Of a stretch of DNA of 45,476 bases, positions 1 through 45,476 are shown piece after piece (the first letter of the stretch is position 1; each line of letters opens with the position of its first letter). The translations under genes and the position numbers were made by a program. The notes under the pieces are model-generated. The model worked only from the letters and a program-made list of their open reading frames with translations, ran no database searches and was not told where the DNA came from. Source of the stretch: Prevotella sp. (lineage in GTDB: Bacteria > Bacteroidota > Bacteroidia > Bacteroidales > Bacteroidaceae); contig JAFTQG010000017.1 in the NCBI GenBank assembly GCA_017462915.1, positions 1 to 45,476 of the forward strand, in the 5' to 3' direction.

Positions 1-102
1 AGTTATGGTTATGGTTATGGTTAGGGTTAAAGTTATGGTTGTAGGAAAGTAATCTCCGTATAACCGCTAAACCGTACAACCGTATAACCGTCAACCGTCA
101 AA
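1..102. repeat. Period-8 intergenic inverted-repeat element, copy A (cut by window start)
   Basis: The left arm is a run of GGTTAT-type units and the right arm a run of AACCGT-type units. Between them, at 43-57, is the core AGGAAAGTAATCTCC, followed by GTATAACCG. The same core occurs at 18214 and 28603 with one to two changes, and in exact reverse complement at 32860. The element ends about 35 bp upstream of the rsmG promoter. The left end is missing because the window begins inside it. Confidence 0.8.
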
Positions 103-135
103 CTTCTCGTTTCATCTGCAAAATTAATTAATTTT

Positions 136-167
136 TTTGGTTATTAAAAATAAAATAGGTACTTTTG
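136..167 (+). promoter_or_regulatory. Bacteroidetes-type promoter for rsmG
   Basis: TTTG at 136-139 and TACTTTTG at 160-167 are separated by 20 bp, matching the Bacteroidetes sigma-ABfr pattern TTTG-N19/21-TAnnTTTG. The start codon of rsmG follows 17 bp after the -7 element, so the leader would be very short. Confidence 0.7.
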
Positions 168-183
168 CAGAAATAAAGATTGA

Positions 184-810
184 ATGATGGAACAGATACT
201 ACGCTATTTCCCAGATCTGACGGAGAAGCAGAAAGAGCAGTTTGCCATGCTTGATGCTCTCTATCACGACTGGAACTCAAAGATAAACGTCATCTCACGC
301 AAGGACATAGACAATCTCTACGAACACCATGTCCTCCACTCCCTTGCCATAGCCAAGGCCCTGCGTTTCCGTCCCGGCACGAAGGTGCTGGACTTCGGTT
401 GCGGAGGAGGTTTCCCCGGAGTGCCGTTGGCAATAATGTTTCCAGAGGCGCAGTTCCGCCTCATTGACGGTACAGGCAAGAAGGTGCGTGTGGCACAGGA
501 GGTTGCCGACGCCATAGGGCTGGAAAATGTCGACGCCTGCCATATCCGCGGCGAGGAGGAGAAGGGACAGTATGACTTCGTTGTCTCGCGTGCCGTGATG
601 CCTCTTCCCGATTTGGTGAAGATTGTCCGCAAGAACATCGCCCGTCAGCAGCGCAACTCCATGCCAAACGGTATCTTTGTCTTGAAAGGCGGCAATCTCG
701 ATGGGGAGATACAGCCTTTCCGTCGTGTAGCGGAGAAGACGGAACTGTCGGCATGGTTCGAGGAAGAATGGTTCAAGGAGAAATACCTTGTCTATCTTCC
801 TATGGCGTGA
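184..810 (+). CDS. rsmG: 16S rRNA (guanine-N7) methyltransferase RsmG
   Basis: Cytoplasmic enzyme that uses S-adenosylmethionine to methylate N7 of G527 in 16S rRNA (E. coli numbering). The 208-residue length is normal for RsmG/GidB. The N-terminal part has the family pattern NxxxNVISR around residue 35 followed by HVLHSL. The SAM-binding loop VLDFGCGGGFPGVPLA sits near residue 68, and VSRAV comes about two thirds along. Two ATG codons lie in tandem at 184 and 187, and either could be the start. No Shine-Dalgarno is visible, as is usual in this phylum. The promoter at 136-167 suggests this gene begins a transcription unit. The family assignment is secure from sequence; the exact site is known from the family. 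Confidence 0.95.
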   Translation: MMEQILRYFPDLTEKQKEQFAMLDALYHDWNSKINVISRKDIDNLYEHHVLHSLAIAKALRFRPGTKVLDFGCGGGFPGVPLAIMFPEAQFRLIDGTGKKVRVAQEVADAIGLENVDACHIRGEEEKGQYDFVVSRAVMPLPDLVKIVRKNIARQQRNSMPNGIFVLKGGNLDGEIQPFRRVAEKTELSAWFEEEWFKEKYLVYLPMA

Positions 811-924
811 CATGCGTCAGTCTGCCATGTATGGCTTGTTTCCGTCATGGCGGAAGATACCTGCCGGCATGGGTGCCAGTGTATGAAATAGTCTTTTAAA
901 TAATATCTCAGAATACACCAGACT

Positions 925-1620
925 TTGGATTTCTCAACAATAACACAAATAGACCTGTGGTGGATGCCACTGCTGTCGGGAGAACATTCGCTGTTCTTCG
1001 ACGAGCTGGCGCTCACGCTGACGTCGGGACTGACATGGATTCCGCTCTATCTGACGCTGTTTTTCGTAGTCGTGAAGAACAATGAGACGATGATGCAGAT
1101 ACTCCTTGCGGTGCTGGCGGCAGGTGTCTGCATACTCCTTGCCGACGGTATGGCTGACGGAATAATAAAGCCTATGGCTATGCGTCTGCGCCCTCTCAAT
1201 GACCCGGATGTGCGTCCTCTGCTGGATATCGTGCCAGGAGTGGCGAACAAGAACTACAGCTTCTTCTCTGCACATGCGTCAAATACGATGTCGCTCTGTG
1301 TCTTCTTTTCCCTTCTGATGAGAAACTGGCGGCTTACTGTAGGTATGGTGGTGTGGTCACTGGTGAACTGCTGGACGAGGATATATCTCGGAATGCACTA
1401 TCCTTCGGACATCGCCGTTGGACTGCTGTGGGGCGCGACGGTGGGCACCGGCGTGTATTACGGCTACAGGTATTTCTACTTCAAGGTGACGGACAGGCTG
1501 CATTTCATCTCCTCCCAATACACGAGGACAGGCTATGCGCTTGCCGACATCAACCTTGTAGTCAATGTATTACTGCTCATTTCGCTTTATGCGATATTCA
1601 GGGCTCTTATCCTTGCATGA
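925..1620 (+). CDS. PAP2-family membrane phosphatase
   Basis: Membrane phosphatase of the PAP2 (lipid phosphatase / undecaprenyl pyrophosphatase-like) superfamily. All three PAP2 motifs can be read: KPMAMRLRP (motif 1, KxxxxxxRP), SFFSAHA (motif 2, here SAH instead of the commoner SGH), and RIYLGMHYPSD (motif 3, RxxxxxHxxxD). About five to six hydrophobic segments span the 231 residues, so it should sit in the inner membrane with the active site outside. The only in-frame start near the N-terminus after the stop at 901 is TTG at 925, giving MDFSTITQ. The gene ends with an ATGA overlap onto queA, suggesting translational coupling. The substrate (undecaprenyl pyrophosphate, lipid A phosphate or phosphatidic acid) cannot be told from sequence. 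Confidence 0.85.
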   Translation: MDFSTITQIDLWWMPLLSGEHSLFFDELALTLTSGLTWIPLYLTLFFVVVKNNETMMQILLAVLAAGVCILLADGMADGIIKPMAMRLRPLNDPDVRPLLDIVPGVANKNYSFFSAHASNTMSLCVFFSLLMRNWRLTVGMVVWSLVNCWTRIYLGMHYPSDIAVGLLWGATVGTGVYYGYRYFYFKVTDRLHFISSQYTRTGYALADINLVVNVLLLISLYAIFRALILA

Positions 1621-2858
1621 TGAACAACGACCCAAGAAACATAAAGATATCAGACTATGACTATCCGCTCCCAGACGAGAGGATAGCGAAATTCCCGCTT
1701 GAGAAGCGTGACCACAGCAAATTGCTGGTCTACAACCGCGGGGAGATAAGTCATACACAATTCCACCATCTCCCGGAACTGTTGCCGGAGGGCGCACTGA
1801 TGATTTTCAATAATACACGCGTCATACGTGCACGCCTTCATTTCCGCAAGTCTACGGGAGCACTGATAGAGGTGTTTCTCCTCGAACCCCATGTCCCTGC
1901 CGACTACGAGCGGATGTTTCAGGTGCAGGGAGAGTGTGAGTGGCTGTGCCTTATAGGCAACATGAAGAAGTGGAAAGACGGTGCGCTCTGCCGCACATTC
2001 CTCGTGAAAGGGGAGGAGACAACGCTCTCGGCAGAGCATATCGGAACACAAGGCACAAGTCAGGTGGTGAGATTCCGTTGGGACGGAGACGCCTCTTTTG
2101 CCGATGTCATAGACGCCGCAGGAGAACTGCCGATACCGCCTTATCTCAACCGTGATACGCAGGAGAGCGACCTCACTACATACCAGACGGTCTACTCGAA
2201 GATAAAAGGCAGTGTCGCGGCTCCTACCGCCGGACTTCATTTTACGGACAGTGTCCTTGCCGACATAGACCGTCACGGTATAGAGCGCGAGGAACTTACG
2301 TTGCATGTCGGTGCCGGGACGTTCCGTCCAGTGAAGTCAGAGCTTATCAGTGGGCATGACATGCACACCGAGTATGTCTCCGTGCGTCTGCATACCATAG
2401 ACAGGCTTCTCGCACACGGTTGCCGAGCGATAGCTGTGGGCACGACGTCCGTGCGCACTCTGGAGAGCCTGTATTATATAGGATGCCATATACTGGAGCA
2501 TCAAGACTGTGTCACGGATACAGACCTGCATGTCAGACAATGGGAGCCTTACGAGGCTTCGGAAGGAAAAGCAGAGGTCAGTGCGGAGGCGTCTCTCAGA
2601 GCCATCCGCAACTATCTTGTGGAAAACGGTCTTGAAGTGCTCAATGCTTCTACGCAGATTATCATCGCGCCGGGTTACAGATACCATATCGTCTCGCGCC
2701 TTGTAACCAATTTCCACCAGCCACAGTCGACACTGTTGCTCCTTGTCTCAGCCCTCGTCGGCGACGACTGGCACAGAATATACGACTACGCCCTGGACAA
2801 TGATTTCCGTTTCCTGAGCTATGGCGACTCGTCTCTGCTCATTCCTGACGGAGAATAA
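1617..2858 (+). CDS. queA: S-adenosylmethionine:tRNA ribosyltransferase-isomerase QueA
   Basis: Transfers and isomerises the ribose of SAM onto 7-aminomethyl-7-deazaguanine in tRNA to form epoxyqueuosine. Family signatures are clear: the N-terminal YPLPDERIAKFP, NNTRVIRARL, then KGSVAAPTAGLHFT, LHVGAGTFRPV, AVGTTSVRTLES and the C-terminal TNFHQPQSTLLLLVSAL. The open frame extends far upstream inside the PAP2 gene, but homology starts at the tandem ATGs at 1617 and 1620 that overlap the PAP2 stop. From 1617 the protein is 413 residues, somewhat longer than the usual ~350, because of an insertion in the middle (QPWEPYEASEGKAEV-like region). Likely translated from the same mRNA as its upstream neighbour. 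Confidence 0.95.
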   Translation: MMNNDPRNIKISDYDYPLPDERIAKFPLEKRDHSKLLVYNRGEISHTQFHHLPELLPEGALMIFNNTRVIRARLHFRKSTGALIEVFLLEPHVPADYERMFQVQGECEWLCLIGNMKKWKDGALCRTFLVKGEETTLSAEHIGTQGTSQVVRFRWDGDASFADVIDAAGELPIPPYLNRDTQESDLTTYQTVYSKIKGSVAAPTAGLHFTDSVLADIDRHGIEREELTLHVGAGTFRPVKSELISGHDMHTEYVSVRLHTIDRLLAHGCRAIAVGTTSVRTLESLYYIGCHILEHQDCVTDTDLHVRQWEPYEASEGKAEVSAEASLRAIRNYLVENGLEVLNASTQIIIAPGYRYHIVSRLVTNFHQPQSTLLLLVSALVGDDWHRIYDYALDNDFRFLSYGDSSLLIPDGE

Positions 2859-2881
2859 CAGTAGATAAAAAGAAAAACATA

Positions 2882-4027
2882 ATGAAAATAGGTGATAAAG
2901 TAAGTTTTCTCTTTGACAAAGGCGGCGGAAAGGTAGCTGCCATCAAGGGAAATATAGTATATGTAGAGGACGAGGACGGTTTCCAGATACCTACTCCTAT
3001 AAATGAAGTCGTCGTGGAGTCTTCGGCTGACAGCTATTCCACAGGCAATATGGTGAAGGCCATGCAGAGCATGGAACGCCGCCAGCAGATACAGTCGGAC
3101 GGACGTAGCATGAAGGCTTTGCTCAATGAAGGGCTTGACGATGATGTGGAGGGGATGATGGAAATGCCTGACGATGACCCGGCCATGAAGGACATCACGT
3201 TCAAGGCTCCTGTAGAGGAGCGCAAGGGAGGCAATCTTCTCAGCGCTTATCTTGCCTTTGTACCGGAGGATGTCAAGAAGGTCACTGACACACAGTTTGA
3301 CGCTTATCTTGTCAATGACTCGAACTACTATCTGCAGTATACCTACCTGTCTGCTGAGAACAATAACTGGCATCTGCGCCGACAGGGTGTGCTGGAACCG
3401 AACACCAAGGAGTTCATTGAGGAGTTCTCTCAGCGTGAGGTGAACTCACTGAGCCGTGTATGTATACAGATGACGGCATATAAGGAGGACAAGCCTTTCG
3501 CTCTGAAGAGTCCTCTGAGCGTGCAGATGCGCATAGACCCTGTGAAGTTCTACAAGCTCCATACGTTCAAGCCGAACGATTTCTTCGAGGAACCGGCGTT
3601 GCTTTATACCATCGTGGAGAACGACAAGGTCGCACGCTCGATAAATCTTGACCCGGACAGCTTGAAAGAGGAGATGTATGCCAAGCCTGAGGAACTTGAG
3701 AAGCTCAGCACAATGAATACCGCTCCTGTGCGCCACGGCCTTGAGGATGCTGAGGTCGTAGACCTTCATGCCGAGAAACTCCTTGACAGCACCGGTGGCA
3801 TGTCGTCGGCAGACATCCTCAACTACCAGCTTGACAAGTTCCGCGAGGTGATGAAGAGCCACCGTCATGAGAAGGGGAAGAAGGTGATCTTCATACATGG
3901 TAAGGGTGAGGGAGTGCTCCGCCATGCCATAATCCATGAGTTGAGCTACCGATACCGTACATGTACATGGCAGGACGCGTCATTTCAGGAATACGGATAT
4001 GGCGCGACACAGGTGACTATAAAATGA
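2882..4027 (+). CDS. DUF2027 / Smr-domain protein
   Basis: 381-residue soluble protein typical of Bacteroidetes. It starts with a small beta-rich module (MKIGDKVSFLFDKGGGKVAAI), continues with the DUF2027 region, and ends with a Smr domain (about residues 295-381). The Smr domain is recognised by DLHAEKLL, FIHGKGEGVLR and the C-terminal GYGATQVTI. Smr domains in MutS2 and related proteins act as nucleases or nucleic-acid binders, and several cleave mRNA at stalled ribosomes. For this architecture the role is unknown. It lies 23 bp after queA and probably belongs to the same operon. The middle region carries an acidic segment near residues 80-100. The domain call is solid; any function beyond that would be a guess. 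Confidence 0.85.
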   Translation: MKIGDKVSFLFDKGGGKVAAIKGNIVYVEDEDGFQIPTPINEVVVESSADSYSTGNMVKAMQSMERRQQIQSDGRSMKALLNEGLDDDVEGMMEMPDDDPAMKDITFKAPVEERKGGNLLSAYLAFVPEDVKKVTDTQFDAYLVNDSNYYLQYTYLSAENNNWHLRRQGVLEPNTKEFIEEFSQREVNSLSRVCIQMTAYKEDKPFALKSPLSVQMRIDPVKFYKLHTFKPNDFFEEPALLYTIVENDKVARSINLDPDSLKEEMYAKPEELEKLSTMNTAPVRHGLEDAEVVDLHAEKLLDSTGGMSSADILNYQLDKFREVMKSHRHEKGKKVIFIHGKGEGVLRHAIIHELSYRYRTCTWQDASFQEYGYGATQVTIK

Positions 4028-4034
4028 TAGCTTG

Positions 4035-4156
4035 AGGTTGCAGACGGTTATACGGTTGTGCGGTTGTAAGGTGAAATGGCAGATTGCCTCATCTGAAACC
4101 AATCATCCCCAGCCGCATAGCCCGTCCAACCGCATAACCTTATAACCGTAAAAACC
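4035..4156. repeat. Period-8 intergenic inverted-repeat element, copy B
   Basis: Left arm 4041-4068 contains ACGGTTATACGGTTGTGCGG; right arm 4111-4150 contains CCGTCCAACCGCATAACC and further AACC units. The centre is not the common core. The element starts 8 bp after the Smr gene stop and ends about 6 bp before the nadE ATG, so it fills the whole gap. No TAnnTTTG promoter is seen here, so it is probably transcribed as an intercistronic hairpin. Confidence 0.7.
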
Positions 4157-4162
4157 ACCAAT

Positions 4163-6052
4163 ATGACAAACCACGGATTCATCACATTGGCTGCGGCTGT
4201 ACCGTCAGTGCGCGTTGCCGATGTAGCATACAATACAGAGGAGATAGAACGACTTGTGGCAGAAGCCGAGGAGTGTGGTGTGGAGCTCCTTGTCTTTCCG
4301 GAACTGTCTGTGACAGGATACACCTGCCAGGATCTCTTCCGCAGCGAGCATCTGCTTGATGCTTCAGACGAGGCACTGAACATTCTCTGCGACTTCAGCA
4401 TCGGCAGGGCGATAACATTCGTCGTCGGTGCTCCACATCGGCAGGATGACAGACTTATGAACTCTGCCGTGGTGATATGCAACGGCGAGCGCCATTATGT
4501 CCACAAGACATATCTTCCTAATTATAACGAGTTCTACGAGAAACGCTGGTTCTCTGTCGAGGCTGTCTCAGCAGAGCCTCTTCTCTTCCGGCTTCCGTCT
4601 GGAGTGACTTTCGGTGTGGAGATATGCGAGGACCTTTGGTCTGCTCTTCCTCCATCAAGCCGTCTTGCAACGGCAGGGGCTGACATCATCCTCAACCTTT
4701 CCGCTTCCGACGAACTTGCGGGAAAGCATCAGTATCTCCTCTCGCTTCTCTCACAGCAGAGTGCACGCACGATGTGCGGATATGTCTACAGCTCGGCAGG
4801 CTTCGGCGAGTCCACACAGGATGTCGTGTACGGAGGAAACGCCATAATCTATGAAAACGGCGTGCAACTGGGACATTCCAAACGCTTTTCCCTTGACCCG
4901 CAACTCGTGATAGGACAGATAGACGTGCAGCGGTTGCGCACGGAGCGGCGTGCCAACACTACATTCGGACGCGCGCAAGGGACACAGATGCAACATGCGG
5001 AGATTGTCTCCCTCGAACCGGATGACGATGCATACAATGTGCTGAAGCGCAAGTTTGAACTCATGCGCCAGTACGACCCGCATCCGTTTATCCCTAAGTC
5101 TGACGATATGAGAGCCTCCTGCGAGGAGATTTTCAATATCCAGGTGATGGGCTTGGCACGGCGTCTATCGCACATAAGGTGTAAGGATGTCGTCGTGGGA
5201 ATAAGTGGCGGACTGGATTCTACGCTTGCCCTTCTCGTGTGCGTGCGTACATTTGATAAACTGGGATATGACCGTAAGGGCATACACGGAATAACCATGC
5301 CTGGCTTCGGTACCACAGACCGTACACATGACAATGCCCTGTCACTGATGACAAGTCTTGGCGTGACACAGCGCGAGATAAGCATCGTGGATGCCGTGAA
5401 GCAGCATTTCGCGGATATAGGACACGATATTGACTGCCATGATGTCACTTACGAGAACTCGCAGGCACGCTACCGCACGATGCTGCTTATGGACATCGCC
5501 AATCAGGTCAACGGCATAGTGATAGGTACCGGTGAACTCTCGGAACTGGCTCTTGTATGGGCGACATACAACGGAGACCACATGTCTATGTATGGCGTTA
5601 ATGCCTCAGTGCCGAAGACTCTTATACGTCATCTTGTGAAGTATGTTGCCGACTATGAGGTGGACAAATCCGCAAAGGCGACCCTCATGGATATCATAGA
5701 CACGCCGATATCCCCGGAACTCATTCCTGCTGACGAGAACGGCAATATAAAGCAGAAGACGGAAGACCTTGTAGGCCCTTATGAGCTGCACGACTTCTTC
5801 CTGTATCATTTCCTGCGTTTCGGATTCTCTCCGGAGAAACTGCTGCTGCTGTCGCATAATGCTTTCTGCGGAAAATATGATGATGAGACCATCAAGCACT
5901 GGTTGAAGACATTCATGCGGAGATTCTTCAGACAGCAGTTCAAACGCTCCTGTCTTCCTGACGGTCCGAAGGTGGGATCTGTGTCGCTCTCGCCACGAGG
6001 AGACTGGCGTATGCCTTCCGATGCTTCAGACGCTCTTTGGACTCTTGAGTAG
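4163..6052 (+). CDS. nadE: Glutamine-dependent NAD+ synthetase
   Basis: Catalyses the last step of NAD biosynthesis: ATP-dependent amidation of deamido-NAD, using ammonia released from glutamine. The N-terminal ~290 residues form a nitrilase-type glutaminase with the expected Glu-Lys-Cys triad (E47 in FPELSVTG, K115 in HKTYLP, C155 in EICEDLW). The C-terminal half is the synthetase with the PP-loop SGGLDST at residues 348-354, then GTGELSELALVWATY and DKSAKATLMDI. The 629-residue length suits this two-domain class. The start at 4163 gives MTNHGFITLAAA, aligning with the family N-terminus. A period-8 element occupies the space upstream. Confidence 0.95.
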   Translation: MTNHGFITLAAAVPSVRVADVAYNTEEIERLVAEAEECGVELLVFPELSVTGYTCQDLFRSEHLLDASDEALNILCDFSIGRAITFVVGAPHRQDDRLMNSAVVICNGERHYVHKTYLPNYNEFYEKRWFSVEAVSAEPLLFRLPSGVTFGVEICEDLWSALPPSSRLATAGADIILNLSASDELAGKHQYLLSLLSQQSARTMCGYVYSSAGFGESTQDVVYGGNAIIYENGVQLGHSKRFSLDPQLVIGQIDVQRLRTERRANTTFGRAQGTQMQHAEIVSLEPDDDAYNVLKRKFELMRQYDPHPFIPKSDDMRASCEEIFNIQVMGLARRLSHIRCKDVVVGISGGLDSTLALLVCVRTFDKLGYDRKGIHGITMPGFGTTDRTHDNALSLMTSLGVTQREISIVDAVKQHFADIGHDIDCHDVTYENSQARYRTMLLMDIANQVNGIVIGTGELSELALVWATYNGDHMSMYGVNASVPKTLIRHLVKYVADYEVDKSAKATLMDIIDTPISPELIPADENGNIKQKTEDLVGPYELHDFFLYHFLRFGFSPEKLLLLSHNAFCGKYDDETIKHWLKTFMRRFFRQQFKRSCLPDGPKVGSVSLSPRGDWRMPSDASDALWTLE

Positions 6053-6067
6053 CTTTGAACGGCGGTT

Positions 6068-6119
6068 TTGAGGGTGAAACTCTTAAAAAACTTTAATAAA
6101 AGGTAGAGTTCTCCCTCAA
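6068..6119 (+). terminator. Hairpin after nadE, possible terminator
   Basis: TTGAGGG (6068-6074) pairs with CCCTCAA (6113-6119), and ACTCT (6079-6083) with AGAGT (6105-6109). No clear T-run follows, so termination is uncertain; it may be a 3'-end stabilising hairpin. Confidence 0.45.
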
Positions 6120-6122
6120 GAC

Positions 6123-6153
6123 TTTACAGTTTCAAGAATTTTCAGTACCTTTG
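6123..6153 (+). promoter_or_regulatory. Promoter for the tRNA pair
   Basis: TACCTTTG at 6146-6153 fits the TAnnTTTG -7 element, with a TTTA at 6123-6126 placed 19 bp upstream as a weak -33 element. The tRNA-Ser gene begins 53 bp further on. Confidence 0.6.
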
Positions 6154-6206
6154 CACACGCTTTCTGAGTAGACGCTCTATGAGCATCATCAAGGCAACAA
6201 CGGTTT

Positions 6207-6294
6207 GGAAGGTTGGGTGAGTGGCTTAAACCACCAGTTTGCTAAACTGACGTACGGGAATTCCGTACCACTGGTTCGAATCCAGTACCTTCCG
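6207..6294 (+). tRNA. tRNA-Ser (anticodon GCU)
   Basis: An 88-nt cloverleaf with acceptor stem GGAAGGT/ACCTTCC, discriminator G at 6294, anticodon loop TTGCTAA (anticodon GCT), T-arm CTGGTTCGAATCCAG, and a long variable arm (TACGGGAATTCCGTA), which identifies a class II tRNA. It reads AGC/AGU. The 3' CCA is not encoded. Confidence 0.95.
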
Positions 6295-6333
6295 CAAATG
6301 ACAACCAGTGTCATTGCCTTTCATGATGTACTC

Positions 6334-6405
6334 GGTGGATTCATCTAAGGGTTAGGATTCAAGATTCTCAATCTTGCCATAGGGGTTCGAATCCCCTATC
6401 CACTA
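6334..6405 (+). tRNA. tRNA-Glu (anticodon CUC)
   Basis: A 72-nt cloverleaf with acceptor GGTGGAT pairing with ATCCACT (one G-U pair), anticodon stem CAAGA/TCTTG around loop TTCTCAA (anticodon CTC), and T-arm AGGGGTTCGAATCCCCT. It would read only GAG, so it supplements the usual UUC isoacceptor. The 3' CCA is not encoded. It lies 39 bp after tRNA-Ser, probably on the same transcript. Confidence 0.92.
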
Positions 6406-6467
6406 CAAAGTAAGACGGGCGATGCATATTCTTGCACCGCCTTATTTGTTTCTTGATAATCTATGTT

Positions 6468-7418
6468 ATGATTCGTAAAGCATATATCTTGATAATCCTT
6501 GTCTTTGTTGCACTGTCCTCGTCGGCGTTGCCTCCTGTAAAATGGAACCAGCGCTACCAGAGGTATATAGACAAGTATAAGGATATTGCCATATACGAGA
6601 TGTTGCAACACGGTATTCCTGCAAGTATAACGCTTGCACAGGGGGTGCTCGAGAGCGGTGCAGGCGAGAGTGAGCTCACCAGAAAAGGCAACAATCATTT
6701 CGGCATAAAATGTCATGACTGGACAGGACCGACAACATATCATGATGATGACGAGACAGGAGAGTGCTTCCGAGTATACCAGTCGGCATTGGAGAGCTAC
6801 GAAGACCATTCCAGATTCCTTTGCAGAAGCCGTTATCAGAGGCTGTTTTCCCTGTCGCGTACAGACTACAAGGGGTGGGCACGGGGACTGAAAGCCTGCG
6901 GATATGCCACTAATCCGAAATATGCACAGTTGCTGATAGACATCATCGAGTGTTATAATCTCTCTCCTTTGGACAGGGCAAAGTCGTATAATCCTGCCAA
7001 TGTGAAAAGTTGTGGCGCACCTGCTGGTAAAGGCGGCAGACCTTCTTCTTCAGGAAATGTCGGTACAGGAGTGTCTCATGAGGTAAAGATGAATAACCGC
7101 AACTACTATATTATAGTACGTAACGGCGATACGTTTAAGAGCATCGCCAAGGAGTTTGGCATCTCTTACCGCAAACTTGCACGCTATAACGAGCGTGACC
7201 GGCGTGACGCTCTCTATCCAGGCGAGATAATCTATTTTGAGAAGAAACGTACCAAGGCAGACAAGAAATATAAGAAACGCCCGCATGTGGTGCGTGCCGG
7301 CGAGTCAATGTACGACATAGCACAGAAGTACGGAGTGCGGTTGAAGTCGCTTTACAAGAAGAATCATCTTACTCCGGCTAATACGCTTCATGTAGGAGAC
7401 AGAATCAGAGTCTACTGA
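6468..7418 (+). CDS. Secreted glucosaminidase with two LysM domains (FlgJ-like autolysin)
   Basis: Predicted peptidoglycan hydrolase exported to the periplasm. The preferred start is the ATG at 6468, giving a signal peptide MIRKAYILIILVFVALSSSA. A glucosaminidase domain (about residues 35-155) carries the family features ASITLAQGVLESGAGESEL (with a glutamate in the catalytic position), NNHFGIKC, FRVYQSALESYEDHSRFL and GWARGLKACGYATNPKYA. Two LysM peptidoglycan-binding modules follow: YYIIVRNGDTFKSIAKEFGI and HVVRAGESMYDIAQKYGV. It likely cleaves the GlcNAc side of the glycan backbone during cell-wall turnover. An upstream TTG start at 6432 would add 12 residues and is less likely. The stop codon lies inside the stem of its own terminator. 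Confidence 0.9.
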   Translation: MIRKAYILIILVFVALSSSALPPVKWNQRYQRYIDKYKDIAIYEMLQHGIPASITLAQGVLESGAGESELTRKGNNHFGIKCHDWTGPTTYHDDDETGECFRVYQSALESYEDHSRFLCRSRYQRLFSLSRTDYKGWARGLKACGYATNPKYAQLLIDIIECYNLSPLDRAKSYNPANVKSCGAPAGKGGRPSSSGNVGTGVSHEVKMNNRNYYIIVRNGDTFKSIAKEFGISYRKLARYNERDRRDALYPGEIIYFEKKRTKADKKYKKRPHVVRAGESMYDIAQKYGVRLKSLYKKNHLTPANTLHVGDRIRVY

Positions 7419-7432
7419 TTCTGTCTCTTTTC
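7396..7432 (+). terminator. Intrinsic terminator overlapping the LysM gene stop codon
   Basis: AGACAGAATCAG (7397-7408) is perfectly complementary to CTGATTCTGTCT (7415-7426), with one further G-C pair outside and a 6-nt loop, followed by CTTTT. The TGA stop (7416-7418) is in the descending arm. Confidence 0.85.
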
Positions 7433-7478
7433 ATATTATATAGGAGAGAAGCCTTTGTATGGAAGAATGAGTTTCTTT

Positions 7479-7507
7479 ATTATGGGAGACTTCTCCTTTC
7501 CCATAAT
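7479..7507. repeat. Inverted repeat between the LysM gene and EF-G2
   Basis: ATTATGGG (7479-7486) and CCCATAAT (7500-7507) form a perfect 8-bp stem with a 13-nt loop. No T-run follows. It could be a secondary terminator or an operator. Confidence 0.4.
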
Positions 7508-7563
7508 CAGTGCTCTCTGAAGGTGAAATGTTGCTTTCTATTACGGTTGTAGACAAATGTATT

Positions 7564-7577
7564 TTGACATGGGTCAA
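7564..7577. promoter_or_regulatory. Palindrome upstream of EF-G2, candidate regulator site
   Basis: TTGACATGGGTCAA is a perfect inverted repeat (TTGAC-N4-GTCAA) centred roughly 85-90 bp upstream of the predicted transcription start. In B. thetaiotaomicron the EF-G2 gene is controlled by the carbon-responsive CRP-family regulator Cur; whether this is such a site is a guess from position and symmetry. Confidence 0.35.
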
Positions 7578-7620
7578 TTTTTGTAATATCCTTAATATGT
7601 TTTAAAATATTGAGAGATAT

Positions 7621-7652
7621 TTTGGAGTTTCAAGAAATAATACGTAATTTTA
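7621..7652 (+). promoter_or_regulatory. Candidate promoter for the EF-G2 gene
   Basis: TTTG at 7621-7624 and TAATTTTA at 7645-7652 are separated by 20 bp. The -7 element deviates from TAnnTTTG only in its last base. It leaves a leader of about 50 nt. Confidence 0.55.
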
Positions 7653-7708
7653 CCACCAAATCTAACGCTAATATACTTTAATATAATAACCTAAATATAC
7701 GAATCGCT

Positions 7709-9868
7709 ATGAAAGTATATCAATCCCATGAGATTAAGAATATCGCGTTGCTTGGCAATGACGGTTCCGGTAAGACAACCTTGACTGAATCCCTGCTCTA
7801 CGAGGCAGGACTTATTCAGCGTCGTGGACGTGTAAGCCTTGGCACAACGGTGAGTGACTACTTCCCTGTAGAGCAAGATTACGGATACAGTGTGTTCTCA
7901 ACGGTATATCATGTTGAGTACAACAATAAGAAATTGAATATCATAGACTGCCCGGGCTCTGACGATTTCGTGGGTGCTGCGATTACCGCTCTCAATGTGA
8001 CAGACACATGTGTGTTGCTCCTTAACGGCCAATACGGCCCGGAGGTAGGTACACAGAATCATTTCCGTTATACAGAGAAGCTGAAGAAGCCTGTTATATT
8101 CCTCGTGAATCAGCTTGATTCGGACAAGTGTGACTATAATAATGTAGTGGAGCGTCTGCGCGAAATCTACGGCAACAAGTGTGTGCCGGTACAGTATCCT
8201 TTGAACGAAGGTCCGGAATTCAACTCCATAATAGATGTCCTCCTCATGAAGAAATATTCATGGAAACCGGAAGGCGGAGAGCCTGTTATCGAGGATATTC
8301 CGGCAGAGGAGATGGATAAGGCCATGGAAATGCACAAGGCTCTTGTGGAGGCTGCTGCTGAGAATGACGAGCAACTCATGGACAAGTTCTTCGAGACGGA
8401 GACTCTCACGGAGGACGAGATGCGCGAAGGTATACGCAAGGGACTTGTCACACGTTCCATATTCCCGGTATTCTGCGTTTGCGCAGGCAAGGATATGGGT
8501 GTACGTCGCCTTATGGAATTCCTTGGAAACGTGGTGCCTTTCGTAGACGAAATGCCTAAGGTGCACAATACTCGTGGTGAGGAAATCATATGTGATTCCA
8601 ACAATCCAACATCGGTATACTTCTTCAAGACAGGCATCGAACCACATATCGGTGAGGTAGCTTACTTCAAAGTCATGTCCGGTTCTATCAAGACAGGTGA
8701 CGAACTGACAAATGCAGACCGTGGCTCAAAGGAACGTATAGGTCAGATTTATGTATGTGCCGGTGCACAGCGTATAGCTGTTGATGAGCTGAAGGCTGGT
8801 GATATCGGCTGTGCCGTGAAACTCAAAGATGTGAAAACCGGGAACACCCTCAACGGCAAGGACTGCGAGAATCACTTTGACTTCATCAAATATCCTAATT
8901 CCAAATATTCACGCGCTATAGTCGCAGAGAATGCAGCCGACACGGAGAAGATGATGGCAGCTCTCGTGAAGATGCGTCAGGAAGACCCGACATGGGTAGT
9001 GGAGCAGAGCAAGGAACTTCGCCAGATTATCGTTCACGGTCAGGGAGAGTTCCATCTCCGTACATTGAAATGGCGTCTTGAGAACAATGAGAAAATCAAT
9101 ATACGTTTTGAGGAAGCACGCATCCCTTATCGCGAGACGATAACCAAGGCTGCACGTGCAGACTATCGTCATAAGAAGCAGTCTGGCGGAGCAGGCCAGT
9201 TCGGCGAGGTTCATCTCATTGTAGAGCCGTATGCAGAGGGAATGCCTGATCCGACAGTATATCGTTTCAATGGACAGGAATTCCGTATGAATATCAAGTC
9301 CCGTGAGGAGATTGACCTTCCTTGGGGCGGAAAGCTCCTCTTCCTCAACTCTGTTGTAGGTGGAGCCATTGACGCACGTTTTATGCCGGCAATCCTGAAA
9401 GGCATAATGGAGTGTATCGAGCGTGGCCCACTGACAGGTTCCTATGCACGTGATGTCCGCGTTGTGGTATATGACGGCAAGATGCACCCGGTAGACTCCA
9501 ACGAACTCTCGTTCATGCTCGCCGCCCGCCATGCCTTTGCCGACGCGTTCAAGGCGGCAGGTCCGAAGATTATTGAGCCTATATACGACCTTGAAGTATA
9601 TGTCCCTGCCGACTATATGGGTGATGTGATGTCAGACCTCCAAGGTCGTCGTGCACTCATTATGGGCATGGATACAGAAAACGGATACCAGAAACTGCAG
9701 GCAAAGATTCCTCAGAAGGAGCTCGCCAGCTATTCTATAGCCCTCAGCTCTCTTACCGGAGGCCGTGCGTCGTTCACGACAAAGTTCGCTTCCTATGAAC
9801 TTGTGCCGGCAGACTTGCAGCAGAGCCTCATCAAGGCTCATGAGGCAGAGATTGCAAATGAAGACTAA
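7709..9868 (+). CDS. fusA2: EF-G2-type elongation factor G paralogue
   Basis: A five-domain EF-G homologue of 719 residues that should promote ribosomal translocation. The P-loop is present (GNDGSGKTT, residues 16-24), but the rest of the G domain is altered: switch I has YGYS (58-61) where canonical EF-G has RGIT, switch II reads DCPGSDDF (80-87) with Ser84 in place of the catalytic His of DTPGH, and the guanine-specificity motif is NQLD (134-137) rather than NKMD. Domain IV keeps the conserved HKKQSGGAGQFG. B. thetaiotaomicron EF-G2 is a paralogue reported to support translation without GTP hydrolysis during carbon limitation. The substitutions here fit that class. It stands alone with its own promoter and terminator. 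It is not the housekeeping fusA, which normally sits near the str operon. Confidence 0.9.
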   Translation: MKVYQSHEIKNIALLGNDGSGKTTLTESLLYEAGLIQRRGRVSLGTTVSDYFPVEQDYGYSVFSTVYHVEYNNKKLNIIDCPGSDDFVGAAITALNVTDTCVLLLNGQYGPEVGTQNHFRYTEKLKKPVIFLVNQLDSDKCDYNNVVERLREIYGNKCVPVQYPLNEGPEFNSIIDVLLMKKYSWKPEGGEPVIEDIPAEEMDKAMEMHKALVEAAAENDEQLMDKFFETETLTEDEMREGIRKGLVTRSIFPVFCVCAGKDMGVRRLMEFLGNVVPFVDEMPKVHNTRGEEIICDSNNPTSVYFFKTGIEPHIGEVAYFKVMSGSIKTGDELTNADRGSKERIGQIYVCAGAQRIAVDELKAGDIGCAVKLKDVKTGNTLNGKDCENHFDFIKYPNSKYSRAIVAENAADTEKMMAALVKMRQEDPTWVVEQSKELRQIIVHGQGEFHLRTLKWRLENNEKINIRFEEARIPYRETITKAARADYRHKKQSGGAGQFGEVHLIVEPYAEGMPDPTVYRFNGQEFRMNIKSREEIDLPWGGKLLFLNSVVGGAIDARFMPAILKGIMECIERGPLTGSYARDVRVVVYDGKMHPVDSNELSFMLAARHAFADAFKAAGPKIIEPIYDLEVYVPADYMGDVMSDLQGRRALIMGMDTENGYQKLQAKIPQKELASYSIALSSLTGGRASFTTKFASYELVPADLQQSLIKAHEAEIANED

Positions 9869-9883
9869 GAGGTATATGTATTT

Positions 9884-9905
9884 CGGGAAAAGTAAGGCTT
9901 TCCCG
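9884..9905 (+). repeat. Short hairpin after EF-G2
   Basis: CGGGAAA (9884-9890) and TTTCCCG (9899-9905) form a 7-bp stem. No T-run follows. The stronger terminator lies 35 bp downstream. Confidence 0.4.
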
Positions 9906-9939
9906 GACATATCTGCAAACATTATGTGATTTTTTGATG

Positions 9940-9974
9940 GAGTGGTCCTACTGTGACAGTACGACCACTCTTTT
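9940..9974 (+). terminator. Intrinsic terminator of EF-G2
   Basis: GAGTGGTC (9940-9947) pairs with GACCACTC (9963-9970); inside, TACTGT and ACAGTA extend the stem past one mismatch. TTTT follows at 9971-9974. Confidence 0.8.
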
Positions 9975-10085
9975 CGTTTCCTGTTCTGACCTGTCGAATA
10001 TTCGGTTTGCTGAGGGTATTCTGCACATCTTTTTAGGCCTGAGATGCAAACTGTGAGATAAAAACGACATAATGAGTGGAAAAAG

Positions 10086-10117
10086 TTTGGAGGAATGAAC
10101 TAAAAACATTAACTTTG
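10086..10117 (+). promoter_or_regulatory. Promoter of hppA
   Basis: TTTG at 10086-10089, a 20-bp spacer, and TAACTTTG at 10110-10117: a perfect match to the Bacteroidetes pattern. The rest of the gap from 9975 to this point shows no gene. Confidence 0.8.
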
Positions 10118-10136
10118 TCCTTGAAATCATAAACTG

Positions 10137-10184
10137 TTATATTCTACTAAAAACGTATAACTATATTCTATTAAAAACATAAAA
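10137..10184 (+). repeat. 24-bp tandem direct repeat in the hppA leader
   Basis: Two AT-rich copies, 10137-10160 and 10161-10184, share TATATTCTA-T/C-TAAAAAC and match at about 19-20 of 24 positions. The second copy ends 4 bp before the hppA ATG, where A-rich sequence commonly promotes initiation in this phylum. Confidence 0.6.
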
Positions 10185-10188
10185 CCTA

Positions 10189-12393
10189 ATGAACATCCCA
10201 TCTGTATTTTGGCTTGTCCCGATAGCATCCGTAGTGGCATTGGGCATGGCATGTTTCTTTTTCCGTCAGATGATGGCAGAGGAGGAAGGAACTGTGAGAA
10301 TGAAAGAAATTGCTCTTCATGTAAGGCGTGGTGCCATGGCTTACCTCAAGCAGCAGTACAAAGTAGTAGGAATCGTGTTTGCCGTGTTGGCGGTGGTATT
10401 CGCTTTCATGGCGTATGTGCTTCATGTGCAGAATCCTTGGGTACCGTTTGCATTCCTTACAGGAGGATTCTTCTCGGGACTTGCAGGCTTTTTCGGAATG
10501 AAGACCGCAACATACGCCTCGGCACGTACAGCCAATGCAGCACGTCAAGGGCTCAATAGGGGACTGAAGGTCGCCTTCCGCAGCGGTGCCGTCATGGGCC
10601 TCGTTGTCGTTGGTCTTGGCCTGCTTGATATAGCATTATGGTTTGTAGCCCTGAGTTACTTCTATGAAGGCGACGAGATGGCACTTGTCACCATAACTAC
10701 CACCATGCTGACCTTTGGCATGGGAGCCTCCATGCAGGCACTCTTTGCACGTGTAGGCGGCGGTATATACACAAAGGCTGCCGATGTCGGTGCAGACCTT
10801 GTCGGTAAGGTTGAGGCGGACATCCCGGAGGATGACCCACGCAACCCTGCAACCATAGCAGACAATGTCGGTGACAATGTCGGAGATGTTGCCGGCATGG
10901 GCGCTGACTTGTATGAAAGCTATTGCGGCAGTATCCTCAGCACGGCGGCTCTCGGTGCTACAGCGTTTGCCCTGAATCCGGACATGCAGATGAGAGCTGT
11001 CATCGCCCCTATGATAATCGCTTCCGTAGGCATATTCCTTTCGCTGATTGGTATCTTCCTTGTCCGCACGAAAGAGGGTGCAAGTATGCGCGATCTGCTT
11101 CATTCCCTCGGCCTTGGTACCAATGTCTCGGCTGTGCTGATAGCCATATCGTCGTTTGTCATACTGTATCTCTTGGAGATAGACAACTGGCTTGGCGTAT
11201 CATTCTCCGTGCTTACAGGACTTGCGGCAGGAGTCATCATAGGTCAGGCGACGGAATATTATACCAGCCAGAGCTACAGGCCGACGCAGCAGATAGCGGA
11301 ATCCTCGCAGACAGGTTCGGCTACTGTCATAATAAAAGGTATCGGCACGGGCATGATATCGACAATGATACCCGTTGTGACCATATCGATAGCCATAATG
11401 CTCAGTTACCTTTGTGCCAACGGCTTTGACCTTTCGATGAATGCACAGAGCATTTCCACAGGCCTTTACGGCATAGGCATCGCTGCTGTAGGTATGCTTT
11501 CCACTCTCGGCATCACTCTTGCCACCGATGCTTACGGCCCTATCGCAGACAATGCCGGCGGCAATGCGGAGATGAGTGGCCTCGGTGAAGATGTCCGTCA
11601 CCGTACCGATGCACTGGACGCCTTGGGCAATACCACGGCAGCTACAGGCAAGGGCTTTGCCATAGGCAGTGCGGCACTGACTGCTTTGGCATTGCTTGCC
11701 TCATACGTAGAGGAGATAAAAATCGCCATGGTGCGTGCCGTGGAGCATGGACAGACATTCTATGACGCGGCAGGAAATCTCTTCAATCCTGCCACAGCTA
11801 ATATGCTTGACTACATGGACTATTTCCAGGTGACGCTGATGAATCCGAAAGTGCTCGTGGGAGCCTTCCTCGGCGGCATGTCAGCCTTCCTCTTCTGTGG
11901 CCTTACCATGGGAGCAGTAGGCCGTGCAGCACAGACGATGGTCGAGGAAGTGCGTCGCCAGTTCCGCGAGATTAAGGGCATTCTCGAAGGCAAGGCAACG
12001 CCGGATTACGGCCGTTGCGTGGCCATCAGTACCCGTGCGGCACAGAAGGAGATGATTTTCCCGAGTGTCCTTGCCATACTGATACCTATTGTCGTCGGCC
12101 TGTTGCTTGGTGTGGCAGGTGTCATGGGATTGCTTGTTGGCGGACTTACGTCAGGCTTTACGCTGGCAGTCTTTATGGCTAATGCCGGCGGAGCGTGGGA
12201 CAATGCAAAGAAGATGGTCGAGGAAGGCCATTTCGGCGGCAAGGGTTCCAAGTGTCATAAGGCAACCATCGTAGGCGATACTGTAGGCGACCCATTCAAG
12301 GACACCTCCGGTCCGTCGCTCAATATCCTTATAAAGCTGATGTCTATGGTAAGTATCGTGATGGCAGGTCTTACCTTGGCTTTTGGCATGTAG
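10189..12393 (+). CDS. hppA: K+-dependent membrane-bound ion-pumping pyrophosphatase
   Basis: Integral membrane enzyme that couples pyrophosphate hydrolysis to export of H+ and/or Na+. The 734 residues contain about 16 hydrophobic segments. The substrate-binding signature DVGADLVGKVEADIP starts at residue 199 and is followed by DDPRNPATIADNVGDNVGD. The C-terminal metal site includes NAGGAWDNAKK and GDTVGDPFKDTSGPS. GNTTAATGKGFAIGSAALTA has Ala where K+-independent enzymes have Lys, so K+ dependence is expected. Whether it moves Na+, H+ or both cannot be decided here; a Bacteroides homologue is known as a dual Na+/H+ pump. It is a single gene with its own promoter. Confidence 0.95.
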   Translation: MNIPSVFWLVPIASVVALGMACFFFRQMMAEEEGTVRMKEIALHVRRGAMAYLKQQYKVVGIVFAVLAVVFAFMAYVLHVQNPWVPFAFLTGGFFSGLAGFFGMKTATYASARTANAARQGLNRGLKVAFRSGAVMGLVVVGLGLLDIALWFVALSYFYEGDEMALVTITTTMLTFGMGASMQALFARVGGGIYTKAADVGADLVGKVEADIPEDDPRNPATIADNVGDNVGDVAGMGADLYESYCGSILSTAALGATAFALNPDMQMRAVIAPMIIASVGIFLSLIGIFLVRTKEGASMRDLLHSLGLGTNVSAVLIAISSFVILYLLEIDNWLGVSFSVLTGLAAGVIIGQATEYYTSQSYRPTQQIAESSQTGSATVIIKGIGTGMISTMIPVVTISIAIMLSYLCANGFDLSMNAQSISTGLYGIGIAAVGMLSTLGITLATDAYGPIADNAGGNAEMSGLGEDVRHRTDALDALGNTTAATGKGFAIGSAALTALALLASYVEEIKIAMVRAVEHGQTFYDAAGNLFNPATANMLDYMDYFQVTLMNPKVLVGAFLGGMSAFLFCGLTMGAVGRAAQTMVEEVRRQFREIKGILEGKATPDYGRCVAISTRAAQKEMIFPSVLAILIPIVVGLLLGVAGVMGLLVGGLTSGFTLAVFMANAGGAWDNAKKMVEEGHFGGKGSKCHKATIVGDTVGDPFKDTSGPSLNILIKLMSMVSIVMAGLTLAFGM

Positions 12394-12444
12394 TGAGGGC
12401 GTGTGACCCGAATCGGTCATTGAACAGATAAGTAAGCGTCAAGA

Positions 12445-12578
12445 AGGGTGGAGCCCCTGGATTCCCGCCCTCCCTGCGCCGGGAGCACATTATGGCACAG
12501 GCGGGCTGGGCTATACCATCGAGGCGGAAATCAAGCCCGGGCTATACTATAAGTGGGGGAGCCTTGACCGTTGCACGT
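12445..12578 (+). pseudogene. Broken partial copy of the downstream cyclophilin gene
   Basis: This 134-bp stretch is a diverged duplicate (roughly 85-90 % identical by eye) of 15593-15723 in the intact peptidylprolyl isomerase gene. A 30-bp block around CCGGGAGCACATTATGGCAC and a 20-bp block around ATCGAGGCGGAAATC are unchanged. Small insertions relative to the parent shift the frame and no start or continuation exists, so it cannot encode a protein. It lies between hppA and the GH106 gene, so the GH106 gene is flanked by two directly oriented cyclophilin segments. That suggests duplication or insertion at this locus. The remaining bases of the hppA-GH106 gap hold no feature I can support. 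Confidence 0.88.
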
Positions 12579-12641
12579 TAGTGTGCTTCGCTTCATTATA
12601 CAAAGTGTCGTTTTGTTTCACATATTCACTGAAATGCCACA

Positions 12642-15302
12642 ATGTCTGTAAAACATATCTTTTTCGTATTAAGCCTCTCCTGCTTCTTCCATTGCCACGC
12701 AGTCAACAGACACCCACTGCCGCCGTTATTGCCAGCCTCCGTGCCCATCGTGTCGCCATGGGCCACACCGGACAATCCGCTGTGGCCAAAGGCTAAACGT
12801 GAGACAAGAGCCGGCTCAAGATGGTGGTGGCCAGGCAGCAGTATAGACCATGAAAATCTTGTATGGTTGCTGGATGAGTATAGGAAAGCGGGGCTGGGAA
12901 CATTGGAAATAACGCCCATATACGGCATCAAAGGCAATGAGAAGAACGAACTGTCGTTCCTCTCGCCCGGATGGATGGCTATGCTGGCCGATGTCCAGCG
13001 CGAGGCCGAGTCAAGAGATATGGATATCAATATGGACTGCGGCACAGGATGGCCTTTCGGCGGTCCAGAGGTGAGTATTGACGAGGCGGCGTGCAAGGCG
13101 GTATTCGTAGATACTCTGATTCATGCTAAGGCTGTCAATGCCGACGATATTGACTTGCCCGCGCCTGTGAAGGAAAAACCTTACGCACGCCTCCTGTGCA
13201 AGAGGGCATTCAAGACTGCCGAGCCTGACACATGGCGCGTGATAGCTGTATACGCCTCACGCACTCTGAAGAAGGTGGAGAGGGCGGCTCCCGGCGGTGA
13301 AGGACTGGTGATTGACCATTTCGATTCTACAGCCGTGGCTAACTATCTCAAGCGTTTCGACCGTGCATTTGAGGCATCGGGGACACCGTTCCCGCACACC
13401 ATGTTCAACGACTCGTACGAGGTAGAGCGTGCCGACTGGACTACCGGACTCTTCGACGAGTTTTACAAACGGCGCGGATACCGCCTTGAAGACAAGTTGC
13501 CGGAACTTCTTGGATATGTAGATGACGGAAACAATACCCTTGCTGACTATCGCGAGACACTCTCAGACTTGCTTTATGACAATTTCACTAAGCAATGGAC
13601 AGCATGGGCTCATGGCCATGGAATGATGGTAAGAAGTCAAGCCCACGGCTCGCCTGCAAACCTCCTTGACCTGTATGCTGCGGTCGACATACCGGAAATT
13701 GAGGGATTCGGGCTGTCTGATTTCGGTATTAAGGGTCTCAGGAAAGACATCGGAAAGACACGGCGTAACCAAAGCGACATGTCAATGCTTAAATACGCGT
13801 CGTCTGCTGCACACGTAATGGGCAAGCCGTATACATCGAGCGAGACGTTCACATGGCTGACAGAACATTTCCGTACATCGCTCTCGCAGATGAAACCTGA
13901 CCTCGATCTCATGCTGACCTGTGGCGTGAACCGTGTCTTCTTCCATGGCACATGTTACTCTCCCAAGGACGACCAATGGCCGGGATGGAAGTTTTACGCC
14001 TCGGTAGACATGAGCCCGACCAACTCTATATGGCGCGACGCACCATACTTGATGCGGTATATCGATCGCGCGCAAAGGTTCATGCAGATGGGCAAGCCTG
14101 ACAATGACTTCCTTGTGTACCTGCCTGTAGGCGACATGTGGCATAAGCGGCTTGACGGTGGGGCATCAGGATTATTCATGCAGTTTGGGATAGGCTCCAT
14201 GGGCAAGAAATCGGCCGAGTTCATAGGGAGCGTACTCAGAATTGACTCGTTAGGCTACGATTGTGATTATATCTCTGACCGCCAGCTGGCAAAAACCGTT
14301 ATGTCTGACGGATGTCTTTTGACTGAAGGCGGCACACGATATAAGGCTGTGATTATCCCGACGGGAACGACGATAACGCCGGAACTGTACGAGACACTGA
14401 AGAGATTTCCCGGAAAGGTAGTATACGGCGAGAGCGGCAAGAAACTTGCGGAATACGCTAAGCCTGAAACCATGAGACATAAGGCACATCTTAGAGCTAT
14501 TCGCCGTCGGAACGAGACAGGTTATCACTATTTCATAGCGAACCTCACGCCTGAGGATATAGACACCACGGTGCCGCTTGCGGTGGAATACGTGGGCGCA
14601 CGATGGTTCAACCCGATGGACGGCTCGGTGGAGACGGCACAGACATCGGACGGGAAAATACATATAAGAATGAGGAGCGGCGAATCACGTATCTTGCAGA
14701 CTTACCACACGCCTGTATCGGACGCTGGGACAGCTTGTGTTGCCTCGTCGCAATACAGCGTGCCTTCGGACGAAGATATATCACTGCGTAAGAATGTGTG
14801 GAAACTGTCTTTTACTGACGAGATGCCGTGCGTGGGACATTCGTTCATGCTCGATTCGCTACAGACATGGGAGAAACTCGACTCCTTGACAGGGGTGACC
14901 ATGGGTACAGGCGTATATGAGACGACGGTGAGACTGAGCAGGAAACAGGCTTTGGGACATTGGACCATTGACCTCGGCGATGTGCGTGAGAGTGCAAGGG
15001 TCTATATCAACAATACCTATATAGGTTGCGCTTGGGCTGTTCCGTTCACGCTTGACTGCATGAACACGTTACGGAGGGGACGGAATACTATACGCATCGA
15101 GGTGACAAACTTGCCTGCCAACCGCATCGCTGACATGGACAGGAAAGATATACCGTGGCGAAAGATGAAGGAGATAAACTTCGTCGACATTAATTATAAG
15201 AAAACGAAGTATGGTAAATGGGAACCAGTGGAGAGCGGCTTGAACTCAGATGTCAGGCTCATAAGGCTGACAACCGGCCGTGACGCTGTACGGCAAGAAT
15301 GA
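12642..15302 (+). CDS. GH106-family alpha-L-rhamnosidase-like glycoside hydrolase
   Basis: Predicted secreted glycoside hydrolase. The signal peptide is MSVKHIFFVLSLSCFFHCHA. The start of the catalytic region, RAGSRWWWPGSSIDHENL, is characteristic of GH106. Further family blocks are DINMDCGTGWPFGGPEV, FNDSYEVERADWT with a conserved Glu260, SQAHGSPANLLDLYAAVDIP, and SSETFTWLTEHFR with Glu401. A C-terminal beta-sandwich, probably galactose-binding-like (about residues 740-880), contains WTIDLGDVRESARVYIN. At 886 residues it is shorter than many GH106 enzymes (around 1,000-1,150). GH106 enzymes remove rhamnose from pectin side chains such as RG-II. No SusC/SusD or regulator lies nearby, so it is not in a typical polysaccharide utilisation locus here. 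The substrate is inferred only from the family. Confidence 0.85.
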   Translation: MSVKHIFFVLSLSCFFHCHAVNRHPLPPLLPASVPIVSPWATPDNPLWPKAKRETRAGSRWWWPGSSIDHENLVWLLDEYRKAGLGTLEITPIYGIKGNEKNELSFLSPGWMAMLADVQREAESRDMDINMDCGTGWPFGGPEVSIDEAACKAVFVDTLIHAKAVNADDIDLPAPVKEKPYARLLCKRAFKTAEPDTWRVIAVYASRTLKKVERAAPGGEGLVIDHFDSTAVANYLKRFDRAFEASGTPFPHTMFNDSYEVERADWTTGLFDEFYKRRGYRLEDKLPELLGYVDDGNNTLADYRETLSDLLYDNFTKQWTAWAHGHGMMVRSQAHGSPANLLDLYAAVDIPEIEGFGLSDFGIKGLRKDIGKTRRNQSDMSMLKYASSAAHVMGKPYTSSETFTWLTEHFRTSLSQMKPDLDLMLTCGVNRVFFHGTCYSPKDDQWPGWKFYASVDMSPTNSIWRDAPYLMRYIDRAQRFMQMGKPDNDFLVYLPVGDMWHKRLDGGASGLFMQFGIGSMGKKSAEFIGSVLRIDSLGYDCDYISDRQLAKTVMSDGCLLTEGGTRYKAVIIPTGTTITPELYETLKRFPGKVVYGESGKKLAEYAKPETMRHKAHLRAIRRRNETGYHYFIANLTPEDIDTTVPLAVEYVGARWFNPMDGSVETAQTSDGKIHIRMRSGESRILQTYHTPVSDAGTACVASSQYSVPSDEDISLRKNVWKLSFTDEMPCVGHSFMLDSLQTWEKLDSLTGVTMGTGVYETTVRLSRKQALGHWTIDLGDVRESARVYINNTYIGCAWAVPFTLDCMNTLRRGRNTIRIEVTNLPANRIADMDRKDIPWRKMKEINFVDINYKKTKYGKWEPVESGLNSDVRLIRLTTGRDAVRQE

Positions 15303-15388
15303 CCTGCCGCCATAAGGCTATAATGTAGAGCCACAAAGGCAATTGTGTATGTTTTTTATATGTATGCACCGCATTATCGGCCCATACA

Positions 15389-15420
15389 TTTGCATTATTC
15401 AAAACTTAGCAGTAACTTTG
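15389..15420 (+). promoter_or_regulatory. Promoter of the cyclophilin-hemW unit
   Basis: TTTG at 15389-15392 and TAACTTTG at 15413-15420, 20 bp apart: a perfect Bacteroidetes promoter. The ATG follows 21 bp later. Confidence 0.8.
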
Positions 15421-15441
15421 CATGAAAACAGAAGACAAGCA

Positions 15442-16179
15442 ATGAACATAAAAATTTCGACTACAATAGGCGACATCATAGTGCGCCTGTACGACGAGAC
15501 ACCGCTTCACCGCGACAATTTCGTGAAGCTCGCAAAGGAAGGCTATTATGATGGAACGATATTCCATCGTGTGATAAAGAACTTCATGATACAGGGCGGA
15601 GACCCTGACTCCCGCAATCCTGCGCCGGGAGCACATTATGGCACAGGCGGTCCAGGCTATACCATCGAGGCGGAAATCAAGCCAGGGATATACCATAAGA
15701 GAGGAGCCTTGGCCGCTGCACGTCAGGGCGATGAAGTAAATCCTGAGCGCAGAAGTTCAGGAAGCCAGTTCTATATCGTGTGGGGAGATGTCTACAAGGA
15801 AGGACAGCTTGCCCAGCTTTCCAAGCAACTTGAGATGCAGGCGCAGCAGGGCATATTCAACAGCCTCGTGGCAGAGCACCGTGCAGAAATCCTTCAGATG
15901 CGCAAGAACCGTGACCAAACAGGGCTGATGGCCTTGCAGGAAAGGCTTGTCGCAGAGACGGAGAAAGTGGCGAAAGAGCAGGGCGTAGGCGGACTAACCG
16001 ATGCTCAGAAGCAGATATACACGACAGTGGGAGGCACGCCGCATCTTGACGGACAGTACACAGTCTTCGGCGAAGTGACAGAAGGTATGGACATTGTCGA
16101 GAAGATACAGCAGACGGCCACACATCCGGGCGACCGTCCTGTTGAAGACATTGTGATGAAGGTTACAGTATTGGAGTAG
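15442..16179 (+). CDS. Cyclophilin-type peptidylprolyl isomerase
   Basis: Catalyses cis-trans isomerisation of proline peptide bonds. The cyclophilin fold is clear: VRLYDETPLHRDNFVKLA, GTIFHRVIKNFMIQGGDP (catalytic Arg in FHRVI), SGSQFYIVWGD and the C-terminal YTVFGEVTEGMDIVEKI. The ATG at 15442 (MNIKISTTIGD) is preferred. An upstream in-frame start at 15343 would precede the promoter and adds a non-homologous segment. No signal peptide is seen, so it is probably cytoplasmic. The 245-residue length reflects a helical insertion (about residues 115-190) rich in Gln, Glu and Arg. A defective copy of residues ~51-94 lies at 12445-12578. It is followed directly by hemW. Confidence 0.92.
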   Translation: MNIKISTTIGDIIVRLYDETPLHRDNFVKLAKEGYYDGTIFHRVIKNFMIQGGDPDSRNPAPGAHYGTGGPGYTIEAEIKPGIYHKRGALAAARQGDEVNPERRSSGSQFYIVWGDVYKEGQLAQLSKQLEMQAQQGIFNSLVAEHRAEILQMRKNRDQTGLMALQERLVAETEKVAKEQGVGGLTDAQKQIYTTVGGTPHLDGQYTVFGEVTEGMDIVEKIQQTATHPGDRPVEDIVMKVTVLE

Positions 16180-17358
16180 TTGGCAGGTCTGTATATACAT
16201 ATACCGTTCTGTGCATCAAGATGCCTCTATTGCGGGTTTTACTCCACTACCGGACGGAATCTGCAAGAGGAGTACGTGAATGCAGTGTTGCGGGAACTTG
16301 CCGGAAGACTCAATGAAGGTGACCGCACATTTCCCTGCTCACGTCTGCATAACGGTATGACGCATTCCGGCAGAGAACATTTCACTACAGTATATATCGG
16401 CGGAGGCACACCTTCCACACTCGGTGTGCCTTTGCTTGACAAACTCGTGAAAGGGATTCAGGACAGTACGGACGCGAGTCATGTCAGGGAATGGACGATA
16501 GAGTGCAATCCTGACGATATCACGCCGACACTTGCCGAGTGGATAGGCCGCTCGCCCATAAACCGAGTAAGCATGGGAGCGCAGACATTCAGCGATGAAA
16601 GGCTGCGTTGGGTCTGTCGTCGACATACCTCGCGGCAAGTCACGGATGCCGTCAGGATGTTGCGGAGTCACGGAGTGGAGAATATAAGCATAGACCTTAT
16701 GTTCGGTTTTCCTTCTGAGACGCTGGACGAATGGAAGAGGGATATCGACGAGGCCCTTTCTCTTCGGCCGGAGCATATCTCGGCCTATTCGCTGATGTAC
16801 GAGGAAGGCACGCCTCTGTACCGTATGCTTGAAGAAGGCTGGGTGACGGAGATCGACGAGGAACTGTCGCGGAAGATGTACGACACCCTTGTCGCGCGCC
16901 TTACTGCCGAAGGGTATCAGCACTACGAGATAAGCAACTTCTGCCTGCCCTCCCGTCGCTCTGTGCATAATTCCTCCTATTGGCGACAGGTGCCATATCT
17001 CGGGCTCGGTGCTGCAGCTCATTCCTATGATGGCAGCCGCCGATGGTGGAATATCTGCGACATAGACGAGTATCTCAGCGTCACGCATGACGTTATCCCT
17101 TGCGGAGACGGTATAGGCGGCGGTTCGGAGGCCATAGATGACACGACACGCTATAATGATATCATCACCACAGCGTTGCGCACCAGCGAAGGCATACGTC
17201 TTGACGACCTGCTCCCGTCACACCGCGAATATCTGCTGTCACAGTCAGCGCGCCATATAGACAGTGGCACACTGGTTGTGGAAAGCGGCATCCTGCATCT
17301 GACAGCCTCGGGGATATATGTCTCAGACGATATCATGAGCGACCTTATTCTTATATGA
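16180..17358 (+). CDS. hemW: Radical SAM heme chaperone HemW (coproporphyrinogen oxidase-like)
   Basis: Radical SAM protein related to HemN. The HemW subgroup acts as a heme chaperone rather than as coproporphyrinogen III dehydrogenase. The cluster motif is CxxxCxxC at residues 11-18 (CASRCLYC) after the N-terminal MAGLYIHIPF. Further family blocks are YIGGGTPSTL, SMGAQTF, DLMFGFPSET, SAYSLMYEEGTPL and GLGAAAHSY. The start is TTG at 16180, immediately after the TAG of the cyclophilin gene; homology begins at that codon and no ATG is near. The 392-residue length is normal. It probably shares an mRNA with the cyclophilin gene. Confidence 0.92.
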   Translation: MAGLYIHIPFCASRCLYCGFYSTTGRNLQEEYVNAVLRELAGRLNEGDRTFPCSRLHNGMTHSGREHFTTVYIGGGTPSTLGVPLLDKLVKGIQDSTDASHVREWTIECNPDDITPTLAEWIGRSPINRVSMGAQTFSDERLRWVCRRHTSRQVTDAVRMLRSHGVENISIDLMFGFPSETLDEWKRDIDEALSLRPEHISAYSLMYEEGTPLYRMLEEGWVTEIDEELSRKMYDTLVARLTAEGYQHYEISNFCLPSRRSVHNSSYWRQVPYLGLGAAAHSYDGSRRWWNICDIDEYLSVTHDVIPCGDGIGGGSEAIDDTTRYNDIITTALRTSEGIRLDDLLPSHREYLLSQSARHIDSGTLVVESGILHLTASGIYVSDDIMSDLILI

Positions 17359-17437
17359 CGGTTATACGGTCATTCGGTAACACTTATCCGCTACCTCGTG
17401 TTACCTCCGTAAAACCGCACAAACCGCCTAACCGTAA
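17359..17437. repeat. Period-8 intergenic inverted-repeat element, copy C
   Basis: Starts at the base after the hemW stop (CGGTTATACGGT) and ends with AACCGCCTAACCGT 9 bp before the next ATG. Its centre differs from the common core and holds a perfect 8-bp hairpin, GGTAACAC (17376-17383) with GTGTTACC (17398-17405). No promoter motif is visible in the gap. Confidence 0.7.
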
Positions 17438-17445
17438 AAAAACAA

Positions 17446-18117
17446 ATGACAACAAAAGAACTGACATACGACGAGCTTGATGTGCGCATCAAGGATATCT
17501 ACGAACTTATGGGATACGGCGACAGCCTTCCCGACACCGCTGTCACGACGGAAGTCGATGCAATGCTCAGTGAGATACGGCAGTGGCTGCGTCCGCGGAT
17601 GGCGTTTTTCGTGACAAGAGACTTTGAAGGCTTCGAGGTGGGCAAGATCATAAGCCACCAGCTCAAGAAAGCCGAGGCCTACTGCTTCTTCGTCTGCACC
17701 GCAGGACAGGAGTATCAGGACTTTATGGAGAGGGCTTCAGGACACGACAGCACGATGCCCGAGGGTGTGGGAGAAGACATGTTCCGTGCTTATCTCGCAC
17801 ACTCCATCGGCAGTGCCCTTGTAGAGCGTTGTGCCGATAAGATGGAAGAGGTGTTGCAGGCACAGATAGACAAGTTGGGATGGCACAGGACCAACCGTTT
17901 CTCGCCAGGATATTGCGGTTGGCATGTCATGGAGCAGCAGAAGCTGTTTCCGCTCTTCCGTGGCGAGACCTGTGGCGTCTCCCTCACCGACTCTTCCCTG
18001 ATGATGCCCATAAAGTCCGTCAGCGGTGTCATCGGGCTTGGCAAGGATGTCCGTTATCTGCCGTACACCTGCGGACTATGCAATTACGCTGACTGTTATA
18101 AGCGTAAGAAGAGGTGA
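17446..18117 (+). CDS. Stand-alone methionine synthase (MetH) activation-domain protein
   Basis: 223-residue protein resembling the C-terminal AdoMet-binding reactivation domain of B12-dependent methionine synthase, found in some bacteria as a separate polypeptide. Diagnostic segments are NRFSPGYCGWHVMEQQKLF (equivalent to the RxxPGY...H block of MetH) and GVSLTDSSLMMPIKSVSG. It would supply SAM for reductive methylation of inactive cob(II)alamin. The N-terminal third is less typical. The C-terminus ends with CGLCNYADCYKRKKR, a Cys cluster that could bind metal or an iron-sulfur centre and is not part of the classical MetH domain. Period-8 elements lie on both sides, so it is probably cotranscribed with hemW. 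Confidence 0.8.
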   Translation: MTTKELTYDELDVRIKDIYELMGYGDSLPDTAVTTEVDAMLSEIRQWLRPRMAFFVTRDFEGFEVGKIISHQLKKAEAYCFFVCTAGQEYQDFMERASGHDSTMPEGVGEDMFRAYLAHSIGSALVERCADKMEEVLQAQIDKLGWHRTNRFSPGYCGWHVMEQQKLFPLFRGETCGVSLTDSSLMMPIKSVSGVIGLGKDVRYLPYTCGLCNYADCYKRKKR

Positions 18118-18118
18118 G

Positions 18119-18267
18119 GTTGGCGGTTGTATGCGGTTGTACGGTTATGCGGTTGTATGTGGTTATACGGTTATACGGTTGTGTGGTTATTGGGTTAGGC
18201 GGTTGTACGGCATAGGAAAGGTAATCTCCGTATAACCGCCTAACCGTATAACCGTATATAACCGCAC
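18119..18267. repeat. Period-8 intergenic inverted-repeat element, copy D
   Basis: The longest copy. The left arm has about eleven CGGTTRTA-like units (18122-18210); the core TAGGAAAGGTAATCTCCG spans 18213-18230; the right arm (18231-18264) has about four AACCGTAT-like units. It begins 1-2 bp after the preceding stop codon and lies upstream of the ECF sigma factor gene. Confidence 0.85.
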
Positions 18268-18344
18268 ATTTTTTTGTCTCCCAATGTAGTTTTACAGTAT
18301 CCTTCTGCGTCTAATAGGCAGAGTGAACAAAAATCAGATTATAT

Positions 18345-18827
18345 ATGGAAAAGGATGAACGACTGTTTGCAGACATAGTGAAGCGCCACAAGAGTTCGAT
18401 ATATACAGTGTGCTATATGTTTGCAAAAGACGCTGACGAGGCTGACAACCTCTTTCAGGAAGTTCTCATCAATATGTGGAAAGGCATGGACACGTTCCGC
18501 GAGGAGAGCAAGATAGGGACGTGGATATGGCGTGTAAGTTTCAACACCTGCATCTCCGCCGACAGGAAGAAGCGCCGCGACAAGACAGTGCGTCTGTCCA
18601 TGGACGTCAATATGTATGAGACCCATGACGAGGATTCACGTCAGATAAAGATGCTCCACGACAGGATACACAGGCTGAAACCCTTTGACCGCGCCATCGT
18701 CATGCTGTGGCTTGAGGGGCTTCCTTACGACGAGATAGGTGCCGTCGTCGGCATCTCCGTGAAGAATGTCTCCGTCCGTCTTGTAAGGATAAAGGAGGAA
18801 CTGAAGAGAATGAAAGACAATGATTGA
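18345..18827 (+). CDS. ECF-type RNA polymerase sigma factor
   Basis: 160-residue sigma-70 family factor of the extracytoplasmic-function type. Region 2 spans about residues 5-75, with the core-binding pattern DADEADNLFQEVLINMWKG and then SKIGTWIWRVSFNTCIS. Region 4 (about 100-155) has the helix-turn-helix LPYDEIGAVVGISVKNVSVRL. There is no region 3, as expected. The next gene begins at or just after its end and encodes a small membrane protein, a pattern common for sigma/anti-sigma pairs. No FecR-type anti-sigma or SusC partner follows, so it is not the usual transport-linked ECF module. Target genes are unknown. Confidence 0.9.
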   Translation: MEKDERLFADIVKRHKSSIYTVCYMFAKDADEADNLFQEVLINMWKGMDTFREESKIGTWIWRVSFNTCISADRKKRRDKTVRLSMDVNMYETHDEDSRQIKMLHDRIHRLKPFDRAIVMLWLEGLPYDEIGAVVGISVKNVSVRLVRIKEELKRMKDND

Positions 18828-18842
18828 TAACAAAAACATATA

Positions 18843-18848
18843 TGGAGG
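18843..18848 (+). promoter_or_regulatory. Shine-Dalgarno site fixing the start of the membrane partner gene
   Basis: GGAGGT lies at 18844-18849, about 6 bp before the ATG at 18856. It is one of few clear Shine-Dalgarno sequences in the window and favours 18856 over the upstream ATG at 18820. Confidence 0.55.
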
Positions 18849-18855
18849 TAACGAT

Positions 18856-19446
18856 ATGGAGAATAATAGAGAAGGATTTGAGGATATTCAGCGCCAGATA
18901 GACCTGCTGAAAAAGAAGCTCGACAATGAGAAAATCATCAACGAACGCCTCATGCGTAAGGCCATGAGCAGCCGTGTCAACAGCGTGGAGCGGTATCTGT
19001 GGAAAGTGTTGTCCCTTGGCGTCGTGGCCATGGCACTGATGGCTTTGGACTTTATTGTGCTGTTTCCACTGTCATTGCCGTTTGTCATTGCCACGGAACT
19101 GATGCTCCTCTGCTGTATAGTGTTTATATGTATCAACAAGCGCCTTGTCAGTTCAGACAAGATAATGTCGGGCAACCTGATAGAGGCGAGCAGTAGCCTC
19201 GCACGGTTCAAGAAGCGCGAGATACGCTATATCTGCGTCAGCATCCCGTTGACTGTATTGTGGATGACATGGCTTGTCTTCGAGATACGTGTCTATGCTC
19301 CCGACGAGGAGAGCATGTACAGCATGTTGACAGGCATCACTATAGGCGGCATCATAGGCTTCTGCATAGGCGTCAGCATGTTCCGCAAGATGTTGCGCAA
19401 TGTCAATGACGTGCTGTCGCAGATAGAAGAGCTTACGTGCGGGTAG
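18856..19446 (+). CDS. Small membrane protein, candidate anti-sigma partner
   Basis: No family recognised. From the ATG at 18856 it has 196 residues: an N-terminal soluble segment with a predicted coiled coil (QRQIDLLKKKLDNEKIINER), a pair of transmembrane helices (about residues 55-95), a charged cytoplasmic segment, and a second helix pair (about 130-180). An alternative start at 18820 overlaps the sigma gene by 8 bp. Its position directly behind an ECF sigma factor, and its short cytoplasmic head joined to membrane helices, suggest a role in holding or sensing for that sigma factor. This is inference from context only. Confidence 0.7.
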   Translation: MENNREGFEDIQRQIDLLKKKLDNEKIINERLMRKAMSSRVNSVERYLWKVLSLGVVAMALMALDFIVLFPLSLPFVIATELMLLCCIVFICINKRLVSSDKIMSGNLIEASSSLARFKKREIRYICVSIPLTVLWMTWLVFEIRVYAPDEESMYSMLTGITIGGIIGFCIGVSMFRKMLRNVNDVLSQIEELTCG

Positions 19447-19556
19447 GTACGGTTATGTGCGGTTGGACGGTTTTGCGGTTATACGGTTATATGTTTTTAT
19501 AAATAAAGTAATCGACCGCACAACCGTCCAACCGCATAACCGCCCAACCGCATATA
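19447..19556. repeat. Period-8 intergenic inverted-repeat element, copy E
   Basis: Begins at the base after the preceding stop. GCGGTTGGACGGTT in the left arm (19459-19472) is matched exactly by its reverse complement AACCGTCCAACCGC in the right arm (19522-19535), so the arms are true inverted copies. The centre keeps AAAGTAATC from the common core. It ends about 50 bp upstream of the asparaginase promoter. Confidence 0.8.
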
Positions 19557-19581
19557 TTTTTTCCAAAAATACGGCATAATC

Positions 19582-19613
19582 TTTCGCTTTCTCAGAAAAA
19601 TAAGCTAATTTTG
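19582..19613 (+). promoter_or_regulatory. Promoter of the asparaginase gene
   Basis: TAATTTTG at 19606-19613 matches TAnnTTTG; TTTC at 19582-19585 lies 20 bp upstream as a near-consensus -33 element. Confidence 0.65.
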
Positions 19614-19642
19614 CACCAGAATAGGGCCATCTCTCATACGGT

Positions 19643-20767
19643 ATGCAATATCATGCGCCATGCCGTCACCATGAAGAGGCTCTGCAAAACCTGATGAAAA
19701 TGGAAGAAAAGGCACTGAAGCTGCACAGCTCGCTCAGACGTACAGGGCGCGTACTCCTCGTATATACCGGCGGAACGATAGGCATGGGACTCAATCCCAA
19801 GACAGGCACACTTGAACCGCTGGACTTCACCCATCTGCTGAGCCGTCTGCCTGAACTTGAGCAGATAGAGGCAGCGGTGGACATATACCAGTTTGCCACG
19901 CCGATAGACTCGAGCGATATGAATATCACATTGTGGGCAGACCTTGTGCACATCGTGATGGACAGATACGACAAGTATGACGGTTTTGTCATCCTTCACG
20001 GCACGGACACGATGGCATATACCGCCTCCGCACTCTCGTTCATGCTGCAAAACCTCACCAAACCGGTCATCCTCACCGGTTCGCAGTTGCCTATAGGACA
20101 GTTGCGGACAGACGGAAAGGAAAATCTTGTCACAAGCCTCGAGCTGGCATCCATCGCCACCGACGAAGGCGTGTCGCCTATTCCCGAGGTCTGCATATAC
20201 TTCAGCGGACATCTCCTGCGCGGAAACCGCAGCACGAAGCAGAACGCCGACCAGTTCAATGCCTTCGAGTCGTTCAATTACCCTCACCTCTGCGATGCCG
20301 GTGTCAACTTCCGTTTCGCCACACATCATATCCTTACGCCGGATTTCTCGCAACCCGTGCGCCCTCATTTCGAGATGAATTCCAATGTCATCGTCTTCTC
20401 CATCTTCCCCGGAATACAGGAGAACATAGTGGAACATCTGCTGAATATCCCCAATCTAAAAGGCATTGTCATGCGCAGCTACGGCTCAGGAAACGCCCCT
20501 CAGCGTCCATGGCTTACGGACATCCTCAGGGAAGTGTCCGAACGAGGCGTCACTGTGGTGAACATCTCGCAGTGTATGGCAGGACGTGTGGAGATGGGAC
20601 GCTACGATACAGGCTACCATCTGCTGCATAGCGGTGTCCTCTCAGGCTATGACTCGACCATAGAGGCCGCCGTGACGAAGCTTATGCACCTTACGGCACG
20701 CCACTCCGACCCAGCTCTCGTGCGCTCACACATGAGCCGCTCCCTGGCAGGGGAAATCACGATATGA
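19643..20767 (+). CDS. ansA: Type I (cytosolic) L-asparaginase
   Basis: Hydrolyses L-asparagine to aspartate and ammonia. Both catalytic threonine motifs are present: YTGGTIGMG with Thr42, and LHGTDTMAYTASALSFM with Thr121-Asp122. The segments LTGSQLPIGQLRTDGKENL and RGNRSTKQNADQFNAFESFNYP are typical of the bacterial cytosolic class. There is no signal peptide, unlike type II enzymes. From 19643 the protein is 374 residues; family members are usually about 340-350. In-frame ATGs at 19694 and 19700 would give 355-357 residues and are plausible true starts, so the N-terminus is uncertain. It is a single gene with its own promoter. Confidence 0.92.
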   Translation: MQYHAPCRHHEEALQNLMKMEEKALKLHSSLRRTGRVLLVYTGGTIGMGLNPKTGTLEPLDFTHLLSRLPELEQIEAAVDIYQFATPIDSSDMNITLWADLVHIVMDRYDKYDGFVILHGTDTMAYTASALSFMLQNLTKPVILTGSQLPIGQLRTDGKENLVTSLELASIATDEGVSPIPEVCIYFSGHLLRGNRSTKQNADQFNAFESFNYPHLCDAGVNFRFATHHILTPDFSQPVRPHFEMNSNVIVFSIFPGIQENIVEHLLNIPNLKGIVMRSYGSGNAPQRPWLTDILREVSERGVTVVNISQCMAGRVEMGRYDTGYHLLHSGVLSGYDSTIEAAVTKLMHLTARHSDPALVRSHMSRSLAGEITI

Positions 20768-20894
20768 TGCCATTATGGGACAAAAGCCATCCAGGTAACA
20801 TATTGATTATTAAGATATAACACAAATAAGGTAGAATATTCTGTCTTTCCGTGATGTCTTTCCATCATGAAGCAGATGTTCCTGCTGTTTCCGA

Positions 20895-20968
20895 AGGGTT
20901 ACCTTTCACACTGTGAAAGGTAACCTTCTGTCGTATAGACCGTCACCTTTTACATGGTAAAGGGTGAC
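20895..20968. repeat. Two tandem related palindromes after asparaginase
   Basis: Palindrome 1 (20897-20925): GGTTACCTTTCACA and TGTGAAAGGTAACC form a perfect 14-bp inverted repeat around a single C. Palindrome 2 (20942-20968): GTCACCTTTTAC and GTAAAGGGTGAC form a 12-bp stem with one G-U pair and a 3-nt centre. The half-sites are related (TTACCTTTCACA versus TCACCTTTTACA) and the centres are about 44 bp apart. There is no convincing T-run after either. They may be hairpins ending the asparaginase mRNA, operators, or a REP-like repeat. Confidence 0.7.
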
Positions 20969-21060
20969 CTTTGCTTGTATTAATAATAACAGCCATTGTG
21001 TCTATGTAGAATGCAATGAAGAATGAAATTTTAATATGCGAATAAAAAATTGATAAATTA

Positions 21061-21092
21061 TTTGTTACTTAGGAATAAATTTCTTACCTTTG
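21061..21092 (+). promoter_or_regulatory. Strong promoter upstream of the structured region
   Basis: TTTG at 21061-21064, a 20-bp spacer, and TACCTTTG at 21085-21092: a perfect Bacteroidetes promoter. Transcription would begin near 21098, about 280 nt before the next gene. Confidence 0.75.
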
Positions 21093-21097
21093 TAACC

Positions 21098-21350
21098 GTG
21101 CATTCCGTAAGGATGCATATCTTTTTATTTGCTCAACTTTCCGCTACGAACTACCACCTCGCAACAGGAATAAAACGAGCATTTCAAATACCAAGGAACT
21201 GTGCCCTCATACGGCGCAGGCTTCTCCATTTGGTATTTGAAGGCTGTGGTAGGCCTTGTAGCGGAAAATGGTGTAGGCCTGTGCCGCTTTTGTATCTATA
21301 TGCAAAGCATAGCAAGATAAGGGCTCAGCCAATAAAGTTGAGGGTTTTAC
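21098..21350 (+). ncRNA. Candidate structured RNA or long structured leader
   Basis: Nested complementary segments lie downstream of the promoter at 21061-21092. The outer helix is TTTCCGCTAC (21138-21147) with GTAGCGGAAA (21258-21267), continued by CTACCAC (21151-21157) with GTGGTAG (21246-21252). The inner helix is TTCAAATACCAA (21183-21194) with TTGGTATTTGAA (21230-21241), and its apex is TGTGCC/GGCGCA (21200-21205, 21213-21218). A side hairpin CTCG/CGAG lies in the internal loop. Other hairpins occur at 21099-21119 (TGCATTCC/GGATGCA) and 21324-21342 (CTCAGC/GTTGAG followed by GGTTTT, a weak terminator candidate). No known RNA family was recognised. It may be a separate small RNA, a leader regulating the 4-kb gene, or a decayed palindromic element. 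Confidence 0.55.
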
Positions 21351-21381
21351 ACATTATTAATAATTAAAAGCAAATAAAAAG

Positions 21382-24300
21382 ATGCAGAAAATTACATTTA
21401 AAGTTTTTGTCGCATGTCTTCTTGCTGTCATAGCGATATCGACGCATGCGCAAATCGTCCTGCATGAAGCAACGGACGTAACCCAAACCAAGGCTACACT
21501 GTCAGCCGATTTTCCAGATCTCAGTGTAGAACATGGATTTCAGTACAAGTACGGCACATTGCCGGAGATAGACGATTTCTCGAAACTTGCCCTATCTGCA
21601 ATCTCCGACCCAGTGCAGATAAACACCACAGGTACCAATGCTTGGTCTGCACGCACTGTGAAAGGCTGGGTGGAAAGTAAAAGCAACCTTTATGTAGGGC
21701 AGACTTCCGTTATGTCGGCTAAGGTAAAATTCTCCGAGCCGACAACCGTAACCTTTGAATGGAGTGTAGATTCGGAAGAAGGAATTGGTATACTCTCGTT
21801 CATAGTTGATGGCAAGACTGTCCGTGAAATTTCTGGGGCCGTGGATTTCACGCAGGTATCATATCAAGCAACCGCAGGAGAACACACACTGCAATGGCAG
21901 TATAAAAAGACGGCGGCGACAAATGTGGGACTTGACCTTGGAATGGTGAGGAATATTGATTTGCAGAATACTACGGAGGGAGAATGGATAAGTAAGATTG
22001 CTCCGGCATCGGAATTTCAACTTTCCAACTTATATCCTGAGCAGAATTATATTTATAGAGCATATGAAAATAACAAATATTCCAAAACATCAGAATTTTC
22101 AACATTAGGAATATCTGTCTATGACATTACAACGGATAACATCACACAGACCAAAGCTACAATCAATGCAAAAATCGATCAAGGAGATGCAAAAACTATA
22201 TCAACCCTTATTTGGGGGTATGACATAGCATTTGATGATAGATACGATATGTTCGATTCGGGATCTAATTTGGCCATAATAAAATCAGGAACATATATTG
22301 AAGGGGGAAAAACAAAAAAACCTACTTTAGAATTTAAATCTGCAGAATCATGTAAAATTTCATTTAAAGCATCGTTTTCAGGTGGAACAGCTGGACATGG
22401 CTATATAACAATTAGTTCTGTAGAAGGATATTATTGTCAAGAAACCATATTATCTCATTCTTATAGTGCATGCACAAGGACATACGATCTTCCTGCAGGT
22501 TCATATAATATATGGTTTGGAGCTTCATATGGTGATGTTTATGTATCAGATTTTAATTTGAGCAATTCAACTTATGGTTCTATAGCCAGTTATCAAAGAA
22601 AGAAACAAGTCCAATTTTCAGGAGATTCCTATAAGTTGGAATCATTGATACCTAACACAACATATAGTTATATTATTTCTGTTGTTCCATCTTATTCTGG
22701 TGAGTTACCAGTACCATCGAATTCCGTTAAAGATTCTGCCAAGCAAAGTTTCACGACAAATTCTGTAAAAGCCAAAAATCAACAACCTTCCGTCGTAACA
22801 CAAAGTACGGCGCAAATAGAAGGTGTTGTAGAAAGTGGTGATGCCTCAATTATTGCTACGGGATTACAATACAAAGATGCAGAAGGCAAACGTTGGAGCG
22901 ATTATCCTAAGGATGTAACAGCAACAGTGTTATCACAGAATATAAATAGGCTGAAGCCAAACACTACATATCATTACCGTACATATATTCAAGCGCAAAA
23001 ATGTGATACAGTATTCAGTGATATTGGAAGTTTCACTACTTTGGAAGTTAAAGCAGCGAAGCCAACCCTTATTGAATACTCACAAACAAAGGCAAAAATA
23101 AAAAACGCAGTAACATTTGGCGATGCAGTTATATACAAGCGTGGTGTACAGTTCCGCAAATCAGACGAAGTTCCATGGATGGAAATGGAAGATGGCGGTA
23201 ACGATGCTGTTTATGACGTAGTACTGGAACACTTATTGCCTAATACAAGTTATCAAGTTCGTACATACATACAACCTGCAGGATGCGAGACCGTGTATGG
23301 AGATATGCTTTCGTTCACCACACTTGCTGTAGAAGCACTAAAACCTACAGTTATCAAACTTGCACAGCATGAGGTAATATTGCAAGGCACCGTTCAGTTC
23401 GGCGATGCTTCAATATATCAGCGCGGAATGCAGTTCCGCAAACAAGGTGAGACTAAATGGGAAGAAATTGAAGACGGTGGCAGTGAGTCAATTTTCACAT
23501 TAGTGAAGAAAGGTCTTGAGATGTCTACAACTTATGAAGCGCGCACTTATGTTCAGCCGGCAGGATGTGATGTGATATATTCCGATATATTGACATTCAA
23601 GACGGCACACTACGTTTCAGACGTGTCAAATCCAGAGGTTAAGACAACACAAACTACAGCTGTGATTACGTTCATGCTTTCTGATACAGACGATGAAATA
23701 GAAGAAGCAGGCATCTACTATGGAAGTGATAGCAATAAAGAGCAGTGGAAGCAAGTGTCTGGTGTGATGGAAGGAAATGTTGTAAAAGTGACTATCCCCA
23801 ACCTTAAGTATAATGCGCGCTATTATTATCGTCCGTATGTGAAGGTGAATGGGCAATATTATTTCTATGATGACATGGGGAATAATGCATCTTTTGTTAC
23901 AAAAGACATTACAGCGACGATGACGTTCCCTGTAATCACTCAGACAACAGTACAAATAAAAGCAGATATAGATGCTGGTGATGCAAATGTGACAGGATGG
24001 GGATATTGCTTCGGAGACAGTTATGACAGCGAGAATTTTTATCCTTATGAAGAATTGACGGAAATCAGAAATTTGTCAATCAACAAAAAGTATAATATCG
24101 GACTGTTCTGCAGTGTCGATGGAGAATACAAATTGATTGCTTCTGGAGATTTTACAACAAAAGATGTAGCTGTTTCTGCTTTGTTCTTCAATGTTACACA
24201 AACCAAAGCAGAAATGCGTATCACAGTAAATTCTGGTGATGCAGAAGTGACAGATTTTAAATACTGTTTAGACTATGGGGATAAGGTTCGTTGTGGTGAT

Positions 24301-25533
24301 TTTGCGTTTTTTAGTGGATTGATACCAAATATGACTCACACTGTTTCATTGTATGGAACAATAAATGGCGTGGAGTATAGTTGGGAACCATATCGGTTTA
24401 CTACAGGGCCTGTATCAGTTTCCGCTCGCGCGTCTGATGTGGAACAGACTTCGGCAACTATCTCCAAGTCCTACAACTTCGGTGATGCCACATACGTGTC
24501 ATCTGGCATAGTATATGGAACGACAACAGCCATGACGGAACATGTAAACAACGAGGAAGGAGAAATCCGTCTGACGGAGCTCTTGCCGAATACGACATAT
24601 TATTATCGTGCATACGTTGAGGTAAAAGAAGGTGGAAAGATATATTCTTCTCGCAACTCGTTCAAGACACCTGCCATTATATGTACCACATCGCCTGTGA
24701 GCAATATATCCAACCGCTCGGCAACGATGAACGGAACAATAGACTGTGACGGTTACAGTTCTGCAGAGTTTGGTTTCCAGTGGAAGCAGATGGAGGGTTG
24801 GAACAGTGATCCAGCATTCACGAAAGGTGTTAAGAATGAAGACGGCTCAATATCCGTGGCATTAGTTAATGGCATGTTGGAGCCGAATACCGATTATCAG
24901 TATCGTACAGCTGTCAGATATAAGGGAAACATCTACTATGCCAGCAATTGGGAAACATTCCGCACGGAATCTGAGTTTGTGTATTATCCGGCAAGTGTAT
25001 ACACAATATACCGCACGGATAGAGAAAATAATTGCCTTATATTATGCGGTTATTATGTAGCAGGAAGCGAAGAGGTTGTTGCGCAAGGATATGAGTATTG
25101 GAATACGTCTTCATCTGCCCGTTCAAGCAAGGCTTATGCTGTGGCTAATAATGTCATTCAGGTCACCACTGACGAATCTATGCAATATAGTCTTGACTTG
25201 AAGGCACTTGCTGACGGAAACTATTCTGTACGTGCATTTGTCAAGACATCATCTGGTAATACTATATACGGCAATACTTTGGCATTTGGTGTGCAGGGTG
25301 GAAATGTCACTGGCATTGATAATGTGGAAACCACAAACGTGAAATATTCTATTTTCAATCATATTTTGACAATATACAATGCTGCAAATCTGTCATGTGC
25401 CATTTATAATCTACAGGGGCAAACTGTAGAGCATAGATTGTTAGCGACGGATTGTGAACAATTTTATCTTGTACCGGGAAATGTTTATATAATTAGGCTA
25501 AGTAACGGTATGACTTACAAAGTTCGAATATGA
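21382..25533 (+). CDS. Large secreted repeat-domain protein with T9SS-like C-terminus
   Basis: 1,383-residue predicted surface or secreted protein. A signal peptide (MQKITFKVFVACLLAVIA, cleaved after THA) is followed by about ten to eleven fibronectin-III-like beta domains. Each tends to open with a T..TQT.A.I..GDA pattern and close with LLPNTTYYYRAYV-type sequence. Three adjacent modules (about residues 463-556, 557-650, 651-745) are close relatives, two sharing EDGG and all sharing a YIQPAGC-like block. The C-terminal ~70 residues (GIDNVET... to YIIRLSNGMTYKVRI) resemble a type A sorting domain of the type IX secretion system. No enzyme domain is recognised, so adhesion or binding is only a guess. 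Base composition is mosaic: the middle (about 22.1-24.4 kb) is clearly more AT-rich than the ends and the neighbouring genes. Confidence 0.75.
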   Translation: MQKITFKVFVACLLAVIAISTHAQIVLHEATDVTQTKATLSADFPDLSVEHGFQYKYGTLPEIDDFSKLALSAISDPVQINTTGTNAWSARTVKGWVESKSNLYVGQTSVMSAKVKFSEPTTVTFEWSVDSEEGIGILSFIVDGKTVREISGAVDFTQVSYQATAGEHTLQWQYKKTAATNVGLDLGMVRNIDLQNTTEGEWISKIAPASEFQLSNLYPEQNYIYRAYENNKYSKTSEFSTLGISVYDITTDNITQTKATINAKIDQGDAKTISTLIWGYDIAFDDRYDMFDSGSNLAIIKSGTYIEGGKTKKPTLEFKSAESCKISFKASFSGGTAGHGYITISSVEGYYCQETILSHSYSACTRTYDLPAGSYNIWFGASYGDVYVSDFNLSNSTYGSIASYQRKKQVQFSGDSYKLESLIPNTTYSYIISVVPSYSGELPVPSNSVKDSAKQSFTTNSVKAKNQQPSVVTQSTAQIEGVVESGDASIIATGLQYKDAEGKRWSDYPKDVTATVLSQNINRLKPNTTYHYRTYIQAQKCDTVFSDIGSFTTLEVKAAKPTLIEYSQTKAKIKNAVTFGDAVIYKRGVQFRKSDEVPWMEMEDGGNDAVYDVVLEHLLPNTSYQVRTYIQPAGCETVYGDMLSFTTLAVEALKPTVIKLAQHEVILQGTVQFGDASIYQRGMQFRKQGETKWEEIEDGGSESIFTLVKKGLEMSTTYEARTYVQPAGCDVIYSDILTFKTAHYVSDVSNPEVKTTQTTAVITFMLSDTDDEIEEAGIYYGSDSNKEQWKQVSGVMEGNVVKVTIPNLKYNARYYYRPYVKVNGQYYFYDDMGNNASFVTKDITATMTFPVITQTTVQIKADIDAGDANVTGWGYCFGDSYDSENFYPYEELTEIRNLSINKKYNIGLFCSVDGEYKLIASGDFTTKDVAVSALFFNVTQTKAEMRITVNSGDAEVTDFKYCLDYGDKVRCGDFAFFSGLIPNMTHTVSLYGTINGVEYSWEPYRFTTGPVSVSARASDVEQTSATISKSYNFGDATYVSSGIVYGTTTAMTEHVNNEEGEIRLTELLPNTTYYYRAYVEVKEGGKIYSSRNSFKTPAIICTTSPVSNISNRSATMNGTIDCDGYSSAEFGFQWKQMEGWNSDPAFTKGVKNEDGSISVALVNGMLEPNTDYQYRTAVRYKGNIYYASNWETFRTESEFVYYPASVYTIYRTDRENNCLILCGYYVAGSEEVVAQGYEYWNTSSSARSSKAYAVANNVIQVTTDESMQYSLDLKALADGNYSVRAFVKTSSGNTIYGNTLAFGVQGGNVTGIDNVETTNVKYSIFNHILTIYNAANLSCAIYNLQGQTVEHRLLATDCEQFYLVPGNVYIIRLSNGMTYKVRI

Positions 25534-25593
25534 TTAAGTAGCCAATAAATAAAAACTTTACATAGAATTTACTACGTAAAATAGATAATAAAT

Positions 25594-25646
25594 AGATAAA
25601 GATACGCCGCAGTTTCTATTTTTGAGACTGCGGCGTATCTTTATCT
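25594..25646. terminator. Bidirectional intrinsic terminator between convergent genes
   Basis: Two 20-nt arms (25594-25613 and 25627-25646) are perfectly complementary, with core GATACGCCGCAGT/ACTGCGGCGTATC, a 13-nt loop, and A/T-rich flanks suitable on both strands. It lies between the large secreted-protein gene (+) and valS (-), about 60 bp past the former. Confidence 0.9.
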
Positions 25647-25732
25647 GTATTCGTTCTTAGTTGTACACAGTTGCCGTGCCAAATTGTTATGGCAGTATGG
25701 TATGGGCAAGGTTATGGAAGAACGGGAGAGAC

Positions 25733-28438
25733 TTATTTCTTCAGTGTGGCGATAGTCTCCTTGAGGGCGGCTATCTTCTCGAGAGAGTCAGCCTCCTTCT
25801 TGCGCTCGAGAGCGACGACAGCCTCCGGGGCATTAGCCACGAAACACTCGTTGGAGAGCTTCTTGCGGATGCCGTTGAGGAAGCCCTCAAGATGCTTCAG
25901 TTCCGCCTCTGCCTTGGCTATCTCCGCCTCGGTGTCGATGAGGTCGCCGAGAGGCACGGCATATTCGCGTGTGCCTATCATGAATGCCGAAGAGCCGTCA
26001 CCCTTCTGCTGTACGTAATGTATCTCAGAGAGTCCTGCCATCTTCTTTATTATGGCGTTAAGCTCTGTGTCGGCATCCGCCTCGTTTGCCACAATCTCGA
26101 GAGTGAGAGGTTCGCGTGGAGCAATATTCTTTGACTGCCTTATGCCGCGCACTCCGGAGATGATCTGCTTCGCTGTCTCGTATCGTGCAAGGATTTCTTT
26201 CTCCTCGTCGGTAGGAGTATCGAGCTTGAAGACATCCACCATGAGAGCCTCGCCGTCCTTGCGGTCGATGATATGCTGCCACAGTTCCTCGGTGATGAAC
26301 GGCATGAATGGATGTATGATGTGCAGGAGCTTGTCGAAGATAGCCAGTGTCTCCTCGTATGTCTTCCTGTCGATAGGAGCCTGATATGCCGGCTTTATCA
26401 TCTCGAGATACCATCCAGAGAACTCGTCAGTGAAGAGTTTGAAGGCCGTCATCAAGGCGTCGTTGAGGCGGTATTTAGAGAAGTGGTCGTTGATTTCGGC
26501 ATAGTCTGCCTTTATCTTCGCGTTCATCCATGCTATAGACTTGGCGTTGCTCTCCGGCTGTTCGATGTCTGCGACCTCCCAGCCCTTCACGAGGCGGAAG
26601 GCGTTCCACATCTTGTTGCAGAAGTTCATGCCCTGTGCGCAGAGTGCATCATCGTAGAGAATGTCGTTTCCTGCCGGAGCCGCGAGCATCATGCCCATAC
26701 GCACGCCGTCGGCACCGAAGCGCTCTATGAGTTCGAGAGCGTCAGGAGAGTTGCCGAGAGACTTGCTCATCTTCCTGCCGAGCTTGTCGCGGACGATGCC
26801 GGTGAAGTAGACATTGCGGAACGGGATGTCGTTCATGTACTCGCATCCTGCCATAATCATGCGCGCAACCCAGAAGAATATGATGTCAGGACCTGTCACG
26901 AGGTCGGAAGTAGGGTAGTAGTATTTTATGTCATCGTTGCCCGGATTGTTGATGCCGTCGAAGAGAGACACAGGCCACAGCCATGAGGAGAACCATGTGT
27001 CGAGAGCATCCTCGTCGCGGTGGAGCTGCTCCATGGTAACAGAAGGGTCTATCTCCTTTGCCTTGGCGAGGGCGTCCTCCTCGGTCAGTGCCACGACAAA
27101 GCGCTCCTGTCCGTCCTCTGTCTCAGGCAGGAAGTATGCAGGGATGCGGTGACCCCACCACAGCTGGCGCGAGATGCACCAGTCCTGTATGTTCTCCAGC
27201 CAGTTTCTGTATGTCGTGACATACTTGTTTGGGTAGAATTTCAGTCTGCCGTCGAGCACAGGAGGCAGGGCTATGTCTGCCATGTGCTGCATGGAGAGGA
27301 ACCACTGCTTGCAGAGACGCGGCTCCACGGCTGTGTCCTGGTTGCGCTCAGAGTAGCCTACCTTGTTGACATAGTCCTCGATATGGTCCATGAGACAGGC
27401 TGTCTCGAGGTCCTTGGCAATCTGCTTGCGCACGTCCATGCGGTCCATGCCGACATACAGTCCTCCTGCTTCGGAGATGGTGCCGTCAGGATTGAAGATG
27501 TCGATGGTCTCGAGGTTGTGAGTCTTTCCGAGGGCATAGTCGTTGGCATCGTGGGCAGGAGTGACCTTAAGACAGCCTGTACCGAACTCGATGTCTACAT
27601 AGCGGTCCTCTATGACAGGGATGACGCGGTTGACAAGAGGCACGATGACCTTGTGTCCTTTCAGCCACTTGTTCTTCACGTCCTTAGGGTTGATACACAT
27701 GGCGGTATCGCCCATGATGGTCTCTGGACGTGTCGTGGCGACGACAGCATAATAGCCTTTCTCGTCCTTATGGAACACCTCGCCCTCTTCGCCTGTCAGC
27801 ACGACAGGGTTTGTGTCGGCATCGGCGACATAATACTTCAGATGATAGAGCTTGGACTTCTCCTCACGGTATATGACTTCCTCGGTAGAGAGCACGGTCT
27901 GCGCCTTCGGATCCCAGTTGACCATGCGCAGTCCGCGGTAGATATAGCCCTTCTCGTAGAGGTCCACGAACACTTTCATGACAGACTCGGAGCGTTTCTC
28001 GTCGAGGGTGAAGGCAGTGCGGTCCCAGTCGCATGACGCTCCCAGCTTGCGGAGCTGTTTCAGGATGATGCCTCCATGCTCCTCTGTCCATGCCCATGCG
28101 TGCTCGAGGAACTGCTCGCGTGTGAGGTCACGCTTCCTGATACCCTGCTGCGCGAGTTTGTTTACCACCTTTGCCTCTGTGGCGATAGACGCGTGGTCGG
28201 TGCCAGGAACCCAGCAGGCGTTCTTTCCGTCAAGGCGTGCCTTGCGGATAAGGATGTCCTGGATGGTGTTGTTGAGCATGTGTCCCATGTGCAATACACC
28301 GGTGACATTGGGCGGAGGGATGATTATCGTATACGGCTCGCGTCCGTCAGGTTTGCTTGAAAAGAGCTTGTGGTCTGTCCAGTACTGATACCACTTGGAT
28401 TCCACATCTTTAGGGTTGTACTTGCTTGCTAATTCCAT
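25733..28438 (-). CDS. valS: Valyl-tRNA synthetase
   Basis: Class I aminoacyl-tRNA synthetase charging tRNA-Val with valine. The HIGH-type signature is HMGH at residues 50-53 ([18 protein letters not shown]) and the KMSKS loop is intact at residues 556-560. The editing domain lies between them, with family blocks such as [12 protein letters not shown] and [13 protein letters not shown]. The anticodon-binding domain follows. The C-terminal ~70 residues are a Lys/Glu-rich coiled coil ([17 protein letters not shown]), typical of ValRS. At 901 residues the length is normal. The ATG at 28438 gives [13 protein letters not shown]. It is the only protein-coding gene on the minus strand here and stands alone. 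Confidence 0.97.
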
Positions 28439-28478
28439 ATATCGTTTGTTGTATTTTGATTTTTTGCGAATTTGGATA

Positions 28479-28486
28479 CAAAATTA
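28479..28486 (-). promoter_or_regulatory. Candidate -7 element for valS
   Basis: On the minus strand this reads TAATTTTG, a match to TAnnTTTG, 40 bp upstream of the valS ATG. No good TTTG is found at 19-21 bp further upstream, so support is moderate. Confidence 0.5.
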
Positions 28487-28544
28487 ATGATTTTTCTCCA
28501 AACGTCATTTTACATGGCATGTTTATTATAAAATAATAACATTA

Positions 28545-28665
28545 TGTACGGTTATACGGTTGTGCGGTTATACGGTTATGCTGTTGTGCGGTTGCGTGGC
28601 ATAGGAAAAGTAATATCCGTATAACCGCATAACCGTCTGAGCCGTATAACCGCATCTATAACCAC
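28545..28665. repeat. Period-8 intergenic inverted-repeat element, copy F
   Basis: Left arm 28547-28596 (ACGGTTATACGGTTGTGCGG and further units), core AGGAAAAGTAATATCC at 28603-28618, right arm 28619-28663 with CGTATAACCGCATAACCG. It lies between the divergent genes valS and mutA, upstream of both candidate promoters. The rest of this 359-bp gap holds only the two promoters and AT-rich sequence. Confidence 0.8.
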
Positions 28666-28716
28666 CAAATTGCGTTAAATTTCTTTATAGGATTCTCCTA
28701 TTTACAAAATAATCTG

Positions 28717-28724
28717 TAAATTTG
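28717..28724 (+). promoter_or_regulatory. -7 element for mutAB
   Basis: TAAATTTG matches TAnnTTTG, 73 bp before the mutA ATG. The -33 region (TTCT at 28693-28696) is weak. No cobalamin-riboswitch B12 box was seen in the leader. Confidence 0.55.
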
Positions 28725-28797
28725 CAAAATATTATATGCGTTCATCACTATGTGAATGAGAATAGCAACATAACATAATAAAACTTAACAAACAACT

Positions 28798-30648
28798 ATG
28801 GCAAAAAAGAACGAAAAACTTTTCGGAGAGTTTGTCGCACCTACCAGACAGGAGTGGCTTGATAAGATTCAGGTCGACCTGAAAGGCGCTGATTTCAACA
28901 AGCGTCTGGTGTGGAAAACCAACGAGGGTTTCAATGTGCAGCCATTCTATCGCAAGGAAGATGTGGAAAGACTGCAGACACCGGAGGCTATGCCAGGCGA
29001 GTTTCCGTTTGTACGTGGTAACAAGAAACTGGATAACGAGTGGTATGTACGCCAGAATATTACGGCGGACTCCGCTGCCGAGGCTAACAAGAAGGCTCTC
29101 GATGTCCTCAACAAGGGCGTCAACTCGCTCGGTTTCCATATCTGCGGCTCACAGCTCAGCAGGGAATATGTGGAGACACTCCTTGAGGGTATCCACTGTG
29201 ACTGTGTGGAACTGAACTTCACTACCTGCAAGCGTCACTCCGTGGAGCTTGCGGAAATGCTTGCGGACATCTTCGAGAAGAGGGGCTATGACAAGGAGAA
29301 TATCGTCGCTTCCATCGACTGGGACCCTATGGAGAAGATGCTTGGCGGTAAGGATGTGGAGGGTGTGCTCCAGTTTGCCAAGCCTCTCGTGGAGGCTGTC
29401 AAGGACTATCCTCACTTCCGCGTGATAGCTGTCAATACCGTAGCTCTGAGCAATGCCGGCGCATATATCGTCCAGGAATTGGGCTATGCTCTCGCATGGG
29501 GTGCGGAGTATCTCCAGATGCTTGTCGATGCAGGAGTAGACGCTACTCTTGCCGCAAGGAAGATAAAGTTCAATATGGGCATCTCCGAGAACTATTTCAT
29601 GGAGATCGCCAAGTTCCGTGCCGCACGTCTGCTGTGGGCAGAGATTGTAAAGGAATATAATCCTTCCTGCGACTGTGCATGCAAGATGATTGTAAACGCC
29701 GAGACGACACGTTACAACATGACGCTCTTCGACGCTTATGTCAATATGCTCCGCTCTCAGACAGAGACGATGTCTGCTGCTCTTGCCGGTGTACACTCTA
29801 TTGTCGTGACACCGTTCGACGCTGCTTACGAGACACCTAACGAGTTCTCTGACCGCATAGCACGCAACCAGCAGCTTCTCCTGAAAGAGGAGTGCCACTT
29901 CGATACTGTCGTTGACCCTTCTGCCGGTTCTTATTACATCGAGGAACTGACATCTTCTCTTGCCAAGGAGGCTTGGAAGATATTCCTCAATGTGGAGGAG
30001 CAGGGCGGATTCCTTGCCGCTGTGAAGGCAGGCACGGTACAGGACGACATCAACGCTACCAACGAGAAGCGCCATCTCCATGCGGCACAGCGCCGTGAGT
30101 TTATCCTCGGCACCAACCAGTTCCCTAACTTCATCGAGACATCGGAAGGAAAGACTCCTCTCGCTTCGGAGTGCAAGGGCAAGTGTGGAGAAGAGGGAGC
30201 CTTGAAGTCTATAAAGGCAACACGTCTTGCTGCCGACTTCGAGAATCTGCGTCTCGCCACAGAGAAGGCTGAGAAGCAGCCTGTTGCGTTCATGGTGACG
30301 ATAGGAAACCTCGCATGGAGGCAGGCACGCGCACAGTTCTCATGCAACTTCCTTGCGGCTGCAGGCTACAAGGTCATTGACAATCTCGGTTTCAAGACTG
30401 TAGAGGAAGGCATCGACGCCGCTGTAGAGGCTGGCGCAGATATCGTTGTCCTCTGCTCAAGCGATGACGAGTATGCAGAATACGCTATACCGGCATACAA
30501 GTATCTTGACAACCGTGCTATCTATGTTGTTGCCGGTGCTCCGGCATGTGCCGAGGACCTGAAGGCTGCCGGCATAGAGAACTTTATCCACGTCAAGGTC
30601 AACCAGCTTGAGACCTTGAAGATGTTTAACTCAAAACTCGGTATCTAA
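28798..30648 (+). CDS. mutA: Methylmalonyl-CoA mutase small (beta) subunit
   Basis: Non-catalytic subunit of the heterodimeric B12-dependent mutase that interconverts succinyl-CoA and methylmalonyl-CoA in propionate formation. The 616 residues contain a TIM-barrel-like half with AMPGEFPFVRG, ISENYFMEIAKFRAARLLW and DPSAGSYYIEELT. The C-terminal part (about residues 490-616) has the fold of the B12 domain but lacks the cobalamin-ligand motif: where the large subunit has DGHDRG, this has NLAWRQAR. That loss is normal for the small subunit. mutB follows after 6 bp, so the two are translated as a pair. No meaB or epimerase gene is adjacent. Confidence 0.95.
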   Translation: MAKKNEKLFGEFVAPTRQEWLDKIQVDLKGADFNKRLVWKTNEGFNVQPFYRKEDVERLQTPEAMPGEFPFVRGNKKLDNEWYVRQNITADSAAEANKKALDVLNKGVNSLGFHICGSQLSREYVETLLEGIHCDCVELNFTTCKRHSVELAEMLADIFEKRGYDKENIVASIDWDPMEKMLGGKDVEGVLQFAKPLVEAVKDYPHFRVIAVNTVALSNAGAYIVQELGYALAWGAEYLQMLVDAGVDATLAARKIKFNMGISENYFMEIAKFRAARLLWAEIVKEYNPSCDCACKMIVNAETTRYNMTLFDAYVNMLRSQTETMSAALAGVHSIVVTPFDAAYETPNEFSDRIARNQQLLLKEECHFDTVVDPSAGSYYIEELTSSLAKEAWKIFLNVEEQGGFLAAVKAGTVQDDINATNEKRHLHAAQRREFILGTNQFPNFIETSEGKTPLASECKGKCGEEGALKSIKATRLAADFENLRLATEKAEKQPVAFMVTIGNLAWRQARAQFSCNFLAAAGYKVIDNLGFKTVEEGIDAAVEAGADIVVLCSSDDEYAEYAIPAYKYLDNRAIYVVAGAPACAEDLKAAGIENFIHVKVNQLETLKMFNSKLGI

Positions 30649-30654
30649 ACTACT

Positions 30655-32805
30655 ATGGCAAGAAAAGATTTTAAGAATGTTGATATCTTTGCGGGTATCG
30701 AGAAGAAAGACGGCGCAAAGTGGCAGCAGGAAAACGGTGTCAAGAATGTATGGAAGACACCTGAGCACATAGAGGTAAAACCTGTATATACAAAGGAAGA
30801 CCTTGAAGGCATGGAGCATCTCGACTTCGCCGCAGGTATCCCTCCGTTCCTCCGTGGCCCATACTCTATGATGTATCCGTTCCGTCCATGGACGATACGT
30901 CAGTATGCAGGATTCTCCACGGCAGAGGAGTCAAACGCTTTCTATCGCAGGAATCTTGCTTCCGGACAGAAAGGTCTCTCCGTAGCCTTTGACCTCCCTA
31001 CCCACCGTGGCTATGACCCGGACAACATGCGTGTCGTAGGTGATGTGGGCAAGGCCAGTGTGTCTATCTGCTCTGTGGAGAACATGAAGGTGCTGTTTGA
31101 CGGCATTCCATTGAACAAGATGTCTGTGTCCATGACCATGAACGGTGCGGTACTTCCTATCCTCGCGTTCTATATCGTGGCAGGTCTTGAGCAGGGCGCA
31201 AAGCTCGAGGAGATGGCTGGAACCATCCAGAACGATATCCTGAAGGAGTTCATGGTGCGTAATACATATATATATCCGCCGTCATTCTCCATGAAGATTA
31301 TCGCCGACATCTTCGAGTATACATCGAAGAACATGCCTAAGTTCAACAGCATCTCCATCTCCGGCTATCACATGCAGGAGGCTGGCGCTACCGCTGATAT
31401 TGAGCTTGCATATACTCTTGCCGACGGTATGGACTATCTCCGTGCCGGTGTCAATGCTGGTCTTGACATCGACGCCTTCGCTCCACGTCTCTCGTTCTTC
31501 TGGGCTATCGGCGTGAACCATTTCATGGAGATTGCCAAGATGCGTGCAGGACGTCTCCTGTGGGCTAAGATCGTGAAGAGCTTCGGTGCAAAGAATCCTA
31601 AGTCCATGGCTCTCCGCACACACTCGCAGACATCAGGCTGGTCGCTGACAGAGCAGGATCCGTTCAACAATGTCGGCCGTACATGTATCGAGGCTATGGC
31701 TGCCGTGCTCGGACATACACAGTCTCTGCACACCAACTCTCTCGATGAGGCTATCGCGCTCCCGACAGACTTCTCAGCACGTATTGCACGTAATACCCAG
31801 ATCTATATCCAGAACGAGACAAAGGTATGTAAGGAGATTGACCCATGGGCTGGCTCTTACTATGTAGAGTCTCTGACTCAGGAGCTTGTCGAGAAGGCTT
31901 GGGAGCATATCCAGGAGATAGAGAAGCTCGGAGGTATGGCAAAGGCCATCGAGACAGGTGTGCCTAAGATGCGTATCGAGGAGGCTGCCGCACGTACACA
32001 GGCACGTATCGACTCTGGCGTGCAGACTATTGTCGGAACAAACAAGTACCGTCTTGACCATGAGGACCCTATCGATATCCTCGAGGTGGACAATACCGCT
32101 GTACGTCTGCAGCAGGAGGCTGCGCTCAAGGAACTGAAGGCAAAGCGCGATAACGAGGCTTGCCAGAAGGCTCTTGATGCTCTGACAGAGGTAGTACGCA
32201 CAGGTGAGGGCAACTTGCTGGAGGCTGCTGTAGAGTGTGCTAAGCTCCGTTGTACTCTCGGTGAGATAAGTGATGCTTGTGAAAAAATCGTAGGACGTTA
32301 TAAGGCAGTGGTAAGAACAATATCAGGTGTGTATTCTTCTGAATACAAGAAGGATACAGAGTTTGAAGAGGCAGTTCGCTTGACGAACGAGTTTGCAGAG
32401 AAGGAAGGACGCCGTCCACGTATCTTCGTTGCAAAAATGGGACAGGATGGTCATGACCGTGGCGCGAAAGTAGTAGCGACAGGTTATGCCGACTGCGGTT
32501 TCGATGTGGATATGGGACCTCTCTTCCAGACTCCTGCCGAGGCTGCGCGTGAGGCCGTGGAGAATGATGTGCACATCGTTGGCGTATCTTCTCTTGCCGC
32601 AGGTCATAAGACACTTATCCCGCAGCTCTTTGAGGAACTGAAGAAGCTCGGCCGTGAGGATATCATGGTCATCGCCGGTGGTGTCATCCCTGCACAGGAT
32701 TATGACTTCCTCTATAAGGCTGGCGTTGCCGCGATCTTCGGTCCTGGCACGTCAGTGGCATATTCTGCCAAGACTATGATGGAACTCCTTATGGATAAGG
32801 ATTGA
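30655..32805 (+). CDS. mutB: Methylmalonyl-CoA mutase large (alpha) subunit
   Basis: Catalytic subunit of adenosylcobalamin-dependent methylmalonyl-CoA mutase. The 716-residue protein has the substrate barrel with [45 protein letters not shown] and [12 protein letters not shown]. The C-terminal B12-binding domain (about 585-716) has the base-off ligand motif [20 protein letters not shown], followed by [16 protein letters not shown] and the GG motif in VIAGGVIP. The 5,6-dimethylbenzimidazole tail would be displaced by the His of DGHDRG. It forms an operon with mutA. Together they serve the succinate-propionate pathway common in Bacteroidales and make the cell cobalamin-dependent, in line with the MetH activation protein at 17.4 kb. 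Confidence 0.97.
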
Positions 32806-32824
32806 TAATTATATAAATCGGTCT

Positions 32825-32944
32825 TACGGTTGTACGGTTATACGGTTGTGTGGTTATATGGAGATTACTTTCCTGTAACCCACAACCGCATAACCTACAA
32901 CCGTATAACCGTAAAACCGCACACAACCGTAAAACCGCACAACC
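32825..32944. repeat. Period-8 intergenic inverted-repeat element, copy G (inverted core)
   Basis: The left arm contains ACGGTTGTACGGTTATACGG and the right arm AACCGTATAACCGTAAAACC. The core at 32860-32874 is GGAGATTACTTTCCT, the exact reverse complement of the core in copy A, so the element is inserted or flipped in the opposite orientation. It fills the mutB-sppA gap from about 19 bp after the stop to 1 bp before the sppA ATG. Its right half is an open frame in phase with sppA. Confidence 0.85.
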
Positions 32945-32945
32945 A

Positions 32946-34730
32946 ATGAAAGACTTTTTCAAGAACATTCTCGCCACAGTATTCGGCGTATTCCTTTGTA
33001 TAGGCATATTCATAGCCTTCTCCATCATCAGCCTTATAGGTATGGTAGCATCGACGTCAACGGAGACTGAGGTTAAGGACAACTCGGTGCTTGTCCTCAA
33101 TCTCCAGGGACAGATAACGGAGAAAGGCTCTTCCGATCCATTCGCCGAACTGCTTGGAAACGAGCAGATGTCTACAGGTCTTAATGATATCCTTTCGGCA
33201 ATAGAAAAGGCAAAGGATAATGATGATATCAAGGGTATCTATATAGAGACGGGAGCGCTTGCCGCTGATAACGCCACTATTCAGGAGATACGCAATAAGC
33301 TGAAGGAATTCAAGGCAAAGAAAAAGTGGATTGTCGCTTACGGTGAGATATATACACAGGGTGCATACTATCTTGCATCGGTGGCCGACAAGGTTTACAT
33401 CAACCCTTATGGCCATCTTGATTTCCATGGCATAGGTGCGCAGCCTATGTATGTCAAGGACTTTGCAGCCATGTTTGGCGTAAAGTATAATATAATAAAG
33501 GTGGGCACATATAAGAGTGCTACCGAGATGTATACCGAGGATAAGATGTCTGACGCCAACCGCGAGCAGGTATCGGCATACATAAACGGCATGTGGCAGA
33601 ATGTCCTGAAGGATATCTCTGCGTCACGCAAGATAAGCGTTACCGAACTCAACAGGATTGCCGACGGCTTTACCGTGATGAGTTCGACAAAGGCTCTCAA
33701 GGCTCAGAAGCTGGTTGACGGTATGCTTTATGCAGACCAGGTGAAGGCGGAGATAAAGAAACGCCTTGCGCTTGATGCCGATGAGGAAATACATCAGCTC
33801 AGCGTTGCGGCAATGAAGAATGTCACGGTAGATAATGACTCTGACAATAAGATTGCCGTTTACTATTGTGAGGGAACTATTGTGCAGAGTGCCCTGACAG
33901 GCTTTGCCATGGGAAGCACGACTCAGATTGTCGGCAAGACTGTCTGCAAGGACCTTGAGAAACTTGCCAAGGATGATGATGTAAAGGCTGTTGTCCTCCG
34001 CATAAACTCTCCTGGTGGTGACGCGTATGCTTCCGAGCAGATGTGGCATTATATCGCAGAACTGAAGAAGGTGAAGCCTGTGGTTGTCTCCATGGGTGGA
34101 TGTGCTGCTTCCGGCGGATACTATATGTCGTGCAATGCATCATGGATTATCGCGCAGCCAAATACAATTACCGGTTCGATAGGTATCTTCGGTGCATTCC
34201 CTGACCTCACAGGACTGATGACACAGAAACTGAAATTCCATTATGATGAGGTGAAGACAAACGCAAACTCGACATTCTCTCCGATAGCAATGGCACGTCC
34301 GCTCACAGCTGACGAGATTGCCGCCATGCAGACATGGATTAACGACGGCTATGCCTTGTTCCGTAAGCGTGTGGCTGACGGCCGCAAGATGAAGGTCGAG
34401 GCAGTGGAGAAGATAGCCCAGGGTAGGGTGTGGCTCGCTACCGATGGTCTGAAGAATGGTCTTGTCGACCAGCTCGGAGGCCTTGATGATGCAGTGAAGA
34501 AAGCTGCCCAGCTTGCTAAGGTAAAGGATTTCTGTACTGTGGATTATCCTGCAGCGCCGGATTTCATGGCTCAGCTGATGAATAAGGTGGCAGGCGGTAC
34601 AGGTAGTGCTCTTGATGAGCAGCTCCGCCTCGCTCTCGGTTCATACTATGAGCCGTTCATGCTTATGCGCACAATCAACGAACAGTCGCCTGTTCAGGCA
34701 CGTATGCCATATTTCCTTGAGATGAAGTAA
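32946..34730 (+). CDS. sppA: Signal peptide peptidase SppA, long (67K-type) form
   Basis: Membrane-anchored serine protease that degrades cleaved signal peptides. One N-terminal transmembrane helix (ATVFGVFLCIGIFIAFSII) anchors two tandem Clp-like domains in the periplasm. The Ser-Lys dyad is visible: Lys190 in GTYKSATEMYTEDKMS and Ser389 in GCAASGGYYMSC. The tandem-domain length of 594 residues fits the E. coli-type enzyme. The open frame can be extended upstream to 32850 through the period-8 repeat, but the ATG at 32946 begins the homologous sequence (MKDFFKNIL) and is preferred. It is probably cotranscribed with lpxK and thiL. Confidence 0.93.
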   Translation: MKDFFKNILATVFGVFLCIGIFIAFSIISLIGMVASTSTETEVKDNSVLVLNLQGQITEKGSSDPFAELLGNEQMSTGLNDILSAIEKAKDNDDIKGIYIETGALAADNATIQEIRNKLKEFKAKKKWIVAYGEIYTQGAYYLASVADKVYINPYGHLDFHGIGAQPMYVKDFAAMFGVKYNIIKVGTYKSATEMYTEDKMSDANREQVSAYINGMWQNVLKDISASRKISVTELNRIADGFTVMSSTKALKAQKLVDGMLYADQVKAEIKKRLALDADEEIHQLSVAAMKNVTVDNDSDNKIAVYYCEGTIVQSALTGFAMGSTTQIVGKTVCKDLEKLAKDDDVKAVVLRINSPGGDAYASEQMWHYIAELKKVKPVVVSMGGCAASGGYYMSCNASWIIAQPNTITGSIGIFGAFPDLTGLMTQKLKFHYDEVKTNANSTFSPIAMARPLTADEIAAMQTWINDGYALFRKRVADGRKMKVEAVEKIAQGRVWLATDGLKNGLVDQLGGLDDAVKKAAQLAKVKDFCTVDYPAAPDFMAQLMNKVAGGTGSALDEQLRLALGSYYEPFMLMRTINEQSPVQARMPYFLEMK

Positions 34731-34731
34731 G

Positions 34732-34869
34732 TTTAGTTGTTTAGTGGTTTGGTGGTTTAGTTGTTTGGTTGTTTGAACTTCTATTATGGCTATTATAGCT
34801 ATTACGGCTATCCTACCCAAAACCACAAAACCACAAAACCACCAAACGACTAAACCACTAAACCACCAA
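34732..34869. repeat. Period-8 intergenic inverted-repeat element, copy H (variant unit)
   Basis: Same architecture and same 8-bp period but another unit: the left arm is GTTTAGTT/GTTTGGTG-like (34732-34775) and the right arm CAAAACCA/CTAAACCA-like (34818-34869). The centre (TATTATGGCTATTATAGC) lacks the common core. It starts 1 bp after the sppA stop and ends 11 bp before the lpxK ATG. Confidence 0.75.
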
Positions 34870-34879
34870 AATCCCGCCG

Positions 34880-36040
34880 ATGGAAGGAGATTTCATAAAG
34901 ATATATAAAGCGTTGATACCGTTGAGCTGGCTCTACGGCATTGGTGTCGGCTTCCGCAACATGCTCTTTGAGATGGGGATACTCCGTAGCAGGAGTTTCA
35001 CCATCCCGGTAATATCCGTAGGGAATATTACCATAGGCGGGGCAGGGAAGACACCGCATGTGGAATACCTTGTCAGGCTGTTGCGTGACAAGGTACGGGT
35101 CGCTGTCCTGTCACGCGGATATAAGCGCAAGACTAAGGGGTATGTCCTTGCTGAGGGCAGTGTGACATCGGCGGATATAGGAGATGAACCTTGCCAGATG
35201 TATATGAAATATGGTATATATCAAGGCAAGAACCGCGTATATGTTGCTGTTGACGCAAATCGCTGTGAGGGCATCGAACGCTTGCGTAATGATGAATGTA
35301 CCAACGATACGGACGTGATAATCCTTGACGACGCATATCAGCATCGGTATGTGAAACCTGGAGTGAATATCCTCCTCGTGGACTATCATCGTCTGATAGT
35401 CTATGACCGGCTCTTGCCGGCAGGACGGTTGCGCGAACCGAAGAGCGGGAAGGAGCGTGCAGACATCGTCATCGTGACAAAGTGCCCGAAGAGCCTGCGT
35501 CCGATGGATTTCCGTGTCATCAAGAAGGCCATGGCTCTCCGGCCGTATCAGAAGCTGTTCTTCACGACACTGAATTACGGAAGCCTCTATCCTGTGTTCC
35601 CAGAAGGCAGCGCAGTGCGTCTTGAAGACTTGTCAGACAGGCATAATGTCATCGTGCTGGCAGGCATAGCGTCTCCGCAGCAACTGCTGCTTGACCTCGG
35701 CATGTATACAAAGAACCTCACACCGCTGACATTCGGCGACCATCACAGGTTTACAGACAATGATATAGACAAGATCAACAATCTCTTTGACACCATACCT
35801 GAGCCACGGCTCATCATCACCACGGAGAAGGACGCCGCCCGCCTGAAGGATGTGGACGGACTGTCTGATGCCGTGCGAAGGAGCATCCTTGCCCTGCCGG
35901 TGGAAATCGGCTTCATGCTTGACGGCGCGGAAGAATTTGATGAATTCATACTGTCTTATCTGCAGAAGAACTCGCGAAACTCTATCCTGTCTAAACTGAA
36001 GGATTCGGGAAAAATATCAGAAAAACAAAATAAACATTAG
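34880..36040 (+). CDS. lpxK: Tetraacyldisaccharide 4'-kinase LpxK
   Basis: Inner-membrane-associated kinase that phosphorylates the 4' position of the lipid A precursor. The N-terminal segment has a hydrophobic stretch (ALIPLSWLYGIGVGF) for membrane contact. The Walker A motif is GNITIGGAGKTP (residues 48-59), preceded by IPVISV. Family blocks AVLSRGYKR, DEPCQMY, ILDDAYQHR and PAGRLREP follow. ITTEKDAARL is typical of the C-terminal part. The 386 residues are close to the usual 320-380. The ATG at 34880 sits just past a period-8 element. The stop is 3 bp before the thiL ATG, so the two are coupled. Confidence 0.95.
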   Translation: MEGDFIKIYKALIPLSWLYGIGVGFRNMLFEMGILRSRSFTIPVISVGNITIGGAGKTPHVEYLVRLLRDKVRVAVLSRGYKRKTKGYVLAEGSVTSADIGDEPCQMYMKYGIYQGKNRVYVAVDANRCEGIERLRNDECTNDTDVIILDDAYQHRYVKPGVNILLVDYHRLIVYDRLLPAGRLREPKSGKERADIVIVTKCPKSLRPMDFRVIKKAMALRPYQKLFFTTLNYGSLYPVFPEGSAVRLEDLSDRHNVIVLAGIASPQQLLLDLGMYTKNLTPLTFGDHHRFTDNDIDKINNLFDTIPEPRLIITTEKDAARLKDVDGLSDAVRRSILALPVEIGFMLDGAEEFDEFILSYLQKNSRNSILSKLKDSGKISEKQNKH

Positions 36041-36043
36041 TTG

Positions 36044-37123
36044 ATGGAGATAAAGGAACTTGGCGAATTCGGACTTATCGATCGCCTTACAAAAGACATT
36101 GAGACAAAGAACCCAGCCACATTGAAGAGCGTCGGTGACGACTGTGCTGTGATAGCCGGCAACAGTGACGAGCAGACACTTGTGACGACAGACATGCTGA
36201 TGGAAGGCGTGCATTTTGACCTTACCTATATAAGCATGCAGCAACTTGGCTACAAGAGTGCCATGGTGAATATCTCTGATATCTTTGCCATGAACGGCAC
36301 ACCGCGGCAGATGACGGTGTCGATAGCGCTTTCAAAACGCTTTGCCGTAGAAGATATAGAAGACTTCTACAGTGGTCTGCGTATGGCCTGCGACAAGTGG
36401 AATATAGATATCGTAGGAGGCGATACGACATCGTCGCTGACAGGTCTCGCGATAAGCATCACATGTATAGGTGTTGCATGCAAGGATGATATTGTCTATC
36501 GTTCGGGAGCAAAAGATACCGACCTCATCTGTGTGTCAGGCAATCTCGGTGCTGCATATATGGGTCTGCAGATTCTTGAGCGTGAAAAAGCCGTGTATTA
36601 CCAGCAGATACGTGATATACAGATGAAATATGCAGACAAGGCGGAGCAACGCCGCCGCATAGAGATGCTCTCCTTCTCGCCTGATTTCGCAGGAAAGGAG
36701 TATCTTCTTGAACGTCAGCTGAAGCCTGAGGCACGCGGCGATGTCATAGAGACATTGCGCAAGGCAGGTGTCTGCCCTACATCCATGATGGATGTCTCCG
36801 ACGGTCTCTCTTCAGAACTTATGCATATATGCAAGCAGTCCGGCTGCGGTTGCCGCATATACGAGAAGAACATCCCTATAGATTATCAGGTTGCGGTCAC
36901 GGCAGAAGAGTTCAATATGAATCTTACCACCTGCGCCCTCAATGGAGGAGAAGACTACGAACTGCTCTTCACAGTGCCTATAGGCGACTTGTCAAAGGTG
37001 GAAGGCATGGAGGATGTGAAGATTATCGGACATATCACCAAGCCTGAGTTCGGTCAGGTGCTTGTGACGCGCGATAATAATGAATTCCCGCTGAAGGCAC
37101 AAGGTTGGAATCCGCTGACTTAA
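36044..37123 (+). CDS. thiL: Thiamine-monophosphate kinase
   Basis: ATP-dependent kinase forming thiamine diphosphate, the active cofactor, in the cytoplasm. It belongs to the PurM/AIR synthase-like fold. Motifs are SVGDDCAVI (metal-binding Asp pair near residue 30), TTDMLMEGVHF, GYKSAMVNISDIFAMN, DIVGGDTTSS, MMDVSDGLSSEL and NGGEDYELLFTV. The ATG at 36044 (MEIKELGEF) is preferred over TTG at 36041. At 359 residues it is a little longer than the E. coli enzyme owing to a charged insertion around residues 185-220 (MKYADKAEQRRRIEML). It ends the housekeeping operon; the CRISPR-Cas island starts about 160 bp later. Confidence 0.95.
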   Translation: MEIKELGEFGLIDRLTKDIETKNPATLKSVGDDCAVIAGNSDEQTLVTTDMLMEGVHFDLTYISMQQLGYKSAMVNISDIFAMNGTPRQMTVSIALSKRFAVEDIEDFYSGLRMACDKWNIDIVGGDTTSSLTGLAISITCIGVACKDDIVYRSGAKDTDLICVSGNLGAAYMGLQILEREKAVYYQQIRDIQMKYADKAEQRRRIEMLSFSPDFAGKEYLLERQLKPEARGDVIETLRKAGVCPTSMMDVSDGLSSELMHICKQSGCGCRIYEKNIPIDYQVAVTAEEFNMNLTTCALNGGEDYELLFTVPIGDLSKVEGMEDVKIIGHITKPEFGQVLVTRDNNEFPLKAQGWNPLT

Positions 37124-37130
37124 TGGATGA

Positions 37131-37205
37131 TAGGAAATGGTGGAGGTGGCAAATATTTTGTGACATGACTGTAATTAAATAGATGCTGTCCTCCACGCTT
37201 TCCTA
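37131..37205. repeat. Imperfect inverted repeat between thiL and cas3
   Basis: TAGGAAATGGTGGAGG (37131-37146) and CCTCCACGCTTTCCTA (37190-37205) are complementary at 14 of 16 positions around a 43-nt AT-rich loop. It may be the thiL terminator, or a scar marking the left edge of the CRISPR-Cas island. Confidence 0.55.
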
Positions 37206-37206
37206 C

Positions 37207-37237
37207 TTTTCGTTGAATTGGTGTACTTGTATTTTTG
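37207..37237 (+). promoter_or_regulatory. Candidate promoter of the cas operon
   Basis: TATTTTTG at 37230-37237 matches TAnnTTTG; TTTT at 37207-37210 lies 19 bp upstream as a weak -33. The cas3 ATG follows 47 bp after the -7 element. Confidence 0.55.
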
Positions 37238-37284
37238 CTGATTTTATTGATAGGTTCCAACATAGAACCTTTTAGATCTAATAA

Positions 37285-39501
37285 ATGAGAAGACAGATTG
37301 TAATATCTCATTTGTATAAGGAAAATAATTGTTGGATTATACAAACTAATGGTGAGCATCAAAAGGGAGTTGCTGAGATGACGGCATATTTTACCGGTCA
37401 ATTTTGTCTTCCTTCTTGGGGCTATGCGCTTGGAATGCTTCATGACAAAGGAAAGGAGCGCGATGCTTTTCAACAATATATTCGTAAAACAAATGGTTTG
37501 CCTGTGACTGACGGTAAATCGTATGGAGAACATCATCATGCGTTTGTGGGTGGTATATTGGCTACGAATCTTATGGGGAATAGCGTATTAAATCTTCTTG
37601 CCAATCAGATAATTTCCCATCATACAGGATTGCATGATTATGCGGATGCAGAGAATGTCATAGAGGAAAGGCCACTTCCCGAAGAGATAAACAAGAAGGA
37701 TATAGTGCTGAATATACCCCAACTGCAAAAAGAGCTTCTTGATTCTCCTTTTTCTAAGTTGAAGGTAAGTATGAAACATTTTCATCACCTTTCCCGAATG
37801 CTTTTTTCCTGTTTGGTAGATGCCGACAGACTCGATACCGAACGTTTTATGGATGTAGCATCGTGGAAGAAACGGGGATGTTCATCCTTGATTACCGACT
37901 TATTGCCAAAATTTGAAGCGTATTTAAGTGAACTACAACTACATGCACCCGACACAGAAGTGAATCGCATTCGCAAGAAAGTACAGGATCAATGCAGCAT
38001 GACTTCTTCTGGCGAGACTGGTTTTTATAGTCTTACGGTACCGACAGGAGGCGGAAAGACTCTTTCATCGTTATTATGGGCTATGAAGCATGCGGTAAAT
38101 CATGATATGAACCGTATAATCATTGCTATTCCATACACCAGTATTATTGTACAAACGGCAGGGCTATTGAAGGATATCTTCGGTGAAGAAAACGTATTGG
38201 AGCATCACAGCAACTTTAATCCCGATGAAATAAAGAATGAGAAGGTCCGCGAAAAGGCAAAACTGGCTACGGAAAACTGGGATTATCCCATTATTGTCAC
38301 TACTAACGTACAGCTGTTTGAATCGATGTTTAGCAATAAACCGTCCGATTGCCGCAAATTGCACAACATTGTGAATTCGGTTCTTATTTTGGATGAAGTG
38401 CAGACGTTGCCAACAAACTTCTTACAGCCAATAGTGGATTCGCTGAAGGCATATCAGGAAATGTTCGGAGTATCGGTATTGTTTACTACTGCCAGCCAGC
38501 CGGTGCTTAGTGGGATAATAAAAGGAACCAATCCTACGACAAATTTTGAAGGGATAGACCATATTACAGAAATCATACCTAATGGGTTTGCCCTACATGA
38601 TAAGCTCCGCCGTGTAACTTTGGAAATAGATAATGAGGGAAAGACATACGATGACATTGCCGCTAAAATGTCTGTATATAATAAGGTACTGTGCATAGTA
38701 AACACTCGAAAAGATGCGAAGGAACTGTATGACCGCTTGCCTGATGAAGGAGTAAAACTACATCTATCGAGAATGATGTGTCCAGCACATGTCAGTGAAA
38801 CGATATTCAAGATAAAGGCTCTGTTGAAAGACGAATCGCAGCCAGTAGTACGAGTGATAGCTACCCAGCTTGTAGAGGCAGGAGTGGATATAGATTTTCC
38901 AGTGGTGTTTCGGCAGGAAACCGGTCTTGATTCTGTGTTGCAAGCAGCTGGACGATGTAACCGTGAAGGAAGAAATGCAGTTGGTACTACATTTGTGTTC
39001 AGTCTTGCTGCGGAGAAACGTATCCCGTTTGGGGCAATGGAAGCAGCTAACAGTGCACGGCTGAGTTTGCCGGCAGACAGTGATTGGTTTGCACCCTCTG
39101 TGATGGAAAAGTATTTTCATCAGTTGTATAGCAGGACAAACACGTTTGACGATAAGAAGATAAAACATTATCTTTACAACGATGAAGCGATGTGTTTTAA
39201 AACTGCATCAAAGAAATTCAAACTGATTGATGATGATTGCATGAATATTATTGTGAATTGGGGAATCAGCATGGAACTTGTGGAAAAGTTGAAAGAGTCC
39301 GGTTACACCTATCCCTTGATGAAACAATTGGCTAAATATACAGTAGGTGTTCATCGTTCCGATTTCGACAAACTGGTTAGCTATGGTGCTATAGAAGAAG
39401 TGTTGGAAGGTATCTATGTATTGGCAGACAGGGGACAATATGATAAAAATACCGGTCTCAGCCTTGACAATCATTGGATGGAAGAATTATTAATGATATA
39501 A
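37285..39501 (+). CDS. cas3: CRISPR-associated nuclease-helicase Cas3 (type I-C)
   Basis: Effector nuclease-helicase recruited by the type I-C Cascade to degrade target DNA. The N-terminal HD nuclease retains its metal ligands: His25, the HD pair His53-Asp54 (MLHDKGKE), His83-85 and the pair His112-His113 (ISHHTG). The helicase part has Walker A PTGGGKT at residues 253-259, an Asp-Glu box DEVQ at 370-373, TTASQP, and motif VI QAAGRCNREG. At 738 residues it is a single-chain HD-helicase of normal size with no break. It starts the operon and is followed 6 bp later by cas5c. From here on the DNA is richer in A+T than the preceding housekeeping genes. Confidence 0.96.
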   Translation: MRRQIVISHLYKENNCWIIQTNGEHQKGVAEMTAYFTGQFCLPSWGYALGMLHDKGKERDAFQQYIRKTNGLPVTDGKSYGEHHHAFVGGILATNLMGNSVLNLLANQIISHHTGLHDYADAENVIEERPLPEEINKKDIVLNIPQLQKELLDSPFSKLKVSMKHFHHLSRMLFSCLVDADRLDTERFMDVASWKKRGCSSLITDLLPKFEAYLSELQLHAPDTEVNRIRKKVQDQCSMTSSGETGFYSLTVPTGGGKTLSSLLWAMKHAVNHDMNRIIIAIPYTSIIVQTAGLLKDIFGEENVLEHHSNFNPDEIKNEKVREKAKLATENWDYPIIVTTNVQLFESMFSNKPSDCRKLHNIVNSVLILDEVQTLPTNFLQPIVDSLKAYQEMFGVSVLFTTASQPVLSGIIKGTNPTTNFEGIDHITEIIPNGFALHDKLRRVTLEIDNEGKTYDDIAAKMSVYNKVLCIVNTRKDAKELYDRLPDEGVKLHLSRMMCPAHVSETIFKIKALLKDESQPVVRVIATQLVEAGVDIDFPVVFRQETGLDSVLQAAGRCNREGRNAVGTTFVFSLAAEKRIPFGAMEAANSARLSLPADSDWFAPSVMEKYFHQLYSRTNTFDDKKIKHYLYNDEAMCFKTASKKFKLIDDDCMNIIVNWGISMELVEKLKESGYTYPLMKQLAKYTVGVHRSDFDKLVSYGAIEEVLEGIYVLADRGQYDKNTGLSLDNHWMEELLMI

Positions 39502-39507
39502 AAGTAA

Positions 39508-40212
39508 ATGAATAATATGGACTATACAGATAAAGAATATTGCTTGGAGGTTTGGGGTGACTGGGCTTGCTTCACTCGTCCTGAATTGAAAGTAGAACGT
39601 GTGAGCTATGATGTCATTACACCTTCAGCGGCGCGTGCCATATTTGAAGCAATCTTTTGGAAACCTGCCATTCATTGGCAAGTTACCAAGATTGAAGTGC
39701 TCAATCCTATTAAGTGGACCACAATCAGAAGGAATGAGGTTGGAGCTGTGGCAAGTAAGTCTCCTATTTTCATTGAGGACAAACGTCAACAGAAAAACTC
39801 TTTGCTTCTGAAAGATGTCCATTATCGCATTTGGGCCAAGCTTAAATTCATACCTCAATGGAAAAGAAAGGAAACGAAAAATCCATTGGTAGATAACGAA
39901 GAGCAAGAACTTTTGCGAAAAGATGAGAATCCCATGAAGTATTATCAAATGTTTGAACGTAGGGCATCCAAGGGACAATGCTTCACTCAACCCTATCTCG
40001 GTTGTCGTGAATTTGCTGCAAATTGGAAGTATATTGATGATATGGAACAACTTTCTCCACCTTTGGCAGAAGACAGGGATTTGGGAATCATGCTTTATGA
40101 TATGGATTTTGAAGGGAATCCAAAGAAACCAGATGCCATGTTCTATCGAGCAAGAATGGAGCAAGGAGTGATTGTTGTACCCGATAAAGACAGTGAGGAG
40201 GTGTTGCGATGA
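39508..40212 (+). CDS. cas5c: Cas5c (Cas5d), pre-crRNA endonuclease and Cascade subunit
   Basis: In type I-C systems, which lack Cas6, this Cas5 variant cuts the repeat hairpin to make crRNA and stays on the 5' handle. The N-terminus reads LEVWGDWACFTRPELKVERVSYDVITPSAARAIF-like, typical of the family. LLLKDVHYRIWAKL carries the Lys/His region used for catalysis in characterised homologues, and FTQPYLGCREFAANW is conserved. Length is 234 residues. ATGs at 39508 and 39517 are both possible starts. It overlaps cas8c by 4 bp (ATGA), so the two are coupled. Confidence 0.95.
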   Translation: MNNMDYTDKEYCLEVWGDWACFTRPELKVERVSYDVITPSAARAIFEAIFWKPAIHWQVTKIEVLNPIKWTTIRRNEVGAVASKSPIFIEDKRQQKNSLLLKDVHYRIWAKLKFIPQWKRKETKNPLVDNEEQELLRKDENPMKYYQMFERRASKGQCFTQPYLGCREFAANWKYIDDMEQLSPPLAEDRDLGIMLYDMDFEGNPKKPDAMFYRARMEQGVIVVPDKDSEEVLR

Positions 40213-41927
40213 TACTGAAAGCATTGTATGATTATTACCATCGGAGTGGTGAATTACCTACTATGGGAATGGAATTAAAGGAAATAGGTTTTATCATCGT
40301 TATTGATAAGTGTGGTAATTTCTTACGTTTTGAAGACAGACGTATAGACAAAAAGTCTGCGCAAAAGTTTCTTGTTAAGAAGAGTGTTGGTCGTTCAAGT
40401 GCCCCTGTTGCAAACTACCTATACGACAATAGCCAATACGTATTTGGTTATTCCGATAAAGGGGATATGGAAAGCATGCGCAAGTATTTTGATACCTTCA
40501 AAGCGAAGGTTGAAGAAATATACAACATGTTTTCAGATAATGAAACCATACAGGCTGTATATGCGTTTTATCAGCAGGAACCTTCAGATATGGTTGAAGC
40601 CATGCAGAATGATTCTCTTTGGGATGATATAAACAAAAACCTCAACAAGAAATATTCCACTTTTTCTTTTCTTATAGACGGAGATACGGAAATTGTGGCT
40701 TCTAAACGCGAATTAATAAACTTAGAAACAAGTGGTAATTATGTGGATGGAAGCCTGTGTTTAGTGGTAGGTAAACATGCAAAAGCTGTAGAGATTACAA
40801 CTGCTACAATGATTCCGGGAAGTCAAGCTACAGCCAAACTTGTCGCCTTTCAGGTAAATTCCGGATATGATTCGTATGGGAAATCAAAAGGATATAATGC
40901 TCCTATATCGGAAGAGGCTGAATTTGCATATACTACAGCATTGAATCACTTGCTGCGTTCTGATTCTCATAATAAATTTATGGTCGGTTCGCGTACTTTC
41001 CTTTTCTGGGCTTCTTCTCATAGTGAGGCAGCGAAAGAATCAGAGGATAGCCTGTTTGCTTTATTGGGAAGAGCAGAAGAGGATTATGATGACCCCAATA
41101 AGCGTATAAAATTAGTACGGGATACATTTATGTCCATTTATACAGGAAAACTTGTTGCTAATAAAGATGATAAATTCTTTATTTTAGGCTTGGCTCCCAA
41201 TTCAGCTCGAATTGCGGTGGTGTATTGGAATGAACTGCCATTGCGTGAGTTTGCCGGCTTAATTAGTAAACATTTCATGGATATGGAGATTGTTGATACA
41301 CGTAAGGACAAGAAACCATATGTAGGGTTACATTATATTCTTGGGAATGTTACTCTTGGAGGAAAGTCAAGTGATGCTACCCCCAATCTTCCTGATGCCG
41401 TAGTGAAAAGTATTTTCCAAGGACTGCCGTATCCGGCGTCTTTATTCCAGGCTTGCATTCGTCGCATACGTGCTGAACAATCAGTTAACATTGTACGTGC
41501 TGCCATTATCAAGGCTTATCTTAACCGATTGAATGATAATAATCAAAATAAAAAACTCGATATTATGTTAGACAAAGAAAATCAAAATCAAGGGTATCTT
41601 TGCGGAAGGCTGTTTGCTGTTCTCGGCAAGATACAGGAGGATGCCAATGGTATTCATTCCATTCGTGAGCGTTACATGAATGCAGCATCGGCCACTCCGG
41701 CCACTGTTTTTGCCACTATCCTAAATCTTTCCACTCATCATCTTGAAAAATTGAATGAGGGCAAACAGGTGTTTTATGAGAAACTGAAACAGGAAATCAT
41801 CTCCAAACTCGATGCAGATGGCTTTCCTGCACATCTTGACCTTCAAGACCAAGGACGTTTCTTCGTAGGATATTATCATCAGCGACAAGAATTTTTCATA
41901 GGCAAAGAGAATAAAGAGACAGAATAA
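40209..41927 (+). CDS. cas8c: Cas8c (Csd1), large subunit of type I-C Cascade
   Basis: Large subunit expected to recognise the PAM and position Cas3. The 572-residue length matches Csd1 proteins. Recognisable Csd1 segments are the N-terminal [49 protein letters not shown], then [11 protein letters not shown] and [15 protein letters not shown]. The C-terminal third is helical and contains the region from which Cas11c is made in other I-C systems. Here an in-frame ATG at 41565 is placed suitably for that. Start ATG overlaps the cas5c stop. Confidence 0.94.
41565..41927 (+). CDS. cas11c: Probable internally initiated Cas11c within cas8c
   Basis: In characterised type I-C systems a small subunit, Cas11c, is translated from an internal start near the 3' end of cas8c. 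Here the in-frame ATG at 41565 begins [20 protein letters not shown] and leaves 120 residues, close to the known size. The bases just upstream are A-rich (AAAATAAAAAACTCGATATT), the kind of context favourable for initiation in Bacteroidetes, although no Shine-Dalgarno is present. The product would line the crRNA-DNA hybrid with Cas7. This is inference from position, length and family knowledge. Confidence 0.6.
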
Positions 41928-41953
41928 TAATTAATAATTTAAAGAATACAGTT

Positions 41954-42805
41954 ATGTCAGAAATTAAAAACAGAATCGATTTCGTTTACATCTTTGATGT
42001 ACAAGATGGTAACCCTAATGGTGACCCCGATGCAGGTAATCTTCCACGTGTGGATGCCGAAACAGGTATGGGACTTGTTACAGATGTTTGCCTTAAACGT
42101 AAGGTACGTAATTATGTGCAAGTGGCTAAAGGATTGACAGACAGTTACGACATTTTTATTAAAGAGAAGGCTGTTCTAAATACTTTGATTGATAAAGCAC
42201 ACGATGATTCAGAAGTGAAAGCTGCTAAAGATAAGACTGAGGCTGCACGCACGTTTATGTGTAAGAACTATTTTGATGTCAGAACATTTGGTGCTGTGAT
42301 GTCAACCGGTAAAAATGCAGGCCAAGTTCGTGGTCCTATTCAGTTTACCTTTGCCCGTTCTGTAGATCCAATTGCTGCAGCAGAACATTCCATTACTCGT
42401 ATGGCTGTGGCAACAGAGAAAGAAGCAGAGAAACAGAGTGGTGACAATCGTGCAATGGGTCGCAAAGCTACCGTACCTTACGGCCTTTATGTATGTCATG
42501 GTTTCATTTCGGCCAACCTTGCTAAACAGACAGGTTTCTCAGAAGAAGACCTTGCACTATTTTGGGAAGCTCTGAAGAATATGTTCGATGTGGACCGTTC
42601 AGCAGCACGCGGATTGATGAGCGCACAGAAACTGATTGTTTTTAAGCATGACTCCCTTTTGGGTAATGCTCCGGCCAACAAACTGTTTGACTTGGTTAAG
42701 GTTGAGAAGGTTTGCGATGGTGCACCGCGCTTATTCAGTGATTATGAGGTCACAATAGACAATGAGCATGTTCCGTCAAATGTTACTGTAGAGGAACTGA
42801 TATAA
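41954..42805 (+). CDS. cas7c: Cas7c (Csd2), Cascade backbone subunit
   Basis: RAMP protein that polymerises along the crRNA spacer to form the Cascade backbone. The opening [20 protein letters not shown] is the Csd2/Cas7 signature. The thumb/RRM regions include [10 protein letters not shown] and [16 protein letters not shown], then HGFISANLA and [10 protein letters not shown]. The 283 residues are the usual length. It lies 26 bp after cas8c and 12 bp before cas4, all in one operon. Confidence 0.96.
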
Positions 42806-42817
42806 AAACAAAAGATA

Positions 42818-43483
42818 ATGTACACCGAAGACGATATGCTCATGTTATCGGGGATTCAGCACTTCAGGTTCTGTCCCCGGCAATGGGCCTTGATTCACAT
42901 TGAGCAGCAATGGGACGATAACCGCCTTACCATTGAGGGGCAGATTTTGCATAAGCATGTGGACGATCCGTTCTACAGACAGAAGTGCGGCGATCAAATA
43001 ACATTGCGTGCGGTGAATATCGCTTCGCACGAGTTGGGACTCTATGGCATTTCCGATGCCATAGAGTTGCTTCCTTCTCCATCCTCGGAAGATACAATAT
43101 TGCATCCAAAATATCCGGGACGTTGGCAACCAGTTGTTGTGGAGTATAAGCATGGCCGACCGAAAAAGAATGATGTAGATGAAGTACAGTTAGCGGCACA
43201 AACAATGTGTCTTGAAGAAATGTATACTATCCATATACCATACGGTGCGTTCTTTTATGGAGAACTTCGTCATCGGGTAGAGGTGGCTATAACAGACGAA
43301 CTGCGCAATATCGTCAGACAATGTGCCAAAGATATGCATGAAATATTCTGCAAGGCGGTTATACCAAAAGCGGAATACGGGAAGTGTTGCGACAAATGTT
43401 CACTGAAGGAGATATGTATGCCGACGATAGCTGAAAATTGTACCACGGTAGATACCTACCTCAATAAAAACTTATATACATGA
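42818..43483 (+). CDS. cas4: Cas4, PD-(D/E)XK exonuclease for prespacer processing
   Basis: RecB-like nuclease with an iron-sulfur cluster that trims prespacers and checks the PAM in type I-C adaptation. Cluster cysteines are visible: one in FCPRQWAL near residue 20 and three in CCDKCSLKEICMP near the C-terminus. Nuclease residues include GISDAIEL (Asp) and VVVEYKHG (Glu-x-Lys), then VQLAAQTMCLEEM (Gln motif III). The 221 residues are typical. It overlaps cas1 by 4 bp. Confidence 0.96.
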   Translation: MYTEDDMLMLSGIQHFRFCPRQWALIHIEQQWDDNRLTIEGQILHKHVDDPFYRQKCGDQITLRAVNIASHELGLYGISDAIELLPSPSSEDTILHPKYPGRWQPVVVEYKHGRPKKNDVDEVQLAAQTMCLEEMYTIHIPYGAFFYGELRHRVEVAITDELRNIVRQCAKDMHEIFCKAVIPKAEYGKCCDKCSLKEICMPTIAENCTTVDTYLNKNLYT

Positions 43484-44502
43484 GAAAGTTATTGAATACT
43501 TTGTATGTAACGACACCGGAAGCCTATCTGAGTAAAGATGGACTGAATGTTGTCGTATCAGTCAAGCAAGAGGAGGTGTTCCGCATCCCGGCTATAAATA
43601 TAGAAGGTATCGTTACGTTCGGCTATATGGGCGCAAGTCCCGGCGTGATGAAACTGTGCAGTGACAATGGCATATCGTTGACATTTCTTTCTCCGCATGG
43701 CAGATTCATCAGCCGTGTGCAAGGAGCGACAAAAGGGAATGTGTTGCTTCGCAAGAGGCAATACCAGTTGTCGGACGATGAATTATGGTCGTTGAATGTG
43801 GCAAGGTTGATGATTGGAGGCAAGATTCAGAACTACCGTAATATTCTGAGAAGATATATTCGTGATTATGGCGAGGATGAAGCTGTCAGTCAGGCGGTAC
43901 GTGTATTGGAGTATGCCAAACGCGATGCATTGGCTGCTCGGGATAAAACGGCGCTGATAGGTTATGAAGGTATGGCTTCGAATGCTTATTTTGAAGTGTT
44001 GCCAGTCTTGATTTTAAATCAAAAGACAGATTTCCCGTTTCATGGGCGTAACCGCCGCCCTCCCAAAGATGCCGTAAATGCCATGTTGTCTTTTGCCTAT
44101 ACATTGATAGCCAATGATGTTTCCGCTGCACTCGAAACTGTCGGACTTGATCCATACGTAGGATTTCTACATACACTTCGTCCCGGACGAACCTCTTTAG
44201 CTTTAGACATGATGGAAGAGTTACGTGCTTATCTGGGTGACCGCTTTGTATTGTCTTTAATCAATAAAAGACAGATAACAATTAAAGATTTCTTGTTTCA
44301 AGGTGATAATGGGGTCATTATGACTGATAATGGGAAGAAGACTTTTATTTCTGCATGGCAAAACAGGAAACGTGAAGTGATAATCCATCCTTACCTGAAT
44401 GAAAAAGTGGAGATTGGGCTTTTACCATACGTACAGGCAATGTTGATGGCGAGATATATCAGACAAGATATAGACAATTATCCAGTATTTTTAATAAAAT
44501 GA
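43480..44502 (+). CDS. cas1: Cas1 spacer integrase (type I-C)
   Basis: Metal-dependent integrase that, with Cas2, inserts new spacers at the leader end. The 340-residue protein opens MRKLLNTLYVTTPEAYLSKDG, standard for I-C Cas1. Catalytic regions are YEGMASNAYFEVLP (Glu), FLHTLRPGRTSLALDMMEELR (His and Asp) and NKRQI. It starts inside the cas4 stop (ATGA overlap) and is followed by cas2 after 9 bp. All motifs look intact, so adaptation should be possible. Confidence 0.96.
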   Translation: MRKLLNTLYVTTPEAYLSKDGLNVVVSVKQEEVFRIPAINIEGIVTFGYMGASPGVMKLCSDNGISLTFLSPHGRFISRVQGATKGNVLLRKRQYQLSDDELWSLNVARLMIGGKIQNYRNILRRYIRDYGEDEAVSQAVRVLEYAKRDALAARDKTALIGYEGMASNAYFEVLPVLILNQKTDFPFHGRNRRPPKDAVNAMLSFAYTLIANDVSAALETVGLDPYVGFLHTLRPGRTSLALDMMEELRAYLGDRFVLSLINKRQITIKDFLFQGDNGVIMTDNGKKTFISAWQNRKREVIIHPYLNEKVEIGLLPYVQAMLMARYIRQDIDNYPVFLIK

Positions 44503-44511
44503 TTTTCGGTT

Positions 44512-44802
44512 ATGTATATTCTTGTAACATACGATGTAGATACAACAAGCAGAGAAGGTGCACGCCGTTTACGGAGTGTGGCTAAGGCGTGTATGGATTA
44601 TGGGCAGAGAGTACAAAATTCTGTCTTTGAGTGTGAAGTAACAGATGCGCAATATTGTCTTTTGAGAGAGCGGATAAAAAATATTATCGATATGTCTCTT
44701 GATAGTATTCGATTTTATATTCTCAATAAGAATGAGAGTAGAAGAGTTGAAGTGGTAGGTGTTGAAACATCTTATAAAGTTAATGATGCTCTTATTATAT
44801 AA
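44512..44802 (+). CDS. cas2: Cas2, dimeric partner of Cas1
   Basis: Small ferredoxin-like protein (96 residues) bridging two Cas1 dimers in the adaptation complex. MYILVTYDVDTTSREGARRLRSV contains the conserved Asp of beta-strand 1 (YDVD); QNSVFECEVTDAQY and DSIRFYILN are typical family blocks. It is the last gene of the operon and lies about 170 bp before the first CRISPR repeat. Confidence 0.96.
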   Translation: MYILVTYDVDTTSREGARRLRSVAKACMDYGQRVQNSVFECEVTDAQYCLLRERIKNIIDMSLDSIRFYILNKNESRRVEVVGVETSYKVNDALII

Positions 44803-44973
44803 ATGAATGCGAATGTGGAGTATTGCACGATAAACTGTATTTTCGCAACTATTGATAATCAGAAGAATAAGTCCTTTTATAGAACGAAAATCTATCATCG
44901 AGATAGGACTTAAAATTTATTCGCGAATTGATGTTGCTAAATTATTGATTTACAAGGTATAATTATGCATACA
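44803..44973 (+). promoter_or_regulatory. CRISPR leader
   Basis: AT-rich, gene-free stretch between cas2 and the first repeat. It holds an inverted repeat AAGTCCT (44869-44875) / AGGACTT (44905-44911) enclosing ATAGA/TCTAT, perhaps the cas2 terminator. A TAATTATG at 44960-44967 is a poor match to the -7 element and could drive the array. Repeat orientation (ending GAAAC) places the leader on this side. Confidence 0.65.
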
Positions 44974-45476
44974 GTCGCACCCTACATGGGTGCGTGGATT
45001 GAAACATGGACTACTCCTTATCTGCCCGACAGTACTGAGTCGCACCCTACATGGGTGCGTGGATTGAAACAACCAAACTAATTAAGCCGGGTTCAAAAGA
45101 CCGTCGCACCCTCCATGGGTGCGTGGATTGAAACTGTAAGAATTATTTGATGAACGCCGGCAAAGATAGTCGCACCCTACATGGGTGCGTGGATTGAAAC
45201 ATAAGCGAAGAAGGTAGGGACTAAGACCTACCTGTCGCACCCTACATGGGTGCGTGGATTGAAACAACTAAACGAATTAAGACGGCTTCAAAAGACCGTC
45301 GCACCCTACATGGGTGCGTGGATTGAAACTGTAATAATTATTTGATTAACGACGGCAAAGATAGTCGCACCCTACATGGGTGCGTGGATTGAAACATAAG
45401 CGAAGAAGGTAGGGACTAAGCCCTACCTGTCGCACCCTACATGGGTGCGTGGATTGAAACAACTAAAAGAATTAAG
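44974..45476 (+). CRISPR. Type I-C CRISPR array (truncated by window end)
   Basis: Eight 32-bp repeats begin at 44974, 45039, 45103, 45169, 45234, 45298, 45364 and 45429. Each starts GTCGCACCCTACATGGGTGC and ends GTGGATTGAAAC; the stem GCACCC/GGGTGC is the Cas5c hairpin. Only the third differs (C instead of A at 45113). Spacers are 33, 32, 34, 33, 32, 34 and 33 bp, with at least 16 bp of an eighth. The array follows cas2 in the same direction, so spacer 1 (45006-45038) should be the newest. Spacers 2-4 recur as diverged copies in spacers 5-7, and spacer 8 begins a third round. No protospacer was found by eye elsewhere in the window. Confidence 0.98.
45039..45476 (+). repeat. 195-bp higher-order tandem repeat inside the CRISPR array
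   Basis: Unit 1 is 45039-45233, unit 2 is 45234-45428, and unit 3 starts at 45429 and is cut by the window end. Each unit is three repeat-spacer pairs. Units 1 and 2 differ at 9 of 195 positions: 4 in spacer 2/5, 3 in spacer 3/6, 1 in spacer 4/7 and 1 in a repeat. The visible start of unit 3 differs from unit 2 at 1 position (spacer 5/8). Confidence 0.92.

Follow-up and report, generated by a model that had tools for sequence, protein, structure and literature searches.

Arrays of short words with opposite polarity at gene starts and stops in some Prevotella genomes

In some Prevotella genomes, many intergenic gaps follow a simple rule, in which the type of a short, tandemly repeated word goes with the gene boundary beside it. 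In element-rich stretches chosen around array matches, and with crude open reading frame (ORF) calls, the 60 nt before ATG codons held the end of an AACC-type array 32 times, that of a GGTT-type array 0 times and neither 88 times in one genome (G000), and 22, 2 and 70 times, respectively, in its sister species (G060). Within 60 nt after stop codons, GGTT-type arrays outnumbered AACC-type arrays by 33 to 7 in G000 and 17 to 5 in G060 (sign tests were applied to both the start and the stop counts). G000 is a 2.93 Mb Prevotella genome, and one of its contigs is the 45,476-nucleotide stretch of DNA analyzed here, hereafter the window.

The original prediction described a single design, inverted arms of short units around a centre, in eight gene gaps of the window. 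All eight are present where it placed them, with the qualification that the first is truncated, the third is weak and degenerate, and the last is built of a different word. The elements, with gene names from Pfam (10 window genes, up to position 25533), are:

1..102, upstream of gidB: element truncated at the contig start; left arm 1-42, core AGGAAAGTAATCTCC at 43-57, right arm 58-102
4035..4156, gap between an Smr/DUF2027 gene and an NAD synthase gene: arms 4044-4071 and 4122-4149, different centre
17359..17437, gap between a radical SAM gene and a methionine-synthase-activation-like gene: degenerate, weak copy
18119..18267, gap between the methionine-synthase-activation-like gene and an ECF sigma gene: core 18215-18230, minus strand, opposing transcription
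19447..19556, upstream of an asparaginase gene: arms 19454-19488 and 19522-19556
19488..19518, centre of the 19447 copy: flipped in G060
28545..28665, divergent gap: core 28604-28619, minus strand
32825..32944, gap between two same-strand genes: core 32860-32874, reading AGGAAAGTAATCTCC on the minus strand
34732..34869: different word, GGTTTAGT/GGTTTGGT; centre 34775-34819, GGCTAT-type units

The right arm of the 32825 element stops 1 nt short of the ATG at 32946. The shared core AGGAAAGTAATCTCC, or a near match to it, was found on the plus strand at 1-102, 18119 and 28545 and on the minus strand at 32825, and the fifth copy said to keep AAAGTAATC is the one at 19447, where the predicted exact 14-bp arm match sits within a 22-nt inverted match of 95% identity. 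An inverted-repeat search requiring arms of at least 16 nt recovered arm pairs at six of the eight gaps (4035, 18119, 19447, 28545, 32825 and 34732) and none at 1-102, which is truncated, or at the short, weak copy of 17359. A two-unit arm pattern, CGGTTRTRCGGTTRTR with one mismatch, matched the window 27 times, always within six of the eight gaps, and neither the reversed pattern nor ten dinucleotide shuffles matched at all. The two gaps without a CGGTTRTRCGGTTRTR match are 17359, which is degenerate, and 34732, which has GGTTTAGT-type units. Among single CGGTTRTR units in the window, 37 of 41 fell within gaps, and the 4 outside compare with about 5.5 expected from base composition; with no excess of single units outside arrays, we rejected the idea of a DNA uptake sequence. 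The only Rfam hits above gathering score in the window were two tRNAs. The dispersed intergenic family is real and is richer than first described, the polarity at gene boundaries, the alternative words and cores, and an inversion of the centre having been missed.

The family is not confined to the window. Absence of copies elsewhere in the genome, which the original prediction named as an argument against a functional or mobile family, was not found: with one mismatch the arm pattern matched 537 times in G000 and 360 times in G060, compared to 2 and 1 matches for the reversed control. Across a genus survey of 398 genomes, G000 among them, arm matches rose above background in 12: G000 and G060, followed by G416 (259), G078 (174), G299 (120), G414 (102), G053 (87), G253 (51), G004 (28), G203 (27), G065 (22) and G332 (13). 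The remaining genomes had 0-6 matches each in a table read by eye. In a 26-row NAD-synthase tree, G000, G060 and G203 group together, G416 lies elsewhere, and G078, G065, G004, G332 and G053 form one clade with full support (G299, G414, G253 and G009 are not in the tree, having no full orthologue among the 30 genomes queried). This placement of the array-bearing genomes puts the trait in at least three lineages. Phylum-wide, a general GGTT octamer pattern matched 17 of 296 genomes, including G000, mostly in few copies (71 in G710, 11 in G572, 5 in G634); since the reversed control reaches 4-13 in some genomes of the phylum, isolated low counts mean little.

Arms differ among copies in both word and length. 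The unit words include CGGTTRTR/YAYAACCG and GGTTTAGT, both of 8 bp, GAGTTAT/AACTCAT, of period 7, and GGTTTTAGG. Among the centres, class A is CGGAGATTACTCTTCC, often with GGTTATA on its 5' side and TATAAC on its 3' side, class B consists of 9-bp ATAGCCGGA units, and many further types exist; several copies in G416 have a core of their own, about 32-36 bp long and mutually similar. As a 16-bp pattern with two mismatches, core A was matched 37 times in G000 and 17 times in G060 (control, 0). We rejected the core as an ancient conserved RNA: by eye, the core-pattern matches outside these two genomes lack arms, all having been inspected except L027 and L031, where the match fell outside the viewed stretch. 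The arm-less matches include two GGAGCGTAAGCTCC places in G071, L025 and L036. Arrays reach 31-36 units in G078. In 27 arrays from five other species, units two apart agreed more than neighbouring units (0.708 vs 0.517, with about 0.61 after shuffling), and this 16-bp periodicity was weak in the 13 arrays examined in G000 (0.694 vs 0.652). Array length probably changes by slippage in 16-bp, two-unit steps.

Where arrays are paired, their order is nearly invariant. Over all sampled species, 75 pairs read GGTT-AACC and one read the reverse, and the 75 comprise 50 in same-strand gaps, 8 in divergent gaps, 5 in convergent gaps, 5 at stretch edges and 7 inside a called ORF. In the G000 sample (184 kb, picked around matches and including the window), a GGTT/AGTTAT cluster was followed by an AACC/ATAACT cluster 33 times, with no reversed pair, 35 lone clusters and 9 pairs of one type; the G060 sample (150 kb) gave 17 pairs in the same order, 1 reversed, 43 lone clusters and 2 one-type pairs. 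A palindromic element of a single polarity would yield the start and stop rule automatically, and the five convergent gaps, which have no start to serve, still read GGTT-AACC. Unpaired arrays nearest a start were AACC-type in 38 of 44 cases, the other 6 being of the other type, and those nearest a stop were GGTT-type in 25 cases and AACC-type in just 18. Core A also has an orientation: in same-strand gaps of G000, 19 cores point with transcription (two of them in one gap) and 6 against (one of them without arms), and in G060 the counts are 10 and 0, some of the cores in the two genomes being orthologous pairs.

We tentatively favor, with confidence somewhat short of even, the explanation that the arrays are fast-evolving RNA modules at gene boundaries, each an unstructured leader on which ribosomes would land, with a supporting hairpin upstream of it. 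RNA-level modules seem most likely because the polarity of the arrays, the orientation of the core and the openness of start regions all relate to the transcript. Read along the coding strand, the GGTT-type array follows closely on a stop codon and the AACC-type array ends close to the start of the next gene, often around CGGAGATTACTCTTCC. In the mRNA, the AC-rich array would act as an unstructured landing leader for ribosomes. Where genes are co-transcribed, an intercistronic hairpin would form as the GU-rich array, together with the core, folds back on the upstream portion of the leader; this hairpin would keep the genes apart and might shield the 3' end of the upstream one. Bacteroidota are reported to make little use of Shine-Dalgarno pairing, and if the leaders act in translation, they bear on how starts are found without it. 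Counting against an RNA module are the automatic start and stop rule of any palindrome with one polarity, the convergent pairs, the many lone clusters, the modest excess of GGTT-type among unpaired arrays nearest a stop, and a minority of cores that oppose transcription, the one at 18119 among them.

Folding predictions are consistent with an open leader. In G000, the predicted unpaired probability of the start region (-15 to +5) was 0.61 for leaders with paired arrays (n=19) and 0.68 for leaders with an AACC-type array only (n=8), in both cases with the array end within 20 nt of the ATG, compared to 0.48 for leaders without arrays (n=88; p=0.008 and p=0.002, respectively). We rejected a hairpin masking the start codon, as the start region is predicted to be more open, not less. 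Relative to half-wise shuffles, the RNA folds reached z < -2 at 24 of 30 sites in G000 and 14 of 30 in G060 (11 in both), the sites having been picked in G000, and 16 of the 30 fail to reach z of -2 in G060.

The pairing of the arms is less refined than first proposed. Among 50 copies, none of 20,000 permutations reached the observed sum of own-arm matching, and among the 22 copies built of the CGGTT word, 1153 of 20,000 did; arms match within a copy because they share words. At 21 orthologous sites, own arms did not pair better than arms taken across species (12 up, 9 down, p=0.29). These two results leave letter-level co-evolution of the arms unsupported, and the statement that complementarity is maintained was too strong. 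The original prediction had also counted conservation at identical positions without conserved pairing against the family, and this is partly what we see: the sites are kept, and their pairing is not refined letter by letter.

Alignment with the sister species provides a natural experiment, in which place and polarity are mostly kept and the letters often change. We located 22 of the 24 anchors in G060 (all but L138 and L139), and 23 of the 27 element sites tried could be aligned, giving 30 sites together with seven from the window, with flank identity mostly 89-98% (range 78-99). Under a weak requirement, one arm motif or more to each side, 25 of the 30 sites qualify in G060; at 21, both species have at least two per side. 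The five sites without two-sided motifs in G060 are L008, L130 (11590), L141, L147 (2954) and the window site at 17359, whose G060 counterpart is without arms. The 4035 element is present in G060 and partly rewritten; the gap upstream of gidB, truncated in the window, also holds an element there, with a different centre; and the 18119 site holds a palindrome built of a different word, both arms having switched word together, as they have at L147 (5440). At L148, a site otherwise well conserved, the centre is conserved and the unit count differs. The centre of the 19447 element is inverted between the sisters (cross-strand score 56, same-strand 33), and at no other site did the cross-strand score clearly exceed the same-strand one. 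The inverted arms may allow template switching or recombination to turn the centre around. In G203 (flanks 68-86% identical), such arms were absent from the three gaps compared. Since the sisters rewrite the arms, the exact leader sequence cannot matter much. Fast rewriting of words at mostly kept places and polarity suggests a little-studied punctuation of genes and not an ordinary mobile repeat.

Some of the same observations could be read as neutral minisatellites, in which slippage and snap-back template switching act under weak selection and polarity and words are accidents of the founding sequences. The 16-bp higher-order periodicity, the change in unit number at L148, the rewriting of arms between sisters and the inverted 19447 centre all fit such turnover. 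A polarity of 75 to 1, the start-codon rule and the orientation of cores speak against it, as does the fact that some loci in other Bacteroidota show this polarity in different words, and we regard it as fairly unlikely.

A further explanation, to which we also give only a minor chance, is that these are non-autonomous mobile repeats, a core element copied into new gaps by some enzyme, with the arms as expandable ends. The recurrence of the 16-bp core in G000 and G060, the mutually similar cores of G416 and the five sites lacking two-sided arm motifs in G060 would fit such copying. Against it, 25 of the 30 sites are common to both sisters, and no clean empty site or target duplication was noticed by eye at the 30 in this one sister, whose flanks are mostly 89-98% identical. 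The Y1 transposase family (PF01797) has no match in G000, G060, G203 or G078 and shows no association over 30 genomes (half of the genomes exceed the cut-off in either group, 6 of 12 with arrays and 9 of 18 poor in arrays), on which grounds we rejected mobilization by RAYT. A plasmid or phage origin was likewise rejected, as one element used as a query matched no plasmid or phage record. Integron attC sites were set aside: the polarity is opposite (here GTT left and AAC right), and the named neighbours are ordinary genes, syntenic in G060. Mobile cores and neutral turnover may nonetheless supply the material on which selection at gene boundaries works.

The arrays might instead act as DNA, as binding sites for a putative nucleoid or transcription protein that recognizes GGTT at 8-bp intervals. 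This spacing is kept across several lineages; period-7 (AACTCAT) and other words occupy the same kind of place, however, and binding alone does not account for core orientation, making this explanation very unlikely. Of the three roles originally proposed, an RNA hairpin fits best with polarity and core orientation, and a mobile repeat is possible, with no Y1 match.

The original prediction knew of no named element with this structure, and we likewise found none in the open-access literature; nor did open PMC articles yield any account of octamers arrayed in mirrored polarity at the two kinds of gene boundary. The closest known system is the TAACTGA intergenic heptamer, a direct repeat forming arrays upstream of start codons (MacGregor, 2015; PMC4679880). 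There, one heptamer forms one-sided arrays in gaps, in one genome mostly in one orientation just 5' of start codons and with one indirect repeat in that genome; it is also reported from five Bacteroidetes, with one set reversed directly after a stop, and a role in translation was suggested. The Prevotella arrays are alike in placing a tandem short word in a single orientation just before starts (32:0 and 22:2 here). Instead of TAACTGA, they use degenerate octamers and several words; they also have mirror-image arrays behind stop codons and a core, and their letters change from one sister to the other. The start and stop word rule ties the Prevotella arrays to the unexplained TAACTGA arrays.

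Other intergenic repeats are more distant. REPs are 20-40 bp long, are mostly tagged at one end with GTAG or CGTC and often accompany a Y1 transposase. The elements here are unit arrays, their core CGGAGATTACTCTTCC has by eye no GTAG/CGTC-type tag, and the two richest genomes have no Y1 match. What they share with REP/BIME and RAYT systems, as those accounts present them, is many intergenic palindromes per genome and proposed mRNA roles (PMC2817692, PMC3733652). PINSR, also an intergenic repeat of a Prevotella lineage (the P. intermedia/nigrescens group), is described as a 188-bp element without terminal inverted repeats, with 177 and 184 copies in two strains and about three quarters of sites in common (PMC4755523); our elements differ from that description in having inverted arms. 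The BrickBuilt MITE of Bacteroidetes is similarly intergenic, with a minisatellite of variable unit number, but by its description the 23-bp units stand between a leader and a tail with IS5-like terminal inverted repeats (PMC4596501) and do not form inverted arms, as the units do here.

A small, unblinded look outside the genus covered 17 array loci in 16 genomes. By script, seven of the 17 fit the rule, at starts (L237, L240, L241, L242, L243) or stops (L244, L250), and a further two (L235, L236) fit by eye. L240 and L242 resemble each other and could represent a single gene sampled from two genomes. The script made no call on L245, L246 or L247. At L252, an AACC-type arm lies 26 nt past a stop, with a GGTT-type stretch in between by eye. 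Contrary to the rule, L238, L239, L248 and L249 have a GGTT-type array 20-60 nt before the called start; the ORFs concerned, of 87-227 aa, may be false calls. We consider it doubtful that the arrays reflect a punctuation common to the Bacteroidota, with lineage-specific words, AACC-type before starts and GGTT-type after stops, that are rewritten yet kept in place and linked to translation. As a separate observation, the ORF at L248 looks coding.

Among the genomes searched with the general GGTT octamer pattern, a distant member of the Bacteroidota (G710) gave 71 matches, and at one of its sampled loci (L250) a stop codon is followed, from 4 nt downstream, by perfect GGGTTTTC units. Counts per genome may be too low, since the contig of the window begins inside an array (position 1), which suggests that arrays may break short-read assemblies.

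Two other repeats were seen at array sites. The first is a second dispersed repeat, consisting of AAAGTTCCGATTAAGCGAGAACAG followed by GAAAGC-type and TCGAGCG-type pieces, which adjoins or falls within arrays in both the window's own genome and its sister species; the second, GTAGGGACGTACC with GGTGCGTCC, forms a REP-like palindrome inside or adjoining the array sites.

Sampled loci carrying each repeat
AAAGTTCCGATTAAGCGAGAACAG repeat: L003, L008, L010, L038; L147, about 11603-11706
REP-like palindrome (GTAGGGACGTACC / GGTGCGTCC): L131, about 2843-2941; L160; L161

An inverted-repeat search of the window also returned positions 25594-25646 (23 nt, 96%, arms 7 nt apart), which lie between two convergent genes, without arrays, and look like a terminator. 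Elsewhere in the window, positions 12445-12581 and approximately 15593-15726 share 86% identity across about 134 bp.
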